Assembly: GCA_030141605.1 (NCBI GenBank)
Contig: JAQGDQ010000136.1
Location: forward strand, 372,001-436,000
Origin: Tubiluchus corallicola
Lineage: Eukaryota > Priapulida > Priapulimorpha > Priapulimorphida > Tubiluchidae
DNA length: 64,000 bases
Direction: 5' to 3'
Of the stretch, positions 1 through 64,000 are shown one piece after another; the first letter of the stretch is position 1; each line of letters starts with the position of its first letter. A program made the translations under genes and the position numbers. The notes beneath the pieces are model-generated. The model ran no database searches. It saw only the letters and a program-made list of their open reading frames with translations, and had not been told where the DNA came from.

Positions 1-690
1 CTGGCTACTGTTTGGAAATTTTCCTAAAAAGAATGTTTGGATTCAGTTCACCAAGAAATTTGCACTTAATTTTATCAGTAGCAGACTTGATTTTGGACAG
101 CATACAATTACGCAGGAAGAAATACAGTATCAAATTTCACATAGACCCTAACATTAACATGTTACAGACTTTGTTACAGCTTTGTCTTACCACGCAATTA
201 AATGGTCGAGTTTAATAATTTTTGAACATTTAGGATTCCTTAATCATAAATAATTGTTTAACATTGAAAGCAGTAAACACTTGGCACAGTATTTGGCATC
301 CCGATGCCTCTACAGTATCCAGCACTTTGTAGCAAAAGTAATAGAACTGAAACGCAGACAATTCTTATCTAGAATGAGATGCCGGGTCTGGAAGAGGTGT
401 ATGCATTGTACAAGAAAAGCAGTCAGAAATGAAGTGGTAGACGAAACAACCAAGAAATAGCTATTTATTCACTAATTAGCCTAGTGCTGCTTAACTTTGG
501 TAGCTAAGTTTAGGAACTGCTCAAGGCATGTATTTCCAGCAACTATAACTGCACAGTCCACTAGCTCATACAATAACAAACGTACATTACAAAAAATAGG
601 AAAAGTCGAATGCCGCAAAAGTGAATATTTCTATTAAAAGCATGGCTGATGCCCATCACATACCAGTTATTTTAAAATGTGTTCACTCAC
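1..690. other. Ankyrin intron, no exon recognised
   Basis: Non-coding-looking AT-rich sequence downstream of the last visible exon. I looked for the expected continuation of the UPA domain on the minus strand with a phase-1 acceptor and did not find it. Short plus-strand ORFs here look random. Confidence 0.6.
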
Positions 691-844
691 CTATCAATTC
701 CTCGTGTGGATCCCGCGACCGTACTGTAAATGGTAATCTATTTTCTTGAAAGGAACGGAAATATAAGAAAAGCTGTTCCCCAGACTTCGTCACCGGAACC
801 AAGTTGCCACCCATTTCTATGTACTGTGGCTTGCCCTCTAGCAC
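691..844 (-). CDS. Ankyrin exon: UPA continued (last exon in window)
   Basis: 154 bp, phase 0 to 1. [17 protein letters not shown], then [19 protein letters not shown]. Acceptor CACCTAG, donor GTGAGTG. The next exon (rest of UPA, then the C-terminal region with the death domain) is not found before position 1, so the gene runs out of the window. Confidence 0.95.
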
Positions 845-3800
845 CTAGGTGAATAACAGACCATACAAATTAGACAATGCATACAGGACAAAAAACAATT
901 TATGTAAATGGTTTGCTGTAGATAAAAGAGAGCTGTTCATATCCTTTTTGAAGCAAGCAAGAAGCAGGAAAATAAATTTCTGATTACTAGTTGAAACATA
1001 AATGATTCAAGTTTATAAGGGGCCATCCTGCACCAAGACATGCCCTGTATAAAATTATGTAGCACAGCAGTAAGACAAGTCTGGCAAGTAAACTGCATGA
1101 ATTTTGTAACGTACAAAGATACAGATTTTCGTAAAAGAAACTTAATGTACCAACATATCTACAATTGTCGGGCTGTTGACAAGTTGGGATAGTTAGTATA
1201 CAAGCTATGTGGTTAAGGCTAAGGTACCAAGCCAGATGTGGTTGCAAAAGACTGTCTTGCAAAAGGTTCACCCGTCATTGTGTAAAGATAAAGTACACAA
1301 TCAAGAGTTAGACGGATGTCAAGAAATTAAGCATAAAATTTCGTGCTAGGATGCCTGCCTAGCACGAAAACATAAAAAGTGAAGAAATTGTCAAGATTGC
1401 ACAATACTTCAAAAAAAAGCAAGGATTTTGGGGGCGTGTGTTAAATGGAGGTCGAAACAAAAGCTCCGTTGACCGCTACTTTCAATCAGTAACATAAAAT
1501 TTTTTAAGAGCTTTATTAACAACAACAAATACTGTAATAAAAACTAATGCAATACCTCAACGTCCCGACTTCTAGCGACCTCAGAGAAATGTTCTTGACA
1601 CTCAAGCGTCTTTTCCATCTTGTCGTCTGTCATGCAGAAGACACGAAGGCGCCCTTCCTGCCGCTCCGATCGTTTGGCAAATACTACGAATTTTGCCATA
1701 AATGGGACGTGAATCGCCTCACGGTACAAGTCTGTGGCGAATTTTGCAGCTTCAGTGACTTGCTGGCAGTCCATTAACCAGAATCTATAAGCAAAAGCAC
1801 AAACAATATACTGCAGAGATTTTTAAAATAAGTTGATCCCAAATAATTTCTATAAAAATTAAATTTCATTTCCACAAATTACAATGCTGAATGCAAATTG
1901 AAAAGCTTTTTTGAAATGCACTAAAATAGATATCTACAGTTGATTATGGGTGAATCAGCTACAAATTATCAATAGTGTACAAATATTCAGTGCATTTTCA
2001 GTAAGTGAAGCCAAGTTTCCAAACCATCTTTACACGTTTATTATAAAGTTTATTATACAATGTTTCCTCCCGAGGATATTTATTGTTATTAATTTTTTAT
2101 ATGTAAATTATATATGTAAAAGTTGCCTCCCTTTATTTTGCATTATTCACTATTCACAACTAACATAAAAGAACAATGAATACGAATATAAAGCAAGTAC
2201 TCCATTCATTGTCATGAGATTTCTGCAACTCACCTAGCTGATACTGTTGTAGTGAAAGAGACACATTCGTTTACAAAAGTAAGAGGAGTTGTTCCGGTAA
2301 TGTCTTCCCACTGCGCAGCATGTGTGCCACCTGTAGTTAAAACAAAGAAATTCAATATGAAGACAGAAATAAAAAAACACATTTCCACAAACTGTGAAGT
2401 TTTCAAAAATGTAATTTCACAATAAACTGTAAGAGCACTTACCAGTAATACTACACAGAAGCCTCAAAGTGGGCGTTTCCTTGCTGTACTGATTGATCAT
2501 GCCCTTGCTGGCAGCTTGTGGTACAGGTATCGTAAGCGTGATGGGTTTGTGGAACTTTCGCCGTCGTGGCTCCACAGTAACAATGGGACTCACGGCCACA
2601 CGATTGCCCAGAAGCTTTGTAACAAGTTCGCTAGGTATCGGCTGTGCCTATGTAAAACATAATAACAGCTGACTTAGTTTTCACTTACTTATAACTAAAT
2701 AGACCAAGAATGCAATTCACAAAGATAAGTTGATTTTTAAGCAGATTTGACTACAGCCATTTTTTCCTATCTACCTCGTATTTCCTGTCAAATGCAGAAA
2801 AACAATGTATTGATTACTGAGGTCCCTATTTACCTGTAAGCCGACGCGAATCTTTTTAGTTAATGCGCCTTCCGGAAAGACGGCCTGCACTTGTGGAACT
2901 ACAGTGGAACTGACCATCCCACCTTCTGGACCGATTGTGTGCGTCTCTTGATGAACCCGCGTGACCACAGCAAAGTACATTGGGAAGTCATTTGTCAGAA
3001 TGCGGGTAATACGATTTGTATGCAGGTCCTCGATTGCGTCTAGTTCTAGGAAAATAATTGTAAACAAGATGAGTGCAAAATAACATGTATTACACATTGG
3101 TTGATAGCTGATGCATGTTTTTTGTAATTTGAGGAAAGCCACTAAATGATGTAATCAGTATAGGCTATTTAAAAGAGATAATGTAGAATCAACCATACAG
3201 CTTACAAATGGCATCAGGAACTAGAAGAGCCCAGAGTCGCACCGTTCCAGCCGGTTTATTTCTACAATTGACCTAGCCGATAAGAAACTTAGCATTAGGT
3301 GCACCAGCTGCTCAATAATAGCAGTCGAGCTAGCCGATACTCCTGCTGGCTGCAAAGATTTTCACTCTTGCGATAATCACGTGGCACTGCAAATCACTGG
3401 TTAAAATATAGCAAAAACAATATCATGAATACGCAGTCTGACTGTGCGTGTGCTGGCAGCGATACTAAACTTTAGAAATTTTTAAACGAGAAGGACGGTC
3501 AATTCAAAATTAAATACACAAATAGGCCACATTAGTCATACATAGGGGATCATTTTGGTGTTTTGGTATTGATTCGTCTGTAATCAAGATAAGCCTCACC
3601 AAGAACTGGATTTAAATTATATTTGCAATAAATCTGTTGCTCTTTTATAATAACAAAAAATTAATCTCTAATGCATTATTTGAATCTGTACATCAGCCTT
3701 TTTCTGTGTATAAGCAACACAAGTCATTTAAAAAATTTGTCTCCATAATTTCACAGTTAACAAACAATTTATCATTATTTACTTAACAAAAATTCGTAGC

Positions 3801-6800
3801 TTCAGCTGACTTAGCTGATTTTTTCTTTAAGCCAATTCAGCTGAAAAGTCAGTCAACCTCTGCCGAGCTAGCTGATTTACTGTGTGAGTCAGCTGATGTA
3901 GTAACAACTAGATTCAGCTTCAGCCTCTATGAACTAGGAAGAGCGCACAGGTTTTTCATAAGCATGAATTTTTATTACCTTCACCATCGAAGCTTTCGTT
4001 TAACACGTCTTGCACGGCATTTTCTGTTGCTTCTAATGTGTGCTCTCTCCATGTTTCTCCATTGTCGCTTCGCAGGATTGTTATCTCCCTCTCTTTGCCT
4101 CGCAGTGAAGCAAAATGTGGAACCTCTATAATAACTGGCCTGCATTTAGAATATGATGAACATTATTATGCTGGCTATAAGACAGATAGAGAGACATACA
4201 CGTTTATTATTTTCACTCATTCTTCATACGTTAACCAATGGATTGAATAATTAGGGTGATTCCCGGAACAAATTTTTACATAAGTGACAGAATTCTTCGT
4301 GTGTATGAAAAGTTCTTTTGTGAGAATCGTGGCTCATAGTACTCAAATTATTTCATTAGGGTAAAAGTTTAGCTTTAAAATGTCATGGTCTGCAAGAAAA
4401 AGTGAATATTATCTATCACTTTATGCAAGTTACTAAAACCACACACATCAGACAAAACCACATTACAAACATTTCAGACAATAATAGCTCTGCTGAAAAT
4501 ATGAAATGTTAATAACAAACAAAACTGGCAAAGCATTAGACTCACCCTAAAAATTTAGCTCCAGATGGTCCCATCTCTAAAATTCTACTTGCCAGAGCCT
4601 CTCCTTCCATTAACGGTGGAGGATGTGCAAGTTTGTCCCTCTTCACAAGTCGGCAAGTGATGCGCATGGGTGCCGGAGCCTTCCGGGGTGGGATAATGAT
4701 CCGTACCCCCGAATGTCGACAGCCCCTCATGGCTCCTCCGCGTGCATCAACCATGAAGCTGACAAGGAAGCTGCAAAGTAAAAAATAAATATGATGAATG
4801 TTAGGTAATTATGGGCAATGATTTGACAACACAGTTGAAGACATGTTTCCAAGTAAGAGGAATTGACAAACTTACCTTGGGCTTTATTTTTGGGCTTTAA
4901 TATTGACCTGCGTAAGTTTTATAACAAGCTATACAACAAATTTATCAATACAGCTGCAAAGACACATTACGACTGATACACAGACTGATGATATTAAGGT
5001 CCTGAGACCCTTAGACATTTGCTTCTATGTCTAAAATCCTTAGATATTAAACTTGACATTTGGTTTCAAGCATATACATATACTATTAAACATATACCTC
5101 AACTGAAATGCTTTCTGGCCGTAACTAAGTTCATAATCACTAGGAACTTGGCACGCAAAAGAAGCGCTCCTCTTCCCAAAAGTGGGTAGTTTCAGACATC
5201 TCAAGGTACCTCCCATGAATTTCAGAATACTGAATAGTATTTCAGTTTGTAAAATATGCACACGACATTACAATTATAATAAATTTTCTAAATTAAAAAT
5301 TATCTCAGTTTCGTTATCACAAAATAACACACTCCTTCAGAATGAACTAACAATTCACTCTGCACTGTAATAATGTGCATGTGAAGTGAGTGAAGTGACG
5401 ATTCGATTGGCAAAGCTAATGATATGTGTTTATGGTACTGGTTCATGGTTAAGAGAATATTGTAAATTTAGGGAGAGCACAGGTAAATGACTTGCACGGG
5501 TCACAGAAATTCGTAAATTTTGTAGAATTTGCCCAAATTTTTAGTAGGATCGGATCGTTGAAATCTGAGTTTGAATAAGAATCAAGAATTATCTTAAGGC
5601 TACTTGAATGAAGACAAGCACTAGATAGACCGCTTCTATTTCTATCTAACACATGTTAGTTCAGGAGTAAGAAAGTCCTAGTTACCGTTGGTATGCATAA
5701 CTGTATAAAGCGGTATGCAAGACCATTGTTTGCTAATACAGAACATTTAAAACAGAAACATAAAACCTTTTCATCAACACTTCAGTTGTACAATTTACAG
5801 GGTCCTGCAGAAATAGTTTTTTAGTTTAAATTTACGCAAAAATGCGTCAGATGGCAGCACATGTCAATGCTTATAGTTTTGTAAAGCGGCAGCGACAACA
5901 ATATAAAATAAACGAAATAAAATATGAAAATGCGTTTTTGCAAAAATATTGGTTTAATAACACGAATCCTGAAACTCATTTTTAAGAGCATTAATATTTT
6001 TGTAGCAAGTTCCAAATGAAAGTATTTGGGTTCCTGGTTCTTATTAATAAAAAATTGCATTCTGATTTATATTTTGTAGAATATACGAATGAATGTCAGA
6101 TGAAACGTTAGATCTTACATCTCGAAATCATGTAATATTAATGTAGATTTTACTCCATGCTTTTGCTACATTACACTGAAATTGCTCTTAAGCAAACTTG
6201 TTCAGCTCACCAGCCTCAATACTTTGAGGCAAATTTACTGAAGAAATTAAACCCGGAGAAACCAGTATGGCTCGTTTCAGTTAATATCGGTCTAAATTTG
6301 CTAACATTCACATCGGCAAACGTCACAAATGACGCGTTTCAAATTGTTTGCATACAATTAGGAAACTTGAAAATCACTTTTGTTGCCATGACGACCCAGT
6401 TGTGGCAAGCGCTTACCGTTTTACAACGCTTATACGAGTACTTGGAAATCGTGATGATTTCATTTTCATTTAAAACAAAAAGCACCATGAAATGGTAAAT
6501 CTTTGGCTACTGTCAAAATTAAGGGTGCCACTGTGCGTTAGTTGATAGCACTCCTCGCCCGATGGCACTACCCACACTATAAGTTTGATTTAGCTGGCCC
6601 TTACTAGTCTTACTAAGAGATGCAGTTCAAAATTTTCGTAGTAGTAACATCTATATCGGTCTTCAATGTCAAGGACAAACATGCAATGACCTCCCATGCT
6701 GCTAATACCATCTTTGATTGGCTGGACAGACGAAAGCAATATTACACACTGTGACTCGTTGGACAAGTCACTTGGAAAAACTGCAGTACAATTAAAACTA

Positions 6801-9800
6801 GTCAGAAGCGCTTAATAAAACCTCAAAAGCTGACTGCATAGACGGCAGACAAGCGTAGTTACTTTAATTACGTCAAATGCTGCATACTGAATGATAAATA
6901 TCGTAATAAAGGCTCATTATTTAGGTAATTAATGTCATGCATGGTTCAGCAATTAATTGAAAGTGCAATTTAGATGCCCACTTGTCACAAGCGGTCGTCA
7001 AATTGTCGTGAGAGGCTGACAGTGCAGGCAGGTGACACACGCCTAACACGAAAGAAATTGATTAATAAATTCTCATTAGGAAAATGAACTTTTATTTATA
7101 AACAAAAAATATAAGAGAACACTGTAGCTACAGTTTCACCTTTACGGAATTGGCATTATAATGGTTTAAGTACTGCAACAGAGTTATCTAAAGTAGAAGA
7201 AACGAATTATTATCGCTAATAAATATAATAGCCAGGCCTACAGTAACCGACATATGCATTTAGACTGTGACAAAATCTTTGCAAGCATGTGCTAATAAAT
7301 GACTTCACTAATTCTTTATAATGGTCCAAAATTAATGACGATTTTTGGAGATTTTACTCACAAACTAAGCCTTTACTTAAGGACAAACACAAGATTTATT
7401 TTTTAAGCTTGGACAATCGCTCAGAAGCAAATGATTCAAAATACCTACGTTTCCCTTTCGTCTCTCGATTCTTTCCTCGAATAGTGAACGTTGCACTTCA
7501 AGCCCAGAGGATAAAGTAGCGAATTACAGTCAAATAACCCACCATTCACCGTGGCCATGTTTATGACGTCACAACACTCAATGAGTATTTATGAAGAAGC
7601 CATGATGGTTTACAATGTAGCGTGTTTTTTTCGCCCGCAATACAGCCGATGGCGTTACCAATTTTGCAAACTGCAGCTGTAGTCAAGAAAATCACGTCCG
7701 TGATATCATAATTAGATCACACTTGATATGGTTTACAATTTCAGCTTATTTATGTCAGATTTACAAGTATCACAGCGAAACTTGACGGTCAAAAGTGTCT
7801 TTCAAGCTGACAGCAGCAATACAAAATGAAACCACATGGTAGATCCTTCTGGCTGACTATTTTATGATTGCAACACTGTTTCTGCAAAATAGTAATGCTA
7901 AACACACATCAAGGTTAGATTTATCAGTTTACAGCAAAACTAACCTATTGATGACAGAACAATTTCAACAATTGTACGCTTTCAGTTGACATAGACAAAT
8001 AGAGCGTACATATATAAACAAACTTCCCAAACTGCAAATTTTTGACTCTTTTACTATTAGTAGTTAGTAAGACTTCACTTTGGCTGGATAAACTACAAGA
8101 TTAAAAGAATACAATACATCAACCGACATTCGAACCTATGTCACTTTCTGCCGTGCTATTAAAGCAGCCATATGCGTGTACAAAGCGTCCCACAAAGCAC
8201 AAAGAATGTCAGAAAATCTTCACGTTTTAATTTGAATTTGACTAAAACATTCTGCGCAAAGAAAGCCAGAAAATGTTGATATTTTTATTTGCAAGTTTAT
8301 TTGAACTCGTTGAGCTTACAGAAAATCATCACCATATCAAGCGGAAGTCAACGATGCAGATATTAAAAGCAAAATTTTTTAGAAGCTGGTAGGAAGCCAC
8401 AAAACTCTGTAAACAGCGTAGCAAAGACTTGAGCTTAAGAATGTCTAAACAAACTCAGCAAACCAGATGCGTGCAACCGGCTGAAAAAATGGTGACTGTC
8501 AACACCCAGTTTTGAAATACATGCTCAACTAGAGAGGGCTTCACTAAAACATTATAACAACTCCTTTTTGGCTTTATTGTATGGATACACAATGAGGCAC
8601 TGGGCGGGTAGTATTATCAGGTAAAACAATAAACACCGGAAGGTATGTTTATGCAAATACATCGCTGCCATTTTCTGTTGACAAATGCTCATCTAACACC
8701 CTCCTTCAGCTCCTCTTCGAGAGACACAGAGATGAAACAGTGCATTAACGATCGGCCTAGGGATCATTCACAACATTTACGTAACTTGAGATTGTTGGTT
8801 TCTGTACTGGATTACTTGTACACAACAGTTAAAGCCACTTAAATGCCGAAATAAAGTTATTTGAAATTCAATAAATGGGAAAAACCCATAATGGATACCG
8901 CATTAGGGAATAGGGAAAAGGCTTCGAACTAGTGTTAATATTAAACACACCCACCTTGAATAAGTCAAATAATGTGCTATTAAAGATAGAACACTGCTTT
9001 TCTTGCGTAATTATGCATTGCTGCAAACAGGGATCTACCATTTAACAAGACAGGGCCTGTCCATTGTAAACGGTTGTGGCAAAACTAGAACTTGTTTCAT
9101 TAACAAGGATGCTTTTCTAAGATAAGGCACTGAACCGAGTAAGGCATTTCGTTCTCATCCGTTCTCGACTCTGTACACATCTTCCTTCAACAAGGTAAAA
9201 TTTACCAATTGGCAGTATGGCAGATCAAACCGTCCAGAACGAATATTAAAACCGGCGGTCACCTATACATTCCCGGCCTGGTATAGCATACCGGTAATTT
9301 AAAATTGACCGTTAAGCACACGTAGAACCATTCCGCTGTTCACTTTGTCCCACAAGGTTCAGCTGATTATAGTCGCACAGATTCGCACTCTTCCTGTTAT
9401 GTTATTTATTATATAAAACGACAACCGAAACTTTATCGAGTAATAAGGTTAGAAAGGAGACAGTTGTTGCTGCCACCCAGAAGTCTTCCTGGTTTCCAAC
9501 TGAACTCGATCACGAGGCTCATCAAAATAAGCAGAGTTTTAAGTTGCGATGAAAAGGACTTCCCGAAACAGAGCTGTCCCAGGAGAATCGTCTGCAGTGA
9601 AGTGTAAAAGTGATTCAAGATGTCGTTCTTTGCAAACGAGTTGCCGGAAAAGGGTGGATGCTAAAAAGAGCTGCTATTGATTTCACAGACACGCCAAAAA
9701 ATGCACTGCCCAAGAAAAAAAACGAAAATTGTAATCTGGGAAGAAGCAGGTTTCTAACATAAATCTCCTCACAGTCAGCTTCCACATTGCATCATATATA

Positions 9801-12800
9801 AATGGATGTTACTGAAAATGCTGTAATAACTACCAACATAGCTTTGTGGATGGAAAGCGGAGCGGTAGGGCATTTTTTATTAAACATTGTCTGGCAAGGA
9901 GACGGTCAAACATCTGCACGTACAATACCCACAACAGTAGTCGTAAATTAGGCTCTAGCTTCAAAAACCTGCATTGGAAAATAAAAGTGTGGGGTAAGCA
10001 GCTATCATGTTTTAAAAAATCTAAATCACATCACATGTAAATAAATGTTGGCTAAAACAAACAGTTCATCACACAAAAAGTTCTATTTAGAAAACCTTTA
10101 ATATGGCTGGTAAAAGATTTCTTAAGACTCTTTGTAGAAAGAATAAACTATAAAAGTCGCTTGAGAGATAACCATGACTTCAGTAATATGATGATTTTGC
10201 TATTATGATGGAAACAGACAATAAAAACAATGACGGGCTTATTGATGGCGACAGCAGCTGACAAGAGCAAATAAATCGCCTTGATGATATGGGAACCGAT
10301 GAATAGAGAATGAGCGTATTGATGAGAAATTTATATGAAGAAGCCAGTATTTAATGGCGGTTGTAAAGCAGAGCTCAAACAGACTGGAGCAACGATGTTA
10401 GAAGAGGCACTGTTTGCGAACATTCACCAAGTTTCAAAAGCAGCATGTGAACAATACCAACGTGTACGCCGAAAGACGAGTGAGAATATAGTTTAATGTA
10501 CAGTTTATTGTTATATCGTAATAGTAATAGCAAAGCAAAATGCAGAGTATATTGATCAGCAATTTTTTTAAAGGTCCAGCGGTTATCATTATTTTTGTGT
10601 AAGGAGGTACAGATGCTAAATATGTTTAATCAAGCAGCTCTGTTGTTATGTTATTATACTCTTGGGATAAGCAGCAACTATACTGCTAACAGGTAATGTT
10701 GCTTAAGGCTCGGCTTTTTTAATACTAGACTTCTCAAACGCTTTTGACACATCTGGTAAATTTAAATCATGAATTCAGTCATGAAGATTTAAAACATGAA
10801 AATAATAAAATTTTGTAAGTAGAAGAAACACCCCGTACTCAAGTCATGCAGTCATTTACACAACATTTTTAAGCTTATTAGTAGAATCTGGTCCTTTTCT
10901 ACTATGTGCGTGCATAAATGTATAATGCTACCTTTATACACCCAATGTGTTTTCGTAACAAACCAAAATTTTATCCCCACTTAGTTACTTCAAATGTGTA
11001 TCTCTAGTGAAGATAGTGTATCTAACTATATGTGACTGCCGGAAATATCACTGGAAACAGTCTACGCAGTTGCTTCTCGGGTCAACGGTATTGTGGCAAA
11101 CCATGCAAAATCCTGGGTTAGCCAAATGTCACTCATGAATGTGTATCTAGTGAAGGGTCATAATAAGTGGCACGCGCTGGAATTCAGCACTACCATATGT
11201 TACAACGTGATAGAGATGTACACACTGATGGCTGCAACAGTTGGCTGACAGATGCTACTTGTTAATTAGAGGACGAGGAAGCTTTGGCAGCATCAATACG
11301 GACAACGAGAAAGTGATGGCAGAAAGAACATACTACAGCAAAAAATATAATTTCACTGGAGCAAAAGATTTTGGTTTCCCCTTTTTGTACCGGATGAATT
11401 TTAAGCTCAACCAGCCCCAGCCCCAGATAACAAACATCTACCGATTTCTTCATTCTCAAAAAAGAACTGACGCTGAGAGAAAATACTGTGTGCAAGCCAG
11501 ATTTGAACACTGGTGAGTTTTAAGCTCAACCAGCCCCAGAATTAACTCCCCGGACTTGTCTAAAAAACAGCTGGACTGAGTAAAAATAGACAAACCCGGC
11601 GACTTTAATATGCCGAAAAACCTTAAAGATGTAAAAAGTTCAAGAAAATTTGTTGAAGATGAACAAACTATTTAGTTTTGAAGAAGCCAGCAGCTGCTTG
11701 TGTAAAACGGGCAGTTCTAGGATTAGGACGCTACTTTATGAAGAGGAGTTCCAGGTCTAGCAGAGTGAAAAGCTTTATTCTTTATCGGTGAAGGACTTTA
11801 ATCAGACGAAAACATTATCAAACGAGACAGTATTAAAATAATTTTCAATCCCTTGCTGAAGACTAAATTTAGGGGTGCTCCCAGTGTATATTCTCGGGGC
11901 ACTGTTTAAAGAGCAGGGATGCTGAGATATTTCAAATTCCATTCCGACTAGAACGGTTTAAAGCAGTGAAGTACTTATAGCAAATCGTAAAAGTTATTTA
12001 CAATTTAAATCACGTAGGGAAGATTGGGCGAAATAGAGGAGATATATGTACATTAATATTCATAACCAGTCAGGAATCATGATTTACGCATGTGAAGTTT
12101 GAAAACGAGTACACTGTAACGACAAAATTATTCCAATTTTTCATTGGCAAGGGCAAGCAAGCCCCAAAGATTTATGAGTTGTTTTTCAAAGTCTAGAAGC
12201 TTCAACACGAAAACTTATATTGGCAAAAGCTGCTGCATCTCGCACATTTAATTAATTATTTACTTGGGGTCTAAATACATACACACAATTTAGAATCAAA
12301 TGTAGTAGGTGAAACATGAAGTTTAGTTAACACCAGGAAAGGAGATAAAACTAGTGTAAGGGTACCGCGAATCACTGGAGAAAATGGACAGAGGATTCAC
12401 AAAAAGATAAGTCTGATGAAAGCCTTTTAGAATCTCATGTAATATGGATGAAGCAAAAGTAATTTTCTTTATGGGTTGATAATAGAAACTCTTTAAATTT
12501 ACTACTGCAATAAGAGACTTCAAAAAGCAAAACGATAGCACACAGCGATCTAGAACGAAAGAATGAACAAACGGCTGAACGAAAGTAGGAAAGAATGATG
12601 TAATCATTGCTGTATTACATAACTCTTTTGTTTATAACATCCAGACTATGTACCGCACGTGACTTCGGAAAAAATCGCGAGCTTCATAACAAATGTGTAA
12701 AAAAATCTGAAAAACAATTAGAAAAATCACTAGCAAAATATATGAGCAGCAACGCCTCGCGTAGTCATTGAGTTGGGTTGGTTCTAAACAGTGCAAAATT

Positions 12801-15800
12801 CCAGAACACTTAACGCAACATAGTTTGTTATGAACTATACGTTACAACGCAAGTCAAATTACACTTTTGTTGATCATTTAACCAAGAGTTGAATTTTACA
12901 AATAACGTAAAGAAGAGGGGACTGAAAATAGAACCCAGCCGTACACCGACAGTAAACATGTTGAAGACGCTAGGACCCATGATATCCCAATTTGTCGTTT
13001 TTTACCCAAAAACAAATTTATCACGCCAGTTTTTGGCAGACACATTTGCTTTAAAAGAAGTAACGAGGCTAAACACCAGAAGTATGGCTAAAGAAAATGA
13101 GATATTACAACACTAGTAAAGAACTGTACAAATTTTCGACCATCAAACGATATACTTAACACACAGTCACTAATGTAACTATGACAAGACAGCGGTCCAG
13201 TGCATTATTGACACAAAAACATGGTCAGTCTTCCACCGAAACTCGAACTTGAGCTAAACTTTCACTGAAGAGTATAAACATCCAGCTTGTACATATAATG
13301 TAAACATTCGCGGCGGAGGAATTCAAACTCACGAGAGAATTTTCACGATTCCGGAAGCCAACTAATCACCCAACTACCAAATGATCGCGTCTTCCCCCAA
13401 CAAAGCTGACGATCATAATGAGAGACTGGTGGCTGTACAAAGATAACGGCACTGCCTCAAACAATTATTTATTTGCTTTGGACGCGGTGAAATCGCGCGT
13501 TAACGTGCCTCTGACTCTAACAGACTGACACACAACACATCACATGAGCTAGTGCACAAAGCTAGGCAGATTGCAAGCGCCTGGCTTCAATAATTAATAA
13601 CTGGGCTGCTCCCTTGGCGCACACACGTTCGCTTACAGCTACCGGTTAGTAGTAAACGGCACAGATGTGGTTAATTCATGCACATTCTTCCCCTACACAG
13701 ACAGTCATACGGGTTGGGTGGTGAGTTCCACAATTTGGTAACCATATTGAGAAAAATGGCCTAGCGTTTCCTAAGTTGATACAGTGAAAGCTAGAATAAA
13801 AATAACTTCTGAAGGGATTTGGAGCATTTCATTAGCGCTTTTAACAGGAATGTTGCTAATATTTTATGATAATTATAACAGGAGATTATGTTAAGCTATC
13901 ACTTATCTCGCCAAAAATAATAGTGGCGCCACTCAATACGTGATTATAATATGGTTAATTGGCTAGTTAGCTAAATAATTTAATTCATTAAAAACTAATC
14001 ACTAAACAAAACTAACTTAACTAAAACAGTTAACCCTTTACTTAGTGCAAAATTGCAACCTTTTTGTGGAATGTAAAAGTGACAGCAGTACTTGTTCAGC
14101 ATAACAGTATATTTTAGAAGCAAAGAGTAAGTGATAAAAAATAGCTTAAACACGTTGCAAACATGAATTTCAAGCAGGGTCAATCGTATGCAGTGAAAAG
14201 TAATGCACCAGCTTAAGTCAACTCCTCTACGACTTTGTAAAGTATATAATTCACAGAAGCAATACAACACTTACTGGTAAACACGAAATCGTATTACTAG
14301 CTATAGGAACACCTGCTGGTATACGTGAACCTCTCTGTACACCTCATCTAGTAGTTCCCAGGCTTTATTAGAGTTTTAACAATCATATAAATGTCAAAAT
14401 GGTCGTAAAAATGATGGAAAGTCGACGTTTTCACAGGTTATTCATGTACTGTAATTATACGGTTGCTGTTTACAATCCACACTTGTTGTATTCTCTTGTA
14501 GTACTACTAAAATACCATCCCCAGATTTTCCTTGTGACCCCATGGGCAGGTTAGATCACATTACCATAGTGGATGTTCATTAAATCAATTAATTAATTTC
14601 GGAACTCGTCAGTCAAACTGAAACAGATTTAACCTCAATTTACATGTTACATTAGTTGCAAACTGTGCCCTAATCGAGTCAACATGGCGCCGTTAAATCA
14701 ACCATCCGCCAAGTATTAATGATCCCATTGGTGAAATTACTCTGCTTACAGCACGCATAGGGGCAATTCGCTCAAATTAGGATACCCACAACACAAATAG
14801 CAATTTAGCACAACAGTTAACTTTAAATTGAGAATTATAGAAGTATTCGTAAGAGAATAAATACAATACTATATAGTAGTTGCAGACAAGCAATCATATG
14901 AGTTAGGCTTAGGCAAGCATGTATAACCATAAAACAAATGTAAACGATATTACGATGATTACGATACAGTCAGGTTGCGCTTCTGGGAACATGGCAGGCA
15001 TTTGTCAAGAGCCATAAAACGCATCGACCGCAAACTGAATAAAATTACAACTTGCAAATCGGAAGTGCAATACTGTCAATGGTTTCCGGCAAGAGACAGC
15101 TAGGTGAAAAGGTGAGACTAAATTGCAGACAAAAAGACGGACACAGTTACGTAATAACGCGCCGATAACCCGGTGTAATGGTTTTATTGCTTTCACAATC
15201 AGAATGAAGTTAATTAACTAACAGTGGAGTGCAGATTTTCACAATACTATTATACTGTGGCAGGGACACTTATTGAGTATATATTCACCGATTCAGGTGA
15301 CAAAGACCCAGCTCGGGATAGCTAGTGCAAGTTTTGGAAATCAATTTAAATAAAATCTCAACAAATTATGTTTAAGCCAGAATTATACGTGCTTAGAAAT
15401 AATAATTTCATAAAGATGAAGCTTAGTTCTGGAATACACGATTCTCAAAATGGCAATGTCTATAATAATTGTAGGGCTGTAGGCAATACGAACACTCAAT
15501 GAAAACTGTCCCCAACCGAGGTACTTGTCAAACCTGCAACGGAAATATTTACATCAATGCCCTTTAAGCTAATGAGAGTACTTAATGCAGAGGCAGGTGT
15601 GAGTGAAAAGGCTTTCAGGAATATCGATTTAAATTGGAGCCATCGCACAAAGGCAAAATCGAGAACTGAATCTCTCACAGAGTAGTACCAAACAGTAGTG
15701 AATACAAAATTATGGTAAAGTATGACGAGCTGATTACACTAAATTCCGTAATAAGATGTTATAAAGACTGACGACCAAATTTCAGCACATTATTTATTAT

Positions 15801-18800
15801 TGTCTGTCACCGTTTAAACCCATATAACTCATTACACTGTTTTCTGACAAATTAAAATATTTACGAGTGATCAGTTTAAAAATATGGAATATATGGAAGA
15901 TACTCTATATTGGAAACATCAGAACCACACAAAATTTATGAAGCTAGAAGCCATCTCAATAATCTTAATGATCCATCTCAATAATCTTAATGATCAGTTA
16001 ACACCAATGATAACATCGTCATTCCTGTGGGCTTTTTAGTTGCATCTCAACAAAATTGTTCACAATACCATGCAAAGAATCAAATGGTATCATCGAACAA
16101 ATCGCATCACGAAATATTACTGATCAGATAATGGCGATTCACTTATAAATCACGGCACTCACGAACACGAATCTTTGGGCGAGATTGTGATTCCGAACAC
16201 AATGCATACAGGTCGCAGATACTTCCACAAACCTTTGCACAAAATTCCACGCACGGCAACAACAAGAACAACTACTACTACACTGCCCTGATCAGCAAAT
16301 TTCTCATAAAAGACTGGACAGTGAATATTACTGCATCATAATCTGGCAGCAGACTCATGAGTATTGAGCACACGCACACAGAATGTGTATTCACGCGTAG
16401 GTGGAGCTGAGCATTCGGAGAGAAAGGGGTGAAACGTGCGTGGTAAGGAGAGGAACTTGTAACGTAACTCGTTTTGGGTAAACATTGGGTAAAATGTGTT
16501 TTTTGTTTTTAAATTTTAAGTTAAATTGAGCATCAAACAGGGAAAAGCTAGCTTGATGAGCTCGAAACTGGGCTCATAATACTGAAAAACAATACAAAAG
16601 TATACTTGTCTAATTTGGTATAAACTATACAATAATAGTTTGGAATGAAATATTATTTGAATTAACACGACAGTTACAACAGGACCCTGTAGCCATAAAC
16701 AGATGGCATACGAAACCTATACAACAGTCATACTCTACAAGGCGAAAATCTTTGTTGTTTTTTTCAAAGTTCTCGTAGCTTCTAATGAAAGCTTTAGGCT
16801 GCGCAGTTTTTGCTTGGGTTAGTGCGTTTGTAATTACTGCGCTATGCTGCAGCTCCCTTCATAACCCTTAAAAAATAATTGGTCACGCAGGGAGAACATC
16901 CGCTGCTCTTCAAAGATAAAGATAGATCTGCTACTGAACTGACAACATCTGGTGACATTAACCTCAACGGGGGGGGGGCAGAAGAAGAGGAGATTTAAAA
17001 GCAAGTACTACTAAAACTAAAATTAATCCGCAAGTCGCCTAATCTTAAGACGTTGTTGACAAGAGTGTTTGTCAAAAGGTCTTAGGTTCAAATCCAGATC
17101 CATACTTCATGTCTTTTCATCGCTTTTAACGTTTAAATTTCTTTAAAAAAAATTGAAAACCATTGTGGGTTCATTCTATCATTTACTGGTAAGTGTTCAC
17201 TGATTTGCTAACAGATGCTAAAAAAGTTGGACACCATACCTATCTCGTAGCCTTGTGATTTATTTCAAGACGCAAACGCATTCTTATTCATGGAAAGCGA
17301 AAGAATTAGAGTAAAAGCTGACAAAACAGAGTGATTTTCAAAGAAAAGGCTGGCCAAATACCCAGTGTTTACAAAATCCACTTAGTATTCTGCATAATGT
17401 TTACAGCAGAATCATGGAAAAAAGTTTAAATGTTTGCAAAAAACCGCAGCACCCAAAGCTGAGTCAACATAAATTAAGTTCAATGTTTTCACACAAACTG
17501 GCCTAAATTTGTTGTCATTAGTAGACGCGTTCAGGTTTTAAACGGCGTAAAAACTCAAACAAAAACATCATTAGTGTATTTAATGCTCTGCTGCTGCTAT
17601 TGTTGTCGTTGTCATCAATGTTGTTGCAGCTACTGCTGTTATTGATGAAGACTGTTGACACACAGTATTTACTTTTGACACCATAAATTAATGTTGCGAC
17701 AACAATCTGTCGTTTTGCCTTCATATTTCCATGTTGATTATCGTGTTACTTTAATGTTTAAACAGTAATTAACTTTTTTATTTAAAAGAAATTAATATGT
17801 ATTTCCTTTACAAAAATGTAATCCAGTAGGCTACTGATTTCTATAGACATTTTACAATAAAAAATTGCTATTTCAGAAAGTTCTCCAACACCTTTTTAAT
17901 GGTCTTCGTTTTAGTTATGACCACCTTTTTCCGACGTTTCCACTTTTTCCCTTTCTATTAGTTATTTACAGCATTTATGTTATTTGACACTATTATTATG
18001 GGAAAAAATAAAAAGAATAAAATAAATAAATCTGAATCTACGATACCCATAGCCGTTTTCGGCTTTCAATAAACTGGCAATTTTCTGTCTATTAAATCTG
18101 GAACAGCCTTGAAACAGAACTCGTTTAAGCAAATTAGACCGATAAGCTACAGCTAATAAGTGAAAGTTTACATGGAAACGGCAGAAATCGCACCATGTCG
18201 AGAATCAAATAATCGAGCCTTTACAAATCACTTAACAATGGAGCCAATCCGGAGCCCTGAGGCACTCCAGCTAGATAGGTAACTTTTCAAAGGAAATTTC
18301 GGCAAACGAAATGTAATTTAAGCGAAAAAATTATAGAGCTATAAATGTGCATGTAATCATTATCCCGCTTGAGAATGTTTATTTAACATATGTATTTAAA
18401 AATCATTCTTTAAGTCTGAAGGCCAGACTCAAGATCACCTTTAAAATCGTCATTTATTACCTAACTAAGCTTTAACAGCTTGTAAGTTCTATAAGCATTT
18501 ATATCGCATATAGTTGGGCATTAAATCTATTTTCTCCGATTGTTATTGCAATCAGAGACTAATGTATAAAGTGAGTAATTATGTGCCCCTCTCATATCAG
18601 CATATTTTCCATGGGGAATTAGCGGATGACTCACTTAGCACAGCTCCACTAATACTGGTTCTCTCTGGCTTCACAACTGCATTATTTGTTTGTCGGCTTA
18701 ATTAAAATTTATCGCCGCGGCTAGCTAAAAAAACTGAATCAGTGCGGCAGATATATGTGCAACAAATTAATAAACACTATTATTAAGCTGAAACACTGGA

Positions 18801-21800
18801 ATTCAAGTGTAAAATGCTTGGTTGCTTTTTTCGCCTACCTATGTTGATTTGTTTATCTGCAAGCTACAAAGAAGCACTGAGTCACGTCTGGGTGAAATAA
18901 GCGGTACTGTTGATAATTAAAAAGTTTTGATTAATTTTAGGCACTATTTACACGTGTTTTAAGTACTGACCAAAGCACCTAAATATACACTAAAAATAAA
19001 CTAAACAAGACAAGTGCTCCTATGCATCCTAGGAAAATTTTGTCAGAATACCAAGAAAAATACAGAAAGTTTTCGTATAAGAATAGTGTCATTTTGGACC
19101 TTGCGAGAGGAGTCACCTATTAAACCAATTAGTACCAATCGTTGAGGAATTTTCAACCAACACTCACTCACATTACACTCCTCGCACAAAGTCCACTGTT
19201 CTCGACATGCTTAATGGCAGATGAGACATTGCTTCAACACAATGCTACCCAGTTATAACGACCACAGTTGACATCTTCCCAGCAGATGGCTGGGCACTTG
19301 GAGAAAGATGATTGATGAGAATGAGTATACCCATCTCCATAGCAACCGCGAAGAAAGCTAGGGTGCTCTTATTATGCTTGTACTGAAACAACAAGGCATA
19401 AGGGCATTCTCGATTTGAAAACTTGCTATTTTTTTCCTGAAATTGCAGTCAGTTTCATACAAATTTAAATGGACAAACTTCCTATAAACTGTCTAGAATT
19501 AAATCAAATCACTGACGAAAACACTGCGAGCACAGCGTGCAACAACAACCCTACTTTTCCAACTGTTCTGTTGACTCAAATGAGCTGCTCTTTACAACGC
19601 AGAAGGATGTGCCAGCGATAAACCTAGTGCGAACTATTCCTGCAAGATGGCAGCAGCTGCCAATAATGCTGAGGTGATATTCATAGTAGTATCTATATCG
19701 CTGTTATAGCACTTATACAATGCACACTTACTGAAATAAAAGTGAAAGTTAGCACAGTTCTACACACTAAAAGCTTATACAGTAGCTTTATTCAAGTTCC
19801 ACTCTACACACACAATATCAAAACCAAAATGCAGAGCTCCCTGATGCTTAACAACGCGACTGTATATAATGCCAACATGATGAAGCATTTTCTATGGCGC
19901 TTTTCATTGCGATTAAAAATTAATATTTAATATGCCTGGCGCCCAATTGTTCAATAGAAAACTTTACTTTCACGCAGACTTTTGAGGGACTGCTTAGTAC
20001 TTATTAATAAAGCGTTCAAGTAACGTTGTTCAAATAACGTTCAACCAATCGTTCGTTTTAATTAGCTCGTCACAAAATAGATTACTCTATAGCTACTCTG
20101 CACAAAAAACAAAGAGAAAAGCTTAAATGGCACCATATTTAAACCAAAAATTGGAAAAACAGTGTACTGTGAGACAGTGTGCGTTGCTTTTTAAACACTA
20201 TGATTTTTCTACTGATGTGCAAGCTATTCAAAACTACAACGGATATTGCTATAATCAGAAGTATACTCAAGACAATACACATCATTTACACCACGCCAGT
20301 TTGCAGTCATCACGACAGTACTAGGGTTTCGGCGATACACTATCTATGTCTGTTTAAATCAAGGGTAAAACTGTGCTACAATATAAAAAAACTATATTAC
20401 TAGTGTATTTACAAGTCATTAAGAAGTTTTGAAAAGTTTCGAAAGCATAAACAGAACAGAACCTACCATCCTCGTTTCATTTCTGGAAACATTCTTCGAA
20501 TGTACATCCTGTCGATGAACATGTTGCCGGTGCGATATCGGTTGTCCCATGATGAACGATTCTTGCCTGGCTTGGCCAACAATGTCATAAAATCCGGTTG
20601 CTTTATAACCATAATTGTCATGCTTTACATGTAGTTTACTAGGAATTACTGGACAGTGATTACTATGAAACGTCTGACCAGGTGTTCTGCATCAAATACA
20701 AGCAGCAGCTTATTTTACACAATTTGTAAAAACACGAAGTCCAAAAACACAGCCTTGTAGAACACCAGAAGTAAGATAGCAATAGATAGAAAGAACTAAA
20801 TTTTCTTATATATAGCCATGTTCTCGTTTGCTGAGCAATTTCACAGATTCCTTTTTATGTGGCACTATCGCCGAACAAAGAATGCTATCAAATCATAATC
20901 ATATTTGTCCGTAACGATAACCATACAAAATACTGTTTACGATGCACAATATAGATAATTGAATAAGCACTTAGTCTGTAAGAAGCATCCACATCAAACC
21001 ATTTCTGCCGTTTTCTAGACAATGTTGTAGTAGAATATTTTTGGTAAGCTGCTTCATAAGCAGCAGAACTATGATAATTCAAGTAGCTTTAGTAACAGTG
21101 TGGTTTCAACGGTATCTTTAGGCTAATGAAAGCAAGAACAAAAAATAAGTAATTAGGCATTCCTGAATGAAAATAAAAAAGACCACTCGATAAAATAAGA
21201 ATAAGGGATTCTGTAGCATTATAATGAACAAAATCACTACTTCTAACTCACACAAAATATTCACAGTAAGATTTATAACGTTTCAAAATATACACTAGTA
21301 GTACTAGTGTGTATATACTAGTATAGGGTGACAAAGAACTGGTTAATAATTTTTTCATTGCAAACTTTGATTCTGTTTTTCTTTGTGTAACACACAGCTG
21401 CTTCCGAATTCCAACAACAGTGAAACTGAGTAACCTATACGCACTACTGCCTCTAAATTCAAACTGTAGCGAAATTATGCAAAATTGCACAACCAGCCAA
21501 TCTTCAGACGACAATCGCTGAAAGTGTTAGCCGAAAATCTATAGAAAATCCCCCAGCGACCATTTCAGGCGCCTGACGGACACTAAACTGAAGCCTGCCA
21601 CTAAGTTCAGCAGCTATCATAGTAATTCCTTATCACTGGGTTCTATTGTTCTAGGCTTTAACAGCAGGCCGCAGTCTCGTCACACAGTAATTAACTTCTA
21701 AAGCTTCTCAGTATCAGCTGCTTATACGTCTCAATTACGCTTGAATCCTTTCATATTCGAGCGCTATCCATATCCAGCCTTAAGCTACAGTTTTACACTA

Positions 21801-24800
21801 CAGTTCAGTTTCTAAGCTCACGAAAAAGCTGAAACAAAACTAGCAACAAATTACGTACATTCATTCGTACGTTACTGGCACACGCGTGGTGATAAAGCCT
21901 ACAGGTGAACTGAAGCAGGTGAAAAGGTAATGAAAATAGGAAAACTGCTTATGATAGAAACATCCTTGATACTGTGATCCAGTTAAAGATGTTGCTAGTC
22001 ATTTGCTACCACGACAACAGGACAGCCCTCCATCAAATGGACTGATCAAATCTTGTATTGGCAGCTGGCATGGAATAACAATGTAATGTTTGCCTGGTGA
22101 TTAACTCAGCAAAATAAAGAATGCAAGCTTGCTTGCCAGCAGTATTGCACTACTTGCCCCAATGCAGACAATGGCAGGCAAACCTCACAAGGGAAATTGC
22201 CGAAAATTAGTCTCAATTTCAGTCAGATAAGGCTCGTCTAATATCATAAATTACTACGATATAGATTGAAGTCACTACAAATTAATAACACGGATGACGC
22301 CACTAAACTTACTATAAGTGCATGTGAAAAAAGAGGAGAAAAGTGCAGCAAATATTTTAAAAATGATATTTTTGACTTTGAGAAGAACTAAAACGACAAG
22401 AGAAAAGCGAGAAAGTAAAGCGCCGATTGAGACATTAATACGATAGCAATAGACTAATAATATCAATTATGAAAATGGAAACAAGATTTGGACCTGGTGA
22501 AACTATCCAAAGAAAAAGTACGCAGAAAAATACTTCAGCAGAAAATAACATTAAAACAAACGCTCATATAAAAAAAAACACAGACAAAATAAGTAGGAAA
22601 ACTATCGGCAAAACTAACTGCTAACGATCTTTTTTTAATGAAAACTAAAATGTACAACAAAAAAATCCACCCATTTAAAATATTAACAATTCACGTCGTA
22701 CATAAATTATAATTCACGATGCACGTTAAACAGCGAAAACACTTCCATAAAACCGTAATTTCACTGAAGCTTTTCAGGATCGCGCAGTCGTAAGCCAAAT
22801 ATGGCAACATCAAAAACTGTCAATAACTGGGGACCCAACTGACAGCACGCAAACAGAGAAAGGCTCAATTATTTCTACACGGCCGCATCATGGTTTATCG
22901 ATTCGTGCTGGCTGACCATTAGAGGGTGTGTGTCATTTCGATCACAAACCGATGCATCATAATAACATAATATGCAAATGCGGTGCGCTACTGAATGGTC
23001 AAGTTTAAGTATTCAACGATGCATTAAGTAGATAGACCGATGGCCAATGAAGCGTGGTACAGGTGTTCAGGACATGTTCATCAATAGGGCTTATTTTCAT
23101 CCATTCTCATAAATAGAATCATGGGTAATACACAGTGCAGGTAGGCCTATTAGCATTGTTCCTCGCCAGTTACTCCGACAATGTGGCTTCCCATTGTATG
23201 AAACGACAGATAAGCAAAATCAACGACTTGGCAGCAAATTTTACGGTCCATTTTCGTTTTTTTAGCAATTACATATGGATAACGCAATATTGTGTTATTA
23301 CTTCGAAGGCACGTATAACTATCGAAACGCCACGACTAGCAAAAAAATCTGTTTTGTTTACAAACACAACACTTCAGTAGGTACCATTAATATATCAGAC
23401 TGGAACGAGAAGCACTGGTAACTGAACACAGTATCCCACAACCGAAACCCTAACAATGAGTATACTGCTCAGGAAAAAACAACACTACGCCTGCACGCCA
23501 GTCATTAACGACACAGTGAACACTGTAACACATTTTTGAGCGCGCGACCACCAACTTATTAATGAAGTGCGAGGGAAGCCCAAAAACACATGGCAAAGCT
23601 TTTAAGCTTCGTGACCCTAGCCACCCTGCAGGGAGCACCATGCACGCCCAGACGTTTTTTCCGGGCGTGATCAATTTGTACGCAGGGGGGTGGTCAGTGT
23701 CTAAAAGATGAGTAGACATTTAAAGCAGTACAAATTCGATAGATTTTAGTAAACGTGCTTTATACATAACCAACTGCTAGTCGTGCGTACTCACAAAGCT
23801 ATGTGCCCAGGCTCTATCACCTACACAGTCCAGATCTACACGGTTAATCTTAGCACTTCTGCACACAAACTGAGCACTGTGAAGAATTAATACCTCGCAT
23901 GGAAGCAGTTTACAGTCTTACAAAACCCATGAGAGCTAAATCAACTAATAAAACCTAGTTGTAAAACCAGCAAAAACATCGAGAAATGTTTGTTGACTAA
24001 GTCGCTTGTTTCCAGGGGGCAGAATGATAGGCTTCCTATACGGCAACTGTTGCATCAAAGTTATTTCGGCCTAACCATAATTATAATAATAATAATAGAG
24101 TGGTTTAGAAATAAATAAGGGAAACCGCTTTCTGATGCACCAAAAAAAATATAAACCTAAATCCAAGTCTGAATTTCAGCATTCACAACAAACTATACAA
24201 AAATAGTAACAAAAGTTAGACACCTTTGAGTAACTAACACTAAGTCTATAGATCTGGCCGAAATATTGCCATTTGCACCATTTAATAACTGCCTACGTCG
24301 CACACCCACACACAGTTGAACACACACATAATGAGCAAATGAAAGTTAGCAACTACATGTTTACTCAATAAACATAGGCTGTACTGCACTGTTAGACAAA
24401 GTGAATAATGACAATGTTGGGAACAGTAAATTATTTGCCCAATAATAAACATCGGGATGTCTGAATTTAATTTCGCCAAACTCAGCACTAATTTCAACGT
24501 CACAAATTTGCAATAAAACTTGCGATATGGACGAAAATGAAAAACGATCGACTGGGCAAACAACAAACAAATTCGTTTCTGCGCACCCTGGCGGCTGATG
24601 GACAACTGACTTCATACTTAGTAATTAGCAGGCTTGACGGCTTTGTTACGAAAGGTTGTTACTACTCAGCATTGTATTACCATCACCATCGAAAATGATA
24701 AACACTACCACTTTAAAGGTGACACAACTAGTGCCATCTTTCGCTAAAATTCTGATATACAGACTATCCCACAGATTCTATATTGTCACTAATTTTGCAG

Positions 24801-27800
24801 GGTTTATTTTTAAATTTACTACTGTTTCAAACAGTGTTCCTAGCCAGGATCCACAAGCAGCTTACCTTCAACTTCTCTCTTGTTATTTTCAGGGTTCTGA
24901 CAGACACACAGACAGGAAACTAACAGGGCCAAACACTTGTGTCAACACTTGCTGTATATCCTAGTTACGGCGTGCAATTGCGCCCTAATGCAAAACAGCA
25001 GTTTTTTATTCTTAATTTTAACTGCTGCAAAGATCTGTGGAACGAGGAAGAAAAGTAGTAATTTGCCGTAGCTAAGCATTCGACGAAACTTCGTAAGAAT
25101 TCATCTAAGCTGTGCAATTTATAGACAACACGACGGCCTTTTGCCTACTTGCCCATCTATTTACTGACCAGGTTCCACCCTGCTAATCTTCGGTCGATGT
25201 TTTCGTACAAACGCAGCCTAAGGCAATGTACAAAAGCCATTTACTATTGGTAGACAATGTACAGAATTATTGGCTTCGCTGACCAATGGCTGAATAAAGT
25301 GGGCAGCGAATTAGTCTATCTCAGACTAGGAAAAACCATTACAGACCACCGAGACGACCACTTAGTGGCTTCAGGGCTCCTAGATTGATTGCCTACAACA
25401 GCAATTGACAGAAATCGATACAAAGAACCAGATTCAATTACAACAGGTCTGATCTGCTTTCTTTGCCAAAATTTTATTAAAATTCAACTGTTGTGCAATT
25501 TGTACATGTATTACTGATAAATACATATAAATTTAGAGCAGAAGATGGGCAAACGAACAAAACCTTGTAGACAATTTAAGTAAGACAAAAAGAGAGAAAA
25601 CCTGAAACAGGAAAGCCAACCTTACAGGCTACAATGGATCTAGTAGTTTTTAGGCCAAACGCTTATATTACCACATGACAGACAGTTATCTGTTTTCATA
25701 ATTACTTGTACATTTCAAACTACATGTATGTACACAGAAGTATTATTAACCCTTTCTATTATGGTATATTTGTGTGCCTAAAAAGCAAACAAAGCACAAT
25801 TTAATTAACTAGATTTGCTGCCCTGTCTAAGACACTTAAATTCAGGTTAAAATTAGAAAGTAACAATTTTGCATTGTTACTATTAGTTTGGAAGTTATAA
25901 AAAGATATTAAGTAGAATGTGTAGGAAAAGACAAGATATATAGTATTCCAACACAAAATTTCGCATCTACTTTAACTATTTTTAAATTTTTGCCAATTAT
26001 GGGCTGTATAGTTATGGACCTCAATTCTAACTAATTGCTGATGTTTATCATGTTTAAGGAAATGGTACAGTTTACTATTTGCTCCAACATAAATTAACAA
26101 GACTGCAAAAGTGGTGAGCATATTAAGCGAAAAGTATCGAGTATGATAAAGAAAAAAAATGACAAAATGTGCCCATATTAAAGCTTATTGTGACGTTATC
26201 GATTGATTGTTTTAAAAGACTGGAAGAAACAGCAACATCCTAACCTAAGGAGGCTGCGAGAAGTACCAATCAAAGCAAAAGACAGTAATGAATCAAAGAG
26301 GCCAATTAGAGTTCAGATTAATGATGAATCCGGTCATTAATTGGCACTTTAAAGAACTGTGATCAAACAGAATTAATAAAATTACGTAGGTCAACCATTG
26401 TATGACTGTCTTCAATGTCACCAGTTTTCTTTTACAATTTGTCCTGTCAAGTGAAATATTTCAATGACACATTTGAATGTTATTTTCAATATTTAAAACT
26501 TGAATTTAGAAGAATTTTAGCTAATAATTGGTTGTACGATTTCTCAAAATTCACTGTGGCAATGCGGCAAGACAGTTATGACAGCAACAGTGACTCCAAT
26601 GAAATATGACAAATTTTTTGTATTTGAAGATTTTTACTTTTCCAAACGGCTGTTTTATTATAGTTTTCTATAAACGACGCACCTTTTTGTGAGTGTGTTA
26701 TCTTTGAGATTTAAATTCACTCCACTTGTCCTAACACCAGTCTTTCACCTGCCTATCATAGAAGTTAAGCTCTCACATTTTTAAAGAGCAAGTAGTTTTG
26801 CATAGGGCTAAAATTTCTTTTCCTGCACTAAATGTTGCTTTTTCTATTGTAGGAGAACTTCAACCACTACATGTAAAAATTTCCAATGAAGAAATCTGCA
26901 TGAGACATTTGCATTAATGACTACCACAAAACTATTTGATGAATGCTAAGATAATTTAACAAACTGATAAATCAAAAGCTACAGTATCACACCTCACACC
27001 TAGGTACATGAGTGGTATGATAAAAATTACTTGAAAGGATAACACTATTAAGAAATCAAACAAATACTACCTCTCCAACTACCCTCCAGTGTAAAACAAA
27101 CAAGAAAAGGAACTTGATTTCAACAGCCATAACTAAAAAACGGAGGAAAATTTTTGACAGAAGTCATTCCATCTGGTCGGCAAACCCAGAGTAAGATGAA
27201 ACCCAATTTGTTAGAACTGTAACATAAACAAAGTAAATAGCAAACATCAGCTACCCTAAATCCCTGGAATCAGGGAATATGAAGCCAGTTATAAAGTGCG
27301 TTGTTTGTTATGCTTTCATCAAGATGTGGATCTTGTGGTCAGTACTAGCCAGCCTAATGGTCTAGATGAAAGTAGGACACTGCAGGGTGATAATTAAGAT
27401 CGACGAAAGGGAAAAACAATAAACACAAGTTATTAGCAGTTTTAGCACACCGGGCTTACATCGAAGAAACAGCTCATTTATGCACAATTGAACTGTATAT
27501 GAAGCAACCTACTTAACTAAAGTTATATATGACAAAACACTGTCTTCTGCCCCATATCTCTCCCCTCTGGATGGAAACAGGTCACAAGTTGATATAGTAA
27601 CACAAAAAAGTAGTGAAATGAAAAAATCAAAAACTTGAAAATTTTAATTAGTAAAATCAAATCTTGAAATTTAATTAGTTTGTCTCCAGATGCTAAACTT
27701 CTATAATAATAGCTATTCTAATGTGTCAGATTTAGAAAAATACTTTTTTACAAACATTTTCTTAGAAAGATCAAAACGTTCAGGTTTTACATGATACCAA

Positions 27801-30800
27801 TCAACTCACTGAAACCTTTTTCACACTAACATCTTAGAACCCCATGGCACTCTTCTTTTGTTACGTGTCTACCCCATTCTCTATGACATGTACTGGCTTG
27901 ACAATTAACTTCCTTTGAAACTGGCACAGCTACATCTAAGTTATGGAATACTACAACATATTTAGTGAAGCATTATTTGCTACAAAATAACCAACGTGGA
28001 ACTTTCAAAGCTAGCTGCACAGTGTTGTGTCTCCATCTACTGTGTTGTGTCTCCATCTACTGCTGAAATTGGAAATCATTATAAACACAGTTTTCGCGTA
28101 CACACTATGGCATCACAAGACTACAGCAGTTAAATATTTAATTTACAAGACTTTTTTCTAGCAATGGAACTTACCTTGAGTAGTACTTTGGCACAGAATA
28201 TGGAGGCCAATGATAAAATTTTTTACTAGCTGAAAACACGATCAAACCAATGATGAAAATAAACAATTTTTGGAAACATGTCTTCAAGAAATAGTATTCA
28301 AAAACAAATAAGCCATGACAGTAAACATCAAATCTTTGTCTTCGCTGAAGTGCAAATACAATATTAATAATACATGTACTCAGAAAACTAGTGACATATA
28401 ATAATTTTAAAATCACATCACAGTAATTAAAATATATTATTAATATTGCTAGAGCTGCTCAAAAAAAGCTTAACATCAACATTCAGCCACTTGTAGGTCG
28501 GTGGTATTTTGTCTAGCAGTTAGTAAAAAAAGCTTAATGAAACCAGCTACAATTTTGGCCAAAAGATGGCAGCAGCATGAGCTCAGAAAAGTAAGTCTGG
28601 CAATCTGTTGTAATTAAAAAGTGTAGAAGTATTAAATAGTGCAAAAAAAGATAGATGTAAATGTAAGAAGAGTGTTTTATTGTTTATTTGTATAATTTAT
28701 TATCACATCTGTCTAGGAAGTGTCATATTGTTTATGAAATATGTGAATTAATGTGTACAATTTATTGAATTGGAAATAGAATGTATGACTTTTCCTTGTA
28801 TTGTAAAAATAACTCAGAAGCATGCTCATGCACTTAATCCTAGAATACTCAAACTAAATATATACAATGGCCGAGCAAAACCACACAAGTGTTCACAAGC
28901 AATGTGCAGAGCATGAGAGAATAATAAGGTGTGCACTCTCTGTTTAACTTGTTGGTTAAATATTATTGTTTAAATTATTACTTGCCATGCCTAAGCTAAT
29001 AATATCACAGTATAGAAAACAGCACAGCAATGTGTCCAGCTAGCTATTCTTCATACTGTAGAACTATAAAAATTAGACTCTCCAATAGATAGCAGCACAG
29101 TTATTCTACACTGTCGTCTACTAGGAGATGTGCTAATTATTAATAGAAATTTCTGCTATATTATTTTTCACTTTCGCACCTGTAAGCTGGTGTCTCATAA
29201 CTTTGCACTCCATGGTCCTGTTCTAATTCTCTGATCAAACCAAGGCTAACGAAATCAACAAAATAAACGAAATTACAGAAACAAATTAGCGGCCTAAATT
29301 ATCTGCACTCTGTAGCTATGGTGAAACAAACTAATTTTAGTGAAAAAAATGTCAAATTAAATACTAATCAAAATAAAAGTGAAATTATTATTTAAAAATG
29401 TTTAAAATATAATAACAGAGGATAGGCCTACACCATTAAAATGTTAACAAAAAGCATACCATTAATAACAACTAAACTAATTTGAAAAAAAAACTGAATA
29501 ACAAAAGACCAATAAGTTTTGTTCAAAGCTGCTGAATATAACTGTTTCAGTATCATCACTGAGTTACAAAGTTTTTCAACACGTTAGACAAATTACGTTG
29601 CACACCTGAGTACATAAAGGTGTCTTGAATTACTTTTTGAGTTACATGAGTGTCTTGAGTTACGTGAGTAAACCGATAACATAATCGAATGGTGATTTAT
29701 GAAACACTACTGTAGTACTATTTAAAAGCATTTTATAATCAAACATTTAGACACAACATAAAATAGTGCAACTAAAAATCTTTACATATAACACTTGTAA
29801 TAGACTAGCATGGCAAATTTAATCCCAGTAAGACAACTAAGTCTTAAAATTCTATCCTAAAACTATGACAACACGAGATTACAAAAATTTTTGTTTTTTT
29901 TAATTTGTGCAAGACGTTAAAAGACATTCATACCATACCATATTTCTACCATAAACAAAAAGCTGATGTCTATCAATAAATTTATTGCAAATGCTGACCA
30001 GTAAGAACGTATTTAAAAGCAATGAAAATTTGCATAAAAATCCCACTTGCGTACTTTTTGAGTCTCTCAGGTGTTCCATGTGTCAACAAGAAACTCATTT
30101 TGTGTTTGATTTTATGTACTGTTATTTGTGAATGTGATTATGATTATTGTATATATACACAGTAGCTGCAGCAGTGCCGTATTATCCTATGGCAGGGCCC
30201 TTAGGCTTCGAACTTCTTTGGGCCCCGCGACACCTCCTCCCCCATGCGCGCTGTCCTTTCATACAATTTATTTACTGCTTTCCTGTCGAAGACGGTGGCC
30301 TATTGGCAGTTTCACAAGAGCAACCATCGCTGGGGCTCAGTACATTCGACTGTTTACATGGTTACATCTTACATCATTTTTGAACGGCTGAAAAATTAAG
30401 ATTGGCCTCACCTGAATGTGAGTCAAAATTTCACACAAACTGAACCCCATAATTTCTTTTTTTGTATAGTTCAACGCGCTCTTAGCGTTCCTGGTATCAA
30501 AGTGGATTCCTATAAATTAATTTCAGTGACCGGCAGTGTGCGTTTGTGCTATCAAAAGTTTTAACATTAAAAGCTAAAAGAAAAAAGGGTGAATGGACCG
30601 CTGCTTTTGGTGGGCCCCTAGGCTTCAGCCTAGTTAGCCTTATGGATAATGAGGCACTTGGTAGCAATAGTAACTAGTTAAGGAACAGTACTGCTTCATA
30701 ATTATGTTTTGTTGTGTATGTGTTACATTATAGTGCATTGTGATGCAGTGCAGTGCAAAAAAACAATGTAAAATAAATAGTCTGCAACAAAAAGAGAGAT

Positions 30801-33800
30801 GAGGAACAGAAACACAAGGCACAAAGCACAATGATTGGACAAAAAGACAGCAAGTACAAAACACACATTAAGCACACAAATTAGCACAAGTGTGCAATTC
30901 CCGCCTTTGGATACCACATCACAAATTCACAATTGTGCAATTCCCATGTTTGCAAACAACTATGTAACAATCTAGGACAGAGCATTCTACCAGCATCTCA
31001 CTTAGCTTTTAACATAAGGAATCTTACACAAGGTCACACCAGACAACCTGACAATCAAGTATACATTGATTGATTGAATGATTATAGTCTTGGAAAATCT
31101 GAATTTCAGGCTAGGAAACTATTTTTTTCAACAGTCAAAGAGCACAGGAACATTTATTTTATACAGTTTCTCTTCACATATATCATGGAATTATCAAAAT
31201 TATATGTTTTGAAGATGATGATTAGCAGTAGACTTGATGGCTACAAAAATTGAATCACATTTTTCATAAATATTCTCTTTGAAGTAACACATACTCCTGA
31301 CTTGAATGATGTTGCATTAAATTTTTTTAAGCAGTCAAGAATGCTACATGAATTGCAGCCACCTATCAATTAAACAACAAATTATAGTTACAGTATCAAA
31401 TATCTCAATGTTAACAACTGTCAAATAATCTGGTGCTCAAACCTCAACAATAAAATCCCTGAGATTAGTAAAGTTATTACCAACTTACGTATTAAACCGC
31501 AGTCTGTAATAAGAAAAATCCAACAATTAGTACCAAAAAGTTAGTGAACTAGTTTTATTCATCCAGCAGCACTTAAGAGAATAAGAGAACAGTAGCTGAT
31601 GGAAGAAATAAGATGATTTATGCGTTTTTTAAACTTATAAAATTAAAGATGCAAAATACCGGAATAAAAAAATTATTTGTCCCAAGCATGTAGAAAATTA
31701 AAAAATCTTAAAGAAAATGATGTTTTTCAGATGAGATTAATATTACAAAAAAGAATCAGTTTTTTGTAGTCTATGAAAAAATTACCCATCGAGTGAATGT
31801 TAATATGTTAATACAAAATTTTTGAACATGTTATAATATTTAAGTACTTAAAATATTCTCAAAAGTGCTGCCTAGACAATGCATGCATGTGAGATCACAC
31901 TAAAGATGTTAATATAATTGAGAAAGGCCTACAACCTTAAAAATCAAACTAAATCCTTAACCACAGCTGAGGTACCAGATCAAAAGAAGAAAATAAAAAA
32001 ACAGTCGAGTACATTAAAGAACCAAGTACTAGTTTTGCATCATATTTAAAATTTTAGTGAGTTAGTTACGATTAATAGGATAAACACAACTGCAAATAAA
32101 TTAAGAAAAATTATATAGAATTCGGGAACTATCTTCAGGAATTATCCAAATTTCTATGACGGAATGATCATTAAAGTTGACACAGGTGAACAAATCAGGA
32201 GCAAATATTGACGAACCAAATTGTTAATTAATAAAAAAATATCAAAATTTATTTTTAAATTTAATAACCAAGAATTGGTAACGTTTTTATACACGTCTAC
32301 ATGGTGACTTATGAAGCATTCAGCCTACAAATTTTTGTGGATGTCTGTGATTAAGACGAAGGTTTTTGAAAAATCCACGACCTCTCAGGAAGCCAAAAAC
32401 ATGGAAAATCCATAGTAATACCTAAAATAGGAATTCACTTTCACTGCAAAACAAACGTCGATGTTTTTCGACTTTGATGAAAAATTCGACTTATCCAATT
32501 TGCCACTATCAATCAAAATTAAAGAACACGTACAAGCCAAGGCAGTATTTAACAATGGAACTTTACGTTAGTTTTCTAACATGGAGGCTGTGTTCAAAAC
32601 ACAATGTTTAACAACAGTGTAGGGCAGTTTTTTATTTCTTTTTTCACTTATTTTTTATGTTAGGAGCTTTTAGGATTAGACTCTCAATTTCAGTAGTTCT
32701 TTCTTTCATTTACTGCAGTTATACACCATGCAGCATTTGAAAATGAAAAAAAACAGCAAAATCCAATGCCACCTACTGTACTGTAATCACATCAAAAACA
32801 GTATTAATTTTATAAAAGCCTTTAACTGCTAAAAGTTGCGAGTTCGAAATATATCAAGGCATATACACGGTGGTATCACGATAATGAAGTTTGTTAAACA
32901 CTAGCATGACTTCTCTCTATACTTCTTTAACTCTTCAAACGAAATGTAGAAAAAACTAGGAAACCTTGTATGCCTACTACCAGTTTTGCATGCTGAAAAA
33001 AAGCCGGAAGGCAATAAAAATATTATGATTCCTCACAAAATATTAATTAAATGTGTGATAACTGATGTAATGTATGAGAAGGCCATATAAATGTTATCAT
33101 TGCATAAAGTCATACAAAAAGTAATTAATCAATACCATTTAATGCATGTCTGCAAAACTTCAATCTCTAAGTCATATGTATTTTGCAGGTTTTTTAACAT
33201 GAATCTTTTATTATGTGATTTTGTGTTTTTTATGAGTGCGCCACGTATTTTAAATTATGTGAGGATAAAATTATTGCTATAAATGACTTTTCGTAAAATT
33301 TCCCATGAAGAGTAGTACATGCAGTGTCTATTTTTAATCTTGATGGCTGTGTGGTGGGACCGAAATCTGCTTCACTATTGTAAGATAGGTAATTCTCTAT
33401 ATGACGAGGCATTAAGCAGGTAAACTAAGCTATGCACAATTTGAATTCATTTTCTTTATTCAGAACCAATTTTGTGTTTGCAATTTTTGTGACTTTAATC
33501 CTTTTACGTTAGATATAACAGTCTTTTCAAAAGGTCTTGATTACAAGCCAAACTGTGAGTATATTTTTGGACACACCTACCTCCAGTTAAAATGCTTCTT
33601 TCCAAATCACTTAGCCTAACAAGTTTGCCCATTTTCCATTAGACAAAGAAAAATTTTAGTAGATTTTTAGGAAAATCTAAGAAAATGAGGCGGAAAGTAC
33701 AGTGACTGGTTAATTTCAAATGGGATAACACCATATTGATTAAACACATTCGAATGCGAGTGCATCTTTTCGAAGGTAAATAGCATGAAACTGCCAGCAG

Positions 33801-36800
33801 TTACCATGACTATCACCTATCTCGACACCAATCAAGCTTGGCATTGCTTAATTTTAATCACTAACCACACTGTGCCCTTTAAAGCTGTTTTCCATCACTC
33901 CACCTAAATTTGTACAACTTACCACATATTTACGTCTAATTAAGCTTTTTTCGGTAAACTTGTTAAATTTAGTTACTTAATCTATACAGTTCAGTAATTC
34001 TATATAAACATGTGCTGCCTAATTCACGTGTCTATGTACATAGCTGTAATTTGTGTCATAATACTGATTTCGTTTTCTCATTAATTTAATTAACTTACTA
34101 TTACCTTCCATTAAGGGTGTTATTATCTCAGCCCAGGATCAAATGCATAACCACGTCAGTAAGACCGCGTACTCGGGTGTGTCAACGGGAAAGCGAGATG
34201 AATGATCTCTAATTCACTCGTACATTGGCTGAATCAGGTGTGTGAACCATGCTTTACGTGATTATAAATGTGTGGCTGGAAACACCTTACATACCTTACA
34301 TTGTTATACAAGTGTTTTGCTTGTAATAACTTGAAAACTATATGTGGCTTATTTTATTTTGGTGTGCTACTTGTCATTAAGGAAAAGACAGGAATAATAC
34401 AGACAATTTATTAAGTGTTAATATAAATAAAAGAAAAATTGATGAAGACAGAGCCATTGAATACTGAACAGCATAAATAGGAAGGAAAGTTATAACAAGT
34501 TTCGCCTCATTTTCTTGGGTACCACCAGCCAAAGAAATGAAACACACATTCTTGTTAAAAAGATCATCACTGTACCACATAAGTTCATCTTACCTTATTC
34601 CTAGTAGGTCAATGTGACGTCACATGGTTTGGCACGTAGCCAAAAAACTCCTACTTCAAAACCACTACAAGTAAGTAAGTATCAATTCATGAAAAGCACA
34701 ATACCCGAATGTCTAACTTACCTAAACACACGGTCTGTCTCACGTGACCTCAGTTTCCGGATCCGCTGTAACTCTTCGCTTGTGATAAAATACCTTTGAT
34801 ACAATGTGAGTTTTCCAGGTCTCACAACGCGTATACTATCGTTTGCCACCACCATCAGGACCGGTTTTCATAGAATAATAATAATACACACGCTGAGGAA
34901 GTTGATACTTGGGCGCAATACGAAGCTAGTATAAGCACCTCGGGCTAGCGGGTACCTTGGCTTTAATTTGCACTCAAAACGGATTACTTGATTTTTGAAT
35001 AATTGCGTCAAATTCTGAAGTGCTGTAACTGTTTTCTCTTAAAGATTTTTCAAGATCATTTCCATTTTCACAAGGTCCAGATCTTCAGTTTTTTAGTCTA
35101 CTACTTTCACTGCCTGAGTTTTAGAGGTTTTAACACCAATTTTTCAGATACAACTTTTCGATTTTTAATACGCCAAAAAATAAAAAAGTTTAAGAGGATA
35201 CCACTAGAAGCGCGTTTTAATTATTACAAGTACGAAAATTATTGAAATTTTACTGATTTTTGCACGAAAACAATATAAGTTAATTCTCAATCGGAATAGA
35301 CACACCTTAGCTCTGAACACACACACACACAGAATTTCACAGAAAAAAACTAATGTACCCAAAACTATCTGTAAAACAAAATCGCGTATTCTTCCAGCTT
35401 TCTCTCAGCTTTAACATACGCTACCAGTAACCACTCCAACAGGAAAGTCAAGAAAACGAAAGAGGCGTCTTCATTACGTATTCTGGTCACTCACTGTTTA
35501 CTTAGGATTTATGGTTTAAAGCTGTGCTATACTCTTACCAAGAACACTAAAGAAACGCGGATATTTTTACTAGCAGACAATTATGGCTACTTTAAAACGG
35601 CACAGCCTGCTCACTGCGAGTTTTAAAACGTAGATTTTATCAGCGTTTAATTGCGCTTATCATAGAAGCTGAGACGATCTTTTTCGAAGGTAAAAACAGT
35701 CTTCACTCAAAACAGTAAAGAGCAACTCTCAAGATAGCCGAAATATTCAATAGCAGTTAATATATATAAACCATATCAAGTTATTATCAAATAGCGAGAG
35801 CTCTAGCCCACTTCTGCACTGTTCTGATATAACCAGCTTTTCTACACCGCATTGATGTGTGATACCCAAGTTTTTCCACTGTCTAAACTCAATTAGATCA
35901 TTATCTCTTTCACCCTCTACCCATGAACGCTCGTCGACTGCTATAATATCCCTCAATTTCCGGATTTTGACACCGTTAAACTTGTCTGGCAAATCACATA
36001 ATAAAACTAACTAAATAAGCGGTGACAACTGTTACTGCTTATCTCCCCGCTAGAAGTGCAATGCGTAAAAACATTGTAACACGACTCTCGCTAGGCCTCA
36101 CTACTCATTCAAGCATTCAGATAAATTTCCCTCAAAGCAACCGCATTCCGACTTTAAATCACCTAAAGCCTTTTGGATCACATATCGTTTTCATTGTCAA
36201 ACCGAAAGCTATGAGCACGTTAAGAAAAACAAAACTTAATTCAATTATAAGCAGGAAGTGGTTCATAGTTAAGCAGTGTTTTATAACGTCAGTAATTGGT
36301 ATATGCAACTAAGCTACTTTAAAATACTATAACATACCAATAATGTCCTGCTAAATTTTTATGTGGAGTGTCGAGATCCGAATAAACAGAAAAAATATTG
36401 ATATTGATATAATGATAGCGCCTTTTTTTCTAACATTTAGCTATGACTCACAATAAGACCCATCAATTCTTTTTAATTTTGAATATGATATTATTGACAT
36501 TAGAAAACTTAGATAAGTTAGTAAGTTTGAACAATCATGCTTAGTTCAAAGAAAGCCTCAAACAATATAACTATGTGGGCAACGCATAGGAAAATGCGCG
36601 TGGACTATATTTTGTGAAAAACGCCAAATAAAAGAGCAGTCCTCGGACTGGTTTTTAAATGAGTGATAACCTGTAAGCAGATATGCAAATATGCTACTAA
36701 CAATTACAGCAAAAATATGAAAGAACTACTCTGTAAAAGGTGGCAGAGCTTTTTATCCCTTAAAAAGTGAGAACCATGCATTAAACCAACAAAAATAATC

Positions 36801-39800
36801 ACATACCTTTTAGAACGATGACCATATTTTCTTCTGCTGGGTTTGTATCCTTCTATACCATTCCAGTAGAAGGTAAAACAAAGAAAGGGACAGGACCACA
36901 TCACGCTTCCAATAAATGCTGCCATTACTGATGGCCGCAATGCACACATCCGCATTAAACACACTAATGATGCCGTTGATTACTGCTGACAATATTTTGA
37001 GCAATCGGCGGACATTTTAACTGAGATTAATGAGAGAAATATCGAGAAAAGCATTTTACCTGAACGTATTGATCAGCAAGCAAGAGAACTGGAAAATGGT
37101 AACAATCAGCAAACAACGTATGCCGGATTTCTTCTACATTATTTCGAAGCGAATATGGTGTAAATTTAATACTCCATTTAACGAAAGCATGACAGAAAGT
37201 CAGAATATTTTCCCATTTTTGTTGCTGCACCTCATGATTCCATTGATGCTTTTCAGCCTCACAGCTATCGATGATAGGGGACGTATAGAAACTGAGATAG
37301 AGGAACTGTGGATTGTTAAGAAAAGTCAGACATGTTACAACCTTAGAGATAAACTTACTAATGCAATTAAAAATGTGAAGATGCTTTTGGGACAAATCTG
37401 GCTAGAAAAACCTCTGTTAAGCTTTTTATTAAATAAACAGATACATAATCAGGGCAGGCTTGATTACATGCCATATTAAAGTATTTTGATTAAATAAGAT
37501 ATGTTCTTGACTAACCTTGCCATAGTCAGTCTTAGGTCACACTGATTACACTCAAGCCATTCCTTTAGTAACATCTATATATAGATGTTAATCTATTTTC
37601 TGCGTTCTGTATGATTGTAATACATAAATAATAAAAGTGTGTGTATGTATGACTGTACGTCGTACAAGTACAATGATCCACTGTTAATCATCAAGGTTTT
37701 CATCAAAATCTTGAGATGGCTAAATAATATAAACATTGATTCCCCTTACCTTTTAACGAATTACCTCTTTAGCACAGGGTAACCTGGCGAACATTATCAT
37801 TAATAACCAGAGATTGACCTTTGCTGTTACAGCAAGCTTTACTAATAGTAATAGCTAGATAAAACCACCTGGTTGCAAAAAAATCAATATAATGTTCCTG
37901 AAGCCAAGACATAATCACTCAATAAAACAGTTGCCATGTAAGCAGCCTTGTAATATCATTTTAGGAAGAGATGGGCACAGAAAGAGAACTACAAGCAGTA
38001 TAAAATAGAAATTTTCACCTTACCTTCTCATTTTTAGCTCCTAAATTTGACTGCCTCAAAAGAATTATTGGATAGAAACAAAAGAGATTTTATCATACGG
38101 CTATAAGTTATCCAAAGTAAGGCCCAAAACAATGTGAAGATCAGTGTTTTGCATATGTATTTTGTACGCTACAGCACAAATAAGATTATGTTTTTCGTAA
38201 AAATGTGGAAAACTGATTAATCAAAAATTGAACTCAGAGACGTTCATCAGGAAAAATGGAAAAGAACACCATTGTCAACTTTTGCTCCAAATTAGGTTCA
38301 CCTGCCGGTAAACAGTACACATGTTATTCAGTAGGAAAATTCATGCTCGTGCACAACCGTATTATAAAAACGCTTAACCAGGCTATGTTACATAGAAATT
38401 TAGGAGACCCTCATAAATGCAACAGTTCCTTCTAGATAATATGCAAATAATCATTGACCTGTTATACGGCTTCCAATAAAAGCACTTTATGCAACAATGA
38501 CCAAATATATAAAACAACAAACACGTGACATGATTCTAACACGAAAGACACAGAAAAATTGAGCAAAAAATGAAAAAATAATCAAAGCATATGTAGTGAG
38601 TGTAATAAATGCATATAGTATCAAGTGAATGCAAGAAAGTTGTAAAGTTTGATAATGCAAAGCAGTAAAAACACTGCGATTTCACAAAAGAAAAGTTGTA
38701 AAAAAAGGTAAATCTGATAAGCAGACCTGAAATATAAGTTGGTAAAAAAAGTAACGGAAAAAGCTAAAAAAGAAATATTTGGTACAGAGTATTAATAATC
38801 AGTGAAAAAACACATTTTTGCTAACAAAATGAATGTAAGGCTCTCCTATTAAGCAAGAAAAATGCCTAAAAAGTGCCAACTGTTCACTTTGCTGAAAGCA
38901 CGCTGAAAGACAGACACTCACCCATGCTGCTGTGGAGCTCTGTTGACGATGATATTGTCTGCTTCGTACTTGCCACGGAATTCCGGGTATTCCTTTTCTT
39001 TGGGCGAGCCTTCAACGGGAACGACGTTTATGACATTGCGATATTTGTCAATGTTAAATGTGTGTTCCGGCTCCTTGTATTCCTGGCCGTCCAGCTGCAA
39101 ACACAAGGAAAGCATGACAATCTCTTCTGCAGAAATTACGTGTTTTGTATTGTTAGCAACAGTAAAAATTCAAGAGCTTCTTGCTGCTTTATTGCTCAGC
39201 ATCATATAACACGAGCTGGCAAAGCAAAAAGTAAGGAAATGGACAGGAGAATAAACTGAAACATTTGTGAATGAACTTACGTTTGTTTTCATTCACATAA
39301 TATAAACAGAGACAAATCACAGGTACGCAATGTTAAACACAGGATTTGCATTTCAGGATATTATGCATTGCTGTTGCTACACATCTTCCAAACAACGAAT
39401 TTTGACATTAGCAATTACGATTCGCTACTGAGTATTTAATTTTGACACCAAGATATGGCTAATGATTTAAGTTAGATTAATAGGGACTAACAGAGACACC
39501 TGCTGTCAATGGTGAAAACCTGTTTAAAAAATGCAGATTCACAACTGGCGCACATCAAAACACAGGAGAATGTTGAGAATACCTCTCTGTTAATGATGTT
39601 TTGGTATTCTACTTCCTTCTTCGATGTCGGCACGATCAATTCCTCCTGCACTGCCTCTTTATGCACCTTCTCTTCAATGACCATTGGTGGGGCTGTCTCC
39701 ACGTACTGCTGAGATATGCGCTGATCTTTTGGAATGGACTAGAAAGTAGCAAAAAATGAGGTTTTTTATTGTTATCAGTAAGTTCCTCGTTATTGGTAAT

Positions 39801-40581
39801 TACTGGTAAAGAGCCATTTAATGTACAGCAGTATTCAGCATTCTATATCTAACTGGTTTTATTTGAATATTTATAATATAAAAGAGCACATTCCGTTACC
39901 CAACGACCGTCCTTTCATATTTACATACTTCCAAACACCACTAGAGGTATGACTAACATTGGCAGGCATATATTTGCATGATGAAAAAACTTTTCCAGAC
40001 CTAGGTGCTACAATTGAAGTTCTATATATTTAATAGAAGGACAAACACTAAACTTCACATTTTGGTAAACATAAGTTCTTTTTTGAATATAACTGGCTTT
40101 AAATAATAGCTTATGTAGTTTTTCCACTATGCACTTAAAGTTGCTTCTATGCAGAATTTACTGCGACCAATAATAATTGCAATGGATAACAAAGTACTTC
40201 AAACGTTTGTATAATTTTATATCTTTTCCCAACTTAGACATCTTTTATCCTACCTTAAAAGTCACATTTGTACTTTCACCATAAACCATCGTGCCTAATT
40301 CTGTCACATGTATTAACCTTTACCTCTAAAATTTCGTCCTTATGTGGCATCACTGAATCATCACCGAGAGCGGTCATTTCATCCGTTGTTAGATAACGTA
40401 TCGACTGGTCCCCAGTGTCAATATCTCCTAGCAGAAGTAAACGCAACTTGAACAATGTCACCGAATGAAAAGGTAATTTGTTTTTTTATCAAATCTCAAA
40501 AATTAATTAAGGTGAAAATAAATTAGTCTAGGTCTTAAAGTCGCTACTTTATTCACAAGAGTAGACTACACAATGAAAAAG

Positions 40582-40651
<70 letters not shown>

Positions 40652-40664
40652 CTTCTCTCTCTCT

Positions 40665-40740
<76 letters not shown>

Positions 40741-40748
40741 TCCCCCTC

Positions 40749-40816
<68 letters not shown>

Positions 40817-43800
40817 CCTCTCTCTCTCCCCTGCCCTTCACTTTCACACTCTCTCCCCTGCCCTTCACTTTCACACTCTCTCCCCCTACCTCCCATCCTT
40901 TCCCAATGTGACAGAGACAGTTTGCAAGATTTGATCAAACCCAAGATTTTTATCAGATTCAACATGATAAATAACACTGCAGCTGAGATGAACAACTGAA
41001 AAAATGCTCTTTTTAACAACTATAATATACGTTTAGAAAACGTTATTAATGTCAGCATTACCAAGTTCAATGTTCACAAATTTTCTTATCAATAGATACT
41101 TGCAATACCTCTAATAATACTTAGAAATTGACCTATCTATGAAAAGGTCAACGTACCATCCATAAGAGTTTGACCCTCGAAATAAGGCAGGTTTATGTGT
41201 GTTTCATGAAGCGGTTTGCCAAAAAGTGGTTCGGTGATAAAGTCTTCACCTAGTTAACAGATGGCAATACATAACACAAAAGAACTAACGAAAATCCTTT
41301 GGTAGAAAAATAAGAAAACTGCATGTAAATCAAAAGCTTGAATATTAAAACGAAGAAAAATTTTCTATATGAAATTTGATGTATACAAAACTTAATAAAA
41401 CCTAAATTTAAAGAAAGCCAAAAGCAGATAATTCAAACTTTTCAGAGTTTTTGGAAAAATTTCTCCTTATTCGGCACAAAACTATGTGAAAGCTTTTTAT
41501 TAATAAAAAAAAATCGATCGATGAATAGCAAGACATGCAAGTGTTTTAGCAAAAACAGCTCCACAAAGCATACCTAGCAAACCATAGCAAAGCATGCCTA
41601 GAATACCAGCAGATGCAAAGGAAAAGCATGATAGAAAATTAGATTAACCTAAAAACTGGTACGTGCAGTGCCCTCTGGCAGTCATCCATTTTAACTCTAA
41701 TTATGTTACTAAACGAGCAGTGACATCGAACAGAATATCATCAAGCTGGAGGTCATACAGAAGTGGAAAAATGCATTCATCACATTTCAACAAACTTTTT
41801 ACTAACCCACAGATGAACCAACTACCTCTCAGTTTTAATCATGTTTAAAATTTTAACTATAGCAATAAACCAAAATTGGCAAGTTTTCATAATGAAGAGA
41901 AAAATACCAACAATATATGAAAAATGGAGGCCTTATCTCAAATTGCTGCAGCAATAGCTTACAAAAACAGAAAGGTCCCAGGCACATAACAGGTGGACAC
42001 ATTTAGAAATATCTTTACATACACAATGAAGATTCACCAAACCATATGAAAAATAAACATGATAAGGAAGAGTTATTGTAAATAAAATGGAGTATAATTA
42101 AAACCCTCAAGTCTACCAAATATGAGGTAAAAATGCCATAACCTAGGACAGATGATCAATGATTAACGAAAGAAACTCTAGATCAAACGTTAGATCAAAT
42201 ATTGCAAGCTGTTATTAAGTCACACAACTACAGGCGCATTCACTGTTAGCCATACACACAATGCAAACTCACTCATTACCATATCCTTAACACTGCCTGT
42301 GACTAACCACACTCAACACATGAAATAAATCAACTACACAGTAACAAATTCAATAATTCTGCTTAGAAATGACAAGACTTTATGTTAACAAAAACATAAA
42401 TGACATGAACATAACATAATTTATTCGGAAGTTTCAGCAGAGGCTGACCAGTCATTTTTGGCCAATTTGTGTCCAAAAAAACAAAAGATAACGAATCAAA
42501 TAATTAAACTGCAAAAATATAAACAAATTACTTGCTGTTTAATTATAAGAACCATTCTGTTTTATCATTTCTTAGACAGATTGCCTGAAATGGTTGCCAA
42601 GTGATTGAAACTGTTCTGAATAACTATATTGTGTTCACAACATTGTTGATGTTTTGGTTTTTAAATTTTAGTACCCTAAACTATAAAATGATTGACCACT
42701 TTAAGAGCATTAGTAATTACTTATTCAAATATTGTGTCTGGATATTTCGTGCTTCTTTCTGAGCAAATCTTTATTTTATATTTTTAAGCAAACATAAGAT
42801 GTTTAACCACTTCTTCAAGCCTATGGTTCATATTATGCTGGTGTTGGTACACATATTTTGCAAGCTTTATTCCACAATAACTTAAGTTTATTGTATTAAG
42901 TTTACTGATATAAGAATAAGGCCAGGTATGTATCATAAACGTTCTGTGTAAAAACTGTAAAACTAGTCTAATCTAATGCAAGAAATCATTTTCTGTGCAG
43001 TAAATGTATGTATGCATGTCAATCATGCAACTAGACCCTAACGTGTGTTAGTTGTAAATGTAAATGTTTATATAAAATAGCCCCCTAAATAAAACACAGG
43101 CAATTCATGGCTGAAAACTAATTAGAATTTTCAGGACAAGACAGTATGCAACACTTTCGGACCACAACTACACGTTAGTGTAAAGCCAAAATGTTAATTG
43201 TCATTTTAAATGCCTAACATTATTGACAAGCAACACTTGGCATTAAGAACCTACCTCCTTCATCTTCCGAATCAGACATGAATGTCTCTTGCATGGTTTC
43301 AGGGGCAACCATTTGGTATTTCTCCTCGGTAGTAGTGGTTGTTGTGGTGATAATCGTCGTCTCAGTGACAATCTTCAACGTCTCGACCACAGAGATGTAC
43401 CCGAGGCGCTGTGCAATGGAGATAGCTGACTGACCTCCTTGAGTGAGAGCATTCGGGGAGGCTTTGTGCTTCAATAGTAGGTCTACAACCATGCGGTGCC
43501 CTTGTTGAGCCGCCTGGTGCAGCGGTGTGTAACCAAGCTTAAATAACAAACAATGTCACATAAATATGAACACTGGATATTGCACTTTTAATTATGGGGA
43601 CTTTTAATTATTTACTCTGATTTTTTGACATAACACTTTCACAGAATTGCACATTAACTTTCATGCTACAAAAGCAGATATAGTAAAATGCACAAATTTG
43701 TATGTCCATTTGCCATTAAACTGGAACTTGAAACTGGAAGTTTGGAATCAGTCAAAATGAAACATTTGTTAGATTCAATAAGATTAGCAGCATAAAATCA

Positions 43801-46800
43801 AATTTTTAAATTGCACTGCACACTGGAATGATGTATTAAAATTGAGAATCAAGGCTGTACCGGCTACAAAAAGTATTTCGCCCATTCCAGTCACTCTCAG
43901 TAACATTACTAATTCTTTATTTTTAGAGTTTAAATAAAAAAACTAAAAAGACACAGCTTTCATAAACCATATTTCTGACAATAACAAGACATCTTTCTAA
44001 ACAAATCTATAAAAGACTAAGAAATATCCTGGCAAAGATAATGCACTAACAGCTTGGAAATGATTTAACCAGTTCATATAAACCAGTGCAAAAAAATTCG
44101 AGCAGTAATCATCGGTCATTACATGCGATACCACTAAGCAGCTAACTAAAACTATGGTCATGAACTTATAAAAAGCAATAAGCCTGACATACCACTGTCT
44201 TTGCATCAACAGAAGCTCCATTCTGAATGAGCCACTGTATCATGTTGATTTGTCCAAAGTGACAAGCCACATGAAGAGGGGTATAGCCGGCATTGGTGTA
44301 TGGGTCGATCTCTGCATCATGCTTGAAGAGAAGCTGTGCAACGTTCACTCGATCTTCTTGTGCACAGAGGTGCATGGGTGTCAGACCATTCTGAAATAGT
44401 CAACAATGGTAAACGAGTTAGCCAAAAATTTGCTGCTGTATAGTGAGTGTCCTTAGTGGTTGTGAAACAATATCAAAATAATCAGGTAGGAGTACTGTAA
44501 ATTACAATGAATCATCCACGTCAATAATAATAGTACCAAAAGTCAACTTTTGTTTAAACAAAGTGGAAACTAGATATTAGAAAAGTGTGCACGCCAAATT
44601 TAACTGAAGTAGGTGAAATTTACTAGGTTGGGTGTACAACATAAATTTACAAATTTACGTTGTGCTTTAATTTAACTAACAATAACTTACACTAACCGAG
44701 TAAAGTGTAAACTAGTTTTATCTTTAATTCCTAAAACTAATTATACAATTTATAAACATAATTGCGGAATTTAGCAGGAAAGAAAATATAGTTTATGAAA
44801 ACGAATATACAAATTTGGCAGGTGCTAAAGTTTATGAAAAATTTGAAAAATGTTGAATTTAAATGGATCTTGCATCTGAATGCTAGAAGGTGTTTATACC
44901 GAGTTTGGCTAGCATGTAACTATATGGAATTAGCCCGACACGTTGGGCCAACTATAAAGAAGGCCATGTTTATAAGAGAGCGGACCAAAACTACTTAAAA
45001 CATTTCTTGTTTGAAAAAGTTCAGTTGATTGACTCACTAAGTTCAGTGTGTACTGACTTTGTTCAATACAATAATGCTAGTGATAAAATAATGTAACAAT
45101 AGCGCACCTTTGCTTTAGCATTTACGTCTGCACCATTATCAATGAGTAACACAACCATATCAGTCCAGCCTTCCTGGGATGCGAGGTGAAGAGGCGTAAA
45201 ACCAGCCTTTGATTCAGCATTCGGTTTAGCTCCGTGTTCTAGCAAGGTAGTCGCAATGTCCATCTGATTCTTCTTAGCAGCAATATGTAGAGGAGTGTAG
45301 CCATTCTAAACAAAATTACAGAAAAATGGGAATTAAAAAAGGAAAACTGATGGATTTTGTGAAAAATTTTGAGAAAATATGACTAACTATGCAAACAAAC
45401 TTGTCAGAAGGATTAAAACTGCTTTTTATGTTTGAATGTTAACTCAAATGACCTCAAAACAGTAACACAAATCTGTTATTTACTGGAATTCTGATAAAGC
45501 AATACTACCGAACATGGCTTACTTTATCTACTTCAAGCAAAACGCTAATAGTTAGTGACCCAAGTGAGTCATTATATTTAACAGATGAGTCAATGTGAGA
45601 CGTAAATAAGACAGTATTAATAAGGAAACTTTTCTTACCTTAGCTGCAGCATGAGGAGAAGCTCCTGATTCCAGCAACAATAAAGCAACGTTTACATGAT
45701 CATAATGTGCAGCAACGTGTAATGGAGTGACACCATTCTTGCCCTGTGCGTCTATAGGTGCACCTCGCTGCAGAAGCAAACGTGCCACTTTCATGTTTCC
45801 ATATTTTGCTGCCAGATGGAGAGGAGTAAACCCTTTCTGTAAAATGAAAAATATAACGCTCGATGCATATATATCAATCAGGATTTTACCATTTTGCATG
45901 TTAAATTTGTCAAAAAATATTGATGCCAGCTAAATCAGCTATAGACTAAACAAAATTTCTGGCATCTTTTTGGCACACACACATATATCCTGACCTTTAC
46001 ATGGTTTTTACAATCTCTTCTGTCAAAATCTGTGAGAAAAGTCATTTAAACTCTCATGCAATTGGCGATCACACACAAAATATGTAAAAAGGCCCTCATT
46101 GACAAGCTTGGCTTAGAAAATTAATAAATGAAAAACTATTCACTGAGCATTACAAAAACTACAATACCAATTTTGAGATTTTCAACAATTTTCAATGAAG
46201 TACTTTACTTTGTGCAGTTTCTATAGCATTGTTAATGTTTTACTATTCGAAATTTATACAAAGAAGCAATATAGCATATTACCGTGTTCTCAAATTTTGA
46301 TGCCTCAAACTAATCAATATAACAGTCTTTGCTCTTACTTATGCCAATTCAAATTTAGCCCCATATATCAGTAAACGTTTTACGCTTCACTACCTTGGTT
46401 GTTAGGTCAATTGTGGCACCATGATCGAGCAATACGCTAGCGACCTCTTCCTGCCCTTCCTTGGCAGCGATGTGCAGAGCCGTATAGAGGTCGTTGGTAG
46501 TCGCATCGGGTGACGCACTATGCTGTAACAGTAGCATGACGATATCTGTATTGCCAAGTCGGGCAGCAATGTGTAACGGAGTCTGGTTCTCCTAAAATGT
46601 GACACAATAACAATGAGTGGCTTACAAAAAATAAACACAACAAACTTCTAATACTGGAAAACAAGAGGCAAGCTTATTAAAATAAAACATGAAAGCAATA
46701 TTGAATTCATTCACTTTATTTGCTAGTCATAAATCCTACATTTGAGTTTGCTAAAAAGAAATGCATTAAATACTATATTGCTACCTAAAGAAACCCACAG

Positions 46801-49800
46801 CAATATAAATTATCTTCTACTGGGTTTATGGTTTCTCCTCTTGGCAGTTGCTAAGGGCAACGGGAAGCCAGAATGCAAATGTAATTACATCTATAAAACA
46901 CCAGGAGTAAATGAGAGACTAATCCCAGCTTGGCTGAAATTAATCAACCTAATACAGAATATCATGATGCTTGAACGATGCTAACATTACAAATGCCTGT
47001 GCAAAATGAAATGAAAATCTACTTTATAATACCTAATTATTATTATTAAAAATGTTCTAAGAAACAAAATAATAAATGATCTCACTAAAAGCTAGTTGTT
47101 ACTATTATTAGCATAATGTGAGTGCCATGATACCAAATAAGTTCTAATTTCTCTAATCCGATTTTTTACACAAGTAATTATCAATTTCTACGTCATAAAA
47201 TATTATTAGTCATCTTGTTCATCAAACCTGAGAAAGAGACAGTTCAAAATGTGCAGTTCTTAATAATTTATCTTGATTCACCGAAGCTTTTGCTGCTACA
47301 TTTCATGATGCTTGCAAAAAATCTGGGTGCTTTCGTCAGTAGTTTTCATCCCCATCTTCTTCAACATAGCAGATTCTCAACACACCTTTTGGCCACATAA
47401 AGCCCATAACAGTCAGTCAAGGATAGCTAAACCAACTTTTGCTGCATGCCTTCCCTTATCTTTATTTGCCCTTTATTCTGCTGTCTTTACATTTAATTGC
47501 ATTACTTGTAAAAAAACTAATTCTTACCCTAGCTCGAGCATCCACATTGGCTCCATTGCGTAGCAGAATTCTAATAATGTCTGTCTGATTAGCTCGAGCA
47601 GCAAGGTGCAAAGCGGTCTCCCCGCGCATTGTGGGCGTGTCTGGAGAACTACCTCGCTGAATCAGGTAGATAACGATGTTCATGCAACCCATGAATGAGG
47701 CAACATGGAGTGGAGTCAAGCCAGACTGAAAGTATATAGATAGTTTAAAATATTAAGTGTCAATGTGCTGCATGAAATGGGTTGGTTGCAAAAACTTAGA
47801 AATTTATGTTCTCCAACCAAAGAGTCATTGTGCTTTGAGCAACTAAAGTTTAAGCAGAACTGTCGTTCATTACACATGGTATATACGTAAAGCTCTATAT
47901 AAAGCACAGAAGTGATCTTTTGATGAAGACATTTAATGGCAAAATTTTGGCGCCCTTTTTTGATAGCCAAGTTACCAGAAATTTTTCTATTAAATACAGT
48001 CATACCTCGGTTTTCGAACATCACACTGCTACCAACACGTAAGGTTTTTCCATGCAGGAATAATTATGTTTTTCTTTCTAAGGAATTCTATTATGTTTTT
48101 CTTATCAATAATATCACATCTACTGTTTGAATAAGCATTTTTGCATTATTATATTTCGTTTTAGTAATACTTTACAGTTCATTTAGTGCTTGAGAATGGA
48201 TTATTTGCTCTTACATTATTTCTTGGGAATAAATGAGTCGTACTCAACCAAATCGGTTTTCAAACACTTTTTCGGAACGAATTACGGTCGAAAACCGAGG
48301 TATGACTGTACTTTATCCAAAAAAAACTCGTCATGGTTTTCTTAAAGGCACAGATGCATGATTTCAGTTTAAAACTACAGAATTTCCAGCATATATAGTT
48401 TCAGTAAAGCATTCGGCTCGTTGAATAATCTAATATGGTGCAGACAAAATTTGCAGTTAATGTAACATAATTAAGCAGGTTGGTGACAGCTTTAGGCTCC
48501 ATAAAAATGATCTAGTCACTCAAGTACGAAGGCCTTAGAAGAAAAAAGCCCAAAAGTTAGTTGAAATTTATGCAATTCTGCTTTGGTGAAACACTAAGTG
48601 AGTTATCCTTATCATATATTACATGGGAATAAAAAAGTTCTTAGTACAATACAATGCAAAATATGAGGGTACACAGTACAATGAAATATTTTACAAAAAT
48701 GACCAAGATATAAAACCACAAAAAGTTACCAGAAAGACATTTGTTGCAGAAAACAGGAACTAAAATTAAGAAATTTAATGCACATGGATAAAACTATAAA
48801 GAATAACGATGTCAAAAATGCATAACTTAAAAAAGCAGCAGAAGCATTAAAGCATATTTGCAGTATAGTATTTGTGGATTTTCAAATCATCATAATGGTG
48901 ATCTAAATATTTGAAAATAATCATTATAAAATTTGATATGGAGCAAATGCCGTGAAAAAGAACATCAAGCACTCGCAGAAAAAAAGATGTGCAATAACGA
49001 TAAAGTTACCTGCACATATTCTAGAACAAACTGAAAATAAGATGGAAAGGAAATAAGCAAATCATAACTGCTGCCAGTAAGCAAACAAAAGCTATGATGC
49101 AATTAACAAACATACTGCAGCAAAGTTTGGGAAATTTAAGTTACGATTAAATAATGTGTTTACTGCCTGGTCGTATCTCGGACGAAGGGAAAAAGTGATC
49201 TTTCCCGATCTGGAACTCTGATAGGGGTCAAAAAGTTATATGTAGAAATGAAATGAGAATTATTTAGTCTGCTAAGTTAGAATTGCATAATGCAAGACTG
49301 ATGTGCAAATGTGAACAGTGTTAACATAACACAGGGTTTCTGCTAATCAATAAATGAGTCACAGAACAATCTAAACAGCAGTTAATTTACAATTTACCAG
49401 TTCACTGTTTATCTACAGAAGGCAATAGTTTGGGCAACTCCATCAAAGTAAATCTTCTTCAACACTCATCTCTTGTTGTTACTTATTTTCAAAAAAAGCA
49501 TAAAAACACAAGAGGCTAACAAACTCACTCAAAAAACTGAAACTCAAATCACAGACATACAGCAACATGAAAAGAGAATACATTGGCCAAATGATCTCAT
49601 TCCTACCTCAGTTTTTGCCTCAATCGAGGCTCCATATTTGAGCAGTAACTCCACCACCTTGATGCGGTTCTTCTTGCATGCAATGTGCAGTGGCGTGAAG
49701 CCATTCAGGGCACGTGCGTTCACCTCACATTTCCACTCCAACAACAACTTGGCAACTTTGACATGGCCGTAATGTGCAGCAACATGAAGAGCTGTGAGAA

Positions 49801-52800
49801 AATCCTGAAACAAGCAAAAAATACGATAAGGTTTTCATTTTTGCACCGAGAGGCAAAAAGTCAACAGAAAAATGTACAGAAGTGGTCAAATAAACTGACA
49901 ATTCTGATACAAATGTTTATTACATCTTTAAAACATCGCAAGCCTGTTCAGTTAAAAGAAGAGCCTAAAATAATGCATTTGCAGGCATCTGTCGACATTT
50001 TTATAAACTATCAACTGTACAATCAATTTATATTAATATAAGTTTAGTTGGAAAATATGCTCAAATCATGTCTCATGAATAATGAAAAACACACTGCAAC
50101 AAGTTACAAGCAGCTTTGAATAGGTGCACAAAGTTCTGTACTATCAGTAGTAGACACATGGTTGTTGTCAGAGAATACAAATGACACAGAGGTGTCAAAA
50201 ATCATAATAAAAATAAACAGTTTTATTATTCTCAGACTTGACAAGTGACTATCTTGCATCAGATGAAGGGAATTTTAGTCTGTTTTTGAAATTTTTCATT
50301 GAATAAGCCCAACAAATCCAAAAAATAGCACAGATGAGGTCTTACAACCAAAAACTAAGTTAGTGCCATACCCGTAGGCCTATTTCCTAATGGGGCTAGG
50401 AATGTCTCAAAGTTCTGCCAGAACCAGAACTTTGAAACCGAATTCAAATCGAAGCAATTCTACGTTACTTTCGATACAACCCAATTCCGCACAGTTTTTA
50501 AAAAACCATTTGTTGAGCTTTAGCTGCAGAAGCAATTCGGTAGCGCTTTATTACAAAAGCAAATATACACTCTTTTACCTTTAAATTTTTCCACAAAATT
50601 ACTTAAATCGCCGCCTGTTTTGGTAATTTTGTCCCACTTGATATAAGAAATGTCGCAATATTCAATTTCCTTATATGTGCTCTTCAAATCCTTGAAAGCG
50701 CTCACCACGTTACGACTTAATTGCTACTTTGGGCAAAAATGTTAAGATTTCTTTTATCTTTTTAGCAGAACTAAATAATAGTTTCCACTATTGCAAAACT
50801 GCTGTCAATTGTGCTGCTCACAGCTCAGTCAGGTCATCTGTAATCTTTTTTCATGAAAATCATCAGCTGCTTTATCAATCATCCATAATTTGTGGATCGA
50901 TTATAGTCAAACTAAAAAATCAATATTCAAATTCGATTCGGTTTTGCAAATTGTTTTAAATTTTTTACATTAAGATTCAGATTTGATCAGGATTTGAAAA
51001 TTATTTTAAACTGAGATTCAGATTCAGTAATTTCAGATTCTTGACATCCCTAATGGGGGCAATCATTGGGTATTTTACTGTTACGAAACCAGTTAACTCA
51101 AACTTCTCTTTTTGGAGTATATCTGAATTATTGTTACTGACACTAAACTGACACTGAATGAGTAGAAAAGATCATTCACAGGCAAAACAATACAAGTTTT
51201 ATATATGACAAATAACCATCAAGTTCAATGTTTTACTGTCATTAGCAGCAAATCCTACTAATTAAACATTAGTAAAACGGAACTTAAATGTACTTACGAT
51301 TGTAAGCTCATCCACGGGAGCTTTGTGGTGCAACAAAACCCTAGCGGCTTCAACATGGTCACCTTGGGCGGCCATATGTAAAGGAGTTAGTCCGTTCTTG
51401 GTCTTTGCCGATATTGGCGCCCCTCTTTCTAACAGCAAATCGGCGACCTGATGATGCCCACTGCGTGCAGCACAGTGCAGTGGAGTTAATTCATCCTGTA
51501 GAAGTAACAATGACATTCTAATTAGTTTCATAAATTCTGCTCTTGGTTACCTAGACTATTATACAGCAGTGTTTTTAAATAGTTTTTTACAAAATCCCAA
51601 TAATGAAATATTTGATCTTAGTAGGTTATGTGGTACAGAAGGGGAAAACTAATAACTGATTTTTAACAAAAATTAAACAACCAAACAACAAGTGTTTCCG
51701 AATTTTTTGTCACGAAATTTCTCTCTGACAGGAAACTCACAAGTATGAAATGCCTTGCCAGTTGCTGTCGGCAAAAAATTGCAAACTATCTGACACTAAT
51801 TGAACATGCTTGATAGAGATGGAATGTTTAGTCCAAACGCGTCACTAGTTCGGATAATTCAGTTGACTAGTAACCGACTCCCAGATAATTCTAGTTCAAT
51901 GACAAAAGGTCTGGGTTACAAATACCTGGAATTCGACCCACTCAAGTAAATACATGCACAAACACATGGAATTCGACCCACTCTAGTAAATGCATGTACA
52001 AGTAAATTAGTTAAAAAGCATTATTGCAAAAATAAAATACATACTGCCTATAGTATTTCAATCATATTTCAGTTAAGAAAATCAATATCAAGATCCCAAT
52101 CCAGTAGCCATTGTGCAGCCATTGATTAATATTAACAAAAATTTAGTGCAGCTGAGAAAAAAATCTGTAATCCTCATCCTGCACAAAAACAAACAAACTT
52201 AAAACCTACCCTGGTTTTTACATCAATTAGTCCGCCCTTGTCTAGGATTAAAGTAACCATATTCACTTTTCCCCATTTTGCTGCTACATGCAGTGGGGTG
52301 ATATTATGTCTTGCTCCATAGTTTATATCAGCTCCACGGGTGTGCAAGAGTGCTGCAACATTCGTGTTACCATAATGTGCAGCAATGTGAAGTGGAGTGA
52401 ACCCTGATTTTGACGTGACGTCCGGATTGTGGTCATTCTGCAGCAGTAGTGCAGCCGCCTTGCAGTCGTCTTTTTTGGCAGCGATGTGGAGGGCCGGCAA
52501 CCGGACTTTCCCACGGGTGTCATTCTCTAGGAGTACGGTGACGACCTTTTCATGTCCTTGCTGAAGAGCAACAGCAAGAGGAGTAAAGCCATCCTGAAAA
52601 TTAGAAAATAATAAATTATTAGAACAAAATGAATGTTTTACAACTTTAAATTGTAATCAATTTCATTAACTAGACAATTTAACACTGGAGCAGACAAAAA
52701 AGTTTTAATTTTAATCATGGAAAGTAAAAATACATTTCAGCAGTTGTAAATGAAAAATAATATTAAAGTGTGTTCCAATCTACTGTAAAATAATGTCATT

Positions 52801-55005
52801 GTTTGATCACGTTGTTTCACATGGCTTTTTGTGATTGGCAACAGCAGTAATTCTAGTCACACACCATGAAAATCTATCTGTAACAAACTTCTGATGCAAA
52901 CTTGCACATGACAACTTTTGCACAAAACAGTGTCCATGTAACCTTAACTAAACATGTGACATTTGACAAAATGGTTGTTTTTGTCAATCTTTATTGACCT
53001 GATCTGATTTGTCTGATACAAATTTTTGAACGAAGTTTGCACATGAGTTTCTCTGAAGACAGAAAATTAGCCACGTTTAATAAAAATTAATAAAAATGTG
53101 ACAAAACTGGTAAATTAGTGTTAACAAAAATCTATGTCAGACAAATTGTTGCAGACAGATTTCGCTTCGTGTGCACTGGGTATAACATCAGTATTACACT
53201 GCTGGCTTTTTGTAAATTTACACAAATATCCTAACAATTAAAAACTTTGAAAATGAAACTCGTGAAAGTTTTACTGAAAACTATGAACCTATTGTCAAGT
53301 TCTCTTTTTGAATCGGGTATATCCACAGCTGGTGTTATAGCCTAATCGGCAAACTTTTGTCTAAATTTAGAACTCTCAGTCAGCAAGCATATGGTAAAGC
53401 ACATTTCAAAATATAAACAAGTCTATTATTGCTTTGACTTTCTATTGCTCCCACCTCTGTGGTAAGGCTTTGATTAGCTCCGTTCTGCAGCAAATACTTG
53501 ACCACACTGTCATGGTTTTCCTGGCTAGCCATGTAGAGGGGCGTGAAGCCATTTTGTGACTGTACATTGACTGAAGCCCCATTCTGAATGAGAATCTTTG
53601 TTACTTCATCTTGACCAGCTAAGGAGGCAATGTGAAGTGCAGTGTTGCCTTTCTGTAACAACATTAACAACATGTAACAACAACAGAGGTCCAGGTTTGA
53701 CAACCAAAATACAAAAAATTTTTAATAGAAGAAAGCAGTGTAGGAATTTAACAGAAAAACTTGTTTGTTTTAAGATAAATGCTAAGGTGCTTGAACTAGC
53801 AGCATTCAGCCAGTACAAAAACATACCACTATATAGCAGCATCTTGTAAATAGGCACAATCATCACCAGTGATAACAAATGAATGAATAATAATTAGTTC
53901 ATCACTGTCTAGATTTTAGAAAGTTCAAATCATTACACAGGTGAGTGTTTGTTTGAAAAGCGCACGGACACAAATTCAAACTGCATTGAAGATCGAGTTC
54001 ATTACAGGTGAGTTTATGTTTGTAAAAAGCTGATCTCTCAATGACTTTGGAGTCTCTTTAAGAAAAAGAAATTATAAGGCCGAGAAAGAAAAGATCTGTC
54101 ATGCACGCCTGTAGCAAGCTATATGATTCTGATTATTGACAGTTCCTTAGATGTAAAATGAGTGAGTCCGATTCCCAGATGTAAATCGAGCATAATGATA
54201 ATCAGTTGACTATGAAAAACAGATTGTATAGTTTAATTTAAACATTTTCTTCACAGGAATATGTAACTGAGCTGCAATAAGTTAACAATGCAGTAACAAC
54301 ACTTACTTTCGTAGCCGCATTGACATTAGCGCCTCTTTTGAGAAGCTCTGTTACTATATTAACGTGTCCTTCCTTAGAAGAGAGATGCAGAGCATTTAGA
54401 CCATTCTGAAATAAAGACCTTCTGTCAGCACTATTTAAATAAAATGTATATTTGTATTTTATGCAAAAACATGCCATTTGAGATGAAAATTTTGTGTAAG
54501 ATATCATTGAACATGCCTAATAAAAAAAATGCAATAAAAAATTGCTTCATCGACATAACTAAGAAGCATTTAACAGTGGATAATTTTAACCATGGTACTC
54601 GCAAAATTGTGGTTTTTAACAATGCAATTTCACTGTAGGCCATATAATTCCTTTCAGCTGGTGTCTCAAGATTAAGAAAGGCAGCAACTGCTTTCTGATC
54701 TGATGAGCAGATTTATCAAGAGGATAGAAGAGTTTCTTGTTATACTGATATCAACATGCACTTCCGTGAAAAAAGTAATAAAAAATTCAGAAAGTCAGAA
54801 GGTCAATGTTTTTTGACGGAATACCAATTATGAATAAAAAGGCTTTTTAGAGCTTTAGAAGCAACAAAGATGGAATAAATAAATAAGCCAGTGAAACACA
54901 TACAGCATTACTAGTGTTGATGTCGGTGCTTCCTTTCAAGTATTCCAAAACTTTCTCCAAATTTCCGCTTCGTGCCGCCCGCAGAAAGCTTGCATTTCCA
55001 TCACT
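691..55005 (-). CDS. Ankyrin (UNC-44/Ank2/ANK1-3 type), partial gene, 23 coding exons
   Basis: Adaptor that links membrane proteins to the spectrin cytoskeleton. Seen: 24 ankyrin repeats (residues 1 to about 750 of the visible part), a Thr-rich and acidic linker, then ZU5-ZU5-UPA. Exons, high to low: 54904-55005, 54307-54405, 53455-53652, 52210-52593, 51298-51495, 49607-49804, 47528-47725, 46394-46591, 45639-45836, 45108-45305, 44193-44390, 43255-43537, 41157-41249, 40324-40427, 39583-39738, 38922-39094, 4546-4770, 3979-4139, 2834-3045, 2443-2647, 2234-2330, 1556-1784, 691-844. All have GT-AG borders and matching phases, with no frameshift or in-frame stop, so the gene looks intact. The N-terminal start exon and everything C-terminal of mid-UPA are missing from this model. 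Repeat order and linker match family members closely. Which paralogue it is cannot be told; many invertebrates have one or two. Confidence 0.95.
845..1555. other. Ankyrin intron
   Basis: Intron between the two UPA exons. Contains a short inverted pair around 1341-1368 (GTGCTAGG and CCTAGCAC), otherwise nothing recognised. Confidence 0.6.
1556..1784 (-). CDS. Ankyrin exon: UPA domain
   Basis: 229 bp, phase 2 to 0. [35 protein letters not shown] and [14 protein letters not shown], ending RSRDVE. The UPA domain packs against the two ZU5 domains and regulates interactions in vertebrate homologues. Acceptor CTTATAG, donor GTATTGC. Confidence 0.96.
2234..2330 (-). CDS. Ankyrin exon: ZU5-UPA junction
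   Basis: 97 bp, phase 1 to 2. [18 protein letters not shown] then [10 protein letters not shown]. Acceptor AACTACAG, donor GTGAGTT. Confidence 0.96.
2443..2647 (-). CDS. Ankyrin exon: second ZU5
   Basis: 205 bp, phase 0 to 1. [38 protein letters not shown] and [10 protein letters not shown]. Acceptor ACATAG, donor GTAAGTG. Confidence 0.97.
2834..3045 (-). CDS. Ankyrin exon: end of first and start of second ZU5
   Basis: 212 bp, phase 1 to 0. Contains [16 protein letters not shown] and [19 protein letters not shown], then [15 protein letters not shown]. Acceptor TTCCTAG, donor GTAAATA. Confidence 0.97.
3046..3978. other. Ankyrin intron with scattered AGCTGA words
   Basis: Intron between ZU5 exons. 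From about 3270 to 3920 the words GAGCTAGC, AGCTGAC and TCAGCTGAT recur many times without a fixed period. This looks like decayed simple repeat or low-complexity sequence; no gene seen. Confidence 0.4.
3979..4139 (-). CDS. Ankyrin exon: first ZU5 domain, second half
   Basis: 161 bp, phase 2 to 1. [19 protein letters not shown], then [16 protein letters not shown], very close to protostome ankyrins. Acceptor AATGCAG, donor GTAATAA. Confidence 0.96.
4546..4770 (-). CDS. Ankyrin exon: first ZU5 domain, spectrin-binding core
   Basis: 225 bp, phase 2 to 2. Encodes [17 protein letters not shown], then [10 protein letters not shown] and [14 protein letters not shown]. The D-A-R tripeptide is the loop known from vertebrate ankyrins to be needed for beta-spectrin binding, and it is intact. 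Acceptor TTTGCAG, donor GTGAGTC. Every isoform that keeps spectrin binding should include this exon, whichever 5' exon is used. Confidence 0.96.
5098..5216 (-). CDS. Candidate alternative first exon of a short ankyrin (MGGTLRC type)
   Basis: ATG at 5216 opens 39 codons ([20 protein letters not shown], then [16 protein letters not shown]) ending in AG at donor TTGAG/GTATATG, phase 2. It lies only about 330 bp upstream of the ZU5 exon in transcription order. Spliced on it would give ...[17 protein letters not shown]. The frame stays open upstream without another ATG, so this could also be part of a longer exon. Confidence 0.5.
6417..6469 (-). CDS. Weak candidate alternative first exon (MKMKSS type)
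   Basis: ATG at 6469, directly preceded by an in-frame TAA, opens 17 codons ([17 protein letters not shown]) and stops at donor AAACG/GTAAGC in phase 2. The peptide is short, so a chance match is a real possibility. Confidence 0.25.
7449..7558 (-). CDS. Weak candidate alternative first exon (MATVNGG type)
   Basis: ATG at 7558 in a strong Kozak context (AAACATGG) opens 36 codons ([19 protein letters not shown] ... [10 protein letters not shown]), then an in-frame TAG. Donor AAAC/GTAGGT, just before that stop, leaves phase 2 and fits the ZU5 exon; the better-looking donor TAG/GTATTT four bases on would include the stop. A CRE-like TGACGTCA sits 6 bp upstream of the ATG (7564-7571). Coding-like, but the splice site is poor. 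Confidence 0.25.
7564..7571. promoter_or_regulatory. CRE-like palindrome TGACGTCA
   Basis: Perfect CREB/ATF half-site palindrome just upstream of the candidate start at 7558 on the minus strand. Such 8-mers also occur by chance. Confidence 0.25.
11399..11539. repeat. 22-bp perfect direct repeat, 119 bp apart
   Basis: TTTTAAGCTCAACCAGCCCC plus AG occurs at 11399-11420 and 11518-11539. The intervening sequence is not repeated. It may be a recombination scar or a target-site-like duplication around a small insertion. Confidence 0.85.
15951..15994. repeat. 22-bp perfect tandem duplication
   Basis: CCATCTCAATAATCTTAATG plus AT occurs twice head to tail. Confidence 0.95.
20467..20621 (-). CDS. 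Candidate alternative first exon of a short ankyrin (MTIMVIK type)
   Basis: ATG at 20621 opens 51 codons: [20 protein letters not shown], then [15 protein letters not shown] and ending FPEMKRG, followed by TG of a split codon at donor GGATG/GTAGGTT. An in-frame TAA lies two codons upstream of the ATG. The second half is rich in Arg, Asn, Asp and Trp and looks coding. Phase 2 fits the ZU5 exon (TG+C = Cys, then FLVSF). The sequence resembles no domain I know. Inferred to be an N-terminal cap of a repeat-less ankyrin. Confidence 0.58.
28023..28062. repeat. 20-bp perfect tandem duplication
   Basis: TGTTGTGTCTCCATCTACTG occurs twice head to tail, just upstream in coordinate of the candidate exon 28175-28229. 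Confidence 0.95.
28175..28229 (-). CDS. Candidate short internal exon feeding the ZU5 exon
   Basis: 55 bp with a strong acceptor (TCGTGTTTTCAG) and a consensus donor (TCAAG/GTAAGT). In the open frame it enters in phase 1, encodes [16 protein letters not shown] and leaves in phase 2, which fits the ZU5 exon. Spliced after 33581-33632 it gives ...[15 protein letters not shown]...YYS-FLVSF. The frame is also open for about 90 codons upstream without any ATG, so a longer exon cannot be excluded. Confidence 0.5.
30172..30659. mobile_element. hAT-like non-autonomous element (degraded)
   Basis: Left end CAGTGCCGTATTATCC and the reverse complement of the right end AAGTGCCTCATTATCC form imperfect terminal inverted repeats. 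Further in, GGGCCCTTAGGCTTCG pairs with GCCTAGGGGCCC in inverted orientation. CAGTG ends and the GGGCCC-AGGCT words are common in hAT MITEs. No clear 8-bp target duplication is preserved and no transposase is present. Confidence 0.4.
33581..33632 (-). CDS. Candidate alternative first exon of a short ankyrin (MGKLVRL type)
   Basis: ATG at 33632 in a good context (GAAAATGG), preceded in frame by TAA, opens 17 codons [17 protein letters not shown] and stops at donor CTGGAG/GTAGGTG in phase 1. That phase does not fit the ZU5 exon directly, but it fits the 55-bp exon at 28175-28229, which converts phase 1 to phase 2. The second residue is Gly, so N-myristoylation is conceivable but not supported by a clear consensus. 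Confidence 0.5.
34612..34625. promoter_or_regulatory. 14-bp palindrome with a CRE core
   Basis: ATGTGACGTCACAT is a perfect 14-bp palindrome centred on TGACGTCA. It lies about 100 bp downstream of the candidate exon 34722-34855 and about 1 kb upstream of 33581-33632, so it could serve as a promoter element for the latter. Function is inferred. Confidence 0.3.
34722..34855 (-). CDS. Candidate alternative first exon of a short ankyrin (MVVANDS type)
   Basis: Seen: an ATG at 34855 opens 44 codons ([20 protein letters not shown] ... RETDRVF) and ends with the split codon AG at a near-perfect donor, TTTAG/GTAAGT. An in-frame TGA lies a few codons upstream. The peptide is charged and coding-like, and base composition is visibly richer in G+C than the intron around it. 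The donor phase (2) is exactly what the ZU5 exon at 4770 needs, giving ...[16 protein letters not shown]. Inferred: a promoter upstream drives an ankyrin that lacks the 24 repeats, comparable in layout with vertebrate AnkG119/AnkG107. Alternatively it is an unrelated small gene or chance; the strong donor and phase argue against chance. Confidence 0.6.
36807..36955 (-). CDS. Candidate alternative first exon with a hydrophobic anchor
   Basis: ATG at 36955 (second ATG 36925) opens 49 codons ending at donor AAAAG/GTATGTG in phase 2; an in-frame TAA lies upstream. The peptide has a hydrophobic stretch ([20 protein letters not shown]) followed by a basic tail ([12 protein letters not shown]), the pattern of a signal anchor with its basic side in the cytosol. 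By analogy only, vertebrate small ankyrin-1 also has a hydrophobic N-terminal anchor. Fit to the ZU5 exon is by phase alone. Confidence 0.35.
38922..39094 (-). CDS. Ankyrin linker exon D (last before ZU5)
   Basis: 173 bp, phase 0 to 2. Encodes [19 protein letters not shown] through NRAPQQH plus GG of a split Gly codon. Acceptor TTTGCAG, donor GTGAGTG. The split codon is completed by the first base of exon 4546-4770, about 34 kb downstream, to give G-F-L-V-S-F. Confidence 0.92.
39583..39738 (-). CDS. Ankyrin linker exon C
   Basis: 156 bp, phase 0 to 0. Starts [18 protein letters not shown] and carries [12 protein letters not shown], comparable with the EELLVPSKE motif of vertebrate ankyrin linkers. 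Acceptor TTTCTAG, donor GTATTCT. Multiple of three, so a possible cassette exon. Confidence 0.88.
40324..40427 (-). CDS. Ankyrin linker exon B
   Basis: 104 bp, phase 1 to 0. Encodes [19 protein letters not shown] followed by ALGDDSVMP. The short ELGDDSL-like motif in this linker is shared with vertebrate ankyrins, which supports the exon. Acceptor TGCTAG, donor GTAAAGG. Confidence 0.87.
40584..40828. repeat. CT/GA microsatellite
   Basis: About 245 bp of almost pure polypyrimidine on the plus strand, mainly CT dinucleotides with interruptions, in the intron between linker exons A and B. It reads as polypurine GA on the transcribed minus-strand RNA. It creates long spurious ORFs on both strands. 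Confidence 0.95.
40829..40884. repeat. 27-bp tandem duplication next to the CT repeat
   Basis: CTGCCCTTCACTTTCACACT occurs twice, 27 bp apart, separated by CTCTCCC, directly after the CT microsatellite. Confidence 0.85.
41157..41249 (-). CDS. Ankyrin linker exon A
   Basis: 93 bp, phase 1 to 1, so it can be skipped without changing frame. Encodes a non-repeat segment beginning [16 protein letters not shown]. Borders are TAACTAG and GTACGTT. The sequence has no strong family signature; it is placed here because both splice sites and the phase fit between flanking exons. Confidence 0.8.
41250..43254. other. Ankyrin intron (2.0 kb)
   Basis: Intron between the last repeat exon and linker exon A. 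AT-rich, no exon, element or RNA recognised. Confidence 0.6.
43255..43537 (-). CDS. Ankyrin exon: repeats 23-24 and start of linker
   Basis: 283 bp, phase 0 to 1. [17 protein letters not shown], then the half-degenerate last repeat with [18 protein letters not shown], a hallmark of animal ankyrins at the end of the repeat stack. A Thr-rich run (about eight Thr) and an acidic tail (MSDSEDEG) follow and open the linker. Acceptor ends TTTAAG, donor GTAGGTT. Confidence 0.95.
44193..44390 (-). CDS. Ankyrin exon: repeats 21-22
   Basis: 198 bp, phase 0 to 0. [17 protein letters not shown] and [17 protein letters not shown], ending DAKTV. The MHLCAQED and VACHFGQ wording is close to that of nematode and insect ankyrins. 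Donor GTATGTC. Confidence 0.94.
45108..45305 (-). CDS. Ankyrin exon: repeats 19-20
   Basis: 198 bp, phase 0 to 0. [17 protein letters not shown] and [17 protein letters not shown], ending NAKAK. Acceptor TTTAG, donor GTGCGCT. Confidence 0.94.
45639..45836 (-). CDS. Ankyrin exon: repeats 17-18
   Basis: 198 bp, phase 0 to 0. [17 protein letters not shown] and [17 protein letters not shown], ending HAAAK. Acceptor ends in ACAG, donor GTAAGAA. Confidence 0.95.
46394..46591 (-). CDS. Ankyrin exon: repeats 15-16
   Basis: 198 bp, phase 0 to 0. [17 protein letters not shown] and [16 protein letters not shown], ending LTTK. Acceptor ATTTTAG, donor GTAGTGA. Confidence 0.94.
47528..47725 (-). CDS. Ankyrin exon: repeats 13-14
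   Basis: 198 bp, phase 0 to 0. [17 protein letters not shown] and [17 protein letters not shown], closest in wording to protostome ankyrins. The 14th repeat belongs to the part that binds ion channels and cell-adhesion molecules in vertebrate homologues. Donor GTAAGAA. Confidence 0.95.
47997..48308. mobile_element. Tigger/pogo-like MITE
   Basis: 312 bp. Ends CAGTCATACCTCGGTTTTCG and its exact inverted counterpart CGAAAACCGAGGTATGACTG, flanked on both sides by TA (47995-47996 and 48309-48310), as expected for Tc1/mariner insertion. Additional inner inverted words (AATCGGTTTTCAAAC) occur. No transposase reading frame, so it is non-autonomous. It sits in the intron between repeats 11-12 and 13-14. 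Confidence 0.88.
49607..49804 (-). CDS. Ankyrin exon: repeats 11-12
   Basis: 198 bp, phase 0 to 0. [14 protein letters not shown] and [17 protein letters not shown]; the [11 protein letters not shown] stretch is nearly invariant in animal ankyrins. Acceptor TTTCAG, donor GTAGGAA. Confidence 0.95.
50396..51050. mobile_element. hAT-like non-autonomous element with 8-bp target duplication
   Basis: 655 bp flanked by the perfect direct repeat TAATGGGG (50388-50395 and 51051-51058). Ends are CTAGGAATGTCTCAAAG and, reversed, GGGATGTCAAGAATCTG, which share GGRATGTC. The 8-bp duplication and TAGGGATGTC-type ends point to hAT. Interior is AT-rich with no transposase. It lies in the intron between repeats 9-10 and 11-12. 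Confidence 0.65.
51298..51495 (-). CDS. Ankyrin exon: repeats 9-10
   Basis: 198 bp, phase 0 to 0. [17 protein letters not shown] followed by [17 protein letters not shown]; ends DELTI before donor GTAAGTA. Both repeats match the canonical ankyrin order at these positions. Confidence 0.95.
51924..52004. repeat. 40-bp imperfect tandem duplication
   Basis: TGGAATTCGACCCACTC occurs at about 51927 and 51967, with the following AGTAAATRCATG also shared. Period 40 bp, a few mismatches. Confidence 0.8.
52210..52593 (-). CDS. Ankyrin exon: repeats 5-8
   Basis: 384 bp, 128 residues, phase 0 to 0, four repeats in one exon: [14 protein letters not shown], the atypical repeat 6 ([13 protein letters not shown], which lacks the usual TPLH entry as in all canonical ankyrins), [14 protein letters not shown] and [13 protein letters not shown]. 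Donor GTAGGTTTT, acceptor TTTTCAG. Confidence 0.95.
52594..53454. other. Ankyrin intron
   Basis: Between repeats 3-4 and 5-8. AT-rich; nothing recognised. Confidence 0.6.
53455..53652 (-). CDS. Ankyrin exon: repeats 3-4
   Basis: 198 bp, 66 residues, phase 0 to 0. Starts [17 protein letters not shown] and ends LTTE; the second repeat has the family motif [14 protein letters not shown]. Acceptor TTACAG, donor GTGGGAG. Confidence 0.95.
54307..54405 (-). CDS. Ankyrin exon: repeat 2
   Basis: 99 bp, 33 residues, phase 0 to 0, a single repeat starting [14 protein letters not shown] and ending NAATK. Donor GTAAGTG, acceptor TTCAG. Adjoins repeat 1 without gap when compared with the family order. 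Confidence 0.95.
54904..55005 (-). CDS. Ankyrin exon: repeat 1
   Basis: 102 bp, phase 0 at both ends, 34 residues starting [15 protein letters not shown]. Acceptor is TTCAG before AGTGAT; donor is AATGCT followed by GTATGTG. In vertebrate ankyrins an exon also begins exactly at the equivalent S-D-A-N-A-S, so the initiator Met must lie in an upstream exon not identified with certainty here. Confidence 0.93.
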
Positions 55006-55450
55006 CTGAAATAAACAAACAAGTATAACTATATTACTCTATTAAAATTATTCAGTCGACAGTAGTAGTATTCCCCAATTCCACAAAAGAATTTACTGCT
55101 GCCTAATGGTAAATTAGCTTGGTGCTCCTACAAATGTGCTAACCAAATTGTGATGCCAGCTTACTCTAGAACTTGAATAAATTAGGAGCTAGAGTAAACC
55201 CTTGAGGAACAGTAATAAATTAACAAGTAGAGCCCAACGAACAAGTAATAACAGTAGCCTTAGAAGCCACAAACAGCATATGCAGGAATTGATATATCGA
55301 GTTAAGAAGCGAAAATTGTAAGAAATATGATTAAATAGATGAAATCAAACACGTTGAACTCAGTATCAAGTTAACTTAAACAATCAAAAATCCAAAAAAA
55401 AAAATTAGTTAGAAAATCAGAAAATCAAAGACCAAAAATCCAATCAGTTT

Positions 55451-55507
<57 letters not shown>
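55451..55507. repeat. TAA trinucleotide microsatellite
   Basis: About 19 perfect copies of TAA upstream of ankyrin repeat-1 exon, in the presumed first intron. Confidence 0.95.
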
Positions 55508-56040
55508 CACTGTCAGTCTGTCATGGAAGCTTATTATATCTATGATCTTGAGTTACGTTTACGTTAAACTCATTAATGATCTTAAAACCAACTTTATAAT
55601 CATTAACTCGATCAAGATTAATATCATTGGGTTGCAATTTCGCTGAAATGCAAAGCATTAAAAAATATTGGATGCTCTAAGTTCTTCATGAATCCTTTTG
55701 TCAACTGAATCATTATTCACTGCTGTATAAAATTTATACGAATAAAAGATTAATAATATCAGCGCCAAGCTGAATGAATGAAGCAAGAGAATGAAGTTTA
55801 TAAATACAAATCCCAGAACTGTTTAAACTTTACGATTGATCAGGAATGATGGCGTCTTGTAAAAGTTGAAATGAATAAAAAACAGCAATCACGCTAATGT
55901 AGGAAGCAGATATACTACACTGAATACTGCAGAAACGAAGCCAGCCGGTGTATCTCCTTTGAACAACGAGAGCAGAAAACATCTTATGCAAGACGTGAAA
56001 GACTAAAGATTGTGGTGAAAAGTTAAGCACCGTCAGCTCT

Positions 56041-56182
56041 AGATGGTCTTGGGTTGATGGGTAAGCAAGCAGGCTCTATGTAAGCAATCGTTCTGCATAT
56101 ACGCACATAAAAGATGGTCTTGGGTTGATGGGTAAGCAAGCAGGCTGTACTTAAGCAATCGTTCTGCATATACGCACATAAA
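56041..56182. repeat. 71-bp tandem duplication
   Basis: Two adjacent copies start AGATGGTCTTGGGTTGATGG (56041 and 56112) and end ACGCACATAAA; they differ at only a few positions (CTCTATG versus CTGTACT), so the duplication is recent. Confidence 0.93.
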
Positions 56183-57117
56183 AGCACTCTGTGACTCAGT
56201 TAGTTAATAACAAAAGTAAAATCAGACATTCCACCTTAATCGTAGAAATTTGGGACAGATCAAGCAGGCAGGTAAAATACACAAGTCTGGTAACTTAGCG
56301 TTTAAGTTTAGGTTAAAATATTTGTTTATTTATTAATAGAAATGCACACACACGCGAAAAAGAGAGGAAGAGGAAGAGAGAAGGGGGGAGAGACGAACTA
56401 TAAATCCAGAAAAATATAAGGACACACACTTTTTCTAGATTTAGCATTTGTTTGTACTGAAATAAAATTAAATAAGCCTTAATGAGTGCAAAACAATTTC
56501 CATACAGCAGCTGGCCAGCAATAAACCATTAAAACCACGTGACCTCATAACAGCTATAATGTAGGGCCTACGTACGTGCAATCATGCATTAGTCACTGTA
56601 ACACACTAGCAGTACCGCCTACAGCAAGTTCTAAAGTTAATTAGCGTATTCTGGCTTCCTCATGAACCTGCATACTCTACGGCTTCTTCAAGCTAAAAAC
56701 CGCAAGGCTCAACAACTGTTTATAAACAACGTACAGCCAAAACATTTTTACGTCTAATTTTAGTCGAATTTATTCCTAACACATGCAAATATTCAGCTTG
56801 TACCGTGTCACCAGAAACTAGCAAGGGAAGCATCTACTGAAAAAAGTTTAATGAACCTGACACAGCTATGTTGATAGCACTTTTCGTTCCCAGGTTTCAA
56901 CCCGGGAAAAAACGCATAGTGAAACCAGACGCAAATCTAAAAGCTCATACGCACCTCAACACACGGTATAATGATTATACGAGTAAAAATTTGACTTATA
57001 AACCTGGTATCACATTTTGTCTGTGTTTCACCTGCTTAACATTGTCATAACTTGTTCAGTTTCACTAATTTTTATCCGCGAGCTCTAGGATCGCGGATCC
57101 AGGAGAAGCCATACGTT

Positions 57118-57720
57118 GTTGAGTCATGAAATTTGCAGGGAGGACAGCTGAGGTAGGGGCTCAGACAATGGTAAAACTGGGATTATTTAACGGACAGAGA
57201 TAGGAACCAAACTGTGAAAATTTAGGCATTTTGAGTTATGTTAACTTGCAAATGCAAAGGGCTATAAACAAACACGAAACTCGCGAGGAGACAGCTGGGA
57301 TAGGGGGCCTTGAGAAGTGTGTGGTGAACGGTGACCTCAATGAAAGGGTCAACGACAACAGACATCGGTTTCCATTCAATTCCTCTTAGGGCTTTACATA
57401 AAATTCATCCGTATTTAGGTATTTCTGGGTAGGATACGTAATTGGGCTTTCAAAAAGCTGGGATTCTTTAAAGACCCAAAAGAGGAGCCAAAATACATTA
57501 CATTGAGCAAATCTAATATTATAGTAACTAAAGTCGTGAAACTTGCAAGATAGACACCTGTAGCAGGAGCTGAGAGAAAAGTGTAAATAAAAAAAGTCTC
57601 GGATTGTTTACAGGTCCGAAGGAGGAAAACGTGAAAACTGGGGCAAATGGCTTTGTCCGCCAAGTCATATCATCAAATAACTCCTAAACTGTAGAATGCA
57701 GAGTCACAAAATTTCAAATC
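57118..57720. repeat. Diverged repeat block with two alternating motifs
   Basis: Motif A resembles GTCRTGAAAYTTGCARG (57122, 57278 as ACACGAAACTCGCGAGG, 57535, 57704). Motif B resembles CTGGGATTATTTAACGG followed by a GAACC/GAGCC word (57178, 57460, 57598). The order A-B-A-B-A-B-A is kept although units differ in length. No intact reading frame spans the block, so it is either an old satellite-like expansion or a decayed repetitive coding sequence. Confidence 0.5.
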
Positions 57721-60700
57721 AGTCACGGGTAATTGCGCACACTAATTGCCACTTTAATGCAATAATGCACAAGCATTAACATAGGTTTGCCACACTCGAC
57801 AGGCATAATCATGCGGTCACGGCGTCATGCTCTTGGACTTGGATTTAAAATTCATTCAGTTTTGTTGAGATGAACTTTTGCAACGAGTGTCAGGAGAAGT
57901 CCAAGGAAAAGTATACCCAGAGACACCGTCATACATTTGTCCATAATCATACTACAACTAATTTACTTAACTCTTGTGCGAAATTTTATTTGTGATATAA
58001 CTGCTGACCCTCCAGTTTATTATATTATATTATTTATTCAGGCACAAAAATACAATAAAGAAAAAGTAAAAAAGCACATAAAGAACATAAAAGCGTATGA
58101 AAAAGTAAAAAAAGGTTAAAACAATTAATAAAAGTGCTTAGTTCACAGTTTAAATATTGTACGCTTGTTGATTTTTGTTGATATTGCCATTAGCAGTGCC
58201 GTGTTTAAAGCATCCCGAGAAAGTATAAAATTGGGCTTCACTTCTATCTTAAGGGTGTGGACAAGTCCGAAATCAGATAGTCAAGAGCAATAGCTAAGCC
58301 CAATGTAACCCACCCCAAAATTAGAGTCCAATAAATACATGGATAAATATTTTAAAAGAAAAATTGCACACCGTCATGGGGAACTTGGACCCCGCGTTCA
58401 TGAGCTCCCCCAATTGGACGGCACGCGGGGGCCCTATCCATGTTTACAGCTATTATTGTTGTACTTAAACTTATTATTTGTAATTGCTGTTGGACTGTGT
58501 TTGAGTTGTAAGCTAGGTAACTACCTCAAGACTACAGTGTATAAGAAAATTCTATGTTAACAATGTCAGCCCAAAGACAGAATTAAGGATCAATCATATA
58601 CAGCAATGGCCGCAAAAGAACCATTTTTGCATATAATGTCATCATTGAATTTGAAAAGTAATATGGCCTGCAAATGCCATTACTTTTAAAAATTGCTGAC
58701 ATTAAAAATATTTAAAGTGAATTACTTACACAGAAAATCAAATAGGTTAAGCACTTTCTTTATACCAAGAATAACAGCTTTGTTTAATCCAACGATTTGG
58801 TATTAAGTGCAGAACCACTTCCGCTGTATTATCTGATTTGATAATCTATGTGCTGATGCAACAGCCAATATCCCATGACCGGTGGTCATTGTACAGGTGG
58901 CCAGTTAATGGACAATAGTCAAATGATCGCTCGCAATGCGTGTTACAAATGCTGTAATACCTGGTAATTACATCTAAGTAAATCTGGTTATGTTTTGACT
59001 GTTAGTGATTTAAAAGAGCTTACACGCACAAAGTTAGGGTTGACCGATAGCTGAATATTTTCTCAAACCGTGAGTTTCAGACTTGATCCAATTTTAACTT
59101 AATACATTTAACATAGCACTTACAAGTAATAATTAAATAATTTAGTAAAACCTTGACCTCACACCAATGTCATCTACTTATTGTTGTAATATACCAAATG
59201 AACACCTGGAAGATGTGGTTAGCTACAAGTGCTAACATATGTTGTCTAATAACGGAAAATGCGTCAAAAACTGCAACAAATTACAGGTTATCTGAAAGTA
59301 ACATTATAAACTTGAAAAGTAGTAACAATTTGTTTCTTTGCGGCATATCACATTGCAATATTCTACACCGGGAAAAATCAAGAGTCTTATGACATAGGAG
59401 GTTATTAACTTTAATTAAAGAGTTCAACTAATGATCATCGTCACTGGAAACATCCACTGGTAAGGCAAAAACTCTGGCTCTATGCTGCACCTGGGTAAAA
59501 AAACTACAAAACGCCACAAACCCTATCTCCCCAATTCAAAAAAGCAGAGCTTTCTTCTTACCTCTCCTACTTCCTGTAATTACCAAACGTTATCAACAAC
59601 ACAAAAAAGCCTTAAAAGGGGTTTTCCAGTAAGGTGATCGAAATCTTTGATGTTTGAAAAAGGTTCGTTGATTGCGGTTGTCACAATCCATTACCCAGCA
59701 CATTCTAGGGTGGTCGTGTAACACAGGCTGCATTTACATACCATATTTGCAAGTATTAGACGAGAGTCAATACGTTTTAACTGCCTTACTCACGATGCCT
59801 GGGTACTATGTAAATAAAATAGTCCAATTTCATATTAGCCAACTTATTATACAGAAACACCCGACAAAATCTAATTAATCTGCCACAGACGAAAAAATGC
59901 AAGTTAAAACACAGAAAACTAAACAACAAGCTGCAGCCCAAGGATAAGTTAAAAATTAATAGTCATAGTAATTTAACAAAACTGTCCGTCAACGAAGGAA
60001 TCGTTCATGCTGTAAAAACATGAGTGACATAATGTGTAAAAAAAAATAAAATTAGTAAATTACGGCAGCTACGTTAGCAAATACACCTCAGAGATACTCG
60101 GACTTTACAGATTCAGGAATTAACACTAGGCCGTTTGAAGTATATAACAAACATTTACATAGTTTGTATATATGTTAGTTGTATGTATTATTGTTATAGA
60201 AACAAGTGATAATTTGGTGTGCAGTTTTTGTTATTGTAACTGCTTCAAACCAACAATTAGTCGTTAAAAAACAAGTAGACCTTTAATACCCTAGAATACG
60301 AGGACAATTACTGAGTTGTCAGATATTACAATTTCATAATGGCAAGTTCGCTTTAAAACTAGAGTTGGCGACATGTTGTATATATACAGTACATTGTGTA
60401 GAGCCCTTATAGTTGTTAACACTAAATCTGAGTTTCAATAGTGTCAATAATGTTGAATACACCAAAATCCGAAGTCAAGCAAATTGAGAGGAGATTCCTA
60501 GAAGTGGAAAAGACAGCCAACATTAATCGAATTTCTGGAGGTTTGAAGATCAATACATGAAGCTCACGCCACTTTATCCCTGACAGGCAAACTTCTTTAT
60601 ATACATCAATTATTAGTGCAACATCGTGTGGTTCACCTCAGGTTTCCTAGAAGCTCATGTAATTATTGCACAGCCTGCAGGAAACAATCAGGAAGTCATG

Positions 60701-61995
60701 GCTTATCAATTACTTCTACACTTAAGGTTAAGCAAAATCAGGACATCTTTCTCGGCCAAAGTTATTTCGTCAGTTTAATCAACTACTGTAACATTTTACA
60801 GGCCCAATTAACTAATTCATAATTCGTTACGAACTTTTTTAAACTAAAATTAGTAAAAAGAAAGATGTGAAATGATTGCTAGAATTTGCACTGTGGCTAA
60901 CTACTAACCGCCAAACCAGTTATAGTTCCTTACTGACTAAGTTTCACAAACTTCAGTATCATAAAACTGTATAGCATTCCAAGTTGTTAGGTGAGTATTA
61001 AAACACTAGAGGACTACCAAAGTTCAAAACCTCCATATCAGCGTTATCGCAAGTTACCAAATTAAGAGTTTTACCCAAATCCTAGCAAATAGTCAACCAC
61101 AACGAGTTAACGTCTTCTACAAAGGTCACCATCATCAACTTCATAATCACCTGTGTCCTTAAGACACCATTCATTGACGATAAAATTTAGCGCCGTTATC
61201 AACGTTATCAAAAAGGATCACCTAACCACATATTCGTCCAAATTCGTTTTACCAACAAACTGCTACTTTCATTTAGCCAATAAAAACAAATCCAATATGG
61301 CTACTACAACATCCACTGTTGTGATACCACTACAAGCCTCACCAAAGCCATAAATCTCTCAGTCAAGTGTTTTTGACCATCCAAACACACCGTGTTATCA
61401 GTACAGCATCTAAATTTCAGTTTAAAACGCGGCAACATTAGAAATACTTAAAATTGAAAACCGCCTCATCTTCACCCTCCCCCGTAGCCCCAGAACAGAG
61501 CTGCAGCAGAAACTCAGAAAAATCACACTTATGGAGGCTTAGATCTTGAAAGCAATATTGCGGAGATTTTATACAGTGACTGCTCAGCACGACCCACTTG
61601 TCGAATGAGTGTTGAGTACATTAACATGCTATAATTATTAGGCAGCTGAGATGAAGTTCATCATTAATGCAAGATTGATCGAACATTACGAACTGTGGAA
61701 ATGATCAGCTAATTAAATATCTAATCTCAGTATATCTACTTATTCATACGCGAAATAAAATCACGATAATTCTTAATGACGGCGTACTTAAAAGCCAGTA
61801 CGCTTCTAATATTTAGAACATTTTGTGAAACAATTATAATATTTTGTATATTTGTGTAATCAGGAAATGATACACCCGATGAACTAAAAATTACACTCAA
61901 CTACACGGATAAATAGTGAGCGTTTTAACATTTTACTGATTACAGAATTCGTTACTTAATCTGCTTTTCGAATTCTTATCACACTTTATTCTCAA

Positions 61996-62124
61996 ATGTC
62001 TAACATCAGCGAAGTTCTTGAAGAAATGAGTAAGGAGATCGATGTCTTTGAGAAACTCCTGCAATTGTCTGTGAAAAACACCTTGATTAATGGTGGTCAA
62101 AGCAGTGAATGGCGGCAACAACAG
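61996..62124 (+). CDS. First coding exon of an unrecognised gene, divergent from ankyrin
   Basis: ATG at 61996 (in-frame TAA upstream) opens 43 codons: MSNISEVLEEMSKEIDVFEK, then LLQLSVKNTLINGG and ending SSEWRQQQ before donor CAACAG/GTATTA, phase 0. The peptide is Glu/Lys-rich and probably helical, with codon content unlike the flanking AT-rich DNA. It is transcribed away from ankyrin, so the two may share a promoter region. I do not recognise the protein and assign no function. Confidence 0.6.
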
Positions 62125-62151
62125 GTATTAAAGTGTATCTAATTTAAAATT

Positions 62152-62355
62152 AGATACCACACAGTACAATCTAGTGGTAACGCGTCCGCTTTCCGTCTGG
62201 GAGGTCGTGAGTTCGATACTGCAGCTGGTTAATACCGAAGACTTTAAAAATGGTATCTGCTGTTGCCTTGCCAGGGTATCTACGGTAATAGCGGGGAAGC
62301 AATAATCTCTGTAAAGTACCTACAGATTTGTTTGTACAGTCGGCAAAAAATTCTT
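62152..62355 (+). mobile_element. tRNA-derived SINE
   Basis: Contains an RNA polymerase III A box (TAGTGGTAACGCG, 62172-62184) and B box (GAGTTCGATAC, 62209-62219) with normal spacing, then a conserved-looking body (GACTTTAAAAATGGTATCTG, then TTGCCTTGCCAGGG) and an AT-rich tail. The ACTTTAAAAATGGTA stretch recalls the central domain of SINE superfamilies described from molluscs and other invertebrates, but I could not verify which. It lies in intron 1 of the plus-strand gene, in the same orientation. Target duplications were not seen. Confidence 0.7.
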
Positions 62356-62456
62356 TATTATTGATTACTATTAATTCAAAAATAATAGCTCTGTCTAATT
62401 GCTAAACAGGCCTTTATTTATTCCTTTCGGTTTCTGGGGCCCAATCATTGATGTAG

Positions 62457-62618
62457 ATCATTCCAAAAATCAGTAAAGTAAAAGCAAATTTTAGCTTGAA
62501 ATCTTTAAAGGAAATTAAGGCCGGAAAAATAAAGAGCTATAATTATCTTCAAGATTTAACGAAATTTGCTGAGCAAGTTTATGATTGTCACCCCGGAAAT
62601 GATGATCCTATCGAACAG
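62457..62618 (+). CDS. Second exon of the unrecognised plus-strand gene
   Basis: 162 bp, phase 0 to 0. Acceptor TGATGTAG preceded by a pyrimidine-rich stretch; donor GAACAG/GTAAGC. Encodes IIPKISKVKANFSLKSLKEI, then SYNYLQDLTKFAEQVYDCH and ending GNDDPIEQ. An alternative acceptor (TTTTAG before CTTGAA) would not keep frame with exon 1. Coding character is clear from composition; identity is unknown. Later exons are not found before 64000. Confidence 0.6.
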
Positions 62619-64000
62619 GTAAGCACTATGCTTTTATTTCAGGTAACATTTTTTCAGCAGAGTAATAAATGTGAACGAAACTGAGGCTATATTGTACCAA
62701 CTTGGATCAACCGGGTCAACCCCTTTGAGTGATGGGTCCAGCCTTCTATGTGGGCACTGATTTCGGGCGCAAAGAGTAAACAACAACAAAAATCGCAGAA
62801 ACAAACTAAACGGCAAAACAGGAGAGAAAACATGGATACCGCCTCTTTTTAGAATTTGAATTCACACCTCTAGTTTCCTAAACTGATGTAGCAATTTGCC
62901 ATATAAATACGACTATATAAAGAAAAATATTAAACGTAGAACAAAAATAATATAACTTTAACAGTTTAAGCTTCAAGCAATAATTATTTACAAGCGTAAG
63001 CACATATGCCATTTTACCAACCGTACAAATATGGCATTTTAAACACGTACAGCGTGAGTTTTCGAAACCAGCGGTAATGGAAACGATCCCTCTGAAGTAG
63101 TTTTCCTCCTAAAATAGCTTCGTTTGGCTGCACTAATTACTGTTCAAATAATGATAGCAATATATATGCAATTGCACAATAATCGATTAATTCTATACAT
63201 AGCTGCACGACAGTTGCATTGTGGTGGTCCCAAGAAATTAATTCCTGGGCCCAATTGAACGAATCTCCGTAATGATGATGCCACATTGTCAGAGAAAGTC
63301 CGCAACTTTGCAGGATTCAAATTTGTTTCAAGTTAAATCACCCAAATGCATTAAATACCGACATGTGTATGTTGTTATAACGGTTGCTGTATTGTATTGT
63401 ATCGTAACAAATACTTATTTGCTCACACTTGAAAACTAGTTCATTTTTGAAGCCAGAATTTTTAAACACTAGTTAGCCGACTACATGAAGCCATTACACG
63501 TATATTCATTGAGTCATTCAAACAACAGCTTGGGCTTATCGCAGAAACAGATTCAGTAGTTGTCCGAATTCGAAATTCCAGTGGTGGAATTTCTATACAG
63601 TGGAATTCTATATGAACCAAATATCTGAATGTAGAAGCTTTAAACCATCATCATTTCTTTTTTATTCAAAAACAAGAATGTCTAAATTTCGTGATTCTGG
63701 TATGTACAATACAAAAAATCCTAGTGAGATAATTAAGTCTTCTAGAACTAAAATTTTGACTGCTTTTCCAATTATTAACCAGTTAACCAGTGCAATTAGC
63801 TTTGAATTTGGTAAAACTTGATTTCAAACTAGTATAAGGTGTAATGTATATGGAATGTACATTATGTACTGTCTGAAACAATGGCAATCCTATTTGGAAG
63901 TGCCAAAGTTACTACTTGCCTAAGGCAAAATACATTAGCCTTACAACTTATTTCTAACGAATGATTTCAAGTCTACATTACAGCCAAACTGAAACCATGA
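62619..64000. other. Presumed intron of the plus-strand gene
   Basis: AT-rich. A 73-residue plus-strand ORF at 63600-63821 exists but shows no convincing splice borders or homology. Nothing else recognised. Confidence 0.4.

Follow-up and report, generated by a model that had tools for sequence, protein, structure and literature searches.

The ankyrin gene analysed here raises the question of why a single intron of 34,151 bp lies exactly between its repeat/linker half and its spectrin-binding half, and whether this intron supplies the second half with first exons of its own. The reading preferred below, given a probability of roughly 0.45, is that the intron is an internal 5' territory that would feed alternative first exons onto the first ZU5 exon, yielding ankyrins that lack both the repeats and the linker.

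A giant intron between two gene halves

Within the window, the whole 64,000-nt stretch of DNA that was analysed, a 22-exon ankyrin model (E2 to E23) on the minus strand is open throughout. The model follows the canonical metazoan layout of 24 ANK repeats followed by ZU5-ZU5-UPA, with the death domain lying beyond the window; the count of 24 comes from a manual reading against the mouse Ank3 exon table rather than from a domain search. The repeat/linker half short of its last linker exon (39095..55005) runs from E2 (55005-54904) to E15 (39738-39583), with introns of 333-2827 bp, and the last linker exon, E16 (38922..39094), ends in ...APQQHG at phase 2. The 225-bp first ZU5 exon, E17 (4546..4770), starts with C/TTC CTT (FLVSF), with PDB matches to chains of Ankyrin-1, -2 and -3 (E values between 3.2e-35 and 1.9e-29). 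Within the window the ZU5-ZU5-UPA half continues through E18-E23 (691..4139), of 161, 212, 205, 97, 229 and 154 bp.

The giant intron (4771..38921, minus strand, phase 2) opens with GTGAGT after ...CAT GG and closes with CTTTGCAG before C TTC CTT GTC. Its log-length has a z-score of 5.5 relative to the other 20 introns, which measure 112-2,827 bp. The position is a conserved one. Here, as in mouse Ank3, a junction in phase 2 precedes (G)FLVSF and leads into a ZU5 exon of 225 bp, which is exon 31 in the mouse gene and E17 in ours. An earlier note on this DNA had placed an intron of about 34 kb between the repeat/linker and spectrin-binding halves and had the exon 3' of it begin in phase 2, and the E16/E17 junction of the gene model (38921..4771) agrees on both points. 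Its further statement that all other introns are under about 2.5 kb does not hold, given that one is 2,827 bp and that the intron upstream of E2 (55005) appears to be at least 9 kb, a scan of 55006-64000 for a first exon 5' of E2 having returned no convincing candidate.

Apart from the ankyrin repeats themselves, the direct-repeat families of at least 30 nt in the window are two tandem pairs, both short, and a weak pair of 33 nt. Joined acceptor-donor AG/GT sites, as used in recursive splicing, are absent from both strands of the giant intron at thresholds of 6/6 (shuffle mean 0.25), and at 5/5 there are two weak sense sites and no antisense site (shuffle mean 0.65). Symmetric 2-2 cassette exons that could serve the full-length protein were not found in the intron at an acceptor score of at least 6.5 and a donor score of at least 8.

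Donor sites, reading frames and CpG in the giant intron

Splice sites were scored with matrices built from 22 sites and coding potential with a codon model trained on 22 exons of this one gene, so that both scores are rough; a synonymous-only codon score was dropped because it could not tell real exons from intron. On the sense strand of the giant intron 12 donors score at least 10, compared with three on the antisense strand, 3.7 ± 1.7 in 60 shuffles and 3.25 in third-order Markov sequences, of which 0/200 reached 12. Eight of the 12 fall in the first 5.4 kb of the intron (p = 1e-4, with this limit set post hoc), and the stretch 33500..38100 (minus strand) that holds these eight is the proposed internal 5' territory.

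Sense frames of at least 30 aa that run from an ATG to a donor scoring 6.68 or more number seven in phase 2, two in phase 0 and one in phase 1, with antisense counts for phases 0, 1 and 2 of 0, 0 and 2. Local shuffles yield about 1.3 such frames per phase and Markov sequences 1.2, and in neither set did any of 200 reach seven. The frame count is inflated by the excess of sense donors; conditional on the total of 10 sense frames, the evidence for seven in phase 2 weakens to p = 0.02. The excess is weaker at other donor thresholds, the observed count being reached by 7% of shuffles at a score of 5 and by 3% at 8. All seven frames combine an ATG in the putative intronic exon with a donor phase that fits the next exon, as an internal start would. 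The earlier note had cautioned that such matches can arise by chance, which stands for each candidate taken singly, none being individually proven, but not for the set.

Pairing acceptors with donors gives six pairs at thresholds of 7/9, a weak enrichment over 3.05 ± 1.98, and 11 at 6/9, above all 60 shuffles (maximum 10). Two-exon chains leave in phases 0, 1 and 2 in numbers of 3, 2 and 1, and with 0.81 expected for phase 2 from shuffling, that phase is not favoured by number. The score of the best phase-2 chain was matched by 1/300 shuffles and by 1% of 200 Markov sequences.

The CpG observed/expected ratio is 0.72 in the giant intron and 0.75 in the region 5' of E2, compared with 0.47 and 0.49 for the other introns of the two halves. 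The giant intron exceeds each of the 20 other introns and differs from those of the repeat half (p = 1.4e-4) while resembling the region 5' of the gene (p = 0.44). It is CpG-poor in its first 1.5-2 kb (0.53-0.59) and rises to 0.88 across 34.4-37.4 kb, limits that were set after seeing the data. Core promoter motifs were uninformative overall, with no sense and two antisense TATA-Inr pairs, and three sense and no antisense Inr-DPE pairs.

A start region inside the intron that feeds the ZU5 exon fits the excess of donors, the phase-2 bias and the 5'-like CpG profile. We infer that an intron at an ancient site just before this exon may have grown into the gene's second 5' territory, in which a promoter region, most likely at about 34-37 kb, would drive at least one alternative first exon joined to E17 by phase-2 splicing. 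The predicted products would begin at the ZU5-ZU5-UPA (spectrin-binding) module and could enter the spectrin skeleton while lacking the repeat-bound membrane partners.

The leading alternative, which has a substantial though lesser chance of being correct, is that the intron is merely long. U1 sites protect long introns from premature polyadenylation, and the strong sense donors might be such sites, or decoys, with the frames as their by-products and the CpG content as that of DNA which, being regulatory or just distant from exons, escapes gene-body methylation. The weak pair excess at 7/9 and the ordinary codon scores of most frames suit this account, as does the scarcity of AATAAA in the first 5.4 kb (0.55 per kb sense versus 2.03 antisense), for which base skew is another possible cause. 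Against it, the donor excess requires the exonic AG (AGGTRAG occurs 8 times in sense and once in antisense, plain GTAAGT 10 and 9 times), although U1 pairs with AG as well. Among the ATG frames phase 2 is preferred, the pairs at 6/9 outnumber those of every shuffle, and the 2.8-kb intron of the same gene remains CpG-poor (0.35).

Candidate exons inside the intron

The donors at 34722, 20467, 5098 and 36807 that the earlier note had picked out by eye each follow a phase-2 ATG frame, of 44, 51, 39 and 49 codons respectively. The first (34722..34855, all coordinates here on the minus strand) has a donor TTTAG/gtaagt scoring 10.5, a codon score at the 86th percentile and a CpG content at the 92nd percentile of the giant intron. 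The second (20467..20621) has a donor of 9.3 and a codon score at the 97th percentile, with a possible acceptor at 20686 (7.9) and an overlapping phase-0 frame whose codon score is higher still (98th percentile). The frame at 36807..36955 combines a donor of 10.5 with a codon score at the 37th percentile, and that at 5098..5216 a donor of 7.5 with the 54th percentile for codons and the 18th for CpG. Codon usage supports candidate 20467, the sole phase-2 frame of the seven to lie above the 95th percentile, and weakly supports 34722 and 7449; most of the seven have ordinary scores.

The best-spliced two-exon set leaving in phase 2 joins a candidate start exon (33581..33632; ATG at 33632, 17 aa, exit phase 1, donor 12.1, with a weak acceptor of 4.9 on its 5' side) to a candidate 55-bp exon (28175..28229; acceptor 9.3, donor 12.2) that is entered in phase 1 and left in phase 2. 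Together they have a codon score at the 41st percentile and score as non-coding. A set of the kind that the earlier note had listed without coordinates, with two exons and an exit in phase 2, does exist. Given the ordinary codon scores of most frames and the non-coding score of this chain, an array of at least four coding first exons is not demonstrated. Of the family of repeat-less ankyrins with swappable N-termini that had been proposed from the same DNA, the internal start is the part that fits the donor, phase-2 and CpG results.

The 55-bp exon connects either 33581 or E13 to E17 in frame. In the second case it would belong to the full-length protein as an alternative linker exon in place of E14-E16, leaving a short linker and intact repeats. 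This is unlikely, even though E13 leaves in phase 1 and E13, 28229-28175 and E17 together stay open. Precedents lie in mouse Ank3, where linker exons are variably skipped and a 33-bp exon 30 directly precedes exon 31, and in ankyrin-B, whose targeting is controlled by a linker exon (PMC3663501). The codon score of the 55-bp exon is low, at the 15th percentile, its phase would match by chance one time in three, and the phase-2 ATG excess and the CpG pattern would be left unexplained.

That the coding-like frames at 34722 and then, in another frame, at 20686-20467 belong to a gene of their own, nested in the intron on the same strand, is highly improbable: 34855-34722 and 20686-20467 do fuse in frame into 118 residues with an exit phase of 0 that misfits E17, but this peptide has no Pfam match and a best PDB E of 0.11, a six-frame Pfam scan of the giant intron with stops read as X, which also bears on a transposon filling it, returned 0 families at E 0.1, and tRNA and Rfam searches for RNA genes found none. 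Candidate peptides compared with Pfam, allowing E as high as 10, gave seven matches, none above a curated cut-off, and two peptides searched against the PDB gave best E values of 0.11 and 0.44. Pattern searches for relatives produced 271 and 9 matches in prokaryotic and viral contig collections, none confirmed, which carries little weight given what these collections cover.

Relation to known internal starts

Internal starts that yield repeat-less ankyrins are already known. Mouse Ank3 exon 25 is an internal first exon, with a short coding part of 16 bp, of AnkG107-type isoforms that have the spectrin-binding domain and lack the membrane-binding domain (PMC4449188); the candidate here, if real, would be a further variant. 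The AnkG short forms cited by the earlier note are a precedent for the kind of product, but exon 25 occupies a different intron. It is flanked by exons 24 and 26, 5' of linker exons 26-29, which its transcripts should retain judging from exon order, whereas the junction that corresponds to ours precedes exon 31. The candidates in the giant intron lie downstream of E14-E16, directly before the ZU5 exon, so that the whole linker would drop.

If the internal 5' territory is real, repeat-less spectrin-binding ankyrins as documented in mouse would extend to another kind of ankyrin gene, here also without the linker and from a start under separate regulation. Giant introns rich in CpG and in donors within a CpG-depleted gene body might then offer a cheap screen for internal promoters in unannotated animal genomes. 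It is doubtful that the locus amounts in effect to two genes with a common 3' half, one for the full-length ankyrin and one for a separately promoted linker-less set with several interchangeable N-termini, with the CpG-rich blocks at 34-37 kb and 5-25 kb marking promoter territory in the CpG-depleted gene body.

Other known arrangements resemble the proposed one in single respects. The 33-bp exon 30 of mouse Ank3, new in PMC4449188, sits between exon 29 (ending TCTGG) and exon 31 (starting GTTTC), which is the phase-2 junction of E16/E17, but it is alternatively included in the interior of full-length transcripts, between introns of 2,381 and 2,453 bp. First exons 1a-1e of the same gene form a row of alternative starts along about 409 kb; unlike the candidates here, they lie 5' of repeat 1 and their transcripts keep the repeats. 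Dystrophin and utrophin, also membrane-skeleton genes, use internal promoters (Dp260, Dp140, Dp116, Dp71; PMC1790709) for isoforms that are truncated at the N-terminus and carry first exons of their own; they are different genes from ankyrin, and their protein-coding first exons are highly conserved (PMC1790709).

The ankyrin gene and its giant intron

The minus strand of the window carries most of an animal ankyrin gene. Mapping of exons with flanking splice sites led to an open model of 22 exons (E2–E23; 4,168 coding bases, zero stops) that encodes ANK repeats, 24 by our own count against the exon table of mouse, then the linker, then much of the ZU5-ZU5-UPA module; the PDB matches of the ZU5 exon were Ankyrin-1, -2 and -3 chains. 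No convincing candidate for a first coding exon upstream of E2, which must have a phase-0 donor, was found in window 55006–64000, and the gene probably starts beyond the window. A 71-bp unit in tandem duplicate (~96% identity, 56041–56184) lies upstream of E2, a 245-bp TC/GA microsatellite (40584–40828) in the E13–E14 intron, and in the E7–E8 intron a 36-nt inverted repeat (47982–48323; 89% complementary, 270 nt apart), which may, at a guess, be the remnant of a small DNA transposon.

Between linker exon E16, ending at 38922 (...APQQHG), and ZU5 exon E17, starting at 4770 (FLVSF...), lies a phase-2 intron of 34,151 bp (38921–4771) that is both real and unusual. The remaining 20 introns span 112–2,827 bp (median 654.5); on a log scale, its length deviates from theirs by 5.5 standard deviations. 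The earlier note had put all other introns below about 2.5 kb; the upper limit is 2.8 kb and holds for complete introns only, the intron upstream of E2 being at least 9 kb if the first exon lies outside the window, as seems so. The position is old, since mouse Ank3 has a junction that matches E16/E17: its exon 29 ends TCTGG and its exon 31 begins GTTTC, with 225 bp, the size of E17 (PMC4449188). The exons that follow measure 155, 212, 208, 97, 229 and 126 bp in mouse and 161, 212, 205, 97, 229 and 154 bp here.

CpG content and splice sites within the intron

The giant intron and the region 5' of E2 had CpG observed/expected ratios of 0.72 and 0.75; the introns of the repeat half had 0.47 and those of the ZU5 half 0.49. 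Each of the 20 other introns (0 to 0.69) was below the giant one. In a comparison by 500-bp windows, the 68 of the giant intron differed from the 22 of the repeat-half introns (p = 1.4e-4) and did not differ from the 17 of the region 5' of E2 (p = 0.44). With limits set by eye, high blocks at 34.4–37.4 kb (0.88) and 5–25 kb (0.80) enclose a block at 25.4–33 kb (0.45) that is CpG-depleted as in a gene body and contains candidate exon 28229–28175; the ratio is low (0.53–0.59) in the initial 1.5–2 kb of the intron as well, and TpG+CpA mirrors these blocks. Because gene bodies are the main methylation target in invertebrates (PMC6409797 and PMC6172769), the high blocks may be DNA long kept unmethylated, like the 5' end of a gene; in the spider, introns have about the same methylation as exons.

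Strong donors (score at least 10) number 12 on the sense strand, that of the gene, and 3 on the antisense strand, against 3.7 ± 1.7 in shuffles (n = 60) and 3.25 in Markov sequences, where 0 of 200 reached 12. This excess is absent at score 7 (37 sense, 34 antisense, shuffles 35.4). AGGTRAG occurs 8 times in sense and once in antisense, bare GTAAGT 10 and 9 times. Eight of the 12 strong donors fall at 38.0–33.6 kb, within 5.4 kb of the intron's start (p = 1e-4, limit set post hoc), and no such strand asymmetry was seen in controls of small numbers (5' 9 kb, 2 vs 1; other introns, 2 vs 2). Acceptors scoring at least 9 were 22 in sense and 7 in antisense (shuffles 14.4 ± 3.2). Sense acceptor–donor pairs numbered 11 at thresholds 6/9 (shuffles 4.85 ± 2.29, maximum of 60 being 10) and 6 at 7/9 (3.05 ± 1.98), with 0 antisense pairs at either setting.

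Candidate exons joining E17

The four ATG frames of the earlier note, with donors at 34722, 20467, 5098 and 36807, were all present and leave phase 2, the phase needed to enter E17. Donors were scored with a matrix derived from the 22 sites of this gene. At a cut-off of 6.68, the score of its third lowest donor, the giant intron has sense frames of at least 30 aa in numbers of 2 (phase 0), 1 (phase 1) and 7 (phase 2), and antisense frames in numbers of 0, 0 and 2. Local dinucleotide shuffles gave 1.3 per phase and third-order Markov sequences 1.2 in phase 2, with 0 of 200 reaching 7 in either; once the total is fixed at 10 frames, p is 0.02 for 7 of them leaving phase 2. The excess depends on the donor cut-off, the phase-2 count being reached by 7% of shuffles at score 5, at most 0.5% at 6–7, 3% at 8 and at most 0.5% at 9 and 10.

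Codon scores of the 22 real exons, leave-one-out, ranged from 0.05 to 0.43, against a null of 462 open intronic stretches (mean -0.27, 95th percentile 0.05). The phase-2 frames scored 0.10 at 20467 (97th percentile), -0.05 at 34722 (86th), -0.09 at 7449 (83rd), -0.23 at 5098 (54th), -0.30 at 36163 (39th), -0.32 at 36807 (37th) and -0.42 at 29934 (23rd). The frame at 20467 is outscored by the overlying phase-0 frame (0.16, 98th percentile); the 220-bp acceptor–donor stretch 20467–20686 is coding-like in two frames, and the one open from the acceptor exits in phase 0 and does not fit E17. The codon test would miss coding parts as short as those in the first exons of mouse Ank3 (16 to 114 bp; PMC4449188).

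The best-spliced candidate runs from an ATG exon (33632–33581, leaving phase 1) through 28229–28175 (phase 1 in, phase 2 out) to E17, with the joined reading [41 protein letters not shown]. One shuffle in 300 matched its summed splice score, as did 1% of 200 Markov sequences; among open intronic stretches, its codon score ranks at the 41st percentile. Two-exon chains leaving phases 0, 1 and 2 numbered 3, 2 and 1, with a shuffle mean of 0.81 in phase 2, and therefore carry no phase-2 bias in number. Since exon 28229–28175 also joins E13 in frame, it may instead be an alternative linker exon.

A possible internal promoter region

Several signs, each modest, suggest that the giant intron is more than filler. 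In the favoured mechanism, an internal promoter region at about 34–37 kb, perhaps with further promoters within 5–25 kb, would supply first exons spliced into E17, yielding a spectrin-binding module lacking both repeats and linker. Precedents are mouse Ank3 exon 25, which sits upstream of linker exons 26–29 (PMC4449188), and the internal promoters of dystrophin (PMC1790709). Some Drosophila Ank2 transcripts are reported to begin downstream of the first intron, with no statement that they lack the repeats (PMC10186683). No invertebrate repeat-less ankyrin appeared among the titles and opening lines of abstracts in a partial literature search, which took in few subscription journals. The chance that at least one alternative exon joins E17 is put at about even; the full array of alternative first exons proposed in the earlier note is a minority bet. 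Among the top-scoring donors is one at 4876 (CCCAAG/gtaagt, 12.2), to which no open ATG frame leads; it would leave a 105-bp intron before E17 and is perhaps a decoy, or else belongs to a non-coding leader exon.
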